Source: Candidatus Dormiibacterota bacterium
GTDB lineage: Bacteria > Chloroflexota > Dormibacteria > Dormibacterales > Dormibacteraceae
Direction: 5' to 3'
DNA length: 64,000 nucleotides
Assembly (NCBI GenBank): GCA_003169845.1
Contig: PNAG01000023.1
Span: 62,001 to 126,000, forward strand
Shown: piece by piece, positions 1 to 64,000 of the stretch
Position numbering within the stretch: the stretch's first letter is position 1
Layout of the letters: each line of letters starts with the position of its first letter
Notes under the pieces: generated by a model
Told to the model about the DNA's origin: nothing
What the model saw: only the letters and a program-made list of their open reading frames with translations
The model's database searches: none
Position numbers and translations under genes: made by a program

Positions 1-2
1 GC

Positions 3-764
3 TATGGCCTCGTCGCGGCCGGGACCATGGCGCATTCATATATCGAGGCCTTTCCAAACGAAATCGATGCGTTTCGTGCCTTCGCACAGGACTTTCCGGA
101 GCGCGCCACTTTTCTCGTCGACACCTACGACACCATTCGGGGCGTGGAACGTGCGATTGCCGTCATCAAGGAACTCGGCCTCCGGGGCCAGCTCGCAATC
201 CGCATCGACAGTGGGAATCTCGGCCAGCTCGCAAGGCAGATCCGGCGCCTGCTCGACCGCTCCGATCTCTCGCACGTTCGCATCCTCGCCAGCGGCGGGC
301 TTGACGAGCTCCAGATCGAAGAACTGGTGCGCGGCGGCGTACCGATCGACGCCTTTGGCGTTGGCACGAAGATGGGCGTCTCGGCCGACTATCCATACCT
401 CGACACGGCCTACAAGCTCGTCTGCTACGCGGATCGGCCGGTCATGAAACTGTCGCGAGGCAAGGTCACCGCCCCCGGACGAACGCAGGTGTTCAGACGG
501 TCTCGGCCGTTCAGTGACCTGGTCGCTCTGTATGACGAGCCCGCTCCGGCCGGCCGTGCGCCTGTGCTGGAGCCATTGATGACGAAGGGACGCCGCACCG
601 GTCGCCGTCCATCGTTGACAGAGTCACATGCTCGTTTCCAGGCAGACCTCGCCCTGCTGCCCGACTCGGCGCGCAACCTGCGAGCGCCGAAAGCTCCTCA
701 AGTGCGTTCCAGTCCAGCCCTTAGGCGGATGTCGGACGAGACGATGCGAAGGCTGATTCAGTAG
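3..764 (+). CDS. pncB: Nicotinate phosphoribosyltransferase, C-terminal part (cut by window edge)
   Basis: The reading frame is open to the left edge: in-frame codons before the first ATG read YGLVAAGT, so the gene begins outside the window. The visible part carries the family's GTMAHSYIEAF segment and RIDSGNLGQLARQIRRLLD, then ILASGGLDE and the FGVGTKMGVS phosphate-binding region. The enzyme joins nicotinate to PRPP, with ATP hydrolysis, to make nicotinate mononucleotide for NAD salvage in the cytoplasm. The stop overlaps the convergent membrane-protein gene by 7 bases. Family assignment is firm. Confidence 0.92.
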   Translation, partial: YGLVAAGTMAHSYIEAFPNEIDAFRAFAQDFPERATFLVDTYDTIRGVERAIAVIKELGLRGQLAIRIDSGNLGQLARQIRRLLDRSDLSHVRILASGGLDELQIEELVRGGVPIDAFGVGTKMGVSADYPYLDTAYKLVCYADRPVMKLSRGKVTAPGRTQVFRRSRPFSDLVALYDEPAPAGRAPVLEPLMTKGRRTGRRPSLTESHARFQADLALLPDSARNLRAPKAPQVRSSPALRRMSDETMRRLIQ

Positions 765-1546
765 CGGATGTAGAGGACGTCGCTCTTGGCGATCGAATAC
801 GCGTACTGGTCGCCGATCCTGAACAGCCAGTAGCGCGTGTCGCCTTCGCGCAGCAGGACGTAGTTCGCGTACGTGAACTGTCCCGTGGTCGAGGGCGCCG
901 CGCTTGGAAGGACTGGCGAGCTGGTGACCAGTCGAAGCGTGGACGTCTTGGTGCCGGCCTTCTGGCTGGCGTCCAGCGTGCCGCTCGCGATGGGGATCGA
1001 GATGAGCAGCAGCAGCCCGAGCGCGCCGACGATCAGGCGCTGCGCCTGCGTGCGGCCGAACCCGAGTCGCAGCGCGAAAACCACGCCGGCGATGGCGAGC
1101 GAGGCCGCGAGCTGCGCCGCGACCGAACCGGGCGACGCCCAGTGGTTGCCCAGCGCGACGACCGCGAGAAACACCAGGTAGCCGCCCACGGCGATGGCCG
1201 CGGGCCGCATCGTGCGGGTGGGCGCGCTCATGGCGAGGACAACGACCGTAAGGGGCAAGAGAATCGAGCGCAAGCCCTGGGCGAGGACTTCGGGCAGACC
1301 GAGTCCCAGGCCTTCGACCGGGATGCGGAAGTAGCCGTAGTAGCTCGCGAGGTAGGACCAGCCGGCGAAGACGTCCATGACGACCAGCACGGCGCCGGCC
1401 ACGAGCAGCTCACGTGTCCCCCACCGGAGCCCGGCGAGCAAGTCGGGAAGGGGGCTCGCCGGGGCGGTAGGAGCGAAGGCCTCTGCTGAGATGGGGGGAA
1501 GGGTGGTGGATGAGGCCTTGCTCCGTGGGGGGGTTGCTATCGACAT
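758..1546 (-). CDS. Polytopic membrane protein of unknown function
   Basis: A 262-residue protein. A Ser/Pro/Ala-rich cytoplasmic N-terminus of about 45 residues is followed by roughly four to five hydrophobic segments (LLVAGAVLVVMDVFAGW, SILLPLTVVVLAMS, AAIAVGGYLVFLAVVAL, a Leu-rich segment near residue 175). The last 60 residues look soluble and Tyr-rich (YWLFRIGDQYAYSIAK). No family is recognised. It starts 5 bases after the stop of the upstream minus gene, with a GAAGG ribosome site overlapping that stop, so the two are probably one operon. Confidence 0.7.
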   Translation of the reverse strand: MSIATPPRSKASSTTLPPISAEAFAPTAPASPLPDLLAGLRWGTRELLVAGAVLVVMDVFAGWSYLASYYGYFRIPVEGLGLGLPEVLAQGLRSILLPLTVVVLAMSAPTRTMRPAAIAVGGYLVFLAVVALGNHWASPGSVAAQLAASLAIAGVVFALRLGFGRTQAQRLIVGALGLLLLISIPIASGTLDASQKAGTKTSTLRLVTSSPVLPSAAPSTTGQFTYANYVLLREGDTRYWLFRIGDQYAYSIAKSDVLYIRY

Positions 1547-1551
1547 GAGGG

Positions 1552-2160
1552 TCAGACCTTCACCTTGGCGTCGTCGCCTTCGCCGCCCTTGGGCGGCTGC
1601 GGCTGGATGACAACCGTGACGACGATGGTGCGGATCTCGACGAGGATCGTCTGGCAGACCGTGACCAGCGTGCCCGAGTGTCCGTCCTCACCGAGGGCGG
1701 TCACCTGCACAGTGGAGATGCGCACGAGGAAGGTCTGCTCGGTCTCGGACGTGACGGTGGTGAGGTGGTCGAACTCATCCTCGTCTGCTTTCACCTCGTT
1801 CAGGAGAGGGAGCTCGGAGTTGTGGAATTCGCCCTTGCCCTTGTCGATCGCGGCCTGGGTCGCGGTGCCGGAGAGCCTGGACACGGCCGCTAGCTGAGCA
1901 ATCTGCGAGTCGCAGCTCGCCTCTTCGTCGTTGAGCTTGACCACGACGTTGTCGGTGGCGGCCTTCACCTCGAGGACCAGGCGGGCGTGCTCGTTGTCGC
2001 CATTTGTGCGGCTGGCGGAGGCGACCGGGCCGGAGGTGATGGTGATCGTGTTGCCGTGGATCGCGACGATGAGCGTCGGCACGGCCGCCACCACGACCAC
2101 GGTCGTGATGATCACCGACACGATTCGCGTGCTGAGGAACGTGACGATAGTCGTGATCAC
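1552..2160 (-). CDS. Secreted or membrane-anchored protein of unknown function
   Basis: A 202-residue protein with one N-terminal hydrophobic segment (VSVIITTVVVVAAVPTLIVAI) and a polar exported body with helix-rich, acidic stretches. The tail is again Val/Ile-rich and ends in PQPPKGGEGDDAKVKV. The GTG start is fixed by a near-perfect Shine-Dalgarno, GGGAGGTGAT, 5 bases upstream; most neighbours lack one that strong. No known domain is recognised. A minus-strand intrinsic terminator lies about 145 bases upstream (see separate entry). Confidence 0.65.
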   Translation of the reverse strand: MITTIVTFLSTRIVSVIITTVVVVAAVPTLIVAIHGNTITITSGPVASASRTNGDNEHARLVLEVKAATDNVVVKLNDEEASCDSQIAQLAAVSRLSGTATQAAIDKGKGEFHNSELPLLNEVKADEDEFDHLTTVTSETEQTFLVRISTVQVTALGEDGHSGTLVTVCQTILVEIRTIVVTVVIQPQPPKGGEGDDAKVKV

Positions 2161-2281
2161 TCGCGATCACCTCCCTTTGTCTCCTAAACGGTTTTGGGCC
2201 CTGGAACCTTGCGGACCCCCTCACCCGGCTGTGGCCTTTGCCTATGCGCAAAGCGGCGATGAGGATGGGACGTGCTGATTG

Positions 2282-2305
2282 TTCCCCTGAACGGGGAGAG
2301 GGGGA
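2282..2305. repeat. GC-rich palindromic repeat (CCCC-TGAAC-GGGG type)
   Basis: TCCCCTGAACGGGGAGAGGG is a short palindrome with a GAGAGGG flank. The same core recurs at 11755 and, with one change, near 15332. It is one copy of the intergenic family described under findings. Confidence 0.7.
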
Positions 2306-2342
2306 AAAAACAAGAGGGCCCGCAGCGGTTGCGGCCCCTCTT
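2304..2342 (-). terminator. Intrinsic terminator on the minus strand
   Basis: On the minus strand, AAGAGGGGCCGCA pairs with TGCGGGCCCTCTT (13 positions, one mismatch, 5-base loop) and is followed by TTGTTTTTT. This is a textbook Rho-independent terminator. No coding region lies upstream of it on the minus strand before the phosphoesterase promoter region, so it probably ends a short untranslated transcript or acts as an attenuator for the operon starting at 2160. Confidence 0.65.
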
Positions 2343-2452
2343 CGGCTACCCCTGCCTTCAATCTTGCGCGCCGGACAGGCTGAAGTCCAGCCCCTTAGCC
2401 TCCGAATATGAACGCCGGTGAACTGGAATTAGGCGAACGATCTGGGCTGCGC

Positions 2453-2458
2453 TAGACT
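2453..2458 (+). promoter_or_regulatory. Probable -10 box for the secreted phosphoesterase
   Basis: TAGACT lies 55 bases before the chosen ATG at 2514, in a stretch with no coding potential. No clear -35 hexamer is seen. The remainder of 2161-2489 holds the repeat and the minus-strand terminator and no open frame I would call a gene. Confidence 0.4.
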
Positions 2459-2513
2459 CGACGGCTGGGAGCGCGCGAACGGCGCGCGGATGATTCGTGC
2501 AGGGGGGTACGTG

Positions 2514-3503
2514 ATGCGAAGAGCAATCGCTTTGGCCGGGTTCACCACGCTGCTGGCGATGATCGCGGGGTCAGGATCGGTCGCCGCCGATTCGAGCCGG
2601 ACCGACCTGAAGAACTACCAACATGTGTTCGTGATCATGATGGAGAACACCGGCTACAACCTCCTGATCGGAAACCCGAACGCACCGTGGATCAACTCTG
2701 CCGCCAGCACCTACGGCCTCGCGACCAGCTACTTCGGCGTGACGCACCCGAGCCAGCCCAACTACATTGCGGCGACGGCCGGGATCCAGGGCAACGATAG
2801 CGACGTGAACGAAACGCTCAGCGTGCCGAACATCGTCGACCAGCTCGAGACGCACGGCAAGACCTGGAAGGCGTACATGCAGTCGTACTCGCTATGCACC
2901 AACCCACTGGCCGCCGCGTGCGGCGACCAACTCTATGAGCGCAAGCACAACCCATTCGTGACCTTCGCGGACGTGCAGAGCAGCCCGGCCCGCATGGCGA
3001 ACATCGTCGACTTCAGCCAGCTGAACGGCGACCTCGCGGCCGGGAACGTGCCTGATTACGTGTGGATCAGCCCTGACCAGTGCCATGACATGCACGGCCG
3101 CTCCACCGCCGGCGCTTGCAACTTCGGCAACGAGGCGGGTTTGATCGCCACCGGCGACGCATTCCTGTCCAGCACGGTCGGCGCGATCATGTCCTCGTCC
3201 GCGTGGACCGGTAACTCGGCCATCTTCATCATGTGGGACGAGAGCGAGTTCACCGGTGGTGGCTTCCAGGGATTCGGCGACGACACAGGATGCTGCGACT
3301 CGGTCGCCGGGCAAGGGGGCGGGCACGTAGTGACGCTCGTCATCTCGCACTCCAACCACGCGCCCGCGACCTCAGCCGTCCCCTACAACCACTACTCGGT
3401 GCTGCGCACGATCCAGGACGGCTGGCAGATGGGCTGCCTGGGCTTCACCTGCGATACCGCGAACGTGCCGGCGATGAGCGACCTGACGGGCCCGAAGGGC
3501 TAG
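2514..3503 (+). CDS. Secreted phosphoesterase (AcpA / phospholipase C-like family)
   Basis: I chose the ATG at 2514 rather than 2490 because it follows an AGGGGGG ribosome site and gives a clean signal peptide (MRRAIALAGFTTLLAMIAGSGSVAA). The mature part has the family pattern: HVFVIMMENTGY at the start (metal and nucleophile region), TSYFGVTHPSQPNYIA, then PDYVWISPDQCHDMHG and FIMWDES, closing with HYSVLRTIQDGW. Such proteins cleave phosphate mono- or diesters outside the cell. Exact substrate cannot be read from the sequence. It is about 329 residues, normal for the single-domain secreted forms. Confidence 0.85.
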   Translation: MRRAIALAGFTTLLAMIAGSGSVAADSSRTDLKNYQHVFVIMMENTGYNLLIGNPNAPWINSAASTYGLATSYFGVTHPSQPNYIAATAGIQGNDSDVNETLSVPNIVDQLETHGKTWKAYMQSYSLCTNPLAAACGDQLYERKHNPFVTFADVQSSPARMANIVDFSQLNGDLAAGNVPDYVWISPDQCHDMHGRSTAGACNFGNEAGLIATGDAFLSSTVGAIMSSSAWTGNSAIFIMWDESEFTGGGFQGFGDDTGCCDSVAGQGGGHVVTLVISHSNHAPATSAVPYNHYSVLRTIQDGWQMGCLGFTCDTANVPAMSDLTGPKG

Positions 3504-3570
3504 AGACTGACTCTGGGGGCGGCGGCCTGGGGTGGGCCGCCGCTCCGCTTTCGGGATCAGCGGAAAGCGG

Positions 3571-3783
3571 TCAGGTCTCTTCGCGGTATTGCCTCTTGCC
3601 GGTCGCGGGGTCCTCGTAGACCCGGGTCAGCTTCCCGCTGGTCGGATCCTTGAAGACTTCGTTGGTGGGTTTGAAGTTCCCCTCAACCCCTCCGCGATAG
3701 CGCCTATCCCACACGAAATAGCCGATGACCGCGAACACGACCAGGATCGCCAGGATCACGAGCTGGGCCAGCGGACCCAACAT
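3571..3783 (-). CDS. Small single-pass membrane protein
   Basis: A 70-residue protein: one transmembrane helix (LAQLVILAILVVFAVIGYFVW) followed by a short basic and then polar cytoplasmic tail with two similar segments, FKDPTSGKLTRVYEDP and DPATGKRQYREE. The start lies 1 base after the stop of the YbjQ gene, so it is translated from the same message. No function is recognised. Confidence 0.7.
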   Translation of the reverse strand: MLGPLAQLVILAILVVFAVIGYFVWDRRYRGGVEGNFKPTNEVFKDPTSGKLTRVYEDPATGKRQYREET

Positions 3784-3784
3784 C

Positions 3785-4132
3785 TCAGGCGCTCCGCTCG
3801 ATCACGGCTGCCGTGCCGTAGGCAACAACCTCGGTCATCGTTTGGCCCATCTCAGACGAGTCGAACCGCATCATCACGACCGCGTTCGCGCCCATCGCCC
3901 GGGCGTTCTCTACCATCCGGTCCATCGCGTGGCGACGTGTGTCCTCGACAAGGCGCGTGTACTCGACGATCTCGCCGCCTGCAAGGGACCGCAGCCCGGC
4001 CATGACGTTCCCGCCGAGGCCCCGGCTGCGCACCACGACGCCGAACACCTGGCCGAGGGCCTGCTTCACCTCGTAACCGGCAGGACGCTCGGTCGTGGTG
4101 ACGAGGACCGGAACCGTGGCCTGTTGAGACAT
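3785..4132 (-). CDS. YbjQ/UPF0145 family heavy-metal-binding-like protein
   Basis: A 115-residue cytoplasmic protein. It shows the family pattern TTERPAGYEV near the N-terminus, GVVVRSRGLGGN, and the C-terminal RMVENARAMGANAVVMMRFDSSE. YbjQ-family proteins form oligomers; a metal role has been proposed but is not established. The ATG at 4132 is preceded by GGAGGTC at a good distance, which excludes the much longer open frame that runs to 4537. It is first in a two-gene unit with the small membrane protein. Confidence 0.85.
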   Translation of the reverse strand: MSQQATVPVLVTTTERPAGYEVKQALGQVFGVVVRSRGLGGNVMAGLRSLAGGEIVEYTRLVEDTRRHAMDRMVENARAMGANAVVMMRFDSSEMGQTMTEVVAYGTAAVIERSA

Positions 4133-4207
4133 TGCTTGACCTCCAATCCGAGTTGCCTGGGATCGACTCAGATGGTAGGCGCTGCAGGGTCGGTTGAATC
4201 GCGCGCC

Positions 4208-4213
4208 TAAAAT
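4208..4213 (+). promoter_or_regulatory. Probable -10 box, near-leaderless start
   Basis: TAAAAT lies 8 bases before the ATG at 4222, so the predicted transcript would begin only one or two bases before the start codon. No Shine-Dalgarno is present. Confidence 0.45.
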
Positions 4214-4221
4214 CGCCGGGC

Positions 4222-5190
4222 ATGGAGGGTCCGTGGACGCGGAGCGAGACGAGCGCGTCGGGCCAGGTGTTCGAGTTCCGGCTGTGGGCTTTGCTGACAG
4301 AGCAATCGCGCGGGCAGCTGCACGTGTTCCTGCCACTGACCGACCGAGGGATCGACGCGCTGGTGCACCGGCTCGGCGACGGGGTGTATTTCCGGGTGCA
4401 GGCGAAGGGGCGATCGAGCCTCGCCGACGGTGAGGTGCACCTGGTCGTATGGGCGTCGGCGCTGCTGGACGACGACGCGTTGCTCGTGTCCGGGCTCGTC
4501 GTGGAGGGCGCTTTGGGACCGACGATTCTTGTCGCACCGGTTCGCGAGTTCAAACGGCTGGCCGACCTGACCTCAGCCGATGGCGCGCCTGTCTACTCGA
4601 CCGGGTTCGGGATGAAGCCGCGCTCGGACAGCCGGTGGCTGCCGTGGCTGGTGCCGGCGGAGAGCTTGGTGGAGCGGTTCGGCATCGCTCCGGCCGCGCC
4701 GGCGCTGGCAGAAGTCGTGGTCGCGCGACCGACCTGGCGCAGCGATGTCGGATTCATTGGAGAGTCCGAGGTGGTGCGGCTGCTGGCGGAGGATTCGGGT
4801 CTGAACCTGTTTCGGCCGTTTCCCGACCTGGAGACGTCGGAGCTCGGAGTGCTGCACCTCGAGAGCCGGAGGGTGTTGGGGATTCAGGTGAAGACCGTCG
4901 GGGTCGACGGCGCCCATCCGTATCCGACCGTGATGATCCTGGCATCAAGCTTCCGACCCTCGCCGGCCACCTACGTCGTGGCGCTGGCATGGCTTCGAGA
5001 CGAGGCAAGGTTCCACGAGGAATGCCTCCTGATTCCATCGGAGGATCTGCACCTGATCGCCCAGCCGAAGGTGTCGCACGGACACTTCGAATTCGACTGG
5101 CACCCGGGTTCAACGGCGGAGGGTCACTTGAACAAGTACCGGTGGGGGCTATACGAGCTGCGCCACCGGATCTCGAGTCTCGTCGGGTAA
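4222..5190 (+). CDS. Two-domain protein with duplicated PD-(D/E)XK-like folds
   Basis: A 322-residue soluble protein. Residues about 12-65 (GQVFEFRLWALLTEQ, then DRGIDALVHR, then VYFRVQAKGR) and about 180-230 (GFIGESEVVRLLAED, then DLETSELGVLH, then VLGIQVKTVG) repeat the same order: acidic helix, D in a strand, then Q-x-K at the end of the next strand. That is the pattern of the restriction-endonuclease-like fold. I infer two such domains, possibly nuclease or nucleic-acid-binding. The 3' end overlaps the convergent K+ channel gene by 42 bases. No closer family is recognised. Confidence 0.6.
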   Translation: MEGPWTRSETSASGQVFEFRLWALLTEQSRGQLHVFLPLTDRGIDALVHRLGDGVYFRVQAKGRSSLADGEVHLVVWASALLDDDALLVSGLVVEGALGPTILVAPVREFKRLADLTSADGAPVYSTGFGMKPRSDSRWLPWLVPAESLVERFGIAPAAPALAEVVVARPTWRSDVGFIGESEVVRLLAEDSGLNLFRPFPDLETSELGVLHLESRRVLGIQVKTVGVDGAHPYPTVMILASSFRPSPATYVVALAWLRDEARFHEECLLIPSEDLHLIAQPKVSHGHFEFDWHPGSTAEGHLNKYRWGLYELRHRISSLVG

Positions 5191-5994
5191 CGCGCGGGGG
5201 CTTCGCGCCTCGAGAATTCCGGTCACGAGGTCGAGCCTGGAATGCAGGTCTTCGAGTAGCTGGCATTGCCGATCGATGGTGGCCTTCAACTCGGCCATCT
5301 CGTCCCGCTGAGGCAGCAGTTTCGCAGTCAGTTGAGCCGAGGCGAAGCCCAACAGCCCAATGCTCAGGAAGATGAGCACCCCCGTCAGGATTTTGCCCTC
5401 CTGAGTAACAGGAGTTACGGCGCCATAACCGACGGTACTTGCCGTGATGAATGAGTAGAAGAGAGCATCGCCGAAAGTCCTGATGTTCGGGTTAACGCCT
5501 CCCTCGATTTCGAAATAGCCGTAGGACGCCGCGAGCCAAACGGTGATCAGGATCGGCGCAAGAACCCATAAGCCCACGCCACCGGGCAGGCGATCGCTCG
5601 TCGCAGCCCCGACGCCATACGCCCTGGCGGTCGCACCCAACCTTATGAACCCAAAGAGCCGGATCAATCGAAGTACGCGAAAGGGGCCGACCACGGGAAA
5701 GCACGTGACTATGTCCAGCCAGTGGTTCTTGAGGTAGGTCTTGCGAGAGGCTGCGTCGTAGAGCCTCAGGACGAATTCGAGGATGAATGCTGCCGCCAGC
5801 ACCTCCACCCCGACCGTGACGATTGCCGCAGAGCCCTGGTCCTGGAGAAATGCGAGGACCACGTAAACCAGTGTTAAGCCAGCCGTAAGGAGTTCCCAGG
5901 CGAGGCGGTGCTTGCCTATGAACGACGTGATCCGGCCCTGCGTCCAGGCACGGGCTGGGCTCACATTCAAACTCAATTGCCCACTCATGGGCAC
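5149..5994 (-). CDS. Voltage-gated-type potassium channel
   Basis: A 281-residue membrane protein with S1-S6 layout. It has hydrophobic segments from about residue 33, an Arg-rich S4-like stretch (FRVLRLIRLFGFIRL, about 105-119), and a pore helix leading into the K+ selectivity filter TVGYG at about 187-191. A C-terminal coiled coil follows from about residue 230 (EMAELKATIDRQCQLLEDL). It would pass K+ across the cytoplasmic membrane. The GTG at 5994 and the ATG at 5988 are both possible starts; TATCGG lies 7 bases before the ATG. Its last 42 bases overlap the convergent gene. Confidence 0.88.
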   Translation of the reverse strand: MPMSGQLSLNVSPARAWTQGRITSFIGKHRLAWELLTAGLTLVYVVLAFLQDQGSAAIVTVGVEVLAAAFILEFVLRLYDAASRKTYLKNHWLDIVTCFPVVGPFRVLRLIRLFGFIRLGATARAYGVGAATSDRLPGGVGLWVLAPILITVWLAASYGYFEIEGGVNPNIRTFGDALFYSFITASTVGYGAVTPVTQEGKILTGVLIFLSIGLLGFASAQLTAKLLPQRDEMAELKATIDRQCQLLEDLHSRLDLVTGILEARSPRALPDETRDPVAQLV

Positions 5995-6124
5995 ACCGAT
6001 ACGTTCATGAAGGCCCCTTCCCCAAAGCGAGCGACTCTTAAGTCGGCAGAACCGCCTTACTTAACGCATAGTAGGACAGGACTGGCCGCTTTGGGTCGCC
6101 AGACAGTCGAAAGGGAAGGGGAGC

Positions 6125-6943
6125 GTGGAGGAGAAGGGACAAGTTTCGCCCGACGGGCGGTGGTTTTGGGACGGCCAGACGTGGCTGACTACCAGTTCAC
6201 CGGATGGCGCCTGGAAGTGGAACGGCAGCGAATGGGTTCCGACTGGGCGAATACCAACCGTGGGCCCTGCATCGGACTTCGGGTTCATTAGAAAGGTTCC
6301 AGGCTTCAGAAGTGGCACGCGCTGGAAGGTGGCAATCGCCGCTGTCGGCTATGCCGGAGCTGCATGGCTTGCCGGTCTCACGATCCTCGCCGTAATTGCG
6401 TCCGCGGCCGGCATCATCCCGCCGAGTTCCCACGCCGGGAGCAGCCCAGTGGCTCAAGTAATGGCGGCCTCGCCGTTCCCAAAGACGCTGAGCAGTCCGA
6501 ACCGCGCATCGCCCGTTGTATCACCTCCCCGTCATTCGCCAAGTCCGTCACCGGCGCCAAGCCCAGATCCGTCGCCCCAACCTTCTCCTTCGCCAGCACC
6601 AACCCCCAAGGCCACGCCCGCACCATCTCCAACGGCGGCTCCATCACCTTCGCCGGTGCCCGTTGCTTCTCCGGTAGCTCCTCCTCCGCCTCCTCCTCCG
6701 CCGCCACCGCCGCCAAGCACTTGCGGCGCTCCAGCAAATCCGTGGGGCTACAACTTCTGCGGCGGCAACTACATCAGAAGTCCGCCGAGCACCTTCTGCT
6801 CGTATTTCAACTGCATGGCGAGCTTCTGGAAGAGCACGTTGGGATATGTCGACGAATGCAACGATGGGACGTATAGCCATTCTGGTGGTCGGCAAGGCGC
6901 CTGCTCGTATCACGGCGGCGAGATGAGACCGCTTTACTCCTGA
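6125..6943 (+). CDS. Membrane-anchored Trp-rich/Pro-rich surface protein with DUF3761-like C-terminus
   Basis: A 272-residue protein in four parts. The N-terminal 40 residues contain two short Trp-rich repeats (SPDGRWFWDGQTW and SPDGAWKWNGSEW) like DUF2510-type intracellular motifs. One transmembrane helix follows (about 68-96), then a 100-residue Ser/Pro-rich linker ending in a run of 12 prolines. A Cys-rich extracellular domain ends CNDGTYSHSGGRQGACSYHGG, which matches the DUF3761 pattern. The start is GTG. It is followed 10 bases later by the coiled-coil/PH-like gene and is probably cotranscribed. Confidence 0.75.
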   Translation: MEEKGQVSPDGRWFWDGQTWLTTSSPDGAWKWNGSEWVPTGRIPTVGPASDFGFIRKVPGFRSGTRWKVAIAAVGYAGAAWLAGLTILAVIASAAGIIPPSSHAGSSPVAQVMAASPFPKTLSSPNRASPVVSPPRHSPSPSPAPSPDPSPQPSPSPAPTPKATPAPSPTAAPSPSPVPVASPVAPPPPPPPPPPPPSTCGAPANPWGYNFCGGNYIRSPPSTFCSYFNCMASFWKSTLGYVDECNDGTYSHSGGRQGACSYHGGEMRPLYS

Positions 6944-6953
6944 CCTCTGCAAA

Positions 6954-8033
6954 ATGGCAATGAGTACCGTGATTTCCGACAAGTCAGGGGCCCCGTCAGT
7001 CGTGGCCACAGAGGGCGGCTCGGTGACTTTGGTCATCCTCGATGACCTTCGATCGCGGTTGGCCCTGCTGCAGCAGGGGGCGGCCGACCAATCCAGCCAA
7101 GCAAAGTCGCTTCGTTCTTTGGCCGACGATCGGTGGCGTCAGGTCGGGGCCCTGCTTCTGGCTTCCGCGGAACGGTGGTCCCCAGGTTCACAACTCGCCG
7201 ATCTGGTCCACCAAGCCAGCGCCTTGAAAGAGAAACTCGACGCGGACGTCTCTGAACTAGGCCAAATTCACGGTCAAGAGCACAAAGGGGTTTCCGGCGT
7301 GCTTGGGAGGATTGGGGACTGGAACAAGGGGCGAGGTATTGAGGCTGAGCGTGCGAGCCTGGAGGCTCAACTGAACCCGATGCTGATTCAGATTGGCCGC
7401 CAAGGCGTGGCAGCTCAGCTTCCTGATGCCGACAGCATTCGGGCGCAGGCTGTCGCCGCGGAGTCGGAGGCCGACGGACTTACGTCGCAAGCATCGGACT
7501 CCGCAAATGCGGCGAGTACGGTCAGCGATGAGGTTGAGCGGCGTGCGGGCTCCGAACGCGACCTAGGTTTTGACGCTCCATACGTGGCTGCATATCTCAA
7601 GACGTATGGTGCCGCCGCTATTCAGAGTCCATTGATCCTGAAAAAGGGCGAGCAAGCCTGTCTCGCGGTTCCGGCAACGTTGGCGCGACAGCAGACCCGC
7701 CGACAGTGGGTCGGCGGCAGCCAAGGCTTCAGCTTTCCCATCGGGCACACCGGCATTCGGTATCGGGTCGGCTCGTTTCATGGGCATCCAATTGAGCAGC
7801 AATCTCTGGGCCACCTAGACACGGGCACTCTGGTGGTAACCAACCAACGCATCGCTTTCATTGGCAAAGTGAAATCGACGAGCACGTCCTTTGCGAAGCT
7901 GCTGCATGTCGAGTGTTACTCCGACGCGGTGGCGGTGTTCCAGGAAGGCCGCGAGAATCCCGACTTTTATCTAACTGCACAACCGAAATACGCGTTGTTC
8001 ATGATCAACTGGTCCCTAAACCAAGCCCCGTAG
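6954..8033 (+). CDS. Coiled-coil protein with C-terminal PH/GRAM-like domain
   Basis: A 359-residue cytoplasmic protein. Residues about 25-210 are long Ala/Gln/Glu/Leu-rich helices likely to form coiled coils. The last 140 residues read like a bacterial PH/GRAM fold: LKKGEQACLAVPATL, then GTLVVTNQRIAFIGK, LLHVECYSDAVAVFQEGRENPDFYL. Such modules often bind membranes or partners; function here is unknown. ATG at 6954 and at 6960 are both possible. It sits between the DUF3761-like gene and an HsdR_N gene. Confidence 0.65.
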   Translation: MAMSTVISDKSGAPSVVATEGGSVTLVILDDLRSRLALLQQGAADQSSQAKSLRSLADDRWRQVGALLLASAERWSPGSQLADLVHQASALKEKLDADVSELGQIHGQEHKGVSGVLGRIGDWNKGRGIEAERASLEAQLNPMLIQIGRQGVAAQLPDADSIRAQAVAAESEADGLTSQASDSANAASTVSDEVERRAGSERDLGFDAPYVAAYLKTYGAAAIQSPLILKKGEQACLAVPATLARQQTRRQWVGGSQGFSFPIGHTGIRYRVGSFHGHPIEQQSLGHLDTGTLVVTNQRIAFIGKVKSTSTSFAKLLHVECYSDAVAVFQEGRENPDFYLTAQPKYALFMINWSLNQAP

Positions 8034-8096
8034 CCGCAGGCTGGAATCAAAGCAACCTGATCGGCAACCACCAGCCAGTTCGAAGGAGATAACGCG

Positions 8097-8879
8097 ATGG
8101 AGACCGGCGGAGAAATCCCGGGCGTTGAATTACAAGAGGCGATTCCAGTCGAAGTCGGCGTGACGGAAGAGCTAAAGGCGGTTCGACCTCGCAGCGTGCG
8201 ACCGCAATGGGAGTCGAACGGTAAGGATCGTCTACGTAAGATTGTCCGACGGGTCGCAAAACCTTTGGGCGAAGCGATAAGCCGAGACGCCAACGAAGCG
8301 GACACGCGGATGCTAATAACCGACATTCTGAGAGAAGGTCTCGGATACTCGGACTACGGGGATCTAAGCGCGGAGCATCCGGTGCGAGGTGAGTTCGCTG
8401 ACTATGGGTTACGAATTGACCAGCAGCTAGTTGCGTTCGTCGAGATGAAGCGAGCGACTACCAAGCTAGGTTTGCGGCATCTTCGCCAGGTTGAACTCTA
8501 TGCGATGCACGAGGGCGTCGAATGGGTCGTCCTTACGAATGGTGCAGATTGGCAGGTGTACCACCTGACTGCCGGCATGCCGATTGTTGTCGACCTCGCA
8601 TTCAATATCAATTTGGTCGATGAAAAGCTGAGTCCGGCTCAGAAGGTCGACAAACTCTTCTATCTCTCAAAGGAGTCAATGAAGCGCCGTCAGATTGACG
8701 AACTGTGGCGCATGCAGGCAGCCACATCGCCTCGACAGCTGGGGGCTTCTCTGATGTCCAGGCCGGTATTGGTAGCACTTCACCGCGAAGTGTGGCGGCG
8801 AACCCGCGAGCGGGTCGATGAGAAGGAACTTGCTAAGTTACTTCGAGACACCGTGTTGCGCCCAGAAGCCCTAGGCTAG
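8097..8879 (+). CDS. Orphan type I restriction HsdR N-terminal-like protein
   Basis: A 260-residue protein. The centre (about 65-165) follows the HsdR_N nuclease fold: EADTRMLITDILREGLGYSDY, then DYGLRID, then LVAFVEMKRATTKLG with the E-x-K pair, then HEGVEWVVLTNGADWQVYHL. It lacks the SF2 helicase of true HsdR, and no hsdM or hsdS is nearby. A good ribosome site (GAAGGAG, 8 bases upstream) supports the ATG. A solitary PD-(D/E)XK protein of this kind could be a defence or repair nuclease; that is inference. Confidence 0.75.
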   Translation: METGGEIPGVELQEAIPVEVGVTEELKAVRPRSVRPQWESNGKDRLRKIVRRVAKPLGEAISRDANEADTRMLITDILREGLGYSDYGDLSAEHPVRGEFADYGLRIDQQLVAFVEMKRATTKLGLRHLRQVELYAMHEGVEWVVLTNGADWQVYHLTAGMPIVVDLAFNINLVDEKLSPAQKVDKLFYLSKESMKRRQIDELWRMQAATSPRQLGASLMSRPVLVALHREVWRRTRERVDEKELAKLLRDTVLRPEALG

Positions 8880-9123
8880 GCCAAGACTCCGTTCCGACAA
8901 ATGTTCGGCACGGCGCGGCCTTTGTTGCATGCAGACTTTCCGAAGGATCCCCGAGAGCCTGATCGGGTCAATCATTGAGCATCTCGAGGCTGGCTGCCAC
9001 ACACTAGGCGTCGATGACTCTTTCGTGTGCTGCGCGGTGTCAAGTATTTTCTACAAAGCGTCCTTGACACCCCGACCAACCGTAACTGGGCGGTTGTGGT
9101 TCGAGTTACGCCTCGGCCAGCAG
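8880..9123. other. Intergenic stretch without a supported gene
   Basis: A 93-codon plus-strand frame (8929-9210) crosses this gap and runs into the minus gene's 3' end. It has no ribosome site or recognisable sequence. I see no hairpin with a T-tract. The region looks less GC-rich than the housekeeping parts of the window. Confidence 0.4.
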
Positions 9124-9765
9124 TTACCCGAACTTACGAAGTATCAGTCGCTGTTGATGGGAGGCGATGGTTTCCAGGGTAAAGCCAGGCGCACCCATCA
9201 TATGAAATAGGGCCTGCGCCCAGCGTGCGGCGGTTGACTCCGGGTCAGCTGATAACGATGCCCGCTGCAGGGTGACGTCTCTTCGGAATGTGTCTGAGTC
9301 TGGCAGGTGACGCACGGTTAGACCGTACTCCGGAGCACCGGTAAGCCGCCGGTTGTGTAGCCCGTCGAGCTCGATGGTCAGTGTCAAGAGGTCCACCGAC
9401 TGATCCTCTCCATACAAGCGGCTCGCGAAAAGAAACACCTCAGTCATAGACCAGATGGCGTTGATGAAATCGAGGGTCCCTACGCGTTCAGGAATCCCGT
9501 CTTCACGCATTCGCCAGCGGTGGGCAAAGAACCCAGAAGTCTTAAACCGCCAATGTTCACGGTACTCTCGCCAGTTAGTTGTGCTGTCGATGGCCCCGTC
9601 GGTGAAACGAATTTGATTGTCAAGGTGAGGGTAATCCCAACCGCGCAGCGAAACCCTGGACCGCATAACTCGGCCCTGTAATTCAGTTAGTGGGATTCGA
9701 TCATCGACGATGGGGAGTGGTTGAAGAGTCACGAACCAATGTCCATCAAAGGTCGGATCAACCAT
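9124..9765 (-). CDS. Uncharacterised partner of the AlbA_2 protein
   Basis: A 213-residue soluble protein of mixed composition, with no signal peptide or membrane helix. Visible features are a Trp/Arg-rich middle (TNWREYREHWRFKTSGFFAHRWRMRED) and a helical region with LDFINAIWSMTEVFLFASRLYG. I do not recognise a family. It overlaps the AlbA_2 gene upstream by 8 bases, so the two are translated together and likely act together. Confidence 0.65.
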   Translation of the reverse strand: MVDPTFDGHWFVTLQPLPIVDDRIPLTELQGRVMRSRVSLRGWDYPHLDNQIRFTDGAIDSTTNWREYREHWRFKTSGFFAHRWRMREDGIPERVGTLDFINAIWSMTEVFLFASRLYGEDQSVDLLTLTIELDGLHNRRLTGAPEYGLTVRHLPDSDTFRRDVTLQRASLSADPESTAARWAQALFHMMGAPGFTLETIASHQQRLILRKFG

Positions 9766-10420
9766 TCTCGAAGTCCTGCCTGGCGGCGAGGATATCGTTC
9801 GCGTATGGGTTATCAGCAGATGTCGACTCCGCGGATCGCAGTTGTGTTGGAATCAGGTCAGATATTTGACGCAGAAGGTGGTCGCCTTTGCGCCGCACCG
9901 CCAATTCGAGCAGTTCCTTCATTAGGCGTTCGCTGTCAATCTCCACAGTCTGCGCACCCTCTGTCCTGACGTAAACAGAACCGCCCCTCAGAACCGTCTT
10001 AACCTTTGGATTCGATGGGCCGACCTGCGCATCAGCCGACTGGCGGCAGATTGTTGGGACTTCAGAGAATTCACGCACGACGAGTGCGACGTACCAACTC
10101 CCATCGAGCTCGCAGCGATCGACGTCAAAGTTCGGAATGGGAGAAGCGAATGTCTTGAGGGCCTCGTAGATCTTCGACTTGTCGAAAGACTCCACCTGGT
10201 CGTGAGTGAGGCCAAGCAACTGATGTGTACCGTTCTCAACTCCGAAGACAAGCGTGCCTCCGTCACGAGTATTTGAGAACGCCATGATGTCCTTAATGAG
10301 ACTGAACCGACTGGCCGACTTAGGTTCTGGCCAACCGGTCTTACTCTTGTTGTCTCGGGTGCGGGTTTCCTTGGGATTGCTGAGTAAGGCTCTGAAAAAG
10401 TCGTCGAGCTCAGCCACCAC
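9758..10420 (-). CDS. AlbA_2 (Schlafen-like) DNA-binding domain protein
   Basis: A 220-residue protein. Residues about 20-130 match the AlbA_2 pattern: ETRTRDNKSKTG, then FSLIKDIMAFSNTRDGGTLVFGVEN, then GLTHDQVESFDKSKIYEALKTFASP and, after a strand pair, VYVRTEGAQT. Proteins with this domain include transcription regulators, Schlafen-type nucleases and defence proteins. The C-terminal third is unassigned. The start is GTG. Its stop is shared with the unknown partner gene, and glyQS lies 8 bases upstream. Confidence 0.75.
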   Translation of the reverse strand: MVAELDDFFRALLSNPKETRTRDNKSKTGWPEPKSASRFSLIKDIMAFSNTRDGGTLVFGVENGTHQLLGLTHDQVESFDKSKIYEALKTFASPIPNFDVDRCELDGSWYVALVVREFSEVPTICRQSADAQVGPSNPKVKTVLRGGSVYVRTEGAQTVEIDSERLMKELLELAVRRKGDHLLRQISDLIPTQLRSAESTSADNPYANDILAARQDFENG

Positions 10421-10428
10421 CTAGACCC

Positions 10429-11745
10429 TTAACTTACGAGCTCGCCGAGACGCCTCGCGAGTTGTTTGATCTCAATTCGTTCTTGTTCGGTGCTATCGCG
10501 TTGGCGGATTGTCACTGCCTGGTCGGTGAGTGTTTCGAAGTCGATCGTTACGCAGAACGGGGTGCCGATCTCGTCCTGGCGACGGTAGCGGCGGCCGATG
10601 TTGCCGCCCGTCTGGTCGTACTCCACTCGGAACTCGCCTCGAAGCGACTTCATGACCTCCTGCGCCGGGCCAATCAGCTCTGGCTTCTTCGACAGCGGGA
10701 CCACCGCCACCTGCACCGGCGCCACGTTGGGGTGCAGGCGGAGGACCACGCGCGGCTCGTTGTTGACGATGTCTTCGTCGTAGGCGTCCAGCAGCAGCGT
10801 GATGAAGATCCGCTCCAGGCTCACGGCCGGCTCGATCACCCAGGGTAGATAGCGCTCGTTTGTTTCGGGGTCCAGGTAGCTCAGGTCGACCTTGGACTTT
10901 TCCTGGTGGACGCGGAGGTCGAAGTCGGTGCGGTCGGCGACACCCTCCAGCTCACCCCAGCCGAAGGGGAATTCGTATTCGATGTCGGTTGTCTGCTTCG
11001 AGTAGTGCGACAGGCTCGCCTTCGGGTGGTCGTACATGCGCAGGCGGTCCGGCTTGATGCCCAGCACTTCCGTGTACCAGCGCATGCGCTCCTTGCGCCA
11101 GTAGTTGAACCACTCGTCGTCGGAGTCGGGCTTGACGAAGAACTCCATCTCCATCAGCTCGAACTCCCTTACGCGAAAGACGAAGTTGCCCGGCGTGATC
11201 TCGTTGCGGAACGCTTTGCCCTGCTGCGCGATGCCGAACGGCACGCGCACGCGCGAGGAGTTCAGGACGTTCTTGAAGTCCACGAACATGCCCTGAGCGG
11301 TTTCCGGGCGGAGGTACACCTCGGAGGCCGTGTCTTCGATGGGGCCCACGTGAGTTTTGAACATGAGGTTGAACATGCGGGCCTCGTCGAGCGGTCCGCC
11401 GCATTCGGGGCACCGGTCGCCCGTCACGTGGTCGGCCCGCCAGCGTTTCTTGCATTCACCCAGGCACTGGCGGAGCGGATCGACGAAGTTGGTCAGGTGG
11501 CCGGAGGCGGCCCACACCTCGGACGGCATGATCAAGGTCGACTCGAGGCCGACCACGTCGTCGCGAAGGTCGACCATGTGGCGCCACCAGAGGTCTCGGA
11601 TCGCACGCTTCAGCGCGACACCGTACGGGCCGAAGTCGTAGAAACCTGACAGGCCGCCGTAGATCTCGCTCGAGGGATAGATGAAGCCTCGTCGCTTGGT
11701 CAGGGCGACGACCTTCTCCATCAATTGTTCGCGGGGGATTGTCAT
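10429..11745 (-). CDS. glyQS: Glycyl-tRNA synthetase, homodimeric class IIa type
   Basis: A 438-residue enzyme that charges tRNA-Gly with glycine. It begins with KRRGFIYPSSEIYGGLSGFYDFGPYG (motif 1 region), has a zinc-type insert with a CPECGG cluster, motif 2 (PFGIAQQGKAFRNEITP), EFELMEMEFF, and motif 3 (EPAVSLERIF). The C-terminal anticodon-binding domain starts near residue 345 (VAPVQVAVVPL). This is the single-chain form, not the alpha2-beta2 GlyQ/GlyS form. No T-box leader is seen upstream. Confidence 0.95.
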   Translation of the reverse strand: MTIPREQLMEKVVALTKRRGFIYPSSEIYGGLSGFYDFGPYGVALKRAIRDLWWRHMVDLRDDVVGLESTLIMPSEVWAASGHLTNFVDPLRQCLGECKKRWRADHVTGDRCPECGGPLDEARMFNLMFKTHVGPIEDTASEVYLRPETAQGMFVDFKNVLNSSRVRVPFGIAQQGKAFRNEITPGNFVFRVREFELMEMEFFVKPDSDDEWFNYWRKERMRWYTEVLGIKPDRLRMYDHPKASLSHYSKQTTDIEYEFPFGWGELEGVADRTDFDLRVHQEKSKVDLSYLDPETNERYLPWVIEPAVSLERIFITLLLDAYDEDIVNNEPRVVLRLHPNVAPVQVAVVPLSKKPELIGPAQEVMKSLRGEFRVEYDQTGGNIGRRYRRQDEIGTPFCVTIDFETLTDQAVTIRQRDSTEQERIEIKQLARRLGELVS

Positions 11746-11754
11746 TCTTTCCCG

Positions 11755-11783
11755 CCCCTCTCCCCTGAACGGGGAGAGGGGGG
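11755..11783. repeat. GC-rich palindromic repeat
   Basis: CCCCTCTCCCCTGAACGGGGAGAGGGGGG is a near-perfect inverted repeat with a 5-base loop, sitting between the VOC and glyQS genes. It shares its core with the copy at 2282. Confidence 0.75.
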
Positions 11784-11805
11784 TCTTGCTTCCACCCCCC
11801 TCAAG

Positions 11806-12183
11806 TCAGGCGTCTTGTAGGACGGAAAGTATGTTTCCCGACGGGTCTTTGAACCACGCTATGTCGGGCCCTCGGTCGTGGGCGATCCCTCTCGCTATGC
11901 CCTTTTCGTCCGTCATGCCTTTGTAGTGCTCGAAGACCACTCCCTTGGCGGCCAGGTCGGTGACTGCTTTTTCGATGTCGTCGACTCGGAAGTTGAGCAT
12001 CGTGTATGTCGCGGGCACGTGGGCGTCCCCTTTCGGGTAGACCAGGATCCCTTGACCGATTTTCAACATCAGGCCGGCCGGCACCGTTTCCATCTCCACG
12101 CCCAGCGTCGCGCTGTAGAACTTTTTGGCCGCGTCGAGGTCGTTGACGGAGAAACCACTGAACGCGTTCTTTGCGCTGATCAT
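11806..12183 (-). CDS. VOC/glyoxalase-superfamily protein
   Basis: A 125-residue single-module VOC protein: FSVNDLDAAKKFYSATLGVEM at the start, NFRVDDIEKAVTDLAAKGV at the start of the second half and AWFKDPSGNILSVLQD at the end. The family covers glyoxalases, dioxygenases and drug-binding proteins; no specific substrate can be read. Start at ATG 12183, 2 bases after the recO stop, with GAGGGG upstream, so it is translationally coupled to recO. Confidence 0.85.
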   Translation of the reverse strand: MISAKNAFSGFSVNDLDAAKKFYSATLGVEMETVPAGLMLKIGQGILVYPKGDAHVPATYTMLNFRVDDIEKAVTDLAAKGVVFEHYKGMTDEKGIARGIAHDRGPDIAWFKDPSGNILSVLQDA

Positions 12184-12185
12184 CT

Positions 12186-12929
12186 TCAAACCCCTCTCAT
12201 CTGGTGCAGGAATGCTAGCGACTTCAGGCGCCGGTCCAGGTGGTGCTCCAGCTGCACGGTCAGCACTCCTTCGATCGAGCTCATCAAAGCGAGGTCCAGC
12301 TTGAGGCGCCGGTAGGTGGCCAGGTCGCCCGCCGCCATCAGCCGTAGCACCTTGATCGCCGCCAGCGGCACCAGCGACATCGACGGCAGCGCGCACTGGT
12401 CGCACAGGAAGCCGCCCGCCTCCGCGCTGAACGCCGCGGGCCTTGCTTCCAGCGGGCGGTCGCACGTCGCGCACGCCGCCAGCTGCGGCGCGTACCCCAA
12501 CAGGTCGAGCGCGGCCATCATGAAATAGGCGGATGCGCGGCGCGGATCCGTCTCGCGCGCCAGCTCGTCCAGCGCCATCACGGCCAGCTCGTACACGCCG
12601 TCGACCGGATGGCGGTCCTCGCACACGCGCTCCGCGAGCTCCGCGATGAGCGCCGCGTGCGACATGACCTCCACGTCACCCGCGATCCGCAGGCCCGGCA
12701 TTCGCTGCACCTGCGCCACCACGTCCAGGTCGCCGCGCCCTTTCGCCAGCAAAACGTCCACGTGGCCGTACAGCTCGAGCGATGGTCCCAGCTTGGATTC
12801 CGGACGCCGCACGCCCTTCGCGATCGCGCCCACCTTGCCGTGCGTGCGGGTCAGGAGCGTGAAGATCCGGTCGGCTTCCCCATAGTCGAGCTTGCGCAGG
12901 ACGACCGCATGGTCACGATAAGTGGCCAG
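12186..12929 (-). CDS. recO: DNA repair protein RecO, probable CTG start
   Basis: RecO loads RecA onto SSB-coated DNA with RecR. The listed open frame starts at GTG 12833, which would remove the OB-fold. The same frame continues upstream and reads LATYRDHAVVLRKLDYGEADRIF before TLLTRTHGKVGAIAKGVRR, the standard RecO N-terminus. The only plausible initiator there is CTG at 12929, overlapping the end of the hlyC-like gene. That gives 247 residues, the usual RecO length. A Cys4 zinc motif (CATCDRPL and CDQC) lies in the C-terminal domain. Confidence 0.88.
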   Translation of the reverse strand: MATYRDHAVVLRKLDYGEADRIFTLLTRTHGKVGAIAKGVRRPESKLGPSLELYGHVDVLLAKGRGDLDVVAQVQRMPGLRIAGDVEVMSHAALIAELAERVCEDRHPVDGVYELAVMALDELARETDPRRASAYFMMAALDLLGYAPQLAACATCDRPLEARPAAFSAEAGGFLCDQCALPSMSLVPLAAIKVLRLMAAGDLATYRRLKLDLALMSSIEGVLTVQLEHHLDRRLKSLAFLHQMRGV

Positions 12930-14283
12930 TCTCTTTCTCCATTGAAGGACGTGGGGCGCCGTCGGTCTGCGGCACGCTCGAGGAGTTGTACTCGTCGGTC
13001 GGCCACGGGTTGTCGGCCGTGAGCCGGATCGACTCGATGCGCCGGCCCTTCACCTTCTCCACAGTCCACTGCGCGCGCCCTCCGCGGAACGTATCGCCCG
13101 GCGTGGCGATCTTGCCGAGCACGGAGTGGACGTACCCGCCCACCGAGTCGTAGTCGCCCGACTCCTCGATCGCCAGCCCAAGTCGTGAGTTGAGCTCCTC
13201 CAGCGGGAAGCCGGCGTCGACGCGCGCCTCGTGGTCGTTGAGGATGACGAGCTCGTCTTCCTCCGCCGAGTCGTATTCGTCGCGGATCTCTCCGACGATC
13301 TCCTCCAGGAGGTCTTCGAGCGTGACCAGGCCGGCCGTGCCGCCGTATTCGTCGACCACGATCATCATGTGGACCTTCTTGGTGCGCATGTCATGCAGGA
13401 GCTCGTCGACCTTCTTCTGCTCGGGAGTGAATTCGATGTGCCGCAGCAGCTTGTCCATGTCGAACTTCTGCGAAGTTGACAGCGTGTAGAAGAGCAGCAG
13501 GTCCTTGGTGTGGATGAGGCCGACCACGTGGTCGATGTCGGCCTCGAACACCGGCAGACGTGTGTGGCGGTGCTCCTTGAAGATTCGCACGACCTCACGC
13601 AGGTCGGCGTGCCGTTCCACTGCGACGATGTCCGTGCGCGGGACCATGATCTCGCGGACCGTCTTGTCGCCGATCTCGATGATCCCGTGGATCATCTGGT
13701 GCTCCTGCTCCTCGATCACCCCCTGCTCCTCCGAGACGTGGAGCAGGCTGATGAGCTCTTCCTCAGTGAGGTACGGGGCCCGGGCGGCGCGGCCACCGGT
13801 GATGCCGCGCGAGATGGACGTGACCGCCCACAGGATCGGGCCCAGGAAGCTCGCGAGCCGGTCGACCGGGCCCGCGGCCGCCAGCGCGACGCGCTCGGCG
13901 TGTGCGATCGCCAGCGTCTTCGGCGTCACCTCGGCGGCAATCAGGAGGATCACAGAGAGCCCGAAGGAGACCAGCAGCGTGAGCCCCAGACGCCATCCTG
14001 AGGGCACGCCCAAGCCCGTGAATACGTCGTCGCTGAGGAGGGCGGTCGAGGTCGAAGCGACGATGAGCGCCAGGGTGTTGACGAAGAGGACCGTCGAGAG
14101 GAACCGGTTGGGATCCGAGCGCAGCCTCTGAAGGATGCCCGCGGCCTGGCTGCCCTGCTCCGCGAGGAAGCGGACTCGAAGGCGGCCGACCGACGTGAGC
14201 GCTGTCTCGGTTCCGCTGGCCAGCGCGGCCACGAAAAAGCACACGATCAGCACTATGACCTCGATCCATTCCTGCCCTGTCAT
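12913..14283 (-). CDS. HlyC/CorC (CNNM-CBS) family membrane protein
   Basis: A 456-residue protein. The CNNM transmembrane domain occupies about 1-190 (starting IEVIVLIVCFFVAALASGTETAL). A CBS pair follows at about 205-330 (REIMVPRTDIVAVE; VGLIHTKDLL; MMIVVDEYGGTAGLVTLEDLLEEIVGEI), then a CorC_HlyC C-terminal domain with DAGFPLEELNSRLGL. The family is linked to Mg2+/Co2+ transport or resistance. The end of the gene overlaps the RecO start; prs lies 10 bases upstream. Confidence 0.92.
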   Translation of the reverse strand: MTGQEWIEVIVLIVCFFVAALASGTETALTSVGRLRVRFLAEQGSQAAGILQRLRSDPNRFLSTVLFVNTLALIVASTSTALLSDDVFTGLGVPSGWRLGLTLLVSFGLSVILLIAAEVTPKTLAIAHAERVALAAAGPVDRLASFLGPILWAVTSISRGITGGRAARAPYLTEEELISLLHVSEEQGVIEEQEHQMIHGIIEIGDKTVREIMVPRTDIVAVERHADLREVVRIFKEHRHTRLPVFEADIDHVVGLIHTKDLLLFYTLSTSQKFDMDKLLRHIEFTPEQKKVDELLHDMRTKKVHMMIVVDEYGGTAGLVTLEDLLEEIVGEIRDEYDSAEEDELVILNDHEARVDAGFPLEELNSRLGLAIEESGDYDSVGGYVHSVLGKIATPGDTFRGGRAQWTVEKVKGRRIESIRLTADNPWPTDEYNSSSVPQTDGAPRPSMEKETGHLS

Positions 14284-14293
14284 GACGAGAGGT

Positions 14294-15283
14294 CTATTTG
14301 AAGAGCTCGCTGACGCTCCGGTTTTCGTGGACCCGGATGATCGCCTCGGCGAGCAGAGGGGCGACTGAAAGGATCTTGAGCGGCGGGCCCATCTTCTCGG
14401 GTGGGATGGGGACGGAGTCGGTGACGATGACCTCGTCCACGTCCGCCTTCCTCAATCTCTCGATGGCGTCGCCGGTGAGCACCGCGTGCGTCGCGGCGAT
14501 GAGCACCTTCTTCGCGCCCTGGGACCGAAGCGCGGTCGCGAGCTTGGCGATGGTGCCGCCGGTGGTGATGATGTCCTCGACCACGACGCAGTCGCGGCCC
14601 CTCACGTCACCTGACACCGCGATCATTTCCACCTCGTCGTCGCTCGACCGCCGCTTGTAGCCGAACGCGATCGGCGCGCTGAGGTCGTTCGCCACCGCCT
14701 CGGCTCGCCGGCCGCCACCCGCGTCGGGGGCCACGATGGTGAGGTGGTGCAGGTTGAGCGTCTTGAGGTGGTCGGCGATGATGCGGTGCGGCGAGAGGTG
14801 GTCGGTCGGGACGTCGAAGAAGCCTTCGATGGCTTCGGCGTGGAGGTCGAGCAGCAGGAGGCGGTCGGCGCCCGCGAGCGTGAGGAAGTTCGCAACCAGC
14901 TTCGCCGAGATCGGCTCGCGGGGCTGCGTCTTGCGCTCCTTGCGGGCGTAGCCGTAATAGGGGATCACCGCGGTGACGCGGCCGGCCGAGGCGCGGCGCA
15001 GGGCGTCGAGGATGATGAACAGCTCCATCAGGTGCTCGTTCACGGGGGGGCTTGTGGGCTGGATCACGAACACGTCGTGCCCGCGCATCGAGTCCTCGAT
15101 CTTGACGTTGATCTCGCCGTCGGGGAAGTGGCGCAGGCGCGGGTCGGTGAGCGGCACGCCTAGCTTGTCTGAAATGCGCTGGGACAGCTCGGGGTTGGCC
15201 GAGCCGCCGATGAGCTTGAGAGCGCCCCATGGGGAAGCTTCCTCTCCGGTGAACTCAACCGCCGTTGTCAGTCTGCCTATCAC
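14294..15283 (-). CDS. prs: Ribose-phosphate pyrophosphokinase
   Basis: A 329-residue enzyme making PRPP from ribose 5-phosphate and ATP. It shows RHFPDGEINVKIEDS, the ATP-binding PYYGYARKERKTQPREPISAKL, LLLDLHAEAIEGFF, the catalytic flexible loop (YKRRS), and the PRPP loop CVVVEDIITTGGTI. The N-terminus has about 20 extra residues before KLIGGSANPEL. The GTG start is supported only by the open frame. It lies between glmU and the CNNM gene in a tight minus-strand run, a common glmU-prs order. Confidence 0.95.
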   Translation of the reverse strand: MIGRLTTAVEFTGEEASPWGALKLIGGSANPELSQRISDKLGVPLTDPRLRHFPDGEINVKIEDSMRGHDVFVIQPTSPPVNEHLMELFIILDALRRASAGRVTAVIPYYGYARKERKTQPREPISAKLVANFLTLAGADRLLLLDLHAEAIEGFFDVPTDHLSPHRIIADHLKTLNLHHLTIVAPDAGGGRRAEAVANDLSAPIAFGYKRRSSDDEVEMIAVSGDVRGRDCVVVEDIITTGGTIAKLATALRSQGAKKVLIAATHAVLTGDAIERLRKADVDEVIVTDSVPIPPEKMGPPLKILSVAPLLAEAIIRVHENRSVSELFK

Positions 15284-15302
15284 TTTATTCTGCCCATCAC
15301 GT

Positions 15303-16643
15303 TCAGTCTTCTTTCTCGCCCCTCTCCCTAGCCCTCTCCCCTGAACCGGGAGAGGGGATTGGTTTTATCACCCTAGCGGGAACGCCCACTACTGTCGCGC
15401 CATCCGGTACGTCTTTCGTGACGACCGAGCCTGCTCCGGTGCGCGATCCCTTACCAAGTTTGACCGGAGCGACCAGCATCGTGTCCACGCCGACGAACGC
15501 CCGGTCGCCGATCTTGGTCCGGTTCTTGTTCGTCCCATCGAAGTTGGCAGTGATGGTACCGGCACCGATGTTGGCGTCTTCGCCGACGTCGGTGTCGCCG
15601 AGGTAGGAGACGTGCGGCACCTTGCTGCCCCTCCCCACCCTCGTGCGCACCAGCTCGGCGAAGCTGCCGATGTGGACGTCGTCGGCGATCTCGGTCCCGG
15701 GGCGCAGCTTGACGAAGGGGCCGCAGTCCGACCGGTTGCCGATTCTCGCGTCCTCTATATGCGCGTGCGGGCCGATGCGACAGTCGGAGCCGATGCTGGT
15801 ATGCGCCTTGAGCACGGTGAAGGGTTCGATGACGGTGTCCTGGCCGATGGTCACGGTGGCCTCGACGAAGGTCGATTTGGGGTCGACGATCGTCACGCCT
15901 TCGAGCATGAGCTTGTCGAGGATGCGTTTTTGGATGATCGCCGTGGCCTCGGCGAGTCGGGTGCGGTCTTTGACGCCCATGGCCTCCTGCGGGTCGTCGA
16001 GCTTGACGATCGTCGTTGGCTTCAGGTGGAGGAAGACGTCGGTGAGGTAGTACTCGCCGGCGTTGTTGTCGGCTTTGATCTCTTTCAAGGCTTTCGTCAG
16101 CTGCGTGCCGTCGAAGCAGTAGATGCCGACGTTGAACTCGCGGACTTGCTTTCGCATCTCCTCCGTCGCGTCCTTGCGCTCGACGATCCTTTCCAGCGAA
16201 CCGTCCGCCGCCCGGATGAGGCGGCCGTCGTTGCGGGTGGGGTCTTCGACGCTGGCGATCGTGGCGGGCGCTTTCGCGGCACGGTGGGCGTCGATGACCT
16301 TCTTGATGGTGATTGCCGTCAACAGGGGTGAGTCGCCGTTGACGACGACCACCTCTTTGCCGTTGAGCTCGCCCTCCGGAACTTGCTGCAGCGCGTGCGC
16401 GGTGCCCTTTGGCTCGCGCTGGAAGGTCGGCGCGATGCCCCGTTCGTCGAGGTGCGCGGCGACCTCGGCGTGGTGGGGGTTGACGATGACCTTGATGTCC
16501 TTCGCGCCCGTCTCTGTGACCGCGTCCAGCACGTAGTCGAGCATGGGGCGGCCGCAGATCGGGTGGAGGACCTTGGGCGTACGTGACCGCATCCTGGTGC
16601 CGTGACCGGCGGCGAGTATGACGGCAGTTAGCGGCTGGCTCAA
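15303..16643 (-). CDS. glmU: Bifunctional GlmU (GlcN-1-P acetyltransferase / GlcNAc-1-P uridyltransferase)
   Basis: Makes UDP-GlcNAc for peptidoglycan. The N-terminal nucleotidyltransferase has VILAAGHGTRMRS, LHPICGRPMLDYVLD and VVNGDSPLL. The C-terminal left-handed beta-helix holds hexapeptide repeats and FVKLRPGTEIADDVHIGSFAEL. I moved the start from 16670 to a TTG at 16643 (446 residues) because the upstream codons lie inside a palindromic repeat; TTG at 16655 is also possible. The last residues (SPGSGERARERGEK) are encoded by another repeat copy and are not native GlmU sequence. Confidence 0.92.
   Translation of the reverse strand: MSQPLTAVILAAGHGTRMRSRTPKVLHPICGRPMLDYVLDAVTETGAKDIKVIVNPHHAEVAAHLDERGIAPTFQREPKGTAHALQQVPEGELNGKEVVVVNGDSPLLTAITIKKVIDAHRAAKAPATIASVEDPTRNDGRLIRAADGSLERIVERKDATEEMRKQVREFNVGIYCFDGTQLTKALKEIKADNNAGEYYLTDVFLHLKPTTIVKLDDPQEAMGVKDRTRLAEATAIIQKRILDKLMLEGVTIVDPKSTFVEATVTIGQDTVIEPFTVLKAHTSIGSDCRIGPHAHIEDARIGNRSDCGPFVKLRPGTEIADDVHIGSFAELVRTRVGRGSKVPHVSYLGDTDVGEDANIGAGTITANFDGTNKNRTKIGDRAFVGVDTMLVAPVKLGKGSRTGAGSVVTKDVPDGATVVGVPARVIKPIPSPGSGERARERGEKED
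15317..15357. repeat. GC-rich palindromic repeat inside the glmU 3' end
   Basis: CCTCTCCCTAGCCCTCTCCC and CTGAACCGGGAGAGGGG form a repeat copy read in frame as the GlmU C-terminal tail. The stop codon follows within 15 bases. Confidence 0.75.
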
Positions 16644-16675
16644 CGCTGGTTGCAAGTTTAAGCCCCTCACCCTGG

Positions 16676-16745
16676 CCCTCTCCCCGAAGGGGAGAGGGAA
16701 ACCTTAGCCCCGCGGTAACTGCCCTCTCCCCGAAGGGGAGAGGGG
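16676..16745. repeat. Two tandem GC-rich palindromic repeats between glmU and lon
   Basis: CCCTCTCCCCGAAGGGGAGAGGG occurs twice, at 16676-16698 and 16722-16745, separated by 23 bases. The first is preceded by TTAAGCCCCTCACCCTGG, which recurs inverted at 46090-46113. Both copies are perfect palindromes apart from the loop and could form hairpins in either transcript. Confidence 0.85.
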
Positions 16746-16762
16746 ATAAAGGCGGGGGGAGG

Positions 16763-16768
16763 GATAAT
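16763..16768 (+). promoter_or_regulatory. -10 box of lon, leaderless
   Basis: GATAAT is followed by exactly 6 bases and then the GTG start of lon, which places the expected transcription start at the initiator codon. No Shine-Dalgarno or clear -35 is present. Confidence 0.6.
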
Positions 16769-16774
16769 CGAGGC

Positions 16775-19291
16775 GTGAGCGAGGTGCCGGCGATGAACGT
16801 CGAGGGGGCTGTCCCTTCTCGGCTTCCGGTGCTGCCGCTCAAGTCGACGGTCGTCTTTCCACGGATCTTCATCCCGCTCTCGGTCGGGCGGAAGCGCTCG
16901 CTGCAGCTGCTCGAGGACCTGGCCGGGGTGGAGCGTCACATCGCGGTGGCGACCCAGCTCGACGAGTCGGCCGAGGAGGTCGGGTTCAAGGACATCCACC
17001 ACGTCGGCGCGATGGTGCGCGTGCAGCACCTGCTCAAGCTTCCCGACGGCACGGTGCAGCTGGCCGTGCTGGGACTTCGTCGCATCAGGCTGACCGAGGC
17101 GCTGCAAGAGGACCCGTACCTCGAGTGCGCGGTAGAGATGATGCCGGAGTCGTCGGAAGGCATCCTGTCGCTCGAGCGCGAGGCGCTGATGCGGCGGGCG
17201 ATCTCGTCCTTCCAGCAGCTCGTCACGCTGGCGCCACACCTGCCTGCCGAGCTGTCGAGCGCGGCGGGCGCGATCGACGACCCGCTACACCTGGCGTACT
17301 ACATCGCCAACCACATCCGGCTCACGACCGCGCAGCGGCAGGAGATCCTCGAGCTGGGCTCGGCCAAAGAGAAGCTCGAGCGGCTCCTCGGCCACATGGC
17401 GCACGAGCTGGAGGTGCTGGAGCTCGGTCGGAAGATCCAGTCGCAGGCCGAAGAGCAGATGGGCAAGGCCCAGCGCGAGTACTTCCTGCGTGAGCAGCTG
17501 AAGGCGATCCAGCGCGAGCTGGGCGAGCTGGACGGCGAGCACGGGGAGCTGATCGAGCTGCGGGAGCGGATCGAGAAGGCCGGCCTGCCGCCGGAGGCCA
17601 AGCGCGAGGCGGACCGCGAGATCACGCGGCTGGAACGGATTCCGTCGGCGTCACCGGAGTCGTCGGTGATCCGCACTTATCTGGAATTGATTGTGTCGCT
17701 GCCGTGGAACATCTCGACCGGCGGCGAGGTCGACGTGAAGAAAGCGCGCTCGATCCTCGACGCGGACCACTACGACCTCGACAAGGTGAAGCAGCGGATC
17801 GTAGAGCACCTTGCGGTGCGGCGGCTGAAGCAGGAGCGCGGGTCGACGGACCGCGGACGGGAGCCGATCCTTTGCTTCGTCGGGCCGCCGGGTGTTGGCA
17901 AGACCTCTTTGGGACAGTCGATCGCGCGGGCGATGGGCCGGAAGTTTGCGCGTGCGTCTTTGGGCGGCGTGCATGACGAAGCGGAGATTCGCGGGCACCG
18001 GCGCACGTACATCGGCGCGATGCCGGGGCGCGTGCTGCAGGCGATCCGGCGCGCGGAGTCGAACGACCCGGTGTTCATGCTCGACGAGGTGGACAAGATC
18101 GGGTCGGACTGGCGAGGCGACCCTTCGTCAGCCTTGCTCGAGGTGCTCGACCCGGAGCAGAACAAGGACTTCCGCGACAACTACCTGGACGTGCCGTTCG
18201 ACCTGTCGAAGGTGATGTTCATCACGACTGCCAACACGCTCGACACCATCCCCCCCGCGCTGCGCGATCGCATGGAGGTGCTGCACCTCTCGGGCTACAC
18301 CGAAGAGGAGAAGGTGAAGATCGCGGAGATGTTCCTCATCCCGAAACAGCTCATCGCGCACGGGCTGCGCGAGGACGAGATCACGATCTCCGAGGAGGCC
18401 GTGCGACTGATCATCCGGCAGTACACGCGAGAGGCGGGCGTGCGCAACCTCGAGCGCGAGATCGCGTCGGTGATGAGGCGCGACGTGGCGGACATGGCGG
18501 TGCGTCGACGAGGGCGCGCGGCGGTGGTCGACGACGTGAAGCGCGTGCGTGCGGCTTTGGGCAAGCGGCGCTATTACGACGACGTGCGCGAGCAGATCGA
18601 CCGACCAGGAGTCGCGACCGGCCTGGTGTGGACCCCGACCGGCGGGGAGATCATCTTCGTCGAGGCGGCTTTGACGCCGGGCAAGGGCGAATTGAAATTG
18701 ACGGGCCAGCTGGGCGAGGTGATGAAAGAGTCGGCTTCGGCGGCGCTTTCGTATTTGAAATCGCGGGCCGCGTCGTTGGAGATCGACCCTTCTTTGTTTG
18801 ACAAGAACGACATCCATATTCATGTCCCCGCGGGCGCGCAGCCCAAGGAGGGACCGTCGGCGGGCGTGACGGTGCTGACGGCGATGGCTTCCTTGTTGAC
18901 GGGGCGGCCGGTGCGCGACGACGTGGCGATGACGGGCGAGATCACGCTGCGCGGGCGGGTGCTGCCCATCGGTGGGATCAAGGAGAAGGTGCTGGGCGCG
19001 CACCGTGCGGGACTGCGGCGGGTGCTGCTGCCTCGACGTAACGAGGCGGACCTCGACGACATTCCGGCTGATTTGCGCAAAGAGATGCAGCTGGTGTTGA
19101 TCGAGTCGATCGACGAGGTGCTGCGCGAGGCGCTGACTCCGCGGGTGGTCGCGGTGTCGTCGAATGGGGTCGGCGCGGGAGCGGCTGCTAGCGGTGCTGG
19201 GCGTGGTGCTGCGCGCGCTGCAAAATCCGCTCGTGCGCGGCCAGCTCCACCGAGTCGTCAAGCGGCGAAAGCTCGTCGACGCCACGCCTGA
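16775..19291 (+). CDS. lon: ATP-dependent protease Lon
   Basis: An 838-residue cytoplasmic protease. The N-terminal substrate domain covers about 12-210, followed by a coiled region and the AAA+ module with Walker [12 protein letters not shown] (about 369-379), Walker [11 protein letters not shown] and a sensor region. The LonA peptidase domain has the catalytic Ser in EGPSAGVT (about 693) and the Lys in [11 protein letters not shown] (about 736). The final 45 residues are Ala/Arg-rich low complexity ([18 protein letters not shown]) and overlap the 3' end of gatD by 104 bases. The GTG start is set by the -10 box 6 bases upstream. Confidence 0.96.
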
Positions 19292-19949
19292 TGAGGGCGT
19301 TGCGGATCAGGTAGTCCGCGAGGTGCGGATTCTTCGGTAGCAGCGAGCCATGCAGGTACGTGCCCAGCACGGTTCCCTGCAGACAGCCTTCGGTCTTGTC
19401 CGCGCCGTTGTTTCCGTTTCCCAGTCGCGTCTTTCCGAGCGGCCTCGCCTTGGGCCCGAGGTAGGTGCGGCCGCTGTGGTTTTCGAAACCGACCAGCGTT
19501 TTGGGTGTCAGCGTTTCGATTTCCACGTCCACGACCACATCGCCGATGAAGCGCTTCTTCCCCGCCTCGGTCCGGACGTCGATCATGCCGATGCCCGGGA
19601 ATCGCTCGCCCTCGGCGGTCTGATAGTAGTGGCCGAGGAGCTGGTAGCCGCCGCACACGGCGAGCACGCCGGCGCCACTGTTCACGGCCTTTTCGAGGGG
19701 TGGCTGCTTGAACTCGAGGAGGTCCTCATAGACGAGCGCCTGCTCGCGATCCTGGCCGCCGCCGAAAAAGAAGATGTCGACCTCGTCCATGTGCTGTGTG
19801 GCGCCGCGGCCGAGCTCGATCAACTTTGCCTCGTAGCCGCGCCACTCCGCGCGCTTGAGCAGCGTGAGGATGTTGCCGCGGTCGCCGTAGATGTTCATGA
19901 GGTCGGGGTAGAGCCAGCCGACAGTGAAGGTGTTGTTGGTCCTCGGCAT
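19188..19949 (-). CDS. gatD: Lipid II isoglutaminyl synthase, glutamine amidotransferase subunit GatD
   Basis: A 253-residue class I-type (CobB/CobQ-like) amidotransferase. It has [16 protein letters not shown] at the start, [11 protein letters not shown], the nucleophile in [14 protein letters not shown] and the catalytic His in [13 protein letters not shown]. With MurT it amidates D-Glu of the lipid II stem peptide to D-isoglutamine, a Gram-positive-type modification. The ATG at 19949 is 11 bases from the murT stop. Its 3' end overlaps lon antisense. Confidence 0.92.
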
Positions 19950-19960
19950 TCTTTGGTTCT

Positions 19961-21343
19961 CTAAGTTTCCCAGTAAGGCTTGGCCCAGCCGCGCCTCACC
20001 AGCTCGGCCCTGAGATCGAGCATGGCCGTGTAGGTGCACAGCAGGTGGGCGGTGTCGCCTTCGTTGGTCAGCTTGACCAGGAGGTCGAGGGCTTTGCCGG
20101 GGTCGGTCTCCGGGGGCGCGGCCGGAACGCCCGCGTACTTGAGCCGCACCGCGAGGTCGTGCGCGCGATTGCCCGCGGGCACGACGACCGTCGCCTTGCC
20201 TTTCAGATGCTCGAAGTCCACGTCCCAGATCCACGAGACGTCGGTGCCGTCGGCCTTGCGGTCGTTGAGGGCGATCAGGAAACTGTTGCCTTTGGCGAGG
20301 TCGATGGCAGTTCTTAGCGTTTCGTTGAAACCGGCTGGATTTTTTGACAGCACCAGGTTGAGGTGCCTGCCGCGAAACTCCATGCGCTCCTGGCGGCCGA
20401 AGGCGGCCCGGAAATCTTTCAATCTTTCGGCGACATAAGTTGCGTCCAGGCCCAGCGTTTTCGCCACCGCGAAGGCCGCGAGCACGTTGTAGGTGTTGTA
20501 GAGGCCGCCGAGCGGGATGTCGAGGTGCGTACCGTCGATGGTCGCCGAGAAACGGTCGAAGCCGTCGAGCTTGATGTTTCTCGCCGTGATGGTCGGCCTG
20601 GGTCTTTCGAAATCGTTGTTGGGGCACCTGTAGACGCCGTCGTGACCCACGTAGACCGCGTCGAAAATCAGGCTTGCGCCGCACTTCGGGCAGGTGCGTG
20701 CGTCGGCGGCGTGAGGCAGCTCTTTTGCAGCGACGCTGGTGTCGTCGAGGCCGAACCAGAGGGGCTTTGTTGGGAGGCCGAGCCCGATCTCGGCGACTCG
20801 TGGATCGTCGGCGTTGAGGATGGCGGTGCTGTTTGCCGGCATCCGGCTCAACGCTTGCTCGATTTTTTTCGCGATGGACTCGAGCTCGCCGTAGCGGTCG
20901 AGCTGGTCCCTGAAGAGGTTGAGGACGAGGGTGGCTTTGGGTTTGATCTCGTCGATCGCTTTGGGGAGGCTCGCCTCATCGATCTCGAAGACGCCCCAAT
21001 CCGCTTTGAGCAGTCCGCTGGGTCCTGCTTCGTTGAGGGCGGCGGCGGTGGCGCCGAAGATGAGGTTGGCGCCGGCGCGGTTGGAGACGATTTTGTAGCC
21101 GGCGCCTTCGAGCAAGTAGCTGAGGAGTCTCGATGTGGTCGTCTTTCCGTTGGTGCCGGTGATGACGACCGATCCTTTTGTGAGGTCGGCCGCGAGCTTG
21201 GTGAGGATGTTGGGGTCGATCGCCCGGGCCACGTCTCCGGGCAGGGTGGTGCCGCCGCCGCGTCTTGTGATGCGGCTGAGGGCGCCGGTGGCCTTGCCGG
21301 CCAGGACGGCGGCGGTCTTGCGGATGGCGCTGGTTCTGCTCAT
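19961..21343 (-). CDS. murT: Lipid II isoglutaminyl synthase, Mur-ligase subunit MurT
   Basis: A 460-residue Mur-ligase-like ATPase with P-loop VITGTNGKTTTSRLL (about 59-73), LNLFRDQLDRYGE, a ribbon insert and a DUF1727-like C-terminal domain (ALNDRKADGTDVSWIWDVDFE). It activates the D-Glu carboxylate while GatD supplies ammonia. The ribbon reads CPKCGASL and YRCPNNDF: three of the usual four zinc cysteines are visible and the fourth position is Asn. The ATG at 21343 lies 5 bases after the ispE stop, so the genes form one operon. Confidence 0.92.
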   Translation of the reverse strand: MSRTSAIRKTAAVLAGKATGALSRITRRGGGTTLPGDVARAIDPNILTKLAADLTKGSVVITGTNGKTTTSRLLSYLLEGAGYKIVSNRAGANLIFGATAAALNEAGPSGLLKADWGVFEIDEASLPKAIDEIKPKATLVLNLFRDQLDRYGELESIAKKIEQALSRMPANSTAILNADDPRVAEIGLGLPTKPLWFGLDDTSVAAKELPHAADARTCPKCGASLIFDAVYVGHDGVYRCPNNDFERPRPTITARNIKLDGFDRFSATIDGTHLDIPLGGLYNTYNVLAAFAVAKTLGLDATYVAERLKDFRAAFGRQERMEFRGRHLNLVLSKNPAGFNETLRTAIDLAKGNSFLIALNDRKADGTDVSWIWDVDFEHLKGKATVVVPAGNRAHDLAVRLKYAGVPAAPPETDPGKALDLLVKLTNEGDTAHLLCTYTAMLDLRAELVRRGWAKPYWET

Positions 21344-21348
21344 CGTGC

Positions 21349-22134
21349 TCAAGCCCAGGGGCCGATTGATTGGGCGACGGCGGCCCAGCATTTGAGTTGG
21401 GAGGTGGCCTGGCGGGCCTCTTTCTTGCTCGTGGTGCGGAGGAAGAAGGCGGAACCGGAGCCGGTCATCTGCCAGGTGTGCTTTGGGTCGCCCTGGAGGT
21501 TGTTAAGAGCGTTGGCAAACTCTTTCAGGCGCGGTTCAATGCTCATGGCGGCTTCCGTGAGGTGGTTCGGGGCGTGTGCCGGGGGTTCATCCATGTCGTC
21601 CCATGCACGGTAAACGTCTGGGGTCGGTAGTTCGACTCCGGGCCAGGCGATGGCGAACCACATGGGTTGGGTCGGAATCGGCGTGAGGTGGTCGCCGCGC
21701 TGGCCGGCGATGGCGGTGCCGCCGGTGAGGAAAAAGGGGACATCGGCGCCCAGCTGTCGGGCGATGGCCGTGAGGTCGGCGGTGACGTGGTGGAGGGCGG
21801 CGAGGGCTCTGAGTGCGGTGGCGGCGTCGGAGCTCGCGCCGCCCATGCCGGAGCCGGGCGGAATTTGTTTGTGGAGGTGAATGCGTGTCGGCAGGTGGCG
21901 GCTGGTGGCTATTTCGAGCGCGTCCAGCGCCTGGAGTACTGAGTTGTGGTTGGGGTTGGTGACCGGGAGGCCGGTGATGGTGAGCTCGGTCTCGCGCGCC
22001 GGCGCGAGCGCGACCAGGTCGTGTAGGTCGATCGCCTGCAGCGTGGTGCGGAGGTCGTGATAACCGTCGGGGCGGCGGCCGAGCACGGCGAGGTCGAGGT
22101 TGAGCTTGGCGCGCGCCGGCAGCGCGATGCTCAA
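21349..22134 (-). CDS. ispE: 4-diphosphocytidyl-2-C-methyl-D-erythritol kinase
   Basis: A 261-residue GHMP kinase of the MEP isoprenoid pathway. It has ARAKLNLDLAVLGRRPDGYHDL at the N-terminus, the ATP-binding loop PPGSGMGGASSDAATAL (about 92-108), PFFLTGGTA, and the C-terminal GSGSAFFL. It phosphorylates CDP-ME at the 2-hydroxyl. The start overlaps the stop of the gamma-carbonic-anhydrase gene by 4 bases (ATGA). Confidence 0.95.
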   Translation of the reverse strand: MSIALPARAKLNLDLAVLGRRPDGYHDLRTTLQAIDLHDLVALAPARETELTITGLPVTNPNHNSVLQALDALEIATSRHLPTRIHLHKQIPPGSGMGGASSDAATALRALAALHHVTADLTAIARQLGADVPFFLTGGTAIAGQRGDHLTPIPTQPMWFAIAWPGVELPTPDVYRAWDDMDEPPAHAPNHLTEAAMSIEPRLKEFANALNNLQGDPKHTWQMTGSGSAFFLRTTSKKEARQATSQLKCWAAVAQSIGPWA

Positions 22135-22658
22135 CGCTTTTCGACTGGCTTGAGCTTTGCGCGATACGCGACGGCGCGATCCTGGTAGTGCTTGGCCGTG
22201 GTGCCCACCCAGTTGTTCGATGAGCCGTCGAGCGCTTTCTTGACGGTGGCCGGGACGCCGGCGGCCATGTGGCCCGGAGGCACCGCCATGCCTTCTTGAA
22301 GCACGGCGCCCGCGGCGAGCATCGATCCGGCGCCGAGGCGGCTGCGCTGGAGCATGGTCGCGCCCATGCCCACGACCGCGCCCTGCTCGACCACGCAGCC
22401 TTCGAGCTGCGCTGAGTGGCCGACGCTCGCGTTTGGCTCGAGGATGGTCGGAAGGTGCTCGGCGCAGTGGAGGACGGCGTTGTCCTGGACGTTTGCGCCT
22501 TGACCGATCCTGATCTGCGCCTCGTCGCCGCGCAGGACCGCGCCAAACCAGACGCTCGCACCCGCCTCAACCACGACGTCTCCGATGAGGACAGCGGTCG
22601 GCGCGATGTAGGCGTCGGGGTGCACGTTGGGCCGCTTGCCGCCGAGCTCAAATTCCAT
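22131..22658 (-). CDS. Gamma-carbonic anhydrase / hexapeptide-repeat family protein
   Basis: A 175-residue left-handed beta-helix protein: PNVHPDAYIAPTAVLIGDVVVEAGASVWFGAVLRGDEAQIRIG, then QDNAVLHCAEH (His of the metal site), ASVGHSAQLEGCVVEQGAVVGMGATML. Members of this group form trimers with metal sites between subunits. Several are carbonic anhydrases and others are acyltransferase-like, so activity is uncertain. First gene of a minus-strand unit with ispE, murT and gatD, expressed from the promoter shared with rpsT. Confidence 0.85.
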   Translation of the reverse strand: MEFELGGKRPNVHPDAYIAPTAVLIGDVVVEAGASVWFGAVLRGDEAQIRIGQGANVQDNAVLHCAEHLPTILEPNASVGHSAQLEGCVVEQGAVVGMGATMLQRSRLGAGSMLAAGAVLQEGMAVPPGHMAAGVPATVKKALDGSSNNWVGTTAKHYQDRAVAYRAKLKPVEKR

Positions 22659-22663
22659 GGGCG

Positions 22664-22671
22664 CTTATAAT
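22664..22671. promoter_or_regulatory. Overlapping divergent -10 boxes for rpsT and the gamma-CA operon
   Basis: CTTATAAT contains TATAAT on the plus strand, about 38 bases before the rpsT GTG. Read on the minus strand it gives TATAAG, 5 bases before the gamma-carbonic-anhydrase ATG. RNA polymerase cannot occupy both at once, so the two directions probably compete. Confidence 0.55.
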
Positions 22672-22708
22672 CCTAGGTTCGTGCGAAGGTCCAGCCTGGT
22701 GATGACTC

Positions 22709-23095
22709 GTGGCTAAGCGAACCGCGTCTGCCAAGAAGCAGGCCCGGGCTGGCGTGCGCCGTGCCGCGCGCAACCGCGGCGTGCGTTCCGAGGTCAAGAC
22801 GCTGGTCGTCAAGGCGCGGAAGTCGCTGACGGGTGCTCCTGTCGCCGAATCCGAGCGCTTCGCGCTGACCCTGGAAGCCGTCCGGGCGCTGGATCGCGCG
22901 GCGTCGAAGGGTGTCCTGCACCGGAACAACGCCGCCCGGCGCAAGGCGCGCCTCACCAGACAGATGGCGAAGCTGGCGATCGCGCCCGCCGCGCCCGCCG
23001 CGCCGGCGGTGAGGGGCAAGAAGAGCGCGGCGGCGACAGCCCATGCGGCTACCAAGCCGGCCGCTTCGAAGCCGGCTGCTCCTAAGAAGAAGTAG
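22709..23095 (+). CDS. rpsT: 30S ribosomal protein S20 with C-terminal extension
   Basis: The first 88 residues are a normal bS20 (AKRTASAKKQARAGVRRAARNRGVRSEVKT through NNAARRKARLTRQMAKL), which binds 16S rRNA early in 30S assembly. About 40 further residues rich in Ala, Pro and Lys follow (APAAPAAPAVRGKK, KPAASKPAAPKKK), making 128 in total against the usual 85-90. Start GTG with GGTGAT 5 bases upstream. It converges on holA 10 bases after its stop. Confidence 0.95.
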   Translation: MAKRTASAKKQARAGVRRAARNRGVRSEVKTLVVKARKSLTGAPVAESERFALTLEAVRALDRAASKGVLHRNNAARRKARLTRQMAKLAIAPAAPAAPAVRGKKSAAATAHAATKPAASKPAAPKKK

Positions 23096-23105
23096 CGCCC
23101 GCGCG

Positions 23106-24065
23106 TTAGAGGCGCGTCAGCAGGACATCCAGGCCTAGCTCGGCGTCGATCTGGCCTGACTTGACCTCAAACTCGTAATCTCGAATCGCCTTGAGGGCGA
23201 ACTCCAGCCGGTTTGAGTCGGCGCCCTGAGCGACCTCAAACGCCTTCTGGATCACGAAGCGGTGCTCGGCCATGGCGTCCTGGACCTGCTGAAGGGACTC
23301 GCCGCGTTCCTGGCGGGCGTGAACTTCGAGCACGAGTGCGACGTGTCTCGCCATGCGATAGGCGACCGAGGTCGGCTGCATTCCGCCACGAGTCAGGCTG
23401 CGAGCGATCTGCATGGCCTGCGGGGTCGGTCGGGGAAGCAGGTTGTCGGTGAGCTTGAAGATCTCGTCCTCTCGGCCGCCGGCGAGCAGCTCGGCGACGG
23501 CCTCGTTGGTCAGCTTCGACCCGGATGCCTTGTACGCGGCGAGCTTGCTGAGCTCGGAGTCGACGATGCTCAGGTCGGGCGGCGTTACGCGCACGACCTG
23601 GGCGGCGATGGCCGCGGTGAGCCCGTAAATTTCAGTGGCGCGCTTCGTGGTCCACTCGCTGAGGGCCCGGCCCTTGAGGTGCTGCATCTCCTGCGCGCTT
23701 CCGCCCACAGTCGACATCGCCTTGACTAGCTTGTTGCCGGGGCCGAGACGGCCGGCCACGGTGATGAGAAGGCGGGTCGTCGATGGGATCTCGGCCAGTG
23801 CGGGCGCCATCGACTCGGCGCGGGTGGCCGGAAGCATGCGGATGTACACGGCCCTGTAGGGGTCCAGGAAGGGGGCCTGGAGGATGGAATCCTGGAGCCG
23901 GACCGGGGTGAGCCCCGTGCCCTCGAGGGCGTCGAAGCCGAAATCGGAGACGAGCTCGTCCTTCCAGGCGTCGAGGGTCGCGCGCGCGGACTCGGTGATG
24001 AGGAATCGCTCCTCGCCGTGAAGGAGAAGCAGAGTCGTCGCGCGGGAGGTTGCGGCTCGGGCCAT
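23106..24065 (-). CDS. holA: DNA polymerase III subunit delta
   Basis: A 319-residue clamp-loader subunit. It shows the family features LLLLHGEERFLITE at the N-terminus, an internal AVYIRMLPATR strand, FKLTDNLLPRPTPQAMQIARSL, and the C-terminal collar helix region (LEFALKAIRDYEFEVKSGQIDAELGLDVLLTRL). It opens the sliding clamp with the tau/gamma and delta-prime subunits. The pairing of holA with rpsT is common in bacteria. The ATG is preceded by TAGGAT at exactly 6 bases (leaderless). Confidence 0.93.
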   Translation of the reverse strand: MARAATSRATTLLLLHGEERFLITESARATLDAWKDELVSDFGFDALEGTGLTPVRLQDSILQAPFLDPYRAVYIRMLPATRAESMAPALAEIPSTTRLLITVAGRLGPGNKLVKAMSTVGGSAQEMQHLKGRALSEWTTKRATEIYGLTAAIAAQVVRVTPPDLSIVDSELSKLAAYKASGSKLTNEAVAELLAGGREDEIFKLTDNLLPRPTPQAMQIARSLTRGGMQPTSVAYRMARHVALVLEVHARQERGESLQQVQDAMAEHRFVIQKAFEVAQGADSNRLEFALKAIRDYEFEVKSGQIDAELGLDVLLTRL

Positions 24066-24071
24066 GGCTGG

Positions 24072-24088
24072 ATCCTACGTCCTATGCT
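24072..24088. promoter_or_regulatory. Divergent -10 boxes for holA and the 24098 membrane gene
   Basis: On the minus strand, TAGGAT (24077-24072) ends 6 bases before the holA ATG. On the plus strand, TATGCT (24083-24088) ends 9 bases before the ATG at 24098. Both genes would be leaderless or nearly so. Confidence 0.5.
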
Positions 24089-24097
24089 TCGGCCACG

Positions 24098-24580
24098 ATG
24101 GGTGTGGCGCGGGTCACCGCGATGGTCCTGTTCGCGAGCGGGATGGCCGCGGTGGGCGTTCTCCTGGCGCCGTCCGTCGGGCTCTGGCGGCATCCTCGTG
24201 CTTGTGTACCGGTGAGCATTGCCGGGGCGGCGGTCGCCATCGCGGTCCTCGGCATCGAGGTCGCGGCGCCTCTGGCTCATGGGATGCCTCTGAGCTGGCC
24301 GTACCTGGGCAGCGACTACTTCCTGGCGATGGCGCATTTCTTCAACCGCGACTATGCGTATCCGTTCTTCTGGTCGCCCGCGTGGGCTTATCCGATCGGC
24401 ACTCTTACTCCCCTGATAGCGGGCGGGGGAGTCGCAGCAGTCGCCGCAGGCTATCCCGCCTTCCGCGCGGGCATCCGGGCGGCCGCCGTCCCGATCACGA
24501 TCGGCCTTGTTGCGATCGGTGTATTCGTGGGGGCTGCTGTGCTTGCTGCTCAGGAGTCCTTGCGGGGAATGCTCCTGTAG
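24098..24580 (+). CDS. Small polytopic membrane protein
   Basis: A 160-residue protein with about four transmembrane helices (VTAMVLFASGMAAVGVLLA; SIAGAAVAIAVLGIEVAA; LIAGGGVAAVAAGY; VPITIGLVAIGVFVGAAVLAA) and an aromatic loop (SDYFLAMAHFFNRDYAYPFFW). I use the ATG at 24098 because TATGCT lies just upstream; the listed start at 24050 would put the promoter inside the gene. No family is recognised. It ends 12 bases before the comEC stop. Confidence 0.6.
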   Translation: MGVARVTAMVLFASGMAAVGVLLAPSVGLWRHPRACVPVSIAGAAVAIAVLGIEVAAPLAHGMPLSWPYLGSDYFLAMAHFFNRDYAYPFFWSPAWAYPIGTLTPLIAGGGVAAVAAGYPAFRAGIRAAAVPITIGLVAIGVFVGAAVLAAQESLRGMLL

Positions 24581-24592
24581 GCGGGCGGCGAC

Positions 24593-26806
24593 TCACATTG
24601 GCAAGGAGATCGTGCCCTCCTGGTCGGTGCGCAAGACGTTGGGCGGGAATCCGTTCGCAAGCCTGCCCGCGGTGCGGGATGCGATGAGCTGGGTGGTCGC
24701 TGTTACGGCTGCGCGGTCGAGGTCGGGCGAGAGCTGGCTCCGGCCGCCGACCGGCAGGAGAAGGTAGGTGCAGGGTCCGCGAAGCCTGGCGGCGGCGATC
24801 GTCTGCGCATCGAGATCGAGGTCGCTGAGGTCGCAAAAGCTGCGGCCGTCTGGGGCCACGATGCGCATGGCGAGATAGGCGGCTCCGACCTGGTCGCCGG
24901 GGGCGCCTGGTTCCGGCGCGAGGACCTGGAGGTCGAAGCCGGCGACCGCGAGCGTCGACCCTGCCGTGAGCCTGGCGACAGATGCTCCCCGAGCCGTGGC
25001 TTCGATCGCCGCGGTGCGCCAGGCGGAGCCGGTGAGCTGGGCGTCGGGGAGCAGGAGGTCGCGGACGGGGCGGTCGAACCCGGCCAGGCCGCCGACATGG
25101 CCGAGCGTCGGGGCGGTGATGGCGAGGGCGTCGAGCGACGCCTGCCATGGAGGCAGCTGGGCGCCGAGCTCGTCCTTGAGGCGCGCCGGGCTTGGGCCGC
25201 CGTCGATGAGGATCGCGCCGTGCGGTCCTCGAAGGAGGACGGCCTGTCCGTCGGCGACCGCCATCACGATGGCCTGGGGCGGAGCGTTCGCCCACAGCCC
25301 GAGTGCGGCGCCGGCGATGATCGCGGGCGCGAGAACGGCGGTGGCGATGGCCACCGACCGCGTCCTGCCCGAGGCGTGGCCGGCCGCGATGCCGGGCCCG
25401 AGAGCGGAGTAATAAGCAGCGCCGGCCCAGGTCGGGAACTTCGGGATGGGGATGACCGCCGCGGGGACACGGGCGAGGATGTAGGCAACCTGCTCGAGGT
25501 AGGCAAGCAGCCCCGTGACCGGGAGGGCGGCGACGTGAGCCACTTCGGGCAGGAGCGCCAGCACCCCCAGCAGCAGGCCGGCGCTCACGAGCGCCGGGAG
25601 GATGGGTATGACCAGGGCGTTCGCGAGCGGTGCGACGGGTGAAAGGACGTGGAAGTCCGTCGCCATCATGGGCAGGGTTCCGACCTGCGCAGCGCACGTG
25701 ACGGCAAAGGGCTCACGCAGGACCCTGGGCACGAAGGTGAGGCGGCCTTCGATGCCCGGCGTCAGCAGGATGATCGCGGCGGTACCCGCGAACGAGAGCT
25801 GAAAGCCGACGTCCCAGGCGAGCTCTGGGTGCCAGCCGAGCATGGCGGCGGCGGTCAGGGCGAGTGAGGTCCAGACGTGAGTTGGGCGACCGAGCCGAGA
25901 GGCGGCGATGGCGAGCCCGCCCATCGCAGCGGCGCGCACGGCAGCGGGGGTCGCGCCGCCGACCATCGCGTAAATCGCGATCAGCGCAAGCGCAGGCCAG
26001 GTGGCCAGGCGTCCGATCAGCGGCTGAAGCGCGCCCTGCACGATGCGGGCGAAGACCGCCACTTTCAGGCCGCTGAGCACCAGGAGGTGTACGAGTCCGG
26101 TGGCGATGAGAGCGTTCTGCAGTCCAGGCGGGATGCCCTGGCGGATTCCGAGCACGACCCCCAGCAGCACCGCGGCATGGGGCGGCGGTAGCGCCTCGTC
26201 AAGCGCCGTCGTGTAGCGGGCGCGGAGCCAGGCGGGGAACGCGGCAAGGCCGGATCCATCCGTTAGGACGTCGAAGCTCGTGGTCTGGAGCTCGAGATAG
26301 ACCTGGCGTTGGGCGAGGTAGGCGCGACGGTCGAAGGCCGGTAAGTCGCGAGGCAGCATCAGCCTGCCCGTCGCCTGGACCTGTTCGCCGAAGGTCGCGA
26401 TGGTCGGGCCGCGCCAGCGGACCATCAGGTTGCCGATCCCACCGACCTCGGCGGTGCCGATCACGATCTGCGTGGGCTGGACGAGAACCTCGCCGCCGCC
26501 GGCTGATGGACGGCTGTCGTCGGCGACGGTACCGGTGATGGTCGCAACATGGCCGACGAGCCCGGCGGCGCGAATGGGAGTCTGTGGATCGGAGGGGGGC
26601 AGCTCGGCCCGCCCGACGGCCAGGAGGGCAAACGAAAGAGCCACCGCCAGGATGGCGGGACGCAGCGCGAGAGCGAGGGCTAGACATGGAATGGCCAAGG
26701 CGATCGCGAAGACCCCGAGGTTCGGTTGGAAGGGCGCAAGCACGACGGTGGCCGCCAGAGCAACGCACCAGGAGGTCGCGACGACCAGGGCCGGATATCG
26801 GCTCAC
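24593..26806 (-). CDS. comEC: ComEC/Rec2 DNA-uptake channel protein with degenerate C-terminal nuclease-like domain
   Basis: A 737-residue inner-membrane protein for passage of single-stranded DNA in transformation. It has three N-terminal helices, an extracytoplasmic OB-like domain (about 85-190), the ComEC membrane core (VLLGVVLGIRQGIPPGL, GLVHLLVLSGLKVAVF, GGATPAAVRAAAMGGLAI) and a C-terminal beta-lactamase-like domain starting near MAVADGQAVLLRGPHGAILIDGG. In that domain the usual HxHxDH metal motif reads ITAPTLGHVGG, so most metal ligands are missing. GTG start overlaps the comEA stop by 4 bases. Confidence 0.93.
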   Translation of the reverse strand: MSRYPALVVATSWCVALAATVVLAPFQPNLGVFAIALAIPCLALALALRPAILAVALSFALLAVGRAELPPSDPQTPIRAAGLVGHVATITGTVADDSRPSAGGGEVLVQPTQIVIGTAEVGGIGNLMVRWRGPTIATFGEQVQATGRLMLPRDLPAFDRRAYLAQRQVYLELQTTSFDVLTDGSGLAAFPAWLRARYTTALDEALPPPHAAVLLGVVLGIRQGIPPGLQNALIATGLVHLLVLSGLKVAVFARIVQGALQPLIGRLATWPALALIAIYAMVGGATPAAVRAAAMGGLAIAASRLGRPTHVWTSLALTAAAMLGWHPELAWDVGFQLSFAGTAAIILLTPGIEGRLTFVPRVLREPFAVTCAAQVGTLPMMATDFHVLSPVAPLANALVIPILPALVSAGLLLGVLALLPEVAHVAALPVTGLLAYLEQVAYILARVPAAVIPIPKFPTWAGAAYYSALGPGIAAGHASGRTRSVAIATAVLAPAIIAGAALGLWANAPPQAIVMAVADGQAVLLRGPHGAILIDGGPSPARLKDELGAQLPPWQASLDALAITAPTLGHVGGLAGFDRPVRDLLLPDAQLTGSAWRTAAIEATARGASVARLTAGSTLAVAGFDLQVLAPEPGAPGDQVGAAYLAMRIVAPDGRSFCDLSDLDLDAQTIAAARLRGPCTYLLLPVGGRSQLSPDLDRAAVTATTQLIASRTAGRLANGFPPNVLRTDQEGTISLPM

Positions 26807-27387
26807 AGCGTCAGGTAGCGTCGGGCGATGACGTACTCGGCTTCGCTCATGCCAAGAATGTCGACGAGCTCTCGCGTGTTTTGAAAGCCGCCGAAGTTCG
26901 TCCGGTAGTCGATCACGTCCTGGGCGAACGCCTCGGTGAAGCCGGGAACGGTGACCAGCTCCTCGATGGTCGCTGTGTTGAGGTTGGTGCGGGTGATGAC
27001 GGTGCCCGAGGTTGTCTTGGCGAATGCGACCTTCACCTGCTCGCCGTCTTTCAGCCGGCCGGCCAGGTTGGGGAGCTTGGTCAGGTCAGCGTCGGGGCTG
27101 AGACCGCCCGCCGCGGCGATGGCGTCGTACACGCGACCGCCTCGGGGCAGGCGGTAGAGACCGGGATTCGCAACCGCGCCGCTGACGTCGACCAGAAGAC
27201 CGGCGGGCGGGGGAACATCCAGGGCGGGGTTGGCGGCGATAGGGTGGTTGTTTGCGGCTGCTGTGGCGGCGGAAACCGACGACGAGTAGAGGTAGGCCCC
27301 GGCCACGGCGCCGCCTGCCAACGTGACCGGCGCCGCTAGCAGCAGGACGTGCTTCCAGCCGGGAATGAGGCGGAGGTGGGAACGCAT
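26803..27387 (-). CDS. comEA: ComEA-type competence DNA-binding protein
   Basis: A 194-residue protein with an N-terminal membrane anchor (HVLLLAAPVTLAGGAVAGAYLY). An SLBB domain (GLYRLPRGGRVYDAIAAAGGLSPDADL) and a C-terminal helix-hairpin-helix DNA-binding domain (TNLNTATIEELVTVPGFTEAFAQDVIDYR) follow. It binds incoming double-stranded DNA at the membrane and hands it to ComEC, encoded downstream with overlap. A -10 box lies exactly 6 bases before the ATG, and the TTAACAGGC motif lies 36 bases upstream of that box. Confidence 0.93.
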   Translation of the reverse strand: MRSHLRLIPGWKHVLLLAAPVTLAGGAVAGAYLYSSSVSAATAAANNHPIAANPALDVPPPAGLLVDVSGAVANPGLYRLPRGGRVYDAIAAAGGLSPDADLTKLPNLAGRLKDGEQVKVAFAKTTSGTVITRTNLNTATIEELVTVPGFTEAFAQDVIDYRTNFGGFQNTRELVDILGMSEAEYVIARRYLTL

Positions 27388-27393
27388 TCCCCG

Positions 27394-27399
27394 AGGCTA
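27394..27399 (-). promoter_or_regulatory. -10 box of comEA, leaderless
   Basis: TAGCCT on the minus strand is followed by CGGGGA and then the ATG, the same 6-base spacing seen at lon, acnA and others. Confidence 0.5.
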
Positions 27400-27420
27400 G
27401 GTTGGACGTTTCGGAACGGG

Positions 27421-27435
27421 AACCCTGCCTGTTAA
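27421..27435 (-). promoter_or_regulatory. Repeated motif TTAACAGGCAGGGTT upstream of comEA
   Basis: One of four copies. It lies 12 bases beyond the tRNA-Gln 3' end and 36 bases upstream of the comEA -10 box, both measured from its first base. Sequence identical to the copy at 36447. Confidence 0.55.
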
Positions 27436-27446
27436 CGGATACGGGC

Positions 27447-27520
27447 TGGTTCCGGGAGAAGGATTCGAACCTTCGGTCGAGGATCCAAAGTCCTCTGCCT
27501 TACCGCTTGGCCATCCCGGA
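27447..27520 (-). tRNA. tRNA-Gln (anticodon TTG), CCA encoded
   Basis: The minus strand reads TCCGGGA at the 5' end, pairing fully with TCCCGGA before A-CCA. The anticodon arm is GAGGA-CTTTGGA-TCCTC, giving anticodon TTG (glutamine, codon CAA). The T arm is GAAGG-TTCGAAT-CCTTC. It lies 59 bases upstream of comEA on the same strand. Confidence 0.95.
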
Positions 27521-27607
27521 TCGAGCCCCAACACACTAGCGCGGAGAGCCCGGACGCTTGGTTCGGGCTGCGTGACCTCCGGGTGGGCTGCGGCGTTGGG
27601 TCTTTTG

Positions 27608-28006
27608 ATGAGGAACGTCCTGCTGGGGACGCTGGTTTTGGTGATGTGCGCGTGCGGTGTATACCGCTTTCCTGGAAACACGCCTGCCAGCACCGGAACC
27701 GTGACTGGCACGGTGGTCGCACTTCCGTGCTTTCCGGTCGAGTCGGCAGGGGCACCGCAATGCGGCGGCCGGCCGGTGGCTGGGTTGGAGATCGACTTCA
27801 CGCACGGTGATGCGAGCGCGAAGGCGGTGACGGACTCGACGGGCCACTACTCCGTGACGCTGGCGAGCGAGACCTGGTTGGTTCACGTCGCGACGCGCAT
27901 GCGCATCATCAGCGGCCCGGCGCAGGTGAACGTGGCGCAGGGCTCCACGGTGTCTGCGAACTACGTCGTCGACTCAGGAATCCGGGTGCCCGTCCCTCAG
28001 CAATAG
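27608..28006 (+). CDS. Small lipoprotein with carboxypeptidase-regulatory-like domain
   Basis: A 132-residue secreted protein. The ATG at 27608 gives a lipoprotein signal (MRNVLLGTLVLVMCACG) with Cys at the lipobox. The mature part starts TGTVTGTVVALPCFPVES and continues GLEIDFTHGDASAKAVTDSTGHYSVTLASETWLVHV, the Ig-like sandwich pattern of carboxypeptidase regulatory-like domains. The listed upstream start at 27572 adds residues ahead of the signal and is less likely. No specific function can be given. Confidence 0.7.
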   Translation: MRNVLLGTLVLVMCACGVYRFPGNTPASTGTVTGTVVALPCFPVESAGAPQCGGRPVAGLEIDFTHGDASAKAVTDSTGHYSVTLASETWLVHVATRMRIISGPAQVNVAQGSTVSANYVVDSGIRVPVPQQ

Positions 28007-28025
28007 TTCGCGTCCTACTAAATCC

Positions 28026-28069
28026 CACCCGCCGCCCCCCACCCACCCAAGGGGGAACGTGGGCGGGTG
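28026..28069. terminator. GC-rich hairpin between convergent genes
   Basis: CACCCGCC pairs with GGCGGGTG around a 28-base C-rich then G-rich interior that can pair further (CCCCC with GGGGG). It lies 20 bases past the lipoprotein stop and about 60 bases past the leuS stop, so it may terminate from both sides. No T-tract follows. Confidence 0.4.
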
Positions 28070-28100
28070 ACGAGAGTATTGGGCGGCGCCGGCCGTGGTC

Positions 28101-28115
28101 AATCCAGCCTGTTAA
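28101..28115 (-). promoter_or_regulatory. Repeated motif TTAACAGGCTGGATT downstream of leuS
   Basis: Identical to the copy at 53845. It starts 16 bases past the leuS stop. TACTCT lies 37 bases downstream on the minus strand, but no minus-strand gene begins there: it would be an antisense or non-coding transcript facing the lipoprotein gene and, further on, tRNA-Gln. Confidence 0.5.
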
Positions 28116-28130
28116 GGACGCGCTCCGTGG

Positions 28131-30572
28131 CTATGGGACCAGGTTGATCAGCCGGTCCTGGACGTAAACGATCTTCGACGGGGCGCCGCCGTTCAGCGCC
28201 GCACGGACCTTCTCGCTCCGCATTGCGGCCTCCAGCGCCGCCGCCTCTGCAAGCCCGGCATCAACGGTGAGACGGTCGCGCAGCTTCCCCCCCACCTGGA
28301 CGACGAGCGTCACCTTGGGTTCGGCGGCCGCGGCAGGGTCGAAAACCGGCCACGATTCGTCGGCCAGCATTCCGCGCCCGCCAATTCTCTCCCACATCTC
28401 CTCCGCAACGTGCGGAGCGAGCGGGTTCAGCAGCTTGATCAGCGTCCTTACCGCACCATCCCACTCCGGGTCCCGTGCTCCTCCGCGCTGCAGGTGGTCC
28501 TGCATGGTGTTGGCCAGCTCCATGAGCGCGGCCACCGCGGTGTTGAAGCGCAGCTCGTCGAAATGCTCAGTCACCTTGCCGGTGGTCTGCGCGACCTTTC
28601 GGCGCAGCACCGCCACGTCGGCGCCAGAGCCTTCGACCACGATCGTCGACGGTTCGATCACGAGCCTCCAGACGCGCTGCAGGAACCGCGAGACACCGTT
28701 GAGCCCCGCATCGGTCCACTCGACGTCCTCCTCGGGTGGGCCGATGAACATCTCGTAGATTCGCCCTGCGTCAGCGCCCTGCGCTGCGACCAGCTCGTCA
28801 GGCGATACGCCGTTGCCCAACGACTTCGACATCACCTGCCCGAATCGCTTCACCATCCCCTGGTTGAAGAGCCGCGTAAATGGCTCAGAGACGGCGAGCA
28901 ACCCCGCATCGTGCAGGACCTTCGTGAAAAAGCGCGAATAGAGAAGATGCAGGATGGCGTGCTCAACGCCACCCGTGTACTGATCGACGGGCATCCACTG
29001 GTTGGCCAGCTCCGAGTCGAAGGGCCGTGTCGTCTCGTGAGGGCTTGCGTACCGCAGGAAGTACCAGGACGAATCGATGAAGGTGTCCATCGTGTCCGTC
29101 TCGCGTCGCGCCACCTGCCCGCACTTCGGGCACGTCGTCTCGAAGAACGACGGGTTTTCCGACAGCGCTTTGTACTCCTTCGGCAGCAGGACGGGCAGAT
29201 CAGCCGCCGGGACAGGCACGATGCCGTCGGTCGGGCAGTAGACGATCGGGATCGGACAACCCCAGTAGCGCTGGCGCGAGATCAGCCAGTCGCGCAGCCG
29301 GTACTTCACCGCCCGCTTGCCCTTGCCCTGGGCTTCCAGCCACGCGATGACTCGCTCGATCCCCGTCGCCGCATCGAGACCTGAGAACTGGCCGGAGTTC
29401 ACCATCACGCCGGGTCCGACGTATGCCTCGCGCAGATCGCCCTGCGGCGCGTCGGGCGGGGCGATCACCTCCCGGATGGCCAACCCGTACGTCTTCGCGA
29501 ACTCGAAGTCCCGCTCGTCATGCGCCGGCACGGCCATGATCGCGCCCGTGCCGTATGTCATCAGGACGTAGTCCGCGACCCAGATCGGCACCTCCTCGCC
29601 GTTGACCGGATTGACCGCGAACCCGCCGGTCGCCACCCCTGTCTTCGCGTGCTCGGTGGAGAGGCGATCGATCTCGCTCGCCTTGCGGGCTTTCTCCACG
29701 TACTCCTTGACGCGCGCCCGATGCTCGTCCGTGGTGATCCGCTCCACCAGCGGGTGCTCGGGTGCGAGGACCATGAACGTGGCGCCGAACAGCGTGTCCG
29801 GCCGCGTGGTGTAGATCCGCACGGTCTCGTTGTCCAGGCCCACGACCGGGAAGTCGACTTCCGCCCCGTGACTGCGCCCGATCCAGTTCGTCTGCATCAC
29901 CCGCACCTTGTTCGGCCACTTGTCCAGAAGGGCAAGGTCGTCGAGCAGTCGATCCGCGTAATCGGTGATCTTGAAGAACCACTGCTCGAGGTCGCGCTTC
30001 TCGACCTCCACGTCCGGGTGCCTCCAGCAACGGCCATTGATCACCTGCTCGTTGGCCAGCACCGTCTTGTCGACCGGGCACCAGTTCACCGGGGCCATCG
30101 CCCGATACGCCAGCCCCCGCTCGTAAAACAGGAGGAACAGCCACTCGGTCCACTTGTAGTAGTCCGGCATGCAACTGGTGACCTCGCGGTCCCAGTCGTA
30201 GAGGATCCCCATCATCTTCAGCTCGCGCTTGCCCTTCTCGATGTTGCCGAGCGTCCACGTCTCCGGATGCAGGTTCCCCCGCTTCATCGCCGCGTTCTCG
30301 GCGGGCAGCCCGAACGCGTCCCAACCGAACGGGTGAAGGACCTCGAAACCCTGCATCCGCTTCATGCGCGCGAGCACATCACCCATCACGTAGTTGCGCG
30401 CGTGCCCAACGGTCAGGTCGCCAGACGGGTACGGATACATGACAAGGTCGTAGAACTTTGGCTTCGGCGAGCTGTCCGACGCCTTCATCACGCCGCGCTC
30501 GGCCCACACCTTCTGCCACTTGGGCTCGATCTCCTGTGGGATATATCCGCTACGCCGTGACCTGGACTCCAT
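28131..30572 (-). CDS. leuS: Leucyl-tRNA synthetase
   Basis: An 813-residue class I synthetase. It has the HIGH-type motif in [20 protein letters not shown], the CP1 editing domain ([42 protein letters not shown]), the zinc region [23 protein letters not shown] as [10 protein letters not shown], and a C-terminal anticodon domain ending DRLINLVP. It charges and proofreads tRNA-Leu. The start overlaps the EamA gene by 23 bases; TAAAAT lies 9 bases before the ATG. Confidence 0.96.
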
Positions 30573-31398
30573 GGGGTTTGAATTTTAGATGCGCGAGTTC
30601 ATGGCCCACGATCGCGACCAACATCAGCCCGGCGCCCAACGCCTGCAGCAGTCCGAATCGCTGCCCCGCCAGCACGACCGCCGCCACCACCGCCCACGCC
30701 GGCTCGGTGGTCAGGATGAGGGCCGTGCGGCTCGCGCTCAGGTGCTGCTGCGCCCAGGTCTGGATGTAGAACGCCAGCGCTGACGCGAACACGCCGGTGA
30801 TCGCGATCGCCAGCCACACGTCGGGGCTCGGAGCCTGCAGGGACCATGACCCACCCGCGCTGAAGATCACCCCCCCGGTGCCCATCTGGAGCATGGCCAG
30901 CGGCGCCGAGCGCAGGCCCGGCGACCAGCGGCTTAGCAGCACGATGTGCAGCGCGTAGAGGAATGCGCATGCGACGGTGAGGAGATCGCCGAGCCCGAAC
31001 CCGGATGGCCCCCCGACCAGCAGCACGGTGCCGCCCAGGGCTGCTGCGACCGCCACCAGCGTGTACCACCGCAGCGCCACGCCGAAGACGCGATCGATCA
31101 GCGGCGTGAACACCACGAACAGTCCCGTGATCAGCCCGGAGTTGCCGGGGCTGGTCATCGTCAGCCCGACGGTCTGCGTGAGGTAACCCGCCGCGAGCAC
31201 CCCGCCCGCGACGACGCCGACCCACACCTCCCGGCGCGTGGGCAACCGACGGACCAGCACGGCCATGACGAGGAATGCCAGGATGAAGCGGAGCTGGAGA
31301 AACGGCAGGGTCGGGTAGTGTGTGAGCGCGTCTTTGACTAGGACGAAGGTCCAGCCCCAGACGGCCGTGACCATGAGCAAGAAGAGGACGTAGATCAA
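30550..31398 (-). CDS. EamA/DMT-family transporter
   Basis: A 282-residue protein with about ten transmembrane helices in two EamA halves. The first half starts [20 protein letters not shown], includes [24 protein letters not shown], and the second half begins near [17 protein letters not shown] with [17 protein letters not shown] close to the end. Such proteins export or import small metabolites such as amino acids or nucleotides; substrate unknown. The start codon TTG shares its first base position with the ATG of the divergent HIT gene. Confidence 0.88.
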
Positions 31399-31883
31399 TG
31401 AAGCGACTGTGGGCGCCGTGGCGCATGGAGTACATCGCCGGCGAGCAGCGGCCCGGCTGCCTGTTCTGCCGTGTGATCGAGCACCCCGACGACAAGGATG
31501 CCGAGCTCGTCGTCTGGCGTCCCGAAGGCGCGATCGTGATGATGAACAAGTTTCCGTACAACCCCGGCCACACTCTCGTCGCTCCGGCGCGTCATCTGCC
31601 CGGGCCCGAGAACCTCGACGACGAGCAGACCACCCTGTTGATGCGCGCGCTGCGCCGGACGGTCGACGTGCTGCGCAGCACGCTGAATCCCGAAGGCTTC
31701 AACATAGGCACGAACATCGGGCGCGCGGCGGGCGCGGGGATTCCGGACCACGTGCACTTTCACGTAGTCCCGCGCTGGACTGGCGACACCAACTTCATGC
31801 CGGTGATCGACGACGTCAAGATCGTAAACGAGGCTTTGGAGAAGACCGCCGAGAAGCTGCGGGAGGCTTTCGCAGGAAGCTGA
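31398..31883 (+). CDS. HIT-family nucleotide hydrolase / Ap4A phosphorylase-like
   Basis: A 161-residue protein starting [13 protein letters not shown], typical of the bacterial HIT group, with CLFCRVIEHPDD, FPYNPGHTLVAPARHL and the catalytic histidine triad in DHVHFHVVPRW. It would cleave nucleotide phosphoanhydride or phosphoramidate bonds such as in Ap4A. The last 68 bases overlap the convergent amidohydrolase gene. Confidence 0.93.
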   Translation: MKRLWAPWRMEYIAGEQRPGCLFCRVIEHPDDKDAELVVWRPEGAIVMMNKFPYNPGHTLVAPARHLPGPENLDDEQTTLLMRALRRTVDVLRSTLNPEGFNIGTNIGRAAGAGIPDHVHFHVVPRWTGDTNFMPVIDDVKIVNEALEKTAEKLREAFAGS

Positions 31884-33333
31884 CCGCGCCGCCGACCACG
31901 GTCGCGACCACCTGTTCTCCGTCGACCACGGTCATGTCGCACAGCTTTCCCGGTCGCAGCGTGCCGAGGTCCTTTTCCATCCCCACGGCGTAAGCGGCCC
32001 CCGACGTAAAGGCCCGCAGCGCAACCGCACGCGAGACCGCCAGCTCCGGATGCCAGCCGGCCTTGCGCCGCCACACGGTCGCCGCCTCGATGCCGGCGAG
32101 CGGGTCGGCCGTCTCCACCGGCGCGTCCGAGCCGAAGGCCAGCCGCGCATCCGCCCGCTGGAGTGCGCCCCATGCATAAGAGTGCGCCGTGACTTTCGGC
32201 CAGTACCGGTCGGCCAGCTCGCGGTCCGCCACCGCGTGGATCGGCTGCATGGAGGCAATTACGCCGATGCGCGCGAAGCGCCTCACGTCCTTGGGGTTGA
32301 CGCACTGGGCGTGCTCGATACGCGGCCGCCAACCACGCCACGCCTCGCGGAGTGGAGCGAGCGCGTCGAGCGCCCGGCGCACGGCGCCGTCTCCGATCGC
32401 ATGCAGGCAGACGTTGAGCTCGGCGCGAGCGGCGCGCTGGACCAGGTCGACCAGGTCCGTCTGAGTGAGCCGTGCGGTGCCCGACCCGTCGAGCATCTCC
32501 GCGGTGCGGCTGCCCAGCGACCCGTCGAGGAACGCCTTCACGCCCCAGATGCGGAGCCACTCGTCGCCCCAGCCCGAGCGCACGCCCATACGTTCCGCAT
32601 GGGGCAGGTCGGCGAGCGGAAGGTTGTAAGTGATCCGAACCGGCAACTGCCCTCGCGCGCGGAGCCTCTGCCACGAGCCGAATCCCCGCGCCGAGTCCAT
32701 GGAATGGACGCCCGTCAGCCCGAGTGCGGCCAGGTCCCCAAGCGCGCGCGCCATCGCTTCATCGAGCTGAGCCTCGCTCGGGTTTGGCACCAGCACGGCG
32801 ACCAGGTGCATCGCGGTCTCGCGCAAGATGCCCGTCGCTTCGCGGCGCTTGTCGCGGTCGATGGTGCCGCCCGGCGGGTCCTGGGTGGTGCGTTCGATGC
32901 CCGCGAGCTTCAGCGCGGCACTCGACACCCATGCCGAATGCCCGTCCTTGCGGCGCAGGTACACCGGGCGCCCGCCGGCCGCCTTGTCGAGCTGGACGCG
33001 GGTCGGAAACGCCGGCTCCAGCCACGCGTCGTTGTACCAGCCCGCGCCGAACACCCAACTGTCAAGCGGGAGCTTCTCCGACCAGGAGGTGACTCGCGCC
33101 AGCGCCGCGTCGAGACTCGGCTCGCCGGTGAGGTCGAGAGTCAGGTGCCGATCCGCGAGCCCTTCCAGGTGGACGTGCGAGTCGATCAGGCCAGGCCACG
33201 CGCGGCCGCGCATGCGGACGACCTGTGCACGGCGACCGGCCGCAGAACGCGCACCCTCCCCCACCGCCAGGATCCTGCCGTCGACGCCAGCCGCGACCTC
33301 AGGGACGCACCCAGCGAACAGCGTCGGCTGCAT
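31816..33333 (-). CDS. Amidohydrolase (YtcJ-like, family 3)
   Basis: A 505-residue metal-dependent hydrolase. The TIM-barrel core begins with WPGLIDSHVHLEG, continues with GWYNDAWLEPAFPTRVQLDKA and VYLRRKDGHSAWVSSAAL, has CLHAIGDGAVRRALDAL and RIEHAQCVNPKDV with metal-site His residues, and ends FGSDAPVETADPLAGIEAAT and GTLRPGKLCDMTVVD. The substrate is unknown. The ATG overlaps the acyl-CoA dehydrogenase stop by one base (TGATG), so the two are translated together. The tail overlaps the HIT gene. Confidence 0.88.
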   Translation of the reverse strand: MQPTLFAGCVPEVAAGVDGRILAVGEGARSAAGRRAQVVRMRGRAWPGLIDSHVHLEGLADRHLTLDLTGEPSLDAALARVTSWSEKLPLDSWVFGAGWYNDAWLEPAFPTRVQLDKAAGGRPVYLRRKDGHSAWVSSAALKLAGIERTTQDPPGGTIDRDKRREATGILRETAMHLVAVLVPNPSEAQLDEAMARALGDLAALGLTGVHSMDSARGFGSWQRLRARGQLPVRITYNLPLADLPHAERMGVRSGWGDEWLRIWGVKAFLDGSLGSRTAEMLDGSGTARLTQTDLVDLVQRAARAELNVCLHAIGDGAVRRALDALAPLREAWRGWRPRIEHAQCVNPKDVRRFARIGVIASMQPIHAVADRELADRYWPKVTAHSYAWGALQRADARLAFGSDAPVETADPLAGIEAATVWRRKAGWHPELAVSRAVALRAFTSGAAYAVGMEKDLGTLRPGKLCDMTVVDGEQVVATVVGGAVSFLRKPPAASRRSSPKPRLRS

Positions 33334-34466
33334 CACAGGCCGTAGGTCTTGGCGATGATCTCCTTCATGATCTCGTCCGTCCCGGCGCCGATCCGCGCCA
33401 GGCGGGCGTCGCGCCATGCGCGCTCGACCGGGAACTCGCGCATGTAGCCGTGCCCGCCGAGGATCTGGATCGCGTCGTCGGCCACCTCGCACGCGACCTG
33501 CGTCGCGAGGAGCTTGGCCTGCGAGACCTCGCGCACCGGGTATTCGCCGTCGTCCCACTGCTTCGCGGTCTGGTAGACGAACGACTGGATCGCGGCAATC
33601 TTCGTCCCCATGTCGACGAGCTTGTGCTTGATCACCTGGAACTGGGAGATCGGCTGGCCGAACGCCTGGCGGTTGCGGGCGTAGTCCATCGTGTACTCGA
33701 AGACGCGCGCGGCCCCGGCGATCGCACCCGCGGCCGTGATCATGCGCTCGCCCTGGAGCTCCCACATCAGGTTCTTGAACCCCTCCCCCTCGGCGCCGAT
33801 GAGGTTGGCGGCAGGCACGCGGCAGTCTTCGAACAGCAGCTCGGCCGTGTCGGACGAATGCATACCGAGCTTCTGCAGCGTGCGTGTGACCTGGAAACCC
33901 GGCGTGCCCTTCTCGATCACGAGCAGGTTGAATCCCGTATGGCCGCGCTCGCGGTCGCCCTTCGCCACCACCAGCGCCCAGTGGCAGCGAGCCCCGTTGG
34001 TGATGAAGATCTTGCGGCCGTTGACGACGAAGTGGTCGCCGTCGCGGCTCGCCACAGTCGTGATCGCTGCCACGTCCGAGCCGGCGTCCGGCTCCGTGAT
34101 CGCGAGGGCGGCGATCTGCTCGCCGCGGATGGCGGGCGCCAGCCACCTGCGTTTCTGCTCCTCGGTGCCGAACTTGAACACCGGCGGCGTGGCCATCTCG
34201 GCCTGGACCGCAACCGCCATGCCGAGTCCGCCGCTCGCGACCCTGGCCAGCTCCTCGGACAGGACGATGGCCGAGAAGTAGTCACCGCCCTGCCCTCCGT
34301 ACTCCGGCGGATAGTGCAGGCCGAGGAAACCGAGCTCGCCGAACCGCCGGAAGATGGAGTCGGGGAAGGTCTTCTCCTCCCATTCCTCGAGGTGCGGCTG
34401 GACCTCTTTCTCGAGGAACTTCCGGATGTGCAGCCGGAGCTCCTCGTGGGCGTCGGTGAAGTACAT
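33333..34466 (-). CDS. Acyl-CoA dehydrogenase
   Basis: A 377-residue flavoenzyme that oxidises an acyl-CoA at C2-C3. It has YPPEYGGQGGDYFSAIVLSEELAR, the FAD-binding AITEPDAGSDVAAITT, GRKIFITNGARCHWALVV, RNRQAFGQPISQFQVIKHKLVDM and QILGGHGYMREFPVERAWRDARLARIGAGTDEI at the C-terminus. I use the ATG at 34466 (MYFTDAHEELRL): TAAACT lies 8 bases upstream, and the extra 27 codons of the longer frame are not like the family. First gene of a pair with the amidohydrolase. Confidence 0.93.
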   Translation of the reverse strand: MYFTDAHEELRLHIRKFLEKEVQPHLEEWEEKTFPDSIFRRFGELGFLGLHYPPEYGGQGGDYFSAIVLSEELARVASGGLGMAVAVQAEMATPPVFKFGTEEQKRRWLAPAIRGEQIAALAITEPDAGSDVAAITTVASRDGDHFVVNGRKIFITNGARCHWALVVAKGDRERGHTGFNLLVIEKGTPGFQVTRTLQKLGMHSSDTAELLFEDCRVPAANLIGAEGEGFKNLMWELQGERMITAAGAIAGAARVFEYTMDYARNRQAFGQPISQFQVIKHKLVDMGTKIAAIQSFVYQTAKQWDDGEYPVREVSQAKLLATQVACEVADDAIQILGGHGYMREFPVERAWRDARLARIGAGTDEIMKEIIAKTYGL

Positions 34467-34474
34467 CGACGGTG

Positions 34475-34480
34475 AGTTTA
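34475..34480 (-). promoter_or_regulatory. -10 box of the acyl-CoA dehydrogenase gene
   Basis: TAAACT on the minus strand, 8 bases before the ATG at 34466, giving a leader of one or two bases. Confidence 0.4.
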
Positions 34481-34509
34481 GGCCTGGACGGGCGGCCGGC
34501 AGCTTGCGG

Positions 34510-34515
34510 TATGAT
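34510..34515 (+). promoter_or_regulatory. Probable -10 box of the bS22-lemA unit
   Basis: TATGAT on the plus strand, about 110 bases before the bS22 TTG. The transcript leader would include the hairpin at 34571-34608. Confidence 0.4.
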
Positions 34516-34570
34516 TCCCGAGCCCCGCGCTGGGCGGGTGTCTCCATTTAGAAAATCAATCGTGTCTCAA

Positions 34571-34608
34571 CCCCGCGAACTCGCAGGCTACGCCTTGAGT
34601 TCACGGGG
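34571..34608 (+). promoter_or_regulatory. Leader hairpin just upstream of bS22
   Basis: CCCCG-c-GAACTC pairs with GAGTTC-a-CGGGG, 11 base pairs with one internal mismatch around a 14-base loop. It ends 7 bases before the AAGGAG ribosome site. Position and strength suggest control of bS22 translation or transcription, as in many ribosomal-protein leaders; this is inference. Confidence 0.5.
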
Positions 34609-34626
34609 ACCCCTTAAGGAGTTGGA

Positions 34627-34725
34627 TTGGGCTCGGTAATCAAGAAGCGGCGCAAGAAGATGCGCAAGCACAAGCACAAGAAGATGCTTAAGAAGACCCG
34701 CTGGGCTCGGCGCGCCCACGCGTAG
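34627..34725 (+). CDS. Tiny basic ribosomal protein bS22 (AURKAIP1/COX24-domain type)
   Basis: Too short for the ORF track. TTG start with AAGGAG 5 bases upstream; 32 residues, beginning MGSVIKKRRKKMRKHKHKK and ending RWARRAHA. This closely follows the mycobacterial bS22 pattern (MGSVIKKRRKRMSKKKHRK), a small 30S subunit protein related to the mitochondrial AURKAIP1/COX24 tail. It is almost wholly Lys/Arg/His. It precedes lemA by 12 bases. Confidence 0.9.
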   Translation: MGSVIKKRRKKMRKHKHKKMLKKTRWARRAHA

Positions 34726-34737
34726 GATCTAAGGCTG

Positions 34738-35382
34738 ATGGGCACCTGGATCGTTGTCGTCGTCGTCATCGTGGTGGTCGGCTGGCTGGTCCTCACCTAC
34801 AACGGCCTGGTCACGGCCCGCAACCGGACCCAGGAAGCCTGGTCTGAGATCGACGTCGAGCTCAAGCGACGCCACGACCTCATCCCGAACCTGATGAACA
34901 CGGTGCAGGGGTACATGGGGCACGAGCGCGGGACCCTCGAGGCGGTCACGAACGCGCGCGCGGCCGCCGTCTCGGCGGGCGCTTCAGGCGACCCCGCCAA
35001 GATCGGGCAGGCCGAGAACATGCTCAGCCAGAGCCTCCGCAGCCTGTTCGCGGTCTCTGAGAACTACCCCGACCTGAAGGCGATCGCGGCCTTCACCAAC
35101 CTCCAGGAGACCCTGACCGCCACCGAGGACAAGATCGAGTTCTCACGCCGCTTCTACAACGGCAACGTACGCGACTACAACATCAAGCTGCAGACCCTCC
35201 CGACGTCCCTGATCGCGGGCGCCCTGGGCTTCAAGCAGTTCGCCTTCTTCCAGGCCGATGAGGGCGACCGGGCCGTACCGCAGGTCAACTTCGGGCCCAC
35301 AGCGGCCTCAGGCCCTCCGACCCTCGGATCTTCAGGACCTCCTCCCGCCGCCGGCTCCTCCGGCCCCCCGACCCAGAGCTAG
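34738..35382 (+). CDS. lemA: LemA-family membrane protein
   Basis: A 214-residue protein: one N-terminal transmembrane helix (WIVVVVVIVVVGWLVLTY), then the LemA helical domain with YNGLVTARNRTQEAWSEIDVELKRRHDLIPNLMNTVQGYM, AENMLSQSLRSLFAVSENYPDLKA, FTNLQETLTATEDKIEFSRRFYNGNVRDYN and the closing FAFFQAD. A Pro/Gly/Ser-rich tail of about 40 residues follows. LemA proteins are widespread and poorly understood. Cotranscribed with bS22. Confidence 0.93.
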   Translation: MGTWIVVVVVIVVVGWLVLTYNGLVTARNRTQEAWSEIDVELKRRHDLIPNLMNTVQGYMGHERGTLEAVTNARAAAVSAGASGDPAKIGQAENMLSQSLRSLFAVSENYPDLKAIAAFTNLQETLTATEDKIEFSRRFYNGNVRDYNIKLQTLPTSLIAGALGFKQFAFFQADEGDRAVPQVNFGPTAASGPPTLGSSGPPPAAGSSGPPTQS

Positions 35383-36410
35383 CCACCAGACTTCACCCAG
35401 TCAGCGGCAAACCGCGCCCCGTAAGCCGCCACTGCCGCCGGATCGCCCGTCTCGATGTCCAGCTCGTGGTTGACGCCGAGCCCGCTCAAGGTCCAGTTCG
35501 CCGACCCAAGCACGAGCTCGCCGTCGAACAGACCGATCTTGGCGTGCAGCAGCGCCCCGCGAGGGATCGGATACCACCGGACCTCGACACCGCCCGACTT
35601 GAGCACCGCATACCCGTGGAGGTTGTACGGCTGGTTCGGGTCGAGCAGCACGCGGACATCAGCGCCGCGGCGATGGGCTTCCACCAGCTCCGCGATCACC
35701 TCCGGGTCGGTCAGCGTGTACACCTCGGCCAGCGCGCGCCGCGTCGCATGTACGAGCGCTCCCTCGAGCATCGAGCGGATCTCCTCGCCCGGCGCGGTTT
35801 GTGCGACCTCGCCCGCGATCCCGGCCAGCGGCGATGGGCGCCCGCCCGCAAGGCTCCAGTCCTGTTCGAAAATTCGCGCCACACGATCGACGTCGAACGT
35901 GACGTGGGTCTCCAGCACGTAGTCGTGGTTGCGGTCGCTGTGCTGACCCCAATTCATGCCGCCGACAGCAGCTTCGCCGTCCACGATCAAGAGCTTCACG
36001 TGGTCGATCTGGTGGCGGCCGTCATCCACGGGATAGACGCGCTCAGGTACGCCGAGCGAGTCGAGCACGGCCGCCGACCGGCGGCTGGGCACGACCGTCG
36101 GGTCGGTGATGACGCGGACGCTGACCCCGCGGCCGGCTGCGTCGCCGAGCTCCCGAACGATGTCCGCTCGACCGAGCTCGTACATCTCCACCATCACGCG
36201 ACGGTGCGCCGAGCCGATCAGCCCCCCTACCAGCTGGAAGATGCTGCCGTCCTGCCACAGGCGCACAGGCTGCGCAACCCCGGGGCCGGCCGGCGCGCCC
36301 GCGGCCGCCACGCCCGCCGCGGCCAGGGCCGGCACTGGATGGGCCGGGCTCGAGCAGCCCGCAAGGCAGAGGGAGAAGAGCAATGCCCAAACGCAGACCA
36401 CTCGAACCAC
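35379..36410 (-). CDS. Secreted phospholipase D-like lipoprotein
   Basis: A 343-residue protein with lipoprotein signal (VWALLFSLCLAGC). It has two PLD catalytic repeats: QIDHVKLLIVDGEAAVGGMNWG (about 137-158) and LLHAKIGLFDGELVLGSANW (about 287-306), each with H-x-K-x4-D and the following G/S-N pair. Family members hydrolyse phosphodiesters in lipids or nucleic acids (Nuc-type). Substrate not decidable. GTG start; TAGTTT lies upstream with the TTAACAGGC motif 36 bases further. Its 3' end overlaps lemA by 4 bases. Confidence 0.9.
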   Translation of the reverse strand: MVRVVCVWALLFSLCLAGCSSPAHPVPALAAAGVAAAGAPAGPGVAQPVRLWQDGSIFQLVGGLIGSAHRRVMVEMYELGRADIVRELGDAAGRGVSVRVITDPTVVPSRRSAAVLDSLGVPERVYPVDDGRHQIDHVKLLIVDGEAAVGGMNWGQHSDRNHDYVLETHVTFDVDRVARIFEQDWSLAGGRPSPLAGIAGEVAQTAPGEEIRSMLEGALVHATRRALAEVYTLTDPEVIAELVEAHRRGADVRVLLDPNQPYNLHGYAVLKSGGVEVRWYPIPRGALLHAKIGLFDGELVLGSANWTLSGLGVNHELDIETGDPAAVAAYGARFAADWVKSGG

Positions 36411-36419
36411 AGCGGGCGA

Positions 36420-36425
36420 AAACTA
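36420..36425 (-). promoter_or_regulatory. Probable -10 box of the PLD lipoprotein gene
   Basis: TAGTTT on the minus strand, 9 bases before the GTG. The repeated motif starts 36 bases upstream. Confidence 0.4.
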
Positions 36426-36446
36426 CCGGAGCAAGAACCAAACCAA

Positions 36447-36461
36447 AACCCTGCCTGTTAA
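36447..36461 (-). promoter_or_regulatory. Repeated motif TTAACAGGCAGGGTT upstream of the PLD gene
   Basis: Identical 15-mer to the copy upstream of comEA. It starts 8 bases after the stop of the SAM-hydrolase-like gene. Confidence 0.55.
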
Positions 36462-36468
36462 GGCAGAG

Positions 36469-37251
36469 CTACATCAGCTCGACCTTCATCCCCGAGCGCG
36501 CTCCGAGCAGCTTGTCCGCCCGAGCGTCGCGCACCGCCACCTCCAGGTACCCCATGCTGCCGACGTACACGAAAGGTTCGTTAGCGCGGCCCTCGGCATA
36601 GGTCGTCGCGGTCGCCACGATGTCGTGGTTGTGAATCCGCATCCGGCGCACGGGCGGCTTCAAGTTCGTCACCAGGTTGCCGAATCCATCCGTCCACAGC
36701 ACCCGAGGTGACGCGTCGTCGAGCATCTTCGGAGGGTCTGTCGGCGGCCCGAGCGACGACAAAGGAATGCCCGCGGCCAGCGCCGCCGCGGCCGGCGCGA
36801 AGACGTCCCGACCTTCGAACGTCGGCGCGCCGTGGGGACGCGGGGCCAGCTCCACCGCCTCCTGCATCCCGACCTCGTCGATGACGATGGCGAACAACCC
36901 GTTGTCAGGCCCGACGTAAAAGCGCCCGCCCGCACGAATCGCCAAACGCCGTCGCGAGCTGCCCACGCCAGGGTCGACCACCGCCAGGTGCACGGATTCG
37001 GCACCGAAGTGTCGCGTGCCGGCGAAGAGCATGAACGCGCCGGCCGAAACGTCGAATCGCGGGACCTCGTGGCTCACGTCGACCAACACGGCGTTTGGAC
37101 AACCCGCCAGCACCATCGCCTTCATGGCGGCCACCAGCGGCGAGCCGGATCCGAAGTCGGTGGTGAAGGTGACGAGCGGCGGTCGGGCTAGCGCGCCCTG
37201 ATTACCAGTACCGTGTTTCCTTCCAGGGGTCGGCCTCGTCGTGATACCCAC
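36469..37251 (-). CDS. SAM hydroxide adenosyltransferase (DUF62 family)
   Basis: A 260-residue protein of the chlorinase/fluorinase-like family: VTFTTDFGSGSPLVAAMKAMV at the N-terminus (substrate Asp), VDVSHEVPRFDV, VHLAVVDPGVGSSRRRLAIRAGGRFYVGPDNGLF, and the C-terminal WTDGFGNLVTN. Most bacterial members hydrolyse SAM to adenosine and methionine. The only start I see in frame overlaps the molybdopterin oxidoreductase stop by 50 bases, so the true start may be a nearby non-standard codon. Confidence 0.9.
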   Translation of the reverse strand: MGITTRPTPGRKHGTGNQGALARPPLVTFTTDFGSGSPLVAAMKAMVLAGCPNAVLVDVSHEVPRFDVSAGAFMLFAGTRHFGAESVHLAVVDPGVGSSRRRLAIRAGGRFYVGPDNGLFAIVIDEVGMQEAVELAPRPHGAPTFEGRDVFAPAAAALAAGIPLSSLGPPTDPPKMLDDASPRVLWTDGFGNLVTNLKPPVRRMRIHNHDIVATATTYAEGRANEPFVYVGSMGYLEVAVRDARADKLLGARSGMKVELM

Positions 37252-37807
37252 GCTGCTCCCAGAATCCGAGCCGGTTGCGATCCATGAACTCTAGCCCGCG
37301 AAGCCACTTGGCCGACTTCCAGAAGTATTTCGACGGCACGAACAGACGCAGCGGCCAGCCGTGCTCGGCCGTCAGATCCTGGCCGTTCCACGCGTAGCAG
37401 AGAAGGTTCTCGTCGCCCTCGAGCACGCTCAGCGGAACCGACGTCGTGTAGCCGTACTCGCAGTGCGCGTTGACGTACTTCGCTTCGGGCTTCGGCTTGA
37501 CCCGGTCGAGGATCTCGCGAATCGGAACGCCGGTCCACCTGTCGCCCAGCCGGCTCCAGCCGGTGACGCAGTGGATGTCCGCGACCACGTCTTTCGAAGG
37601 AAGCGCGCGAAGCTCGCCGTAGTCCAGCGTCAGCTCATTCTCGACCGCGCCGAAGATCTTGAAGTCCCACTTCGCGATGTCCGTCTTGGGGACCGGTCCG
37701 AAGTGGAGCAGCGGCCAGCGGTCGGGGGCGGTGAGGGTCTGGCCGGGCGGAATGCGCGCCGGGTCGACGCCCTCCGGAACCCGCTTGCCCTTGAACAGGA
37801 ATGCCAT
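37202..37807 (-). CDS. Sulfite-oxidase-like molybdopterin oxidoreductase
   Basis: A 201-residue cytoplasmic protein with the Oxidored_molyb fold: WDFKIFGAVENELTLDYGELRALPSKDVVADIHCVTGWSRLGDRWTGVPI, where Cys in IHCVTGWS is the expected molybdenum ligand. EYGYTTSVPLSVLEGDENLL and HGWPLRLFVPSKYFWKSAKWLRGLEF follow. There is no Tat signal and no dimerisation domain, as in the small YedY-like or YuiH-like forms. The ATG is fixed by TATACT exactly 6 bases upstream. Confidence 0.9.
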   Translation of the reverse strand: MAFLFKGKRVPEGVDPARIPPGQTLTAPDRWPLLHFGPVPKTDIAKWDFKIFGAVENELTLDYGELRALPSKDVVADIHCVTGWSRLGDRWTGVPIREILDRVKPKPEAKYVNAHCEYGYTTSVPLSVLEGDENLLCYAWNGQDLTAEHGWPLRLFVPSKYFWKSAKWLRGLEFMDRNRLGFWEQRGYHDEADPWKETRYW

Positions 37808-37813
37808 CTGGCG

Positions 37814-37819
37814 AGTATA
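37814..37819 (-). promoter_or_regulatory. -10 box of the molybdopterin oxidoreductase, leaderless
   Basis: TATACT on the minus strand, then CGCCAG (6 bases), then ATG. A strong -10 match with no ribosome site. Confidence 0.6.
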
Positions 37820-37876
37820 GGAACCGGCCTCGCGTGGGCGGTTGTTCCCGGCTCCAGACGCCGATGAAGCCCGGGC

Positions 37877-37882
37877 TATACT
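37877..37882 (+). promoter_or_regulatory. -10 box of tRNA-Ala
   Basis: TATACT, 28 bases before the mature tRNA 5' end. No clear -35. Confidence 0.5.
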
Positions 37883-37910
37883 GGCCTTTCCCTCATCTAT
37901 CTGAGCACGT

Positions 37911-37986
37911 GGGTCCGTAGCTCAATTGGGAGAGCGCTTGAATCGCACTCAAGAGGTAAGGGGTTCGAATCCCCTCGGATCCACCA
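37911..37986 (+). tRNA. tRNA-Ala (anticodon CGC), CCA encoded
   Basis: Acceptor GGGTCCG pairs with CGGATCC and includes the G3:U70 wobble that marks tRNA-Ala. The D stem is GCTC/GAGC. The anticodon arm CTTGA-ATCGCAC-TCAAG gives anticodon CGC (codon GCG). The T arm is GGGG-TTCGAAT-CCCC. A T5 run follows 3 bases after the CCA and may help termination. Confidence 0.96.
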
Positions 37987-38014
37987 ACGTTTTTCGTGCT
38001 ATACACGCCTTGAC

Positions 38015-38575
38015 GTGAGCCATCGTCCACGCGGCACAAGGTCGAGGCCGAGCATCACCCCGACGCCCACGGCCCGCGTCGCCACGACCGCGATCGTCGC
38101 GATCAACGCCGTCCACCGCCGCCTCGTGGTCGTCCGGAGCCGCCCCCTCCGCGTCCTCACCTCCCTGAAGGCATACCTCATCGGCATCCCACTCATGATC
38201 GCCATCCCTGCGGCAGGAATCTTCGCCGGCTTGCGACTCGCCCACAACCCTGGTTTCGCGGGCGGCAAAAGCGCGCTGGTCGACCCCATCGTGGCCGCGG
38301 GCTTCTTCCTCCTTGCGGCGTTCTTCACGGGCATCCAGTGGTTCGGCCTGCTGGCAACGATCTGGATCGCCGCTTTTCTACTGCTCGCGATCTTCTTGTT
38401 CGGCGCATGGTTGATCGGATCCCTGGTCATCGCCATGCTGAGACGGGGTCGAGACGATGAGCGCGTCAATTATTCGACCGGTGGCCAGCAGGTCTACCCG
38501 CTGCCCCTCCACCAACCCCCGGACGAGGTTGCTGCCGCTGCGGATGGGCCCCTGGAGGCGTTCCTCCGCAGCTAG
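38015..38575 (+). CDS. Membrane protein of unknown function
   Basis: A 186-residue protein. A basic Pro/Thr/Arg-rich N-terminus of about 50 residues is followed by three hydrophobic segments (AYLIGIPLMIAIPAAGIFAGL; LVDPIVAAGFFLLAAFFTGI; LLATIWIAAFLLLAIFLFGAWLIGSLVIA), then a soluble tail. GTG start; TATACA lies 9 bases upstream. No family is recognised. It sits between tRNA-Ala and the YdeI-like gene. Confidence 0.6.
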   Translation: MSHRPRGTRSRPSITPTPTARVATTAIVAINAVHRRLVVVRSRPLRVLTSLKAYLIGIPLMIAIPAAGIFAGLRLAHNPGFAGGKSALVDPIVAAGFFLLAAFFTGIQWFGLLATIWIAAFLLLAIFLFGAWLIGSLVIAMLRRGRDDERVNYSTGGQQVYPLPLHQPPDEVAAAADGPLEAFLRS

Positions 38576-38587
38576 CTCAATCGACTC

Positions 38588-39148
38588 TCAGACCAGCCGG
38601 CGGCCCTGGGCCGACTCCTCGATCAGCCTCGCCAGCCGGCTCGTGCGGGTTTCCTCCCGCTTCGCGTTCATCACCCGGTAGATCGCCGTCTGCCGGTACG
38701 ACGGCGGCTGGCGGCTGAAGAACTCCCACGCACCAGATTCAGCCCGAAACTTCGCCTCGCGCTCAGGGTCGAGCGCCGCCAGGTGGCGATTCTCGTAGGA
38801 GTAGACGCCCGAGCGCGCCTCCTCCCGACGCGCGAACGCAGCCACCCCGGCCGGCATCATCAACTCCTTCGCCGTGAGCTCCTCCACCTTCTTGATGTTG
38901 ACCGCGCTCCAGTTGCTCTTGGGCTTCCGCGGCGTGAAGCGCTGCACGCGCGCGGTCTCGTCCAGACGGCGCGCGATGCTGTCGATCCAGCCGAAGCACA
39001 GCGCCTGGTCGACCGCGTCCGACCACGTCATGCTCGGCTTGCCGGACGCCTTGCTGTGAAGCACGACACCGAGCTCGGTCGCGCTGGCATGGTTCTCCAT
39101 CAACCAGGAGCGGAACTCAGCCGGAGTGGCGAAAAATCGAGTCTCCAT
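38588..39148 (-). CDS. YdeI/OmpD-associated family protein
   Basis: A 186-residue cytoplasmic protein. Start at the internal ATG 39148 (METRFFATPAEFRSWLMENH). It has the family features ELGVVLHSKASGKPSMTWSDAVDQALCFGWIDSIARRLD, RFTPRKPKSNWSAVNIKKVEEL and a C-terminal RQTAIYRVMNAKREETRTSRLARLIEESAQGRR. Function is poorly known; the family is sometimes tied to resistance against peptides or bacteriocins. Confidence 0.85.
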   Translation of the reverse strand: METRFFATPAEFRSWLMENHASATELGVVLHSKASGKPSMTWSDAVDQALCFGWIDSIARRLDETARVQRFTPRKPKSNWSAVNIKKVEELTAKELMMPAGVAAFARREEARSGVYSYENRHLAALDPEREAKFRAESGAWEFFSRQPPSYRQTAIYRVMNAKREETRTSRLARLIEESAQGRRLV

Positions 39149-39196
39149 CAGCCCTGATGACTCACCCGCGCCCATGGATTCAGAGGGGGTGGGACC

Positions 39197-39661
39197 GTGC
39201 AATTTGTGGTAGTCCCGGACAGGAACAGCGCGTATACGTTAGGCATCAAAACCACCAACGGCGTTTACGTCGACGAACCCTACCTGTCGATTCGCTGGGA
39301 CGGGCTGCACCACCACGTCTACTCAGAATGGCACGCCTTCGCCAACAGCGCCGAGCTCCGGTCGGGCCTGCTGAGGGGCATCCAGGCGATCCGGGACAAC
39401 CACGCCGCCGCCTACGTCAGCGACGCCAGGAAGGTCAAAGTGATCGTCCACGACGACCAGGCCTGGATCAAAGAGAAGTGGATGCCGCTGGCCCAGCAGG
39501 CGGGCCTCAGGCGGCTCGCATTCGTAACCGCCCCGACCGGGCTGGGCAGGCTCACCATCGAAGACGTCTGCGGCCTGGTCGATCACAACGAGCTGCAATC
39601 CCGCACCTTCGACTCCATGGCCGCGGCAAGGCAGTGGGTCTCGGAGGCCCTGGAGAGCTGA
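39197..39661 (+). CDS. STAS/SpoIIAA-like protein, copy 1
   Basis: A 154-residue soluble protein. A beta-rich first part (YVDEPYLSIRWDGLHHHVYSEWHAF) is followed by helix, then YVSDARKVKVIVHDDQAWIKEKWMPLAQQAGLRRLAFV and LTIEDVCGLV. The alternation and the D-x-RK-x-K-x strand resemble SpoIIAA-like/STAS folds used in regulation. GTG start with a G-rich ribosome site. It overlaps the next gene by one base (TGATG), and the next protein is a clear paralogue. Confidence 0.65.
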   Translation: MQFVVVPDRNSAYTLGIKTTNGVYVDEPYLSIRWDGLHHHVYSEWHAFANSAELRSGLLRGIQAIRDNHAAAYVSDARKVKVIVHDDQAWIKEKWMPLAQQAGLRRLAFVTAPTGLGRLTIEDVCGLVDHNELQSRTFDSMAAARQWVSEALES

Positions 39662-40107
39662 TGGCTTCAGCGGTACTCGCGAGCGAGCTGTCCGGCGGTG
39701 ACCATGTCTACTTCAACCGCCCGGGCGTCGCGCTGGTGACATGGAACCAGGACCTGAAGGCGGTTTGCCTCGAGTCGCAGGGTTGGGCTGATACGAGCGA
39801 GGCACAAGCGGTCCTCGACGCCATAATCCGCGCCTTGAGAGCGCACCACGGTTCACGATGGCTGCTCGACGGTCGCAAGATGAAGGTCGTCAAGCAGGCC
39901 GATCAGGACTGGATTACCAAGAACTGGCTTCCGCGCGCGGCGGCGGCGGGCCTGAGGCTGACGGCAGTCGTTCAGCCCGCGAGCGGGTTGGCAATGACGA
40001 ACATCGACGATATGGCCAGGGTGTCGGAAAACGGTATCGACATTCGCTACTTCTCGACGGTCGAAAGAGCCGCGCAATGGCTCACGGACCCGCCCGCGGC
40101 CGCCTGA
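39661..40107 (+). CDS. STAS/SpoIIAA-like protein, copy 2
   Basis: A 148-residue paralogue of the preceding protein. It shares GVALVTWNQDLKAVCLESQGW (compare YLSIRWDGLHHHVYSEWHAF), LDGRKMKVVKQADQDWITKNWLPRAAAAGLRLTAVV and NIDDMARVSENGIDIRYFSTVERAAQWL. Start ATG inside the stop of copy 1. The listed longer frame from 39157 is the antisense-like out-of-frame extension through copy 1 and is not used. Confidence 0.65.
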   Translation: MASAVLASELSGGDHVYFNRPGVALVTWNQDLKAVCLESQGWADTSEAQAVLDAIIRALRAHHGSRWLLDGRKMKVVKQADQDWITKNWLPRAAAAGLRLTAVVQPASGLAMTNIDDMARVSENGIDIRYFSTVERAAQWLTDPPAAA

Positions 40108-40125
40108 TCAAACGCTTGATTGACT

Positions 40126-41010
40126 CTAGCGGCTGAGAGCAGCCGCGACGGGTTGATCCTTAGGACGGCGCGTCGCGAGCACCGAGCCTGCGATCACGAG
40201 CACGAATCCCACGGCCATCCCGAAGGTGAAGCTCTCGTGCAGCACCATCACCCCCAGCACAGCCGCGACCGCCGGGTTGATGTAAGTGATGACCGTCGCG
40301 CGCACCGGTCCGATGGCGGCGATGAGGGCGAAGAACAGCACGAATGCGAGCGCGGTGCAAACGACCGCCAGCACGGCCACCGAAGCGATCGCGTCGGATG
40401 GCGGCACTGCCCTCGGCCACTGCACGGCCGCCACCGGCGCGTAGACGATGGCGCAGCCGGCCAGCGAGACGGCGATCACCCCCATCGACGGCAGGTCGTT
40501 GAGATAGCGATTCACGATGACCGGACCCACCGCGTACGCGACCACGACTACGGCCATCTCGACGAGCGCGAGCCAGTCGGACGCCCTCAGGTCGAAGCCC
40601 ACGATCGCGGCCACTCCCGCCACTCCGAGCAGCAGCCCAGAGAGGCTCGCCATCCCGAGGTGCTCGCGGTTGCCGAGGGAGGTCGCGATCACCACCCCGA
40701 CCAGCGGGACGGCCGACACGAGCAGGCCGGCGAGCGAGCTCGTGATTCTCTGCTCGGCACTCGCGAGCATGAACCAGGGCACCGCGATCTCGACCGCGGC
40801 AAACGCGAGCAGGGGAAGCCAGCTCTTGAGCAGGCCGCGCAGCTCGCCGCGCATGACCACGATCGGCAGCAGGATCAAAGCGCCGATCGCGGTCCGCACG
40901 AACACGAGAACCACCGGTGACAGGTCGCTCACCGCGATCCGGATGAACAGGTACGGGAGACCCCAGATCACGCTCATGGCGATGAACAGCAAGAGACTCC
41001 GGCGGGTCAT
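40126..41010 (-). CDS. EamA/DMT-family transporter
   Basis: About 294 residues, ten transmembrane helices in two EamA halves: MSVIWGLPYLFIRIAVSDLSPVVLVFVRTAIGALIL and LASAEQRITSSLAGLLVSAVPLVGVVIA in the first half, VVVVAYAVGPVIVNRYLNDLPSMGVIAVSLAG and ALIAAIGPVRATVITYINPAVAAVLGVMVLHESF in the second. Substrate unknown; distinct in sequence from the EamA protein near 31 kb. I prefer the ATG at 41010 over the GTG at 41037. Confidence 0.88.
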   Translation of the reverse strand: MTRRSLLLFIAMSVIWGLPYLFIRIAVSDLSPVVLVFVRTAIGALILLPIVVMRGELRGLLKSWLPLLAFAAVEIAVPWFMLASAEQRITSSLAGLLVSAVPLVGVVIATSLGNREHLGMASLSGLLLGVAGVAAIVGFDLRASDWLALVEMAVVVVAYAVGPVIVNRYLNDLPSMGVIAVSLAGCAIVYAPVAAVQWPRAVPPSDAIASVAVLAVVCTALAFVLFFALIAAIGPVRATVITYINPAVAAVLGVMVLHESFTFGMAVGFVLVIAGSVLATRRPKDQPVAAALSR

Positions 41011-41057
41011 CCCGTCTTTAACTCGTGAACTGATCACTGCCTTCCATCCCCCTCATT

Positions 41058-41081
41058 CACCTCCCCGCTCGGCGGGGAGGT
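41058..41081. repeat. GC-rich palindromic repeat, CACCTCCCCGC type
   Basis: CACCTCCCCGCTCGGCGGGGAGGT is an almost perfect palindrome preceded by ATT. The same ATTCACCTCCCCGCT core recurs at 47135. Confidence 0.7.
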
Positions 41082-41149
41082 CGGCGGCTCCGCCAGGCAA
41101 CCGAAGTCTGGGTACTGATGCCCTGAATGGCCGTTCTGTCCAGGGACCC

Positions 41150-41155
41150 GACAAT
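41150..41155 (+). promoter_or_regulatory. -10 box of the AlkZ-like gene, leaderless
   Basis: GACAAT, then GGGCCC (6 bases), then GTG. This places the start at 41162 rather than anywhere in the open frame that extends upstream to 40517. Confidence 0.55.
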
Positions 41156-41161
41156 GGGCCC

Positions 41162-42322
41162 GTGCCCCGACCTCCCGAGGTCCTCGACCGCCGCGCGCTG
41201 AATCGCGCCCTGCTGGCGCGCCAGATGCTGCTGCGGCCGGTCCGGCTATCCGCGGCCAGCGCGATCGAGCGCCTCGTCGGCATGCAGGCGCAGGCGCCCA
41301 GCCTCCCGTACGTCGGGCTGTGGGCGCGGCTTCAGGGCTTCCAGCCCGACGAACTTTCGCGCCTGGTCCAATCCAGACGCGCGGTCCGGACCACGATCAT
41401 GCGCAACACCATCCACCTGGTGACGGCCCGGGATGCGCTGCGCCTCAAGCCGCTGTTCCAGCCCCTGCACGAACGCGGCTTCTTCCGCGGCAGCCCGTGG
41501 GGCCGCAACCTCAAGACGATGAACCCGGACGCGCTGCTCGCGGCCGGTCGCGAGATCATGGGCGAACGCCCGCACACGATCGCGGAGCTCGCCCGGCTGC
41601 TCGCACCGCGGTTTCCGGACCACGACGCTCTCTCACTCGCATACGGCGTGCGCTACCTGCTGCCCATGGTCTTCGCCACTCCGCGTGGCATCTGGCAAGC
41701 CGCCGGCCCGGTCTCGCTGACCACGGTTGAGGCATGGCTCGACCGCTCAGCCGGCCCCGCGATCACGCCCGACGAGCTCGTCCTTCGCTACCTCGGCGCT
41801 TTCGGTCCCGCATCGCCCGCCGACATGCGAGCCTGGTCGGGTCTGGCGATGCGTCCGGCCTTCGAGCGGATGCGACCGGGCCTGAGGATTTTTCGCGATG
41901 AGCATGGAATCGAGCTGTTCGACCTACCCAGGGCGCCCCGTCCCGCGGCGGCAACCCCCGTCCCGGTCCGCCTCCTACCCGACTACGACAACATCCTGCT
42001 CGCCCACGCCGACCGGACGCGGATCATGGCGCCTGGCCAGCACCTCGGGCTCTTCAGCAGCAACGGCGTCATGAAGGGCTCGCTTCTCGTCGACGGGTTC
42101 ATCCGGGCCGGCTGGAGGCCGATCGCGGATCAAGGCGGGACGACCCTGGTCGTTACCCCGTTCGACGAGCCGATCCGCCGCCAGGACCACGCACCGGTGA
42201 CCGAAGAGGGTCTACGCCTGCTCGCGTTTCTCGCCCCCGGCGAGCACCGCGTCCGGTTCGGCCCGGTAAACGCAGAGGCCAGGCAACCGCCGGGTTCCAC
42301 TGCGTCCCGGCGCCGCGCCTGA
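41162..42322 (+). CDS. Winged-helix DNA glycosylase of the AlkZ-like (HTH_42) family
   Basis: A 386-residue protein, starting MPRPPEVLDRRALNRALLARQMLLRP. The family core is plain: ERLVGMQAQAPSLPYVGLWARL, where Q-A-Q fits the catalytic Q-x-Q motif of AlkZ-type glycosylases, then RTTIMRNTIHLVTARDALRL, YLGAFGPASPADMRAWSGL and LLPDYDNILLAHADRTRI. AlkZ unhooks interstrand crosslinks and removes bulky N-alkyl lesions. The native role here is inferred from the family only. The open frame upstream of the GTG is antisense to the EamA gene and not real. Confidence 0.88.
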   Translation: MPRPPEVLDRRALNRALLARQMLLRPVRLSAASAIERLVGMQAQAPSLPYVGLWARLQGFQPDELSRLVQSRRAVRTTIMRNTIHLVTARDALRLKPLFQPLHERGFFRGSPWGRNLKTMNPDALLAAGREIMGERPHTIAELARLLAPRFPDHDALSLAYGVRYLLPMVFATPRGIWQAAGPVSLTTVEAWLDRSAGPAITPDELVLRYLGAFGPASPADMRAWSGLAMRPAFERMRPGLRIFRDEHGIELFDLPRAPRPAAATPVPVRLLPDYDNILLAHADRTRIMAPGQHLGLFSSNGVMKGSLLVDGFIRAGWRPIADQGGTTLVVTPFDEPIRRQDHAPVTEEGLRLLAFLAPGEHRVRFGPVNAEARQPPGSTASRRRA

Positions 42323-42490
42323 ACTCGTCTCGTAGGCCGAGAGCTGAGAAGGGGTCTCGTTTAAGAACCTCTCACGAATTCGGGTGGCGGGGGGATCATT
42401 GCAGGCCACTCAGATGGCAAGGGACAATCGGATCGTGGTTGCAGCCGCAGGCGCACGCCGGAAGGTCTGTTCGTTTCCGGCGCCCAGCGC
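42323..42490. other. Intergenic region, no gene seen
   Basis: 168 bases between two plus-strand genes. It includes a GGAAGG ribosome-site-like string near 42460. No hairpin with a T-tract is visible. Confidence 0.3.
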
Positions 42491-44161
42491 ATGAGCCGGC
42501 GGCGGTGGCCGTCCACCTGGATCGCGCTCGCCACCTACTCGCTGCTGGCCGTGGCGGTCTTCTCCGGCGCGTGGATCGACCCGGCCGGGAGGTGGATCGG
42601 CAGCCCGAAGGACCCGCAGCTTTTCATCTGGTATCTCGGCTGGATCCCTCACCAGCTGGCACAGGGGCTCAACCCGCTCTTCACCGACCACCTGTCATAC
42701 CCGCCGGGCGTGAACCTCACGTGGAACACGTCGATGATCTTTCCGGCCGTCCTCCTGTGGCCGGTCACCGCGATCTTCGGCCCGCTGGTCGCGTACAACG
42801 TGCTCGTCACCGGCGGAATCGCGCTTTCCTCTTGGTGTGGTTTTCTGGCTGCGCGCCGCTTCCTCGACCGCGACCTGTTGTGCTTGGTGGCCGGGCTGGT
42901 CTACGGGTTCAGCCCTGCGCTGATGGCGCAGGCGCAAGGCCATCCGCACGTCCTGGTAGCTCTATTCCCTCCGATCGCGCTCATCCTTGGCCACGAGATC
43001 CTGGTCCGCCGGCGAATGAATCCGGCTCTCGCCGGGGCGCTTGCCGGCGTGGCGGCGGCGCTGCAGCTCCTGACCGGCGAGGAGCTGCTCGCGGTGACGC
43101 TGGTGATCGTCGCCCTGGGTGCCGCGCTCCTGGTGCTTCTGCATCGCGACCAGCTGCGCGCCGGCATGCCCTACGCGGTGAAAGCCGCCGGGGTGGCCCT
43201 CGCGGTCTTCGCCGTCCTCGCCGCCTACCCGCTCGGCTTCCAGTTCCTCGGACCTCAGCGAGTGTTCGGGGGCGTACAGGGACCGGACGTCTACGTCAGC
43301 GACCTGCTGGCCTTCTTCCTTCCTTCGAACCTCATCCATTTCACCGGCAACTCGACCGAGAACGATGCGTACGTCGGGTTACCTCTGCTCGCGCTGTTTG
43401 CCGCCGGCCTCGCCCTGGGCTGGCGCGCGCCGGCCATCCGCTGGGTCGGTTTGACGGCGTTGATCGTGGCCGTGCTGTCGCTGGGCCCGCACCTGCACGT
43501 CGACGGATTCACGACCCCCCTGCTGCTGCCCTGGGCGGCGGTGGCACGCCTGCCGCTCATGAGCAGCGCGCTGCCGGGGCGGTTGATGGCCATCGGGTTC
43601 CTCGGCATCGGCATCGTGGTCGCGTACACATGCGCTCGCGCGTTCACGGCAGCGCGACCATGGCGCATCGCGACCGGCCTGGCGCTGCTGGCGGGCCTGG
43701 TGGCGATTGCACCGCCGCTGCCTTACGAGAGCCAGCCCGCGAGCGCGCCCGCGTTCTTCCGGCCGGGCGGCGACGTCGAGAAGATCCCCTCGGGTGCGGT
43801 CGTGCTCGTCACGCCTTTCTCGAGCAAGGAGTCCACCGACGCCATGTACTGGCAGGCGGTGGCCGGCTACCGGTTTCGGATGCCCGAAGGCGACGCTTTC
43901 ACTCCCGGGCCGTATCTCGGCCCGCACCCGTCATTCCTCCAATCGGCGCTCGACCACCTGGATGCCGGTGACGCGGTCCCGGTGACGCCCGATGTCCGCG
44001 CCATGGCTCTCGCCGACCTGAAGTCGTCCGGCGTCTCGACCATCGTGGCCGGCCCATCCCCGGGACAGGATGCGATCGTCGAATTCCTGACACAGGTCGT
44101 AGGCCAGGCGCCGGTGGACGACGCCGGGGTCAAGGTTTGGTGGGAAGTCAGCGCTGGCTGA
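42491..44161 (+). CDS. Polytopic membrane glycosyltransferase-like (GT-C type) protein
   Basis: A 556-residue protein with about twelve hydrophobic segments and a C-terminal soluble domain from about residue 420. The first lumenal-type loop (GSPKDPQLFIWYLGWIPHQLAQGLNPLFTDHLSYPPGVNL) has acidic and aromatic residues like GT-C lipid-linked sugar transferases; CGFLAARRFLDRDLLCLVAGLVYGFSPALMAQAQGH follows. I infer sugar or lipid-carrier transfer at the membrane. It ends 14 bases inside the convergent asnB gene. Confidence 0.7.
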   Translation: MSRRRWPSTWIALATYSLLAVAVFSGAWIDPAGRWIGSPKDPQLFIWYLGWIPHQLAQGLNPLFTDHLSYPPGVNLTWNTSMIFPAVLLWPVTAIFGPLVAYNVLVTGGIALSSWCGFLAARRFLDRDLLCLVAGLVYGFSPALMAQAQGHPHVLVALFPPIALILGHEILVRRRMNPALAGALAGVAAALQLLTGEELLAVTLVIVALGAALLVLLHRDQLRAGMPYAVKAAGVALAVFAVLAAYPLGFQFLGPQRVFGGVQGPDVYVSDLLAFFLPSNLIHFTGNSTENDAYVGLPLLALFAAGLALGWRAPAIRWVGLTALIVAVLSLGPHLHVDGFTTPLLLPWAAVARLPLMSSALPGRLMAIGFLGIGIVVAYTCARAFTAARPWRIATGLALLAGLVAIAPPLPYESQPASAPAFFRPGGDVEKIPSGAVVLVTPFSSKESTDAMYWQAVAGYRFRMPEGDAFTPGPYLGPHPSFLQSALDHLDAGDAVPVTPDVRAMALADLKSSGVSTIVAGPSPGQDAIVEFLTQVVGQAPVDDAGVKVWWEVSAG

Positions 44162-46037
44162 GGTAGCCGTCGTGCCACAGCTCGAACGCGAACAGCGTCC
44201 AGAGCTGCTTGCGGTTGTCGCGGCGGCCGTCCAGGTGATCGTCGATCAGCTGCTTCACCGCGCCGGGATCGAAAAACCCTTTGCGCGCGATCCGTTCCGG
44301 CGAGAGCACCGACAGCATCTGCTCCTTGAGCGGGCCGCGAAACCAGTGGGCGACCGGGATGCCGAAACCCTTTTTCGGGCGGTTGAGGATGCTCTCCGGC
44401 AGGATCCCCCGCAGCGCCCGCTTGAGCAGAAACTTCGAGCGCAGCCCTCGCAGCTTCATGTTCAGCGGCAGGTGGGTGGCGTACTGGACGAAATCGTTGT
44501 TGAGGAGCGGTACCCGCCCCTCGAGCGAGGCCATCATCGAGGCACGGTCGAGCTTGACCAGGATGTCGTTCTCCAGGTAAAGGCGCATGTCCATCGCCAG
44601 CACCTGGTTCAACGGGTCCGTATAGGCTCCCGGACCGAGGTCCAGATCGTGGCGGCCGTTGGCGGACAGCTCGTGCCGCACGTCCTCTGACAGCAGCGCC
44701 GTCCGCTCCTCTCGGGCGAACGAGCCCATCCAGCGCTGGTGGCGCTCGGCGACCGGGTACGCAGCGCCTCCGACGAACCGCTTGGCCCGGAAGTCGAAGC
44801 TCAGGTTGTCTCGAGATACCGGCAGACGCCGCACGACCGGTTCGACCAGGCCCTCGCGCAGCAGTCGTGGCGCCTTCAGGTAGTAGCCCGCCAGGCGGTG
44901 GGCCTGCAGGGTGGGATAGCCGGCAAACAGCTCGTCCCCCCCGTCGCCACCCAGCGCGACCTTGACGTGCCGCCTCGTGAACTCCGACAGGAGGTAGGTC
45001 GGGATGATGGAGGCGTCGCCGAGCGGCTCGTCGAGCAGGCTCGGCAGCTTCGGAACGAGGTCGAGCAGCATGCTCGGCTCCAGCGTCAGCTCGCGGTGCT
45101 GCGTGCCCAGGTGCTTCGCCACCAGCCGCGCATGAGCCGACTCGTCGAAGGAGCGATCGGCGAAGCCCACGGAGAAGCTCTTCACGTCGCCGCCGAGCTG
45201 CGTCATCATCGCCGCCACCGCGCTCGAATCGATTCCGCCCGAGAGGAACACGCCCAGCGGGACGTCGCTGATGAGCTCCTTGCGGACGGACTCCCGGAGC
45301 ACCGAACGCAGCCTCTCGCACTCCTCCTCGATGCCGTGCCCATGCGCATCGCCGGCGAGATTCAGCTGGGGGGACCAGTACCTGCGCAGCCTATGCGTGG
45401 AATCGGCCAGCGACCACATCAGAGTGTGTCCGGGCTCGAGCTTCTTGATGCCCCGCACGATGCTGTTCGGCGACGGCACGAACTCATAGGACAGGTAATC
45501 GTCCAGGGCCGCCGGGTCGATGCCTTTCCGAAGCGCAGGGTCGCGCAGCAACGCCTTGAGCTCGGAGGCGAACACAAGGCGTTTGCCGTCGATCGCGTAG
45601 TGGAGAGGCTTGATCCCCATCCGGTCGCGGGCCAGGAGTATCGCGCCCATACGGCGGTCCAGCAGGGCGAAGGCGAACATCCCGTTCAGACGTTCAACGA
45701 GGTACTGGCCCCACTCCTCGTAGCCATGGACGAGGACCTCGGTGTCCGACTCCGTATTAAAGGTATGACCGGCCGCGACGAGCAGCTTCCGCAGCTCGAG
45801 GTGGTTGTAGATCTCGCCGTTCTGCACGACCCACACGGTCGAGTCCTCGTTGTGCATCGGCTGGTGGCCACCCTCGAGGTCGATGATCGAGAGGCGGCGC
45901 ATGCCGAACGTGACAGCCTCCAGCTGAATCATCCCCTCGTCGTCCGGCCCCCGGTGCACCATCGATGAGCACATCCGTTGCACCAGCTCGCGGCCGCCGG
46001 CCGGATCGCCGCCGGCGACTCCGCAGATGCCACACAT
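44148..46037 (-). CDS. asnB: Asparagine synthetase, glutamine-hydrolysing
   Basis: A 629-residue enzyme. The glutaminase domain starts at the catalytic Cys2 (MCGICGVAGG) and includes RLSIIDLEGGHQPMHNED, NGEIYNHLELR and NGMFAFALLDRR. The synthetase domain has the PP-loop GVFLSGGIDSSAVAAMM (about 260-276), DEPLGDASIIPTYLLSEF and GGDGGDELFAGYPT. Within a glycan-type cluster such paralogues may amidate surface sugars rather than make free Asn. The ATG overlaps the GT2 stop by one base, so it is coupled to that gene. Confidence 0.94.
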   Translation of the reverse strand: MCGICGVAGGDPAGGRELVQRMCSSMVHRGPDDEGMIQLEAVTFGMRRLSIIDLEGGHQPMHNEDSTVWVVQNGEIYNHLELRKLLVAAGHTFNTESDTEVLVHGYEEWGQYLVERLNGMFAFALLDRRMGAILLARDRMGIKPLHYAIDGKRLVFASELKALLRDPALRKGIDPAALDDYLSYEFVPSPNSIVRGIKKLEPGHTLMWSLADSTHRLRRYWSPQLNLAGDAHGHGIEEECERLRSVLRESVRKELISDVPLGVFLSGGIDSSAVAAMMTQLGGDVKSFSVGFADRSFDESAHARLVAKHLGTQHRELTLEPSMLLDLVPKLPSLLDEPLGDASIIPTYLLSEFTRRHVKVALGGDGGDELFAGYPTLQAHRLAGYYLKAPRLLREGLVEPVVRRLPVSRDNLSFDFRAKRFVGGAAYPVAERHQRWMGSFAREERTALLSEDVRHELSANGRHDLDLGPGAYTDPLNQVLAMDMRLYLENDILVKLDRASMMASLEGRVPLLNNDFVQYATHLPLNMKLRGLRSKFLLKRALRGILPESILNRPKKGFGIPVAHWFRGPLKEQMLSVLSPERIARKGFFDPGAVKQLIDDHLDGRRDNRKQLWTLFAFELWHDGYLSQR

Positions 46038-47113
46038 CAGTGGATCCTTCGGACCGTGGGCCTCCCGTCTACACCCTCTCCCCCTCGGGGAGAGGGTCGG
46101 GGTGAGGGGCTTAAGCCTGTATCACGCCCCCGAGAATGTCTTTCGATGATCTCCCTTACGACGTAGGTGGTCTTGGCCTGCGACTCGTGGTAGGTGCGAA
46201 TCGACAGCTCGGCCAGAAGCCCCATCAGGATGAACTGCACCCCGACGATGGCGAGGAAGACGGCGAGCAGCAGCAGCGGGTTGTTGTGCGCGTACGGGTA
46301 GGGCGGCAGGATCTTCTGAATGATCACGATCGCCGCGAAGACGAGGGCCAGGGCCCAGAGCCCAAAGGCGGCGAAGCCGAAGAAGTAGATCGGCTTGGTC
46401 GAGTAGCTCCCGAGCAGCTTGACCGTCATCAGGTCGAGCAGCACGCGCGAGGTCCGTGCCAGCGAATACTTCGACTTGCCGAACGATCGAGGCCGGTGGT
46501 TGACCGGCAGCTCCGTGATCCGCGCGCCGACCCACGAGGCGTACACCGGGATGAACCGGTGCATCTCGCCGTACAGCTTCACGTCCTGGATCACCTCGCG
46601 CTGATAGGCCTTGAGCGTGCAGCCGAAGTCGTTGAGCCGAACGCCGGTGACTCGCGCGATGATCCAGTTGGCGATCTTCGACGGCAGCACCCTCACGGCG
46701 TCGTCCTGCCGGTCCTTGCGCCAGCCGCTGACCACGTCATATCCCTCGTCGATCTTCTCGAGCAGGCGTGGGATGTCGTGTGGATCGTTCTGCATGTCGC
46801 CGTCCATGAAAACCAGGATCTCGCCGCGGCTGTTGTCGATTCCCGCCTGCACCGCCGCGGTCTGGCCGAAGTTCCGCCGGAAGCTCACGACCCGCACGTG
46901 CGCGTCACGCGAAGCGATCTGCCCCAGCCGCTCGGTGCTGCCGTCGCGGCTCCCGTCGTCGATGTACAGGACCTCGTACGACGTGTCGAGCGCCTCCAGC
47001 ACGGCTATCAGCTCCTCGTGCAGAGGCGCGACGCTCTCGACCTCGTTGTAAACCAGCACGATGACCGAAAGCCGCGGCGCAACAGTGGCAGCGTGCCGTG
47101 TCCGCGTAGCCAT
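46037..47113 (-). CDS. GT2 glycosyltransferase, dolichol/undecaprenyl-phosphate sugar synthase type
   Basis: A 358-residue protein. The catalytic GT-A domain starts LSVIVLVYNEVESVAPLHEEL, has the YIDDGSRDGSTERL and VFMDGDMQNDPHDIPRLLEKIDEGYDVVSGWRKDR signatures, then LNDFGCTLKAYQREV. Two C-terminal helices (IYFFGFAAFGLWALALVFAAIVII; LLLAVFLAIVGVQFILMGLLAEL) anchor it. It probably loads a sugar onto undecaprenyl phosphate. The ATG at 47113 has TACAAT exactly 6 bases upstream. The C-terminal SPSPRPSPRGGEGVDG is read from a palindromic repeat. Confidence 0.93.
   Translation of the reverse strand: MATRTRHAATVAPRLSVIVLVYNEVESVAPLHEELIAVLEALDTSYEVLYIDDGSRDGSTERLGQIASRDAHVRVVSFRRNFGQTAAVQAGIDNSRGEILVFMDGDMQNDPHDIPRLLEKIDEGYDVVSGWRKDRQDDAVRVLPSKIANWIIARVTGVRLNDFGCTLKAYQREVIQDVKLYGEMHRFIPVYASWVGARITELPVNHRPRSFGKSKYSLARTSRVLLDLMTVKLLGSYSTKPIYFFGFAAFGLWALALVFAAIVIIQKILPPYPYAHNNPLLLLAVFLAIVGVQFILMGLLAELSIRTYHESQAKTTYVVREIIERHSRGRDTGLSPSPRPSPRGGEGVDGRPTVRRIH
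46073..46113. repeat. GC-rich palindromic repeat inside the GT2 gene 3' end
   Basis: ACCCTCTCCCCCTCGGGGAG followed by AGGGTCGGGGTGAGGGGCTTAA is the inverted form of the element next to lon (TTAAGCCCCTCACCC...). It encodes the last residues of the GT2 protein. Confidence 0.8.
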
Positions 47114-47119
47114 TGGGGG

Positions 47120-47125
47120 ATTGTA
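47120..47125 (-). promoter_or_regulatory. -10 box of the GT2 gene, leaderless
   Basis: TACAAT on the minus strand, then CCCCCA (6 bases), then ATG. This rules out the longer frame beginning at 47242. Confidence 0.55.
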
Positions 47126-47137
47126 TGACGCCCAATT

Positions 47138-47199
47138 CACCTCCCCGCTGCCGGGGAGGTCCGCCCCGCTCGCAAAGCGGGAGCGGCGGGGTGGCGGGA
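47138..47199. repeat. GC-rich palindromic repeat, compound
   Basis: CACCTCCCCGCTGCCGGGGAGGT (47138-47160) is followed by CCGCCCCGCTCGCAAAGCGG with a GAGCGGCGGGG partner. Two adjacent hairpins share the ATTCACCTCCCCGCT core with the copy at 41058. Lies between the divergent GT2 and DUF2079 genes. Confidence 0.75.
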
Positions 47200-47217
47200 T
47201 GGTTCTTGCAGCAACCG

Positions 47218-47237
47218 GGTTAATTGATCGATTAACC
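47218..47237. promoter_or_regulatory. Inverted repeat, possible operator
   Basis: GGTTAAT-TGATCG-ATTAACC, a 7-base perfect inverted repeat with a 6-base spacer, ending 10 bases before the ATG at 47248. It is AT-rich against a GC-rich background. The inner TAACCT also looks like a -10 box, so a protein bound here would block the promoter. Confidence 0.45.
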
Positions 47238-47247
47238 TCCAAACAAG

Positions 47248-48705
47248 ATGACCGTCGACGCTATGAACCTGGCCGGGCGCGAGCGCGGCGACGCCCGGGC
47301 CGTGGCCTGGTGGATCTTCCCGACCCTGCCGCTCCTGGCCGCCGCGATCGGATTCGCTTGGACCCTGCGGGGCGAGCTGATGCGCCTCTATGGCATGACC
47401 GGCTCGGCCTGGGACTACGCCTACGACCAGCAGATCATCTGGAACATCTCGGTCGGGCAGGGCTTCTATTCGAGCTTCGCGCGCGCCAACTTCCTCGGCA
47501 TCCATTTCGAGCTCATCTTCGTGGTGCTCGCCGCGGTCGAAAAGCTGTGGCCGAACCCGGCCGTGCTGCTGATCTTCTCGTCGGCGGGACTCGCCGCGAC
47601 CGCCCCGGCCGCCTATCTCTTCTTCCGGTCGCTGCTCCCGGCCGACCGCCCGGAGTCGCCGTGGCTCGCGGTCGCGCTTGCAGCCCCGATTCCGTTCTGG
47701 GCCGCGATCCAGGAGGCCGCGCGCGATTTCTTCCACCCCGAAAACATGGCGCTGGCGCTCGCGCTGCTCGCGGCGTGGGCGGGAATCCGCGGCCATCGCG
47801 TGGCCATGTGGGTCCTGTGCGTGCTGGTCCTCACGTGCAAGGAGGACCAGGTCTACACGGTGGGCGTGATCGGGCTGCTGATGGCGGCGTACGGAGCACC
47901 GCAGATCCGAAAGCATTGGCGGTTCATCGTCTACCTCGCCGGCGCGTGGTTCCTCATCGGCACCGGCATCGTCCAGCAGCACTTCCGCAACGGCGGCTAC
48001 ACCGATTTCGTGTACTACCGCTGGCTGTTCGGCCTAGATCCCTCCATGCCAAGGACCTTGAGCACGGTCTTGGGCGCGGCGTTTCGGCCCAGCGCCCTGC
48101 TCGTGGTCGCGGTCGTGATCGCGAGCATGTTCGCGCTGCCGCTACTGGCGCCGCGCTGGTTGCTGCTGGTCATCCCGCCGTATCTCGCCGACGTGCTGAG
48201 CGGTCACAACCCGCAAAACGTGCTCAACCTCCACTACGTGCTGCTGCTGCTCTTCCCACTCATCGTCGCCGGCGGAGTCGGCGCCCGCAAGTTCTTGCAA
48301 ATGCGTTCGATCCGGCCCGTAATGGCGCTGGTCGCGATCCTGCCCGCCCTGATCCTCGCCTGGGGCACCGGGCGCTTTCCGCCCGCGTTGGGTGGCGATC
48401 AAAGTCTTTACGCGCATCCCAACGTGATCGCCGAGCTGCAGACGGCCACTTCGATGATCCCGGCCGACGCGCCCGTCAACGCGGACGACGGCCTTGCGGT
48501 GTGGCTCGCGAACCGGCACACGATCAACGACTTCCCGGATCGCCTCGACGGTACCTGCTATGTCGTGATCGACCGCCAGGCGTACCTGAGTGGGCCAACC
48601 CATCCCGATCAGCGACTGGCTGCGCTCAACCTGCTCCCTACCAGCGGCCGGTCGCTGCTCTATGACGACGGGCGCTTCCAGGTCTGGAGCCCGGTCGGGG
48701 ACTGA
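47248..48705 (+). CDS. DUF2079 polytopic membrane protein
   Basis: A 485-residue protein with about eleven hydrophobic segments. The N-terminal signature [52 protein letters not shown] is the DUF2079 pattern (D-Q-x-x-W-N, then G-x-H-F). The family is related to GT-C glycosyltransferases acting on lipid-linked sugars; no substrate is known. The last 90 residues are a soluble extracytoplasmic domain ([21 protein letters not shown]). It forms a divergent pair with the GT2-asnB unit. Confidence 0.85.
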
Positions 48706-48721
48706 TCAGACCCTGCTTTCG

Positions 48722-48727
48722 TACTCT
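48722..48727 (+). promoter_or_regulatory. Probable -10 box of metH
   Basis: TACTCT, 10 bases before the ATG, giving a leader of about four bases. No cobalamin or SAM riboswitch fits in the 32-base gap upstream. Confidence 0.4.
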
Positions 48728-48737
48728 TAGGGTCCAC

Positions 48738-51700
48738 ATGGCCGTGGCGATATCGACGAAAGAGCGTCTCGATCGGCTGTTCAAGCAGCGGATCGTGATT
48801 TTCGACGGGTCGATGGGCGTCATGCTCCAGCACAAGGGCCTCAGCGACGACGACTTCCGCGGCGAGCGCTTTCGCGATCACCCGAAGCCGCTCCGGAACA
48901 ACAGCGACGTCCTGTGCCTGACCCAGCCTGCGCTCGTCACGCAGGTCCACCGCGAATACCTCGAGGCCGGCGCGGACATCATTACGACCAACACTTTCAC
49001 CGCGACGCGCGTGTCGCAAGCCGACTACGGCCTGGCGGACGTCGCCTACGAGATGAACCTCGAAGGCGCCCGGCTCGCGCGCAAAGCGGCCGATGCGTTC
49101 GAGAACCGCTTCGTCGCCGGCTCGCTGGGCCCGACCAACGTCACCCTTTCCCTCTCGCCGCGCGTCGACGACCCCTCGTATCGCGAGGTCACGTTCGACG
49201 AGCTGAAAGACGGATACGCCGAGGCGGCACGCGCGTTGCGCGAGGGCGGCGTCGACTTCCTCCTCATCGAGACGATCTTTGACACGCTCAACAGCAAGGC
49301 CGCGATCGCGGCGGTGAAAGAGGTCGCACCTGAGATGCCGCTGTTCATCTCGATGACGGTGGTAGACCGCAGCGGCCGCAACCTCTCAGGCCAAACGGTC
49401 GAGGCGTTCTGGACGTCGGTCGAGCACGCGCAACCCTTCGCGGCCGGCATCAACTGCTCGCTCGGCGCGACTGAGATGCGGCCGTACATCGCCGCCTTGT
49501 CGCGAGTCGCGCCGGTCTACGTCTTCTGCTACCCCAACGCAGGGCTGCCGAACGCTTTCGGGGGCTACGACGAGCAGGCGCCCACCACCAGCCGCCTGCT
49601 GAAGGAGTTCGCGGAGGCCGGTTATCTGAACGCCGCCGGAGGCTGCTGCGGCACAGGGCCCGAACACATCCGGCAGATTCGCGAGGCCGTCGACAGCATC
49701 GCCAGGCGCGAGGTTCCCGAGCGCGTTGGCCGGACGAGGTTCAGCGGGCTCGAGCCCTTTGAGATCGGGCCTGACTCCGGCTTCGTGGTCGTGGGCGAGC
49801 GCACCAACGTCACGGGGTCGATCCGGTTCCGACGCCTCATCGAGAGCGGCGACTTCACCGGGGCCGTGCAGGTCGCGCTCGACCAGGTCCGGGGCGGCGC
49901 CAACCTGCTCGACGTGAACATGGACGCGGACCTCCTCGACTCCGAGGCCGCGATGGTGCGGTTCCTCAACCTCATCGCGACCGAGCCCGAGATCGCGCGC
50001 ATTCCGATCATGGTCGACAGCTCCAAGTGGACGGTGCTCGAGGCCGGGCTGAAGTGCGTGCAGGGCAAGGGCGTCTGCAACTCGATCAGCCTGAAGGGCG
50101 GCGAGGAGGCGTTCCTCGAGCAGGCGCGCAAGGTGCGCGAGTACGGGGCGGCCGCCGTCGTGATGGCCTTCGACGAGACCGGCCAGGCGGACACCTTCGA
50201 GCGCAAGGTGGCGATCTGCAGCCGCGCCTACAAGCTGCTCACCGAGAAAGCCGGCTTCGAGCCGGACGACATCATCTTCGACCCCAACATCCTGCCGATC
50301 GCGACCGGCATCGAGGAGCACGCCGCGTACGCAAAGAACTTCATCGACGCGACGCGGGAGATCAAGAGGCTCTTTCCCCGGGTGAGGGTGTCCGGCGGAG
50401 TGTCGAACCTCTCCTTCTCTTTCCGCGGCAACGACCGCGTCCGCGAGGCAATCCACTCGGCCTTCCTCTACCACGCGATCCTGGCCGGGCTGGACATGGG
50501 CATCGTCAACGCCGGCCAGCTGGTCGTCTACGAGGACATCCCGAAGGACCTGCTGGAGATGGTCGAGGACATCATCTTCGACCGCCGCCCCGACGGCACG
50601 GAGCGGCTCGTGGAGTTCGCCAAGTCCGTCACGGGCGCCGGCACCAAGCGCGAGAAGGACCTCGCCTGGCGTGAAGGTTCGGTCGAGGAGAGGCTCGCCC
50701 ATGCCGTGCTGCATGGAGAGGTCGAGTTCATCGAGGCCGACGCCGAAGAGGCCCGCCAGAAGTACGAGAAAGGTTTGCTCGTCATCGAAGGTCCGCTGAT
50801 GGACGGCATGAAGGTCGTGGGTGACCTGTTCGGCGCGGGCAAGATGTTCCTCCCCCAGGTCGTGAAGAGCGCGCGCGCGATGAAGCGCGCGGTCGCCTAC
50901 CTCGAGCCGTTCATGCAGGCGGAAAAAGAAGCCTCTGGAAGCCGGCGCACGCGCGGCAAGCTGGTGCTCGCGACGGTCAAGGGGGATGTGCATGACATCG
51001 GAAAGAACATCGTCGGCGTCGTGCTCGCATGCAACAACTACGAGGTCGTGGACCTGGGCGTCATGGTGCCGGTCGACAAGATCCTTGACACCGCGATCGA
51101 GCTGGGCGCGGACGTCGTGGGCCTCTCGGGACTCATCACACCCTCGCTCGACGAGATGGTCGTAGTCGCGAAGGAGATGACGCGGCGCGAGTTCAAGATC
51201 CCGCTGCTGATCGGCGGCGCCACCACCTCAAAACAGCACACCGCGGTGCGCATCGCGCCCGCGTACGACGGGTCAACGGTCCACGTGCTCGACGCCTCGC
51301 GCGTGATCGGCGTGGTCTCCGACTTGCTCGACGACGAGCGCCGCGTACCGTTCGACCGCGACAACCGCGTCCTGCAGGAGAAGCTGCGCGCGCAGCACTC
51401 GACCTCGCGGCGCACGCTGCTGACGCTCGCCGATGCCCGCGCGAAGCGGCAGCGCCTCGCATTCGACGACCTGCCCCGGCCGCCTTTCACCGGCACGAAG
51501 GTGGTCGAACCGAAAATCTCCGTGCTGCGCGAGTACATCGACTGGACCTTCTTCTTCCATGCCTGGGAGCTCAAGGGCAAGTTCCCGGCCATCCTTGACA
51601 GCCCCTCGCACGGCGCGGTTGCCCGTGAGCTGTTCAGCCACGCCGAAGAGATGCTCGATGAGATCCAGGCCAAGGGCTGGCTTCACGCCAAGGGCGTTTA

Positions 51701-52361
51701 CGGCTACTGGCCGGCCCGCGCGGAGGGCGACGACATCGCGCTGGAGAACGGGGTGCGCTTTCCCATGCTCCGCCAGCAGGTCGACCACGGCGACGACAAG
51801 CCGTATTTCTCGCTCGCAGACTTCATCGCCCCCGGCCAGGACCACCTCGGCGCGTTCGCCGTCACCGCGGGCCTGGGCGTGGACGAGCTGGCGGAGCGAT
51901 TCCAGGCCGAGCACGACGACTACCGGGCGATCATGGTCAAGGCGCTCGCCGACCGCCTCGCCGAGGCGTTCGCGGAATACCTCCACGAGGTGGCGCGCCG
52001 CGAGTGGTACGAGAAAGGCCCCAAGCTCTCCGGCGAGGACCTGATCGGAGAGCGGTACCGTGGCATCCGCCCGGCTTTCGGCTACCCGGCATGCCCCGAC
52101 CACTCGGAGAAACACAAGCTGTTCGACCTGCTCGACGCGCGGTCGATCGGGATGGACCTCACCGAGTCAGGCGCCATGACCCCCACCGCCGCGGTGGCCG
52201 GGCTTTACTTCGCCCACCCGCAGTCGAAGTACTTCATGGTCGGCAAGGTCGGCCGTGACCAGGTCGAGGACTACGCGCGCCGCAAGCAGATACCGATCAC
52301 GGAAGCGGAGCGCTGGCTGCGGCCCATCCTGGGCTACGAGGAATCTCCCCCCAACCCTTAA
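48738..52361 (+). CDS. metH: Cobalamin-dependent methionine synthase
   Basis: A full-length 1207-residue enzyme, four modules in order. Homocysteine/zinc domain (about 1-325) with [12 protein letters not shown], the zinc Cys in [12 protein letters not shown] and [11 protein letters not shown]. Methyl-tetrahydrofolate domain (about 345-620) with [16 protein letters not shown]. Cap and B12 domain (about 640-880) with the cobalt-ligand motif [13 protein letters not shown] and [18 protein letters not shown]-activation domain (about 905-1207) with [12 protein letters not shown] and [17 protein letters not shown]. It transfers methyl from methyl-THF to homocysteine. Confidence 0.97.
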
Positions 52362-52400
52362 CCCGATTCCCCACAGGCGCCCGGCATACTGGATCGCCTC

Positions 52401-52655
52401 ATGGAAGCCGAGTTCGAGGAGCTCATCCACAGCAGTCAGGGGATGCTGTCAGCGAACGAGGCCAGCGAGCTGCGCGAGTTCATTGGGGCGCGTCAGTACG
52501 CGCTTGCACTTGAAGCTCTGTGCGGCATCTTGCTCGACGAGAACAAGCACGTCACCCCCAAGCTTTACTCCAGGATTCATGGCCTGGTAGAGGTAACGGA
52601 CGGAGTGGACCCATCCGTCATCGACAGCCTGAGGGCGGCCGTCCGGTACGACTAG
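52401..52655 (+). CDS. Small acidic protein, possibly MafI-like
   Basis: An 84-residue helical protein: FEELIHSSQGMLSANEASELREFIGARQYALALEALCGILLDENKHVTPKLYSRIHGLVE. The spacing of LSANE, ALALEALC and the following helix resembles MafI-type small immunity proteins, but the match is by eye and weak. CATACT lies 10 bases before the ATG. It ends with a 4-base convergent overlap with the HNH nuclease gene. Confidence 0.6.
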   Translation: MEAEFEELIHSSQGMLSANEASELREFIGARQYALALEALCGILLDENKHVTPKLYSRIHGLVEVTDGVDPSVIDSLRAAVRYD

Positions 52656-53812
52656 TCCGGACCGTGCGCGGGCAGACCGAAGGTGATCGTCGGCGGAATG
52701 GTCACCATCCGTCCTTCCTCGCCGCGGACGATCTGCCACTTCCCTTCATGGACCATCCAGTGATGGCGATGACACAAAAGCACGAGGTTCTCCTGTTCGT
52801 TCGTGCCGCCGTGAGTCCAGTGCACGAGATGGTGCCCCGACGACCAGGTCGCAGGCCGCTCGCAGCCCGTCCACACGCACTGTCCGTCGCGGACGTTGAG
52901 CGCCTTGCGAGCAGGACCTGAGATCACCCGCTTTGCCCGCCCGACATCGATGACCATCGAGTCCGAGCCGAGCACGATCCGCGTTATCGAGGCGTCGCAG
53001 GCCAGCCTCTCCACAGTTTTGGACGAGATCGGAACCGAGAGCTCCATGTTGGCCGCCGACGCGCCGGGCAGATCACGCAAGGTCTCGAGAGAAGCAGTCA
53101 CCATCAGGTGCGTTCGCTGACCCGCCTGCTGAGGGATGAGGCCTAAGTCCAGGGCGTGCATTGCAAGCTCGACCGCGGCGTCCGCCACCCGTTGGTCCCT
53201 TCCCCGATCGTCGTGGGCGCCAGACTTCCGCGCGAGAGGCTCCAGAGCTGTGCGCAGGACCGCTCCTCCCTCGGGATCAAAAATCCCACTCACAAGCAAC
53301 GACCCATCCGTGGTGGTGCTCAATTTGAGCCTGCGGTTCTGCACCTGCTCCGCCTGCTCCTCCGCATAACGCTTTGCGTCCGCGGCGTGCCGGTAGTGGG
53401 TGCAGATGAAGAAGAACTTGCCGGGAGAGTTCTCGCGAGCTTGGTCGATCAGAGCCCTCTCGTCGAACCGATCGCCAAGCGCGTTAGCCGTCCTGGCCAT
53501 CGTGGTCACGTGTGCATAGCCGATCGCGCCGCCGGCCACGGCCTGGACGCTCTCCGGCATCCTGTGCAGGGCCTCACCTACCGCGACACTGTTGGCGGCC
53601 GCCCCACTGGTCATGTGGCAGTTGAAGCGGATCCAGTCGATGGGGCTGACAAAGCCGTCGTCGTCATATTTGTTGCGAGTCGCAAACTCGGCCGCAAGGC
53701 GGGCGATGTAAAGGTCCTGCGCGTCTCTTGCGCGACACGCGCGGACGAACGTCTCAGCCAGCTCATCGTCAAAGAGCCGCTTGGGGTCGATCTCGCTGGG
53801 CGCGCTGTCCAT
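52652..53812 (-). CDS. HNH endonuclease with DUF222 (13E12-type) domain
   Basis: A 386-residue protein. The DUF222 helical region covers about 10-265 (WIRFNCHMTSGAAANSVAVGEALHRMP, GGAIGYAHVTTMART, GSLLVSGIFDPEGGAVLRTALEPL). A C-terminal HNH nuclease follows: RDGQCVWTGCERPATWSSGHHLVHWTHGGTNEQENLVLLCHRHHWMVHEG. DUF222-HNH proteins are abundant in actinobacteria; most are uncharacterised or mobile-linked. TAAGAT lies exactly 6 bases before the ATG, and the TTAACAGGC motif begins 35 bases upstream of that box. Confidence 0.93.
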   Translation of the reverse strand: MDSAPSEIDPKRLFDDELAETFVRACRARDAQDLYIARLAAEFATRNKYDDDGFVSPIDWIRFNCHMTSGAAANSVAVGEALHRMPESVQAVAGGAIGYAHVTTMARTANALGDRFDERALIDQARENSPGKFFFICTHYRHAADAKRYAEEQAEQVQNRRLKLSTTTDGSLLVSGIFDPEGGAVLRTALEPLARKSGAHDDRGRDQRVADAAVELAMHALDLGLIPQQAGQRTHLMVTASLETLRDLPGASAANMELSVPISSKTVERLACDASITRIVLGSDSMVIDVGRAKRVISGPARKALNVRDGQCVWTGCERPATWSSGHHLVHWTHGGTNEQENLVLLCHRHHWMVHEGKWQIVRGEEGRMVTIPPTITFGLPAHGPD

Positions 53813-53818
53813 AAGTCG

Positions 53819-53824
53819 ATCTTA
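53819..53824 (-). promoter_or_regulatory. -10 box of the HNH nuclease gene, leaderless
   Basis: TAAGAT on the minus strand, then CGACTT (6 bases), then ATG. Confidence 0.55.
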
Positions 53825-53844
53825 CGAACATATGTTTGAGACGC

Positions 53845-53859
53845 AATCCAGCCTGTTAA
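53845..53859 (-). promoter_or_regulatory. Repeated motif TTAACAGGCTGGATT upstream of the HNH gene
   Basis: Identical to the copy at 28101, and the identity extends one more base (G). It starts 19 bases after the aldehyde dehydrogenase stop. Confidence 0.55.
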
Positions 53860-53877
53860 CGCCGGCGCGCAGTCGGG

Positions 53878-55371
53878 TCAGGCGATGTCGACGATGACGT
53901 TCTTGATCTCGGTATAGAGATCGAGAGCGTACGGCCCGAGCTCCCGGCCCCACCCGCTCTGCTTGAACCCGCCCCACGGCGCCGCCGGGTCGAACATGTG
54001 GTAGCAGTTCACATAGACGGTCCCCGCCTGCAGCGCATGTGCCACGCGGTGGGCTCGTTTGACGTCGCTGGTCCATACGCCGGCGGCCAGTCCATACATG
54101 GTGTCGTTCGCCTTGGCGATCAGGTCCTCTTCGTCGGAAAACGGGATCGCCGCCAGTACAGGTCCAAAGATCTCTTCGCGAGCGATTCGCATCTTGCCCT
54201 CGACGTCGGCAAACACCGTGGGTTCCACGAAAAATCCGGCGCCGTGGCCGCTTGCGCGCTTTCCCCCGGTGACGAGCCGCGCGCCCTCCTTGTTGCCGAT
54301 GCTGATGTAGCCGAGAACGCGATCCATCTGCGTTTGCGAGACGAGCGGGCCCATCTGCGTCATCGAATCGATTCCCGGACCGAGCTGCAGGTTCTCGATG
54401 GACCTGGTCAGCTCGTCGACGGTCTGCTCGTAGACCTTTTCCTGGACGTAAAGTCGCGAACCCGCCGAGCAGATCTGGCCGCTGTTCAAGAAGATGCCCA
54501 TGAATGCGCCCGACACGGCGCGGGCAAGGTCAGCGTCGGCGAACACGATGTTGGGTGACTTCCCACCGAGCTCCAGGCTGACGCGCTTGAGGTTGGTCTC
54601 GGCCGCGGTTTTGGCGATCAGCTTGCCGACCTCGGTCGAACCCGTGAACGCAATCTTGTCGACATGCGGATGCGCCGCCAGGCGCGCTCCCGCCGTCTCG
54701 CCAAAGCCTGGGACGACGTTGATCACACCCGCGGGGATCTCTGCCTCCTGCAGGATCTCGGCCAGCAGGAGCGCGGTCAGCGGCGTCTCTTCCGAGGGCT
54801 TGAGCACGACCGTGTTCCCGCAAGCAAGCGCCGGCGCCACCTTCCAACTCGCCATCAAGAGCGGCTCGTTCCAGGGGATGATCTGACCCACCACGCCCAC
54901 GGGTTGGCGCAGGGTATAGCTGAGAAACTTGCCCGGCAACGACAGGGACTGGGTTCCACCATCGAGCTTGGTCACCCATCCCGCGTAATAGCGGAATGTG
55001 GCTGCCGCGAGTGGAACCTTGAAGACGAGCGCGTCGTTGATCGGCATGCCGTTGTCGAGGCTCTCCAGCTGGGCGAACTCATTCGCCCGCTCCTCGATCA
55101 GATCGCCGGCGCGCCAGAGGGCCTTGGCCCGCTCGGCCGGCGGCAGGTCCCGCCAGATCCCACTCTCATGCGCCTTCCTGGCCGCGGCAACGGCACGGTC
55201 GATGTCTTCGGCTCCGCCCTCAGCGACGCGCGCGAGCACCTCGCCCGTGGAAGGATCGATGGTGTCGAACGTCTTGCCCGAGGCCGATTCCACCCATTCC
55301 CCGCCAATGAACAGCTTCTTGGGCTGCTCCCTCAGGAAGCGCGCGACCTCGAGCCCCTCGGCGACGGCCAT
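53878..55371 (-). CDS. NAD(P)-dependent aldehyde dehydrogenase
   Basis: A 497-residue ALDH of the betaine/phenylacetaldehyde-type clade. It has KLFIGGEWVESASGKTFDTIDPSTGEVLA at the start, the NAD-binding IIPWNEPLLMASWKVAPALACGNTVVLKPSEETP, FTGSTEVGKLIAKTAA, the catalytic Glu in LELGGKSPNIVFADAD, the Cys nucleophile in NSGQICSAGSRLYVQ, and PWGGFKQSGWGRELG near the end. It oxidises an aldehyde to the acid. Substrate unknown. TACGAT lies exactly 6 bases before the ATG. Confidence 0.94.
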   Translation of the reverse strand: MAVAEGLEVARFLREQPKKLFIGGEWVESASGKTFDTIDPSTGEVLARVAEGGAEDIDRAVAAARKAHESGIWRDLPPAERAKALWRAGDLIEERANEFAQLESLDNGMPINDALVFKVPLAAATFRYYAGWVTKLDGGTQSLSLPGKFLSYTLRQPVGVVGQIIPWNEPLLMASWKVAPALACGNTVVLKPSEETPLTALLLAEILQEAEIPAGVINVVPGFGETAGARLAAHPHVDKIAFTGSTEVGKLIAKTAAETNLKRVSLELGGKSPNIVFADADLARAVSGAFMGIFLNSGQICSAGSRLYVQEKVYEQTVDELTRSIENLQLGPGIDSMTQMGPLVSQTQMDRVLGYISIGNKEGARLVTGGKRASGHGAGFFVEPTVFADVEGKMRIAREEIFGPVLAAIPFSDEEDLIAKANDTMYGLAAGVWTSDVKRAHRVAHALQAGTVYVNCYHMFDPAAPWGGFKQSGWGRELGPYALDLYTEIKNVIVDIA

Positions 55372-55377
55372 GGCAGC

Positions 55378-55383
55378 ATCGTA
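55378..55383 (-). promoter_or_regulatory. -10 box of the aldehyde dehydrogenase, leaderless
   Basis: TACGAT on the minus strand, then GCTGCC (6 bases), then ATG; the same hexamer as at acnA. Confidence 0.55.
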
Positions 55384-55394
55384 CGCCTGCCGGA

Positions 55395-55817
55395 CTAGAG
55401 CTCCGGCAGGTTCTCCACGATCGCCTCCTGCGTCGTGCGGGCGATCACGACGACCGCCTCCTCTTCCGAGTGCGCGTTGGACTCCACGTGGTGGACGAAC
55501 GGCGGGATGTAGACGTAGTCGCCGGGCTTTGTCCGCACCCGCACCTCGCGCCCGCCGTCCGAATAGATGAACTCCGGATGGCCCGCCACCACGTAGATCC
55601 CCGTCTCGCTCTCGCCGTGGTGATGAGGACCCGACGCGACGCCCGGCGCGACGTGCGTCTCCCCCATCCAGATCGCGCGACTCCCCACGGAATCGCCTGA
55701 AAGCGCCGCCAGGCGCGTCATCCCTGCGGTCTGCGCTGTGCCCGAGGAGCAGTCCTCGGACGGGACGTGAAAGAGCCTGGAGGTGCGACCGGGGATGCCA
55801 GCCGGATCTCTTGCCAC
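55395..55817 (-). CDS. Cupin-domain protein
   Basis: About 140 residues, one cupin barrel. SGTAQTAGMTRLAALSGDSVGSRAIWMGETHVAPG leads to the metal motif GPHHHGESETGIYVVAGHPEFIY, then PGDYVYIPPFVHHVESNAHSEE. I use the GTG at 55817, because TATCCT lies 10 bases upstream and the listed start at 55859 lies inside the divergent malQ gene. Role unknown. It could serve the aldehyde dehydrogenase downstream, 23 bases away. Confidence 0.82.
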   Translation of the reverse strand: MARDPAGIPGRTSRLFHVPSEDCSSGTAQTAGMTRLAALSGDSVGSRAIWMGETHVAPGVASGPHHHGESETGIYVVAGHPEFIYSDGGREVRVRTKPGDYVYIPPFVHHVESNAHSEEEAVVVIARTTQEAIVENLPEL

Positions 55818-55827
55818 TGTGGAGTTG

Positions 55828-55835
55828 AGGATACT
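55828..55835. promoter_or_regulatory. Overlapping divergent -10 boxes for malQ and the cupin gene
   Basis: AGGATACT contains GATACT on the plus strand (8 bases before the malQ ATG) and TATCCT on the minus strand (10 bases before the cupin GTG). The two -10 boxes share four bases, the second such arrangement in the window. Confidence 0.5.
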
Positions 55836-55843
55836 TGCGAAAG

Positions 55844-57493
55844 ATGTCCGAGCGAGCACTGCGTTGGGGTGTGCTGCCCCGGTACTTCGGCTACCGCGGC
55901 GACCTCATCGAAACGCAACCCGAAACGGAGGAGGCCATCCTCGCCGCCATGGGCGCCAAAGGCGACCACCCGCCGCGCGCCCGGCGCCAGGCGATTCCCG
56001 CGGTCAGGAGCGAACCTCCGCCCAGCCGGGCGTGGGGATGGGCGGCTCAGATCTACGCGGCCCGCTCGCGCGACAGCTGGGGCATCGGCGATCTGGCCGA
56101 CCTCCGACGCCTGGGACGCATGGCCCGGAGCCAGGGCGCATCGGTGCTGCTCATCAACCCGCTCGGCGCCCAGCCGCCCGCCCCCCACCAGGAACCCTGT
56201 CCCTACTACGCCTCCTCGCGCCGCTTTCTGAACACGCTTTACCTGAGAGTCGAGGAGGTGCCAGGCGCCGAGCTGGTCGCGGCGGAGCTCGAAGGGCTGC
56301 GCGCCGAGGCGCTGGCCCTCAACGCGCAGCGCTTGATCGACCACGACGCGGTCTTCCGCCTCAAGACCCAGGCGTTGGAGAGCATCTTCAAGGCAGCCCC
56401 CGATCCACCGGGCCTTCAGTCATGGGTCCGAGGCCAGGGCAGGGGACTGCTGGACTACGCCACCTTCACCGCGATCGCGGAGGTCCACGGCGCCGCCTGG
56501 CGCAGCTGGCCGGCTGAGCTCCGGCATCCGCACGGCGAAGGCGTGGCGGCCAGGAGAGAACAGCTGGCGGACCGGGTCGCGTTTCACCAGTGGCTGCAGT
56601 TTCACCTCGACCGCCAGCTGGCCAGGGCCTCGAAGGTGATCGGCCTCATCGCCGACGTCCCCGTCGGGTTCACCGCCGACGGCTGCGACGCCTGGCGCTG
56701 GCAAGACCTGCTCGCGGCGGACATGCGAGTGGGCGCGCCGCCCGACTACTTCTTTCCCGACGGGCAGGACTGGGGCATGCCGCCCTTCGATCCATGGAAG
56801 CTGCGCAAGGCGCACTTCGAGCCTTTCGTCGAGACGTTGCGCAGCACCGCGAAGCACGCCGCGGGCCTGCGCCTCGATCACGTGATGGGGCTGTTTCGCC
56901 TGTTCTGGATACCGCCAGGCGCTCACGCGTCCGGCGGCGCATACGTACGCTATCCCGCCCGTGAGCTGCTCGCCATCCTCGCGACAGAGAGCCGCCGGAC
57001 TCATACCTTCGTCGTCGGCGAGGACCTCGGACTCGTGGAACCGGCGATGCGCAGCCGCCTGCGCGAGCGCGGAGTGCTGTCTTACAAGCTGCTGTGGTTC
57101 GAGGACGCTCCGCCCGAGAGGTGGCCGCGAGAATCCGCCGGCGCCATCGGCACCCACGACCTTCCGACCGTGGCGGGCATCTGGAATCTCAGCGAGCCGG
57201 ACGAAAGGCAGCACCACCTGCGCCGCCGCCTCACCGAGTCGACGGGCCTGCCGGACGGGACGGCGCCGGTCGACGTGGCCGCCGCGGCCTACGAACGGCT
57301 CGCGCAAGCTCGCTCGCGCATCGTGCTCGCATCTTTTGAAGATGCGCTCGGCATCGAGGAGCGGACCAACGTCCCGGGTACGACCACGGAGCGCCCCAAC
57401 TGGCGCCTCGCGCTGACGAAGCCGCTCGAAGACATCGAACAGGACACGGGCGTGCTGCGCATCGCGCAGTCGATGCGCGCTGCTCGTCGCTAG
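55844..57493 (+). CDS. malQ: 4-alpha-glucanotransferase (amylomaltase)
   Basis: A 549-residue GH77 enzyme that moves maltodextrin units between chains. It has WAAQIYAARSRDSWGIGDLADLRRL, LLINPLGAQPPAPHQEPCPYYASSRRFLNTLYL, ADGCDAWRWQDLLAADMRVGAPPDYFFPDGQDWGMPPFDPWKL, the nucleophile Asp in AAGLRLDHVMGLFRLFWIP, the acid/base Glu in VVGEDLGLVEP and the stabilising Asp in IGTHDLPTVAGIW. Start at ATG 55844, since the upstream TTG overlaps the -10 box. The stop directly abuts the acnA -10 box. Confidence 0.93.
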   Translation: MSERALRWGVLPRYFGYRGDLIETQPETEEAILAAMGAKGDHPPRARRQAIPAVRSEPPPSRAWGWAAQIYAARSRDSWGIGDLADLRRLGRMARSQGASVLLINPLGAQPPAPHQEPCPYYASSRRFLNTLYLRVEEVPGAELVAAELEGLRAEALALNAQRLIDHDAVFRLKTQALESIFKAAPDPPGLQSWVRGQGRGLLDYATFTAIAEVHGAAWRSWPAELRHPHGEGVAARREQLADRVAFHQWLQFHLDRQLARASKVIGLIADVPVGFTADGCDAWRWQDLLAADMRVGAPPDYFFPDGQDWGMPPFDPWKLRKAHFEPFVETLRSTAKHAAGLRLDHVMGLFRLFWIPPGAHASGGAYVRYPARELLAILATESRRTHTFVVGEDLGLVEPAMRSRLRERGVLSYKLLWFEDAPPERWPRESAGAIGTHDLPTVAGIWNLSEPDERQHHLRRRLTESTGLPDGTAPVDVAAAAYERLAQARSRIVLASFEDALGIEERTNVPGTTTERPNWRLALTKPLEDIEQDTGVLRIAQSMRAARR

Positions 57494-57499
57494 TACGAT
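57494..57499 (+). promoter_or_regulatory. -10 box of acnA, leaderless
   Basis: TACGAT directly follows the malQ stop codon; then CACAGC (6 bases), then the acnA ATG. Confidence 0.55.
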
Positions 57500-57505
57500 C
57501 ACAGC

Positions 57506-60207
<2,702 letters not shown>

Positions 60208-60208
<1 letters not shown>

Positions 60209-60426
60209 TGGCGCGGCGGGCATTCGCCAGCGGATCGCCGGCTGCGAGAGCCCTGGGGGCAATGGCCGTCGGAGCCCTCGCGGTTGGCGCCGTCGCCATC
60301 GGCGCGCTGGCCATCGGAAGGCTGTTAATCGGCGGGGCTCGCGTCAAGCACCTGGAGATCGACGAATTGGTGGTGCACAAGCTCACGGTGCCCACCTCCG
60401 CCAGTGAGGGCGGAACGCATGACTGA
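60208..60426 (+). CDS. Small hydrophobic repeat protein
   Basis: 72 residues, starting at the ATG that overlaps the acnA stop. A short basic N-terminus is followed by five-residue-spaced repeats of A-(V/I)-G-A-L (ALGAMAVGALAVGAVAIGAL) and then a beta-helix-like VKHLEIDELVVHKLTV. Small proteins of this build occur in many bacteria without known function. The end overlaps the ThyA-like start by 8 bases, so acnA, this gene and the ThyA-like gene are translationally coupled. Confidence 0.7.
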
Positions 60427-61072
60427 GGTCTTGGTACCGGTGCGGATCGAAGCGATGACGTTGGGCGAGGCGTGGATGGCGATCGCGGCGGCGATTCTCA
60501 CAAGCGGGGTCGTCGGGAGCTGGGAAGGACTGCCAATCGTCGAGGTGTTTCGCGCGACGCTCGACGTGAAATCACCGAGGGTGGACGACCCGATCATTGC
60601 CCAGCACGGCGATCCCGAGCGGCTGGCAGGGATGCACGCGAACTTTACCGACCACTCCCGTGTGCCAGAACTCGGTGACTCCGACAGCTACGCGACGCGC
60701 CTGTACGACTACGCCCACACAGGCCGCGACCAGATCCGTTGGGTGATCGACCGACTGGCCGCCAATCCATGGGCGCGCGACGCGACGGTCACTACGTTCC
60801 AGCCATTAACCGACACCAGCTACATACCGTGCGTCAGCCTGCTCGACTTCTGGCTCGTCAAAGGTGAACTCCAGCTCGCCGTCTACGCTCACGCCATCGA
60901 CTTCGGCACAAAGGGCTATGCCAATCTCGTCGAGCTCACAGCGTTACAAAATCGCGTGGCTGGCGACCTCGGCGTCGGGGTCGGCACGCTGACGATGACG
61001 GTGAAGTCGGCCCACATTTATCAGACCGAGCTTGGCCTGATGCGACGCATCATCGCGGCGACACAGGGTTAA
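60419..61072 (+). CDS. Thymidylate-synthase-fold protein (methanogen-type ThyA-like)
   Basis: 217 residues. The second half follows ThyA: the nucleophile Cys138 in TSYIPCVSLLDFW, LQLAVYAHAIDFGTKGYANLVELTALQN with D161 and N169 in the dUMP-contact positions, and SAHIYQTEL with H199 and Y201. The N-terminal half is short and unlike bacterial ThyA; the compact layout resembles archaeal methanogen-type enzymes. It may be a genuine dUMP methylase or a relative that modifies another pyrimidine nucleotide. The ATG overlaps the stop of the small repeat gene. Confidence 0.78.
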   Translation: MTEVLVPVRIEAMTLGEAWMAIAAAILTSGVVGSWEGLPIVEVFRATLDVKSPRVDDPIIAQHGDPERLAGMHANFTDHSRVPELGDSDSYATRLYDYAHTGRDQIRWVIDRLAANPWARDATVTTFQPLTDTSYIPCVSLLDFWLVKGELQLAVYAHAIDFGTKGYANLVELTALQNRVAGDLGVGVGTLTMTVKSAHIYQTELGLMRRIIAATQG

Positions 61073-61258
61073 CCACCCGAGTCAATTGGGGTCTCAAAAA
61101 GAGGTATCCCGGTTCGCGAACACGGGCCTCATGCGATTGGATCTGTAACTCTCAAAACGACAGGGTGCAACTCATTTCGCTTACGGGTGAAGGATCGTTC
61201 AGCGGTGGAGCAAGCTTGTGGGTCGGTGAGAGATGTGATCGAGCTCGTGGCGAGCTAA
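61073..61258. other. Intergenic region with two palindromes
   Basis: It contains GTTCGCGAAC (61112-61121), a perfect 10-base palindrome. AGCTCG-TGG-CGAGCT (61242-61256) is a 6-base-pair hairpin ending 2 bases before the ATG of the next gene. No open frame or ribosome site is convincing. Either element could be an operator. Confidence 0.4.
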
Positions 61259-62020
61259 ATGTGGAACCCAACGCCCAACCTACCTGCGGGCTACGGCGGG
61301 CTGTTGATACTCGTGGCTTTCGTGGCAGCCATGGTGTGGATCGTATGGATGGGCCAGAGGCGGGCGCAATTCGCCGGTGTGAGCGAGGTCAGCGCGGCGG
61401 AGCAGGCGCTGCTGGGCCAGGCGGCGCGCGCGATGTACGTGGGTCCCGAGTTTAGGCTCTGCAACATTGACACGCCGAGCGAATTCGACAGCCACGTGCT
61501 CTCGCTGTTCGACAGCATCGGGGCGAACCGCGATGACATCGACACCAAGATCGAGAACGTGCGTGCCTATCTGAAATCCGGCTGCTCCCGGTTCGAGCGC
61601 TTGAAGAACAAACAGAAGCTCGATCTCGTGTATCGCAACGGGGCGGCGTACCTGGTGCGGCCAAGACCAGAACGGTCGACGCTCGGCATGCAGCAGCTGC
61701 TCGCGAGCTGGGGGAGGGTGGGCCGGGTCGTCTCGAGCAGCGAGGGCCCGTCGAAGGTGCCCGAGGCCTGGATCCGTCCGCTCGTAAACGACTCCGCGCC
61801 CCAGGTCTCCTACGCAGGCAGCGGGAGTCGGATGGTGCTCGTTTTGTCCCCCAACCGCCAAGCGTTGGTGGGCGCGCTGTTCTTCTCGGTCTGCGGGACC
61901 ATGATCGCCTACGCAGCTCGGCCTGACCTGATCACAGACCTCGAATGGGGCGTGGGCATCTTCTTTGCCTACCTCGCTCTCTACAAACTTGGTGTGCTTA
62001 AACCGTACAAGCGCAAGTAA
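61259..62020 (+). CDS. Membrane protein of unknown function
   Basis: 253 residues: an N-terminal helix (GLLILVAFVAAMVWIVWM), a soluble domain of about 150 residues with a Lys/Arg-rich segment (KSGCSRFERLKNKQKLDLVYRNG), and two C-terminal helices (ALVGALFFSVCGTMIAYAA; WGVGIFFAYLALYKLGVL). The layout puts the soluble part on one side between membrane anchors. No family is recognised. A short hairpin abuts the ATG. Confidence 0.65.
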   Translation: MWNPTPNLPAGYGGLLILVAFVAAMVWIVWMGQRRAQFAGVSEVSAAEQALLGQAARAMYVGPEFRLCNIDTPSEFDSHVLSLFDSIGANRDDIDTKIENVRAYLKSGCSRFERLKNKQKLDLVYRNGAAYLVRPRPERSTLGMQQLLASWGRVGRVVSSSEGPSKVPEAWIRPLVNDSAPQVSYAGSGSRMVLVLSPNRQALVGALFFSVCGTMIAYAARPDLITDLEWGVGIFFAYLALYKLGVLKPYKRK

Positions 62021-62572
62021 AAGTCAGATCCACCGGAGGTTGAGGAGCGCTTCCCCTGCCGCCAAGCCCCCGACAAACCGGTGGCTGATCGCCCCCGATA
62101 CGGAAAGTCGGTCGCGGTCAGCCCGAATGCTTGTTTAGGAACGCAAGAGTCGTTAGCGGCAGCGCCCAAAGGCGAATACCGCGCCATCCCCGAGGCGAAC
62201 CACAGCAACATCCCGATGGCGAGCCCGGACGCTGTAGCAGACACGGTCAGAGACGTCTCGAACGACGCCAGTTCGGCTGAACCCCCTTGCGACCATCGAG
62301 CACCCGATTTGGTTCAGAGTCCCATGGTCAGCAGGCCGTCGACGGCCACTGTCCGTTATGTGTAGTCGTTCGTGTAGTAATCCAAGCCATCCCTTATGGC
62401 TCAATACAGGCTCTGCGGGCATATGCCATACCTCAATCGAGTTCAAAACGCCCGAAACCGCTAGAAATTATTGGCCCGGCGAGACGTTCGACGTGATCAG
62501 GTGCGCTGTGGTGGGATCGGAGGCCCCACGGCATTTCGCCACCTGCGATCCGCGACTCGCGATGCGCGGCGG
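62021..62572. other. About 550 bases without a supported gene
   Basis: Two minus-strand frames (61981-62244 and 62153-62446) and short plus frames cross this stretch. None has a ribosome site, leaderless -10 spacing or familiar sequence. The minus frame with AIGMLLWFASGMARYSPLGA looks faintly like a membrane segment and could be a decayed gene. AT content is somewhat higher near 62350-62480. Confidence 0.35.
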
Positions 62573-63178
62573 ATGGCTCGATCTTTCGCTTGGTTCCTGG
62601 TCAGCGAGAATCATCGGGTGGGACCGAGCCCGAGTCGGGGGGATCTGTATGAGCGCTCATACGAAGTGCGAGCTGCCGCGGGCGAGGACGTCCACGGGGA
62701 GGCTAATTTCGTCACTCGTTTTTCGCCCGGAAGCGTCCTGGATGCGGGCTGCGGCACGGGCCGAGTGGGCAGGGAGCTAAACCGGCGAGGTGTCGATGTG
62801 GTCGGCGTGGATCGCGACGCCGAGATGCTGGAGACGGCCCGGTATCGGTGCCCTTCAGCGTCATGGATCGAGGGTGACATCAGCGCCATCGATCTTGGCC
62901 GCACGTTCGACATCGTTTTGATGGCCGGCAATGTGATCAACTTCGTCATTCCAGAGTTCCGGCGGCAGGCCCTCGAGAATCTCGTGCACCATCTGAACCC
63001 GGCCGGCCTCCTCATCAATGGGCACTCGATCCGGCGTGACGGGTGCCCGCCCGCATTGTTTGCGATCTGGGCCGAGGCCGCGGGCCTGGAGCTGGTCGAA
63101 CGCTGGTCGACCTGGGATCAGGACCCCTTCGCCGACAACTCGGACTACGCCCTTACCGTTCATCGCCTCCGCGCCTAA
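62573..63178 (+). CDS. Class I SAM-dependent methyltransferase
   Basis: About 201 residues from the ATG at 62573; the start is uncertain and the frame stays open to 62471. It has YERSYEVRAAAGEDVHGEANFV, motif I VLDAGCGTGRVGREL, GVDVVGVDRDAEMLETAR (acidic loop), WIEGDISAIDLGRTFDIVLMAGNVINFV and a C-terminal strand DYALTVHRLR. It would methylate a small molecule; acceptor unknown. The TetR remnant follows directly. Confidence 0.85.
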   Translation: MARSFAWFLVSENHRVGPSPSRGDLYERSYEVRAAAGEDVHGEANFVTRFSPGSVLDAGCGTGRVGRELNRRGVDVVGVDRDAEMLETARYRCPSASWIEGDISAIDLGRTFDIVLMAGNVINFVIPEFRRQALENLVHHLNPAGLLINGHSIRRDGCPPALFAIWAEAAGLELVERWSTWDQDPFADNSDYALTVHRLRA

Positions 63179-63180
63179 CG

Positions 63181-63606
63181 AGAGACACGGGCAGCCTCGA
63201 AGGCGATCTAACGCATGTCGCCGAGAGCTGGGTCCGGCTGGCGAACCTTCAGCGCGGCGGCCGCGCGGTGGCCCATTTCATCGCGGAGGCGCAGAGTGAT
63301 CCCGACCTGGCCGTTGCCTGGCGCGAGCGCTTTGTGAACCGGATCCGGAAGGAACGCTTGCCCATCATCGAGCGCGCGATCGCGCGAGCCGAGATTCCAC
63401 CCGGCAGCGACCCCGAGCTGATCATGGATCTTCTCTTCGGTCCGCTCTACCACCGCTACCTCAACGGCCATCTTCCGCTCGACGAATCGTTCGCTCGAGG
63501 TGTTGCGCGGATGGTGGCGGCGGGCGCCCTGGATGGTGCCGCTGGGGAGCATCCCCCTCCCCCCAATCAGAGGAGGGGGGCGAGGAGAGGGGCGAGGAAG
63601 AATTAG
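63181..63606 (+). pseudogene. TetR-family regulator remnant lacking the DNA-binding domain
   Basis: The frame reads DTGSLEGDLTHVAESWVRLANLQRGGRAVAHFIAEAQSDPDLAVAWRERF, then PIIERAIARAEIPPGSDPELIMDLLFGPLYHRYLNG, the usual ligand-binding C-terminal half of a TetR regulator. The helix-turn-helix half is missing: upstream of the DTGS motif lies the end of the methyltransferase gene. The final HPPPPNQRRGARRGARKN comes from a palindromic repeat. I read it as a truncated gene; the listed ATG at 63043 lies inside the methyltransferase. Confidence 0.75.
63552..63598. repeat. GC-rich palindromic repeat in the TetR remnant 3' end
   Basis: CCCCCTCCCCCCAATCAGAG then GAGGGGGGCGAGGAGAGGGGCGAGG: inverted C-run and G-run around AATCAG, related in composition to the other copies but divergent in sequence. 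Encodes the last 18 residues of the remnant. Confidence 0.65.
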
Positions 63607-63772
63607 CCGCGTGTCCGGGCGGCCCGGAGTCGCTCCCAGCAACTTCCCAGCAACCTCCCAGGTCCGGTCTACCTCGCACTCAGCTCGCCCCCAGGTGCCG
63701 TGGGCATCTTTAGAGGCATTCAAGCAGCAAGCCGCCTCCCTCTCGGAGACAGGCGTTCGCGAGGTAGTTTCC
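63607..63772. other. Intergenic region, no gene seen
   Basis: 166 bases. It contains the direct repeat AGCAACTTCCCAGCAACCTCCCAG and no convincing promoter other than the ribosome site of the next gene. Confidence 0.3.
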
Positions 63773-64000
63773 ATGTTGAACTCTGACCGTTTCGCAAGCG
63801 AATCCCTCGATTCGCCCGGCGGGTTGACGCCCCCGAGTGATCCGCCGGTGGATCCCTTCGATTCACCTTCGGGCTGGTCTCCGCCGCCGGGCAAGACCCA
63901 CCTCAGGCGGGCACCTCGAAGGCTGGCCATCGGGGCCACCGTGGTCGCCCTCGTCGGCATGTTGGGGGTCCTCCTCCTCGGCACAAACACGGCCAGCGCG
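63773..64000 (+). CDS. N-terminal part of a membrane/secreted protein (cut by window edge)
   Basis: Not in the ORF track because it runs off the end. ATG at 63773 with GAGGT 7 bases upstream. The frame is open for 76 codons: a Ser/Pro/Asp-rich cytoplasmic stretch (ESLDSPGGLTPPSDPP, SGWSPPPGKTHLRRAPRR) then a hydrophobic segment (LAIGATVVALVGMLGVLLLG) and NTASA. This is the layout of signal-anchored secreted proteins; the function lies beyond the window. Confidence 0.6.
   Translation, partial: MLNSDRFASESLDSPGGLTPPSDPPVDPFDSPSGWSPPPGKTHLRRAPRRLAIGATVVALVGMLGVLLLGTNTASA

Follow-up and report, generated by a model that had tools for sequence, protein, structure and literature searches.

Competence regulons under the control of ComK, ComX or CRP-S/Sxy typically include comEA/comEC, dprA, ssb and comM. 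At class II activator promoters (of the CRP/FNR/PrfA and OmpR/PhoB types), the activator site is located near -41, the -35 element is weak and the -10 box is canonical; the PrfA boxes among them start with TTAACA and end with TGTTAA. In streptococci, the regulator CiaR recognizes the site NTTAAG-N5-TTTAAG at 10 bp from the -10 box, and the csRNAs, of which S. pneumoniae has five, carry terminators and limit competence via comC (PMC3091779, PMC4507080).

We have followed up a 15-base motif in a 64-kb stretch of Dormibacterota DNA (the window), and we conclude that, very probably, a hitherto unknown gene-uptake programme is controlled through it, because the signal recurs across the order in front of DNA-uptake genes and of the copies of a small RNA. 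The first-pass annotation had reported four copies, all on the minus strand, and all four were found as exact matches at the positions given. It had also placed them 8-19 bases past the ends of the genes for tRNA-Gln, leuS, a SAM-hydrolase and an aldehyde dehydrogenase, which holds for all four genes, with a measured distance of 7-18 bases. The register with a -10 box that it had described for three copies was found at comEA, PLD and HNH alike, and the remaining copy, behind leuS, has a -10 box as well. The features are listed below; the -10 boxes and the hairpin RNA were read from the sequence.

27421..27435, minus strand: putative activator-type site TTAACAGGCAGGGTT in the comEA promoter (exact match; comEA of other genera has the same site at the same spacing)
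27394..27399, minus strand: comEA -10 box TAGCCT, spacer 21, with the ATG 6 nt beyond
26803..27387, minus strand: comEA, with SLBB and helix-hairpin-helix domains (Pfam)
24593..26806, minus strand: comEC (Pfam Competence)
23106..24065, minus strand: DNA polymerase III delta subunit (holA-like), downstream on the comEA strand (Pfam)
28101..28115, minus strand: site TTAACAGGCTGGATT behind leuS, promoter of a putative G-rich RNA (exact match; kept behind leuS in the genomes G005 and G028)
28073..28078, minus strand: -10 box TACTCT of the leuS copy, spacer 22
28015..28070, minus strand: putative G-rich hairpin RNA of a second type, ends approximate (fold of -34 kcal/mol over 75 nt)
36447..36461, minus strand: site TTAACAGGCAGGGTT in the promoter of the PLD lipoprotein gene (exact match; kept at PLD in 10 loci)
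36420..36425, minus strand: PLD -10 box TAGTTT, spacer 21
35379..36410, minus strand: secreted lipoprotein with two PLD/HKD domains, a putative nuclease (PLDc_2, 2.8e-38)
53845..53859, minus strand: site TTAACAGGCTGGATT in the HNH promoter (exact match; kept at HNH in 5 loci)
53819..53824, minus strand: HNH -10 box TAAGAT, spacer 20 (likewise 20 in the HNH orthologues of G023, G028 and G029)
52652..53812, minus strand: DUF222-HNH endonuclease (Pfam)

Because its ATG follows TAGCCT so closely, the comEA mRNA is likely leaderless, and comEC, which overlaps comEA by 4 bp, is probably part of the same operon. Downstream of the leuS site there is no ORF, and the hairpin found there carries GGGTGGG and, past the stem, a second GGGTGGG. 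It was not matched by our RNA model R1 and appears to represent a related, second type of G-rich hairpin, which recurs together with its site behind leuS in the two related genomes, one of them from another genus.

The annotation had considered chance recurrence of the motif very unlikely, and the counts bear this out. The window contains six sites with at most three mismatches, compared to a mean of 1.3 in shuffled sequence (0/100 shuffles reach six), and a scan of the whole window revealed no further site with fewer than three mismatches besides the four copies. In the 3.69 Mb of the own genome, there are 13 exact TTAACAGGCNGGNTT sites, versus none for the reversed pattern. The scan of the genome and of relatives that had been proposed was carried out, and the extended site, cTTAACARSCWGGGTTs, recurs at a fixed distance from the -10 box over the whole genome and the order, with zero matches to the reversed control (in comparisons, we write the consensus as TTAACARSCWGGGTT, and as a duplex, cTTAACAGGCTGGGTTg). 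Among the 42 genomes in the family, 32 have a site with a -10 box at 18-21 bp, and none matches the control. A strict collection-wide scan returned 31 stretches, 30 of which come from soil MAGs labelled Chloroflexi or Dormibacterota; the single match labelled 'Cyanobacteria' (L133) lies in AT-rich sequence, lacks an ORF and is probably due to chance. In two further families of the class, no copy of the motif was found before comEA, and a literature search with the motif string gave no relevant match among the matches listed. A mobile repeat carrying the site was considered and rejected, since the flanks diverge and the targets are orthologous genes.

The distance from the site to the TAnnnT -10 box downstream is 21 bp, in rare cases 20 or 22, which puts the centre of the site near -41, as in class II activator sites. 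The spacing is 21 in 164 of the 175 sites with a -10 box at 20-22, a set that was in part preselected for a spacing of 18-21, and sites derived from virB6-like operons give the same value. The information profile of the 164 sites shows near-invariance of TTAAC, GGG and T and no other -35 consensus; the site holds a fixed position near -41 and overlaps a weak -35 region. In one orthologous RNA group, natural variants place the site exactly 10 bp, or one helical turn, nearer to its -10 box.

This geometry bears on the second reading of the annotation, according to which the motif is a 3'-end element serving processing or termination of the upstream genes. All copies in the window do lie directly behind a gene end, but the constant distance is the one to the downstream -10 box, the downstream genes form orthologous families, and one copy is situated between the divergently arranged units of tRNA-Lys and prgI. 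Furthermore, the site contains neither a hairpin nor a U-run, and we regard a 3'-end function as extremely improbable.

The annotation had left the choice between an activator and a sigma-factor element, and the site could be seen as an extended -35 read by an alternative sigma factor that specializes in DNA uptake (cf. ComX, SigH). A long, near-invariant upstream element at a constant distance from the -10 box would fit this. However, the gap of 21 bp exceeds a sigma spacer, and a specific pair of -35 and -10 elements at sigma spacing was not found. A sigma factor is less likely also because the -10 box is canonical, an ordinary TAnnnT, and because the shifted RNA group has its site 10 bp closer, at 11, with spacers of 20-22 occurring elsewhere; we therefore consider it quite unlikely. 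Slightly less probable still is a repressor operator that keeps the uptake genes and the RNAs off until release. Its overlap with the -35 region and its strong conservation are what one might expect of an operator, yet operators seldom hold a single upstream position relative to the -10 box across nearly 200 promoters, and there is no conserved separate -35 element that would make these promoters strong unaided.

The activator-type element proposed by the annotation, which covers about -48 to -34 and links DNA-uptake with nuclease genes, is strongly supported by its recurrence, its fixed spacing and its conserved targets. Judging from sequence, we think it likely that one putative activator runs both a competence regulon and a multicopy small-RNA family. 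Such an activator, probably a dimer, would bind over the weak -35 region and recruit housekeeping RNA polymerase to the TAnnnT box 21 bp away; its identity and the signal to which it would respond belong to the model. We infer activation, rather than repression, at the sites, as well as the start sites themselves, whose positions were derived from the -10 boxes. The computed parts of the model are the recurrence, the spacing, the target set, the hairpin covariation and the linkage of RNA and site in both directions. Neither the target lists nor the conserved neighbourhoods yielded a regulator gene, and a PadR gene near prgI was discarded as a candidate, as it sits with its own MFS gene.

The target genes fall into approximately eleven recurring protein families and include comEA-comEC, comM-dprA, ssb, T4SS genes (virB2/virB6-like, prgI-virB4), the cpaB-cpaF pilus genes, and the PLD and DUF222-HNH nucleases, as well as the YgjP family. 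The putative activator would turn on the uptake, recombination, T4SS-like, cpaB-cpaF and nuclease genes together. Site and -10 box precede comEA in six loci, and in the window comEC follows directly, such that both stand under the signal. So do dprA, comM and ssb, for the recombination of incoming DNA; ssb is preceded by the site in many genomes, and comM-dprA was examined in the own genome, where the comM site has one mismatch. In a search independent of the motif, nearly every virB6-like operon of the family and its ssb gene were found to carry the site at a spacing of 21.

Given that many of the target sites belong to T4SS genes, the regulon might serve a conjugation-type T4SS or DNA release instead of natural transformation. 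This is unlikely in our view, as comEA-comEC and comM-dprA are among the targets and no relaxase was found in the regions read. It should be mentioned that transformation is indicated only by comEA/comEC, comM/dprA and ssb, and that conjugation or secretion would be alternative roles of the T4SS.

About half of all sites precede a small RNA that has not been described before, with 15-16 copies in the own genome and up to 16 in relatives. Its hairpin shows covariation and has GGGNGGG as a loop motif; another GGGNGGG follows further downstream. The variable base N (A, T or C) is the same in both elements in 96/96 copies examined, and orthologues switch the two jointly; seeming exceptions (L040, L080, L118, L125) turned out on inspection to be pattern artefacts. 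The covariation score of the stem was 0.226 versus 0.136 after shuffling, with 0/500 shuffles as high; in a separate comparison, the mean stem was 5.45 versus 4.38 (sd 0.13). Rfam returned only two tRNAs above the gathering threshold in the window, and no credible match at nine RNA loci.

RNA and site are linked in both directions. The site was present 49-68 nt upstream in 19/19 RNAs found by the RNA pattern alone, in all 15 significant matches of the RNA model in the own genome, and in 20/20 model matches of a further sample; among 42 genomes, both occur in 31, neither in nine, and two are discordant. These observations are relevant to the possibility that the 'small RNAs' are DNA elements, such as REP-like hairpins or recombination targets, that a promoter merely accompanies. 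Elsewhere in these genomes there are indeed REP-like hairpins to which the short G-rich ones are similar, both kinds are targeted by insertions of a 38-bp repeat (at GGGGG^AGG), and no U-run terminator follows the conserved core in the RNA copies inspected, several of which run into convergent genes within approximately 60 nt. Nevertheless, the promoter is in register at practically all copies examined, the distance from the -10 box to the RNA start is kept even where site and -10 box are shifted by 10 bp, syntenic orthologues exist over several genera, and the stem covaries, such that DNA elements appear unlikely.

The putative activator would simultaneously turn on approximately 16 paralogous small RNAs per genome, whose transcription is predicted from their promoters. 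That these loci form a dedicated multicopy small-RNA arm, in which the two GGGNGGG of each RNA must be identical, is a tentative proposal. As the most likely mechanism, the two elements would pair in trans with CCCN'CCC targets, and we can only speculate, with somewhat more reserve, that such pairing tunes translation during competence. A cis partner CCCN'CCC was not enriched inside the RNA or within 300 nt on either side. One idea, that GGGAGGG titrates the anti-SD of 16S rRNA while leaderless competence mRNAs continue to be translated, was weakened because T- and C-type RNAs mismatch the anti-SD and because some targets have SD leaders. If the proposal is true, the paired GGGNGGG would constitute a new mode of paired recognition at work during DNA uptake, be it a G-rich fold in two parts, dual binding to a single type of target or the active copying of one repeat from the other.

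Uncultured Dormibacterota are widespread in soil, a habitat in which the recombination of populations has been connected with competence genes (PMC7305173). We found no literature, among open-access papers, that ties the Dormibacterota to a competence signal or to small RNAs. A defined control signal would provide a first testable map of the timing of DNA uptake and of the participating genes, including families seldom listed under competence (T4SS, PLD, DUF222-HNH, YgjP). The RNA family is large, and the strict rule of identity within each RNA suggests a mechanism accessible to direct tests.

How, then, does the Dormibacterota system compare to those already described? With class II promoters, it shares a site centred near -41, a weak -35 and a canonical -10 box, and with the PrfA box the TTAACA start; unlike in the PrfA box, the second half is WGGGTT, which is neither TGTTAA nor a direct repeat. 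It differs from the ComK, ComX and CRP-S regulons in its DNA signal, in the lack of a sigma-type promoter, in its T4SS component and in its large small-RNA arm. The RNAs are small and structured like members of Rfam families, though they match none. There is also a resemblance to Streptococcus CiaR, where one regulator likewise governs protein genes and several paralogous intergenic small RNAs through a TTAA-type site at a fixed distance from the -10 box, with ties to competence (PMC3091779, PMC4507080). Here, too, multiple paralogous intergenic RNAs share their regulator signal with protein genes. In contrast to the CiaR site, TTAACARSCWGGGTT is located 21 bp from the -10 box and has no direct repeat, and unlike the csRNAs, the approximately 16 RNAs carry paired GGGNGGG and have no clear terminator. 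In Dormibacterota, moreover, the core DNA-uptake genes themselves belong to the regulon. We would regard the two systems as analogous and not homologous.

Four copies of the 15-base site lie in the window, all of them on the minus strand and at the positions where the first-pass annotation had placed them, and the rest of the window holds no further site with fewer than three mismatches. Each copy adjoins one of the upstream genes claimed for it (tRNA-Gln, leuS, SAM-hydroxide adenosyltransferase, aldehyde dehydrogenase), and three are followed, also as described, by comEA(-comEC) and by the genes for a PLD lipoprotein and a DUF222-HNH protein. A -10 box (TAnnnT) stands behind all four (spacers of 21, 22, 21 and 20 bp).

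27421-27435, minus strand: site
27572-28006, plus strand: small ORF (144 aa), flanked by tRNA-Gln and leuS and running opposite to them
about 28070-28015, minus strand: G-rich hairpin behind leuS
28101-28115, minus strand: site
36447-36461, minus strand: site
53845-53859, minus strand: site

The small ORF has no Pfam match; its N-terminus looks like a lipoprotein signal.

The fixed register with a downstream -10 box extends to the whole genome and its relatives, where the site recurs with a spacing of 21 bp in most cases. The genome itself (3.69 Mb) contains 13 exact TTAACAGGCNGGNTT sites, as compared to none for the reversed-pattern control, and nearly all sites with at most one mismatch have a -10-like hexamer about 21 bp downstream. 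Site plus -10 was found in 32 of 42 genomes of the family (control matches, 0; the order-level sample consisted of the identical 42 genomes). A strict collection-wide scan returned 31 stretches, 30 of them from soil MAGs that carry the label Chloroflexi or Dormibacterota, while the remaining one, AT-rich and labelled Cyanobacteria, is probably a chance match. The information profile of 164 sites yields the consensus cTTAACARSCWGGGTTs and no separate -35 consensus. Among sites having a -10, the spacing is 21 in 164, 22 in 7 and 20 in 4, though this set was in part preselected for 18-21 bp, such that sets found without this selection weigh more. At one locus (L026:1501-1530; G000:C12:173863-173888), two sites overlap on opposite strands with an 11-bp offset, between tRNA-Lys and prgI.

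About half of the sites lead to a putative small RNA (76 versus 74 that do not). The RNA-less sites serve few target families, which recur across genera.

Protein targets of RNA-less sites
small T4SS-cluster membrane protein: 12 loci
PLD lipoprotein: 10 loci
virB2-like, then virB6/TrbL-like: 8 loci
prgI, then virB4/TraG-like ATPase: 8 loci
ssb: 7 loci
comEA: 6 loci
DUF222-HNH: 5 loci
secreted protein: 3 loci
cpaB-like, then cpaF-like: 3 loci
YgjP metallopeptidase: 2 loci
comM-dprA: 1 locus

When the virB6-like protein served as the query and the motif was left unused, the site stood at spacing 21 in nearly all operons of the motif-bearing genera; the ssb gene beside this operon likewise nearly always has it, at the same spacing. 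Two divergent genera carry altered forms, e.g., TTAACAGGCCTGGTT, at their virB6-like operons. The TTAACAGGCCTGGTT-like sites upstream of the same T4SS operon in genera g14 (L243, L244) and g4 (L241) have more of an inverted-repeat form, AACAGGCCTG(G)TT. The T4SS protein is also present in genera without a recognisable site, and the machinery thus appears to predate this control. No such site precedes comEA in two other families of the class; the upstream regions there (L245-L266) share other conserved-looking elements, e.g., TTAAGTTTGCGCAAG..ACAC, which perhaps belong to a different regulator. In many targets the ATG lies only about 6-7 nt past the -10, and many of the mRNAs are therefore probably leaderless. 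At L105:301-1177 (G017:C20), the virB2-like gene is duplicated on either side of an inserted ORF that encodes a zinc finger of the ClpX type and, possibly, a LuxR-type helix-turn-helix.

The RNA element begins near the expected transcription start and consists of a hairpin with the loop (T)GGGGGNGGG, a short linker and then GGGNGGGCCC. A covariance model finds 15 copies in the genome at E <1e-3 and a sixteenth at E 0.3, which is broken up by a 38-bp repeat. The stem covariation score is 0.226 versus 0.136 after shuffling (reached by 0 of 500 shuffles), and the mean stem is 5.45 versus 4.38 (sd 0.13). RNAs identified without use of the promoter have a site 49-68 nt upstream in 19/19, 15/15 and 20/20 cases, one site of the last set having four mismatches. 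RNA and site are both present in 31 genomes and both absent in 9, with 2 discordant. The RNA loci are syntenic, forming 13 orthologous groups of two to nine members each plus 11 singletons, and the exact A-type pattern was not found in the sampled remainder of the phylum. We consider it likely that these RNAs are real transcripts. The copy behind leuS is followed by TACTCT and then by the strong G-rich hairpin (predicted fold, -34 kcal/mol over 75 nt), which the main covariance model leaves unmatched. Two related genomes also have site and G-rich hairpin behind leuS, in altered sequence, and this hairpin is best called a second, looser RNA type.

Loop and downstream segment each contain GGGNGGG, and the variable base is the same in both repeats in all 76 copies examined (A 64, T 8, C 4; counted after correction of pattern artefacts) as well as in 20/20 of a set sampled later (A 16, T 3, C 1). 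Within orthologous groups it has switched jointly, A/C twice and A/T once. Mutual pairing is ruled out as the cause, because the repeats are direct; identity could arise if both repeats had one partner or belonged to a common fold, or if one were copied from the other. No matching CCCN'CCC occurs nearby in cis, and dual base-pairing with putative targets would be a possible, if rather doubtful, mechanism.

The 38-bp repeat, CAATCAGTARGTCCCATCCTYATCGCCGCTTGCGCGC, sits at a constant point of G-rich hairpins, GGGGG^AGG (L196:1501-1538, L197, L199, L203, L213). Copies number 13, 29, 4 and 4 in the genomes G000, G028, G029 and G031; at least five RNA loops contain it, as do REP-like hairpins. Insert-free orthologues exist (L029 versus L071, L003 versus L199), and no target duplication was seen at the insertions. 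The repeat looks like a tiny mobile element targeting G-rich hairpin loops.

In one group of RNA promoters (L003, L153, L154, L164, L169, L170, L296), the -10 (TACGCT) lies 11 bp past the site, not 21, i.e., exactly one helical turn closer, with the distance from -10 to RNA unchanged. As one of its two readings, the annotation had proposed an activator or sigma-factor element, perhaps linking DNA-uptake and nuclease genes, and the one-turn shift fits a DNA-bound activator better; an activator placed this near would be unusual. One activator, switching on one DNA-uptake regulon in response to a presumed signal, would be the simplest account, and the site is most probably the control site of such a regulon. 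Computation establishes the site and its spacing, the genes it precedes, its linkage with the RNA, the covarying stem and the matching base in both RNA repeats; that control is positive, that the RNAs are transcribed and from where, and that a regulator, a signal and RNA targets exist is inferred. A role in natural transformation is suggested by comEA/comEC, comM/dprA and ssb among the targets; for the T4SS part, export or conjugation could be the alternative meaning. The putative regulator is absent from the targets, and the compared neighbourhoods hold no conserved candidate.

Streptococcal CiaR offers the closest precedent: its sites (NTTAAG-N5-TTTAAG) lie ten bases before the -10 and drive protein genes as well as csRNAs tied to competence (PMC3091779, PMC4507080). 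The logic is alike, in that a regulator site leads to both protein genes and small RNAs. However, DNA signal, spacing and RNA all differ here, and the present system is thus an analogue of the CiaR system rather than a member of it.

Follow-up and report, generated by a model that had tools for sequence, protein, structure and literature searches.

Two overlapping genes for divergent SpoIIAA-like, STAS-fold proteins in a Dormibacteraceae genome

The window analysed here, a stretch of 64,000 nucleotides from contig PNAG01000023.1 of a Candidatus Dormiibacterota soil bacterium, contains two small consecutive genes, A and B, that share one base at a TGATG stop/start junction (Table 1). The gene upstream is YdeI/OmdA-like and the gene downstream encodes an EamA transporter; a tRNA-Ala (CGC) gene lies at 37911-37986, approximately 1.2 kb upstream of the pair. 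The two products have in common the segments DARKVKV/DGRKMKV, DQAWIKEKWMPLA/DQDWITKNWLPRA, and AGLR, and they align with 33% identity across 129 amino acids (BLASTP, E = 4e-21), a similarity that places their paralogy far above chance level. The positions, the overlap, the shared motifs, and the paralogy given in the preliminary description were all recovered from the open reading frames and by BLASTP. Compared to a species of the same genus (G028), B gave a dN/dS of 0.17 and A, of which only the 3′ portion beyond a frameshift in G028 was compared, gave 0.10; these values argue that both coding frames are real. Comparisons inside A1 and inside B1, the subfamilies of the two genes, including A1 against G034 (0.22) and B1 against G030 (0.31), gave dN/dS values spanning 0.10-0.31, and judged from these ratios both genes are under purifying selection; the ratios for A1 against G030, calculated in a wrong reading frame, are left out.

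Table 1. Positions of genes A and B and of their shared sequence features in the window.
Feature	Position	Strand	Description
Gene A (A1 subfamily)	39197..39661	+	154 aa, GTG start; STAS/SpoIIAA-like fold; from ORF and AlphaFold2 model
Gene B (B1 subfamily)	39661..40107	+	148 aa, ATG start; SpoIIAA-like; from ORF and AlphaFold2 model
Stop/start junction of A and B (TGATG)	39659..39663	+	Stop codon of A (TGA) and start codon of B (ATG) have 1 base in common
A: D76-A-R-K-V-K-V after strand	39422..39442	+	Arg78 at D+2 position, which is Ser or Thr in SpoIIAA-type proteins
B: D70-G-R-K-M-K-V	39868..39888	+	Arg72 at D+2 position
A: DQAWIKEKWMPLA, start of helix alpha2	39455..39493	+	Family signature W.P.A..AGL
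B: DQDWITKNWLPRA, start of helix alpha2	39901..39939	+	Counterpart of DQAWIKEKWMPLA in A

Profile searches placed the two proteins at the edge of a known family. In Pfam, A had no match and B matched PF11964 (SpoIIAA-like) at 21.9 bits, under the gathering score of 25 bits, while a solo paralogue of B on contig C13 passed it at 29.6 bits. PF11964 was matched by 25 of the 50 aligned relatives (E up to 0.01), and this profile evidence ties the larger set of relatives to the PF11964 family, though A1 and B1 miss the Pfam threshold. Neither A nor B matched PF01740 (STAS), and a genome-wide search with that profile returned 4 other loci; likewise, NCBIfam gave no match for the pair, and no credible sequence relative was found in the PDB. 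AlphaFold2 predicted for both A (pLDDT 87.4, pTM 0.80) and B (pLDDT 89.0, pTM 0.83) a single domain whose strands and helices follow one another as in a STAS/SpoIIAA-like fold. The best PDB match of each model in Foldseek was RsbS (6jhk; E = 4.7e-4 for A and 1.7e-3 for B), and the search also returned SpoIIAA, other STAS proteins, SiaC, and the Shewanella DUF3478 protein 2q3l. The leading STAS matches had a probability of about 1.0 with modest E-values (4.7e-4 to about 1e-2) and low identity, and target-normalised TM scores against STAS anti-anti-sigma factors were 0.6-0.76. The fold proposed in the preliminary description is therefore upheld by the models and their PDB matches: instead of structures unlike STAS, both predictions matched STAS/SpoIIAA structures, and A and B are, as modelled, STAS-like by fold and not by sequence family. 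The PF11964 family (DUF3478; Sfri0576-like; Shewanella structures 2ook and 2q3l) likewise comprises small proteins with a single beta-alpha domain of the SpoIIAA-like type; the Dormibacterota copies differ from them by their D-x-R and W.P.A..AGL signatures. Although structures of this family have been solved, no function for it was found in the literature searched.

The genome carries 4 copies of the family, and within it A is most similar to a copy that stands alone on contig C4 (47%) and B to the solo copy on C13 (50%). The two genes are thus paralogues, as had been proposed, but not each other's closest relatives, and a recent tandem duplication is ruled out since each resembles a solo paralogue more than it does the adjacent gene. 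Trees separated an A subfamily (A1 and A2) from a B subfamily (B1 and B2), and two further copies, from G030 and G031, grouped together apart from these on the B side; the family is known, though its function is uncharacterised, and we regard A1 and B1 as new subfamilies within it. They form separate supported clades that hold the same genomes (the present one, G000, together with G028 and G030 in each; G034 has A1 and a B1 remnant), which suggests that the pair probably arose once in a common ancestor, from lineages that had diverged beforehand. A-type genes occurred only in genomes that also have a B-type or B-side copy. In a scan of the phylum, 9 of 301 genomes were matched, 7 of them inside this bacterial family and the other 2 weakly, so that within the phylum the protein family is almost restricted to this bacterial family.

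When the pair was looked for in relatives, its order and overlapping junction were found in G028, G030, and G034, which belong to the same bacterial family as G000; G028 is of the same genus and the other two are of other genera. The pair is known from these 4 species only, and at least G028 and G030 are metagenome-assembled genomes. The junction is TGATG in G000, G028, and G034 and a 4-base ATGA in G030, and the overlapping arrangement, retained in all 4 species, is probably translationally coupled, as proposed earlier. The YdeI/OmdA-like and EamA genes also flank the pair in G028 and are replaced by different genes in G030 and G034, which identifies the pair itself as the smallest conserved unit; a functional tie to these flanking genes was rejected on the same grounds. 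One partner is damaged in 2 of the 4 species. In G028, gene A is frameshifted by a single additional G within a short run of Gs (L041 ~4640-4760), and the codons past it are still strongly constrained, indicating that the change is either recent or an assembly error, possibly the latter. In G034, B1 has the usual TGATG start and an in-frame stop after 35 codons (MAKLVGEND...LQAV*; L014:617-740), followed by unrelated sequence and then by a DoxX/Rieske-like gene. The regular absence of one copy, which would weigh against a functional pair, was thus seen in part, as a truncated B1 and a frameshifted A1. Identity between G000 and G030 was 71% for A1 and 54% for B1, so that B1 seems from these comparisons to evolve faster, and B1 is without a Trp that 52 of 57 relatives keep; both features would fit a derived second subunit.

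The preliminary description raised the possibility that such a tandem pair acts as a switch. In SpoIIAA, the phosphoserine lies close behind a conserved Asp at a strand end. With this strand Asp as the landmark from which the residue matching SpoIIAA Ser58 was deduced, the alignment showed the Asp to be invariant in 57 relatives and the D+2 position to be Arg in 39 of them, including A and B; in 16, among them those of Bradyrhizobium and of some Bacteroidota, this position is Ser or Thr. At the D-x-S/T-G phosphosite motif, located at the start of alpha2, A reads D-A-R-K and B reads D-G-R-K, and neither protein has a Ser or Thr from the D+2 position to the alpha2 Trp. A study of Shewanella proteins sets the SpoIIAA phosphosite at the helix start (PMC2954212); placed there instead, the corresponding residue in A and B is likewise not Ser. 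Loss of the SpoIIAA phosphoserine is a trait that most of the PF11964 family and of the A/B group have in common. No kinase or phosphatase adjoins the pair in the window, as the preliminary description had noted, and in the related loci viewed there was no linked HATPase_c_2 kinase or PP2C phosphatase; visual inspection of the neighbours in Bacteroidota, Bradyrhizobium, and others revealed no recurrent kinase. As a control from the same genome, a STAS protein at C20:149047 reads VDSTGLG and adjoins a HATPase gene; this STAS and HATPase_c_2 locus (C20:148900-149900) is on the same contig as the pair, approximately 47 kb away, and holds the nearest kinase on the contig. A stressosome-like cluster of three STAS and two HATPase_c_2 genes on C17:52900-55900 resembles an RsbR/RsbS/RsbT module, and at least 3 of the 4 STAS proteins of the genome's canonical modules have Ser or Thr at or beside the expected place. 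Given the Arg at the phosphosite, the lack of an adjacent kinase, and the canonical STAS/kinase modules elsewhere, SpoIIAA-type phospho-switching by A and B is, on sequence grounds, unlikely, and this STAS-fold branch would have drifted from phospho-switching in this lineage. The anti-anti-sigma factors SpoIIAA, RsbV, and RsbS (PF01740) have the fold in common with A and B, which in contrast to them have no PF01740 match, no phosphosite Ser or Thr, and no linked kinase, at an identity of only ~7-17%. The fold is also that of STAS-like activators such as SiaC (e.g., 6kkp and 7e6g), an example of a STAS-like protein with a non-sigma target. SiaC is regulated through phosphorylation by SiaB, and, unlike the SiaC system, the A-B locus has no SiaB/SiaD-like neighbours.

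We favour, at about even confidence, the reading that the locus is a two-gene operon for co-translated, phosphorylation-independent SpoIIAA-like (PF11964/Sfri0576-like) STAS-fold proteins that are possibly hetero-oligomeric, an ordinary pair of genes that has received little study, and not a novel signalling switch. A1 and then B1, small cytosolic proteins each from a different old subfamily, would be co-translated, the overlap allowing balanced, co-translational synthesis. Phosphorylation would play no part in their action; they would instead contact other proteins and/or bind a small ligand close to the conserved Asp-x-Arg and the Trp/Pro helix, and would probably work in part as an A-B hetero-oligomer. 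Such a heteromer is possible, and coupled divergent pairs recurring in Dormibacterota give a concrete, testable clue to hetero-oligomerisation.

It is also quite conceivable that A and B, members of a family expanded in this lineage, are co-transcribed but each function alone as a homodimer, with adjacency providing shared expression and no heteromer. Copies of A or B type commonly stand alone, B2 doing so in most family-bearing genomes, and the related Shewanella SpoIIAA-like proteins are dimers of a single protein in solution (PMC2954212); the damage to one member in half of the pair-bearing species points the same way. However, the order and overlap persist across genera despite changed flanks, and purifying selection acts on both genes. 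The stronger form of a heteromer, in which A1 and B1 make up an obligate, phosphorylation-independent hetero-oligomeric STAS-fold module assembled co-translationally with B1 as a derived regulatory subunit, would give Dormibacterota a STAS pair of an uncharacterised type, but we consider it doubtful, since the damaged partners, the better conservation of A1, and the lost Trp of B1 speak against strict interdependence. For the Shewanella proteins a role as CRAL-TRIO/Sec14-like carriers, membrane-associated and binding a hydrophobic ligand, has been proposed, with aromatic lid residues in helix alpha3 forming the predicted membrane anchor (PMC2954212). The same role for A and B, to which the PF11964 link, the structural match to 2q3l, and the conserved Trp in helix alpha2 would lend themselves, is improbable, since in both A (TIEDVCGLVD) and B (NIDDMARV) helix alpha3, read by eye, looks polar without aromatic lid residues, and the models match true STAS proteins at least as well as they match 2q3l. 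Similarly improbable is that A and/or B are anti-anti-sigma-type partner switchers phosphorylated by an unlinked RsbW/RsbT-like kinase: the fold is identical in kind, RsbS is the top structural match, and HATPase_c_2 kinases and STAS proteins occur in the genome, but the canonical modules own their STAS proteins, and A and B have neither an acceptor residue nor a linked kinase here or in the relatives viewed.

The literature yielded nothing relevant on tandem pairs of STAS paralogues, and clustering was seen in other genomes of our set. An overlapping pair of two A-type genes has arisen independently in G031, and A and B2 lie tail to tail in G006. Several Bacteroidota genomes have 2 or 3 copies in tandem, which resemble the coupled pairs of Dormibacterota and indicate that paralogue clustering is not special to the A-B locus. 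In a Flammeovirgaceae genome, three SpoIIAA-like genes stand in tandem (L060:4416-5755).
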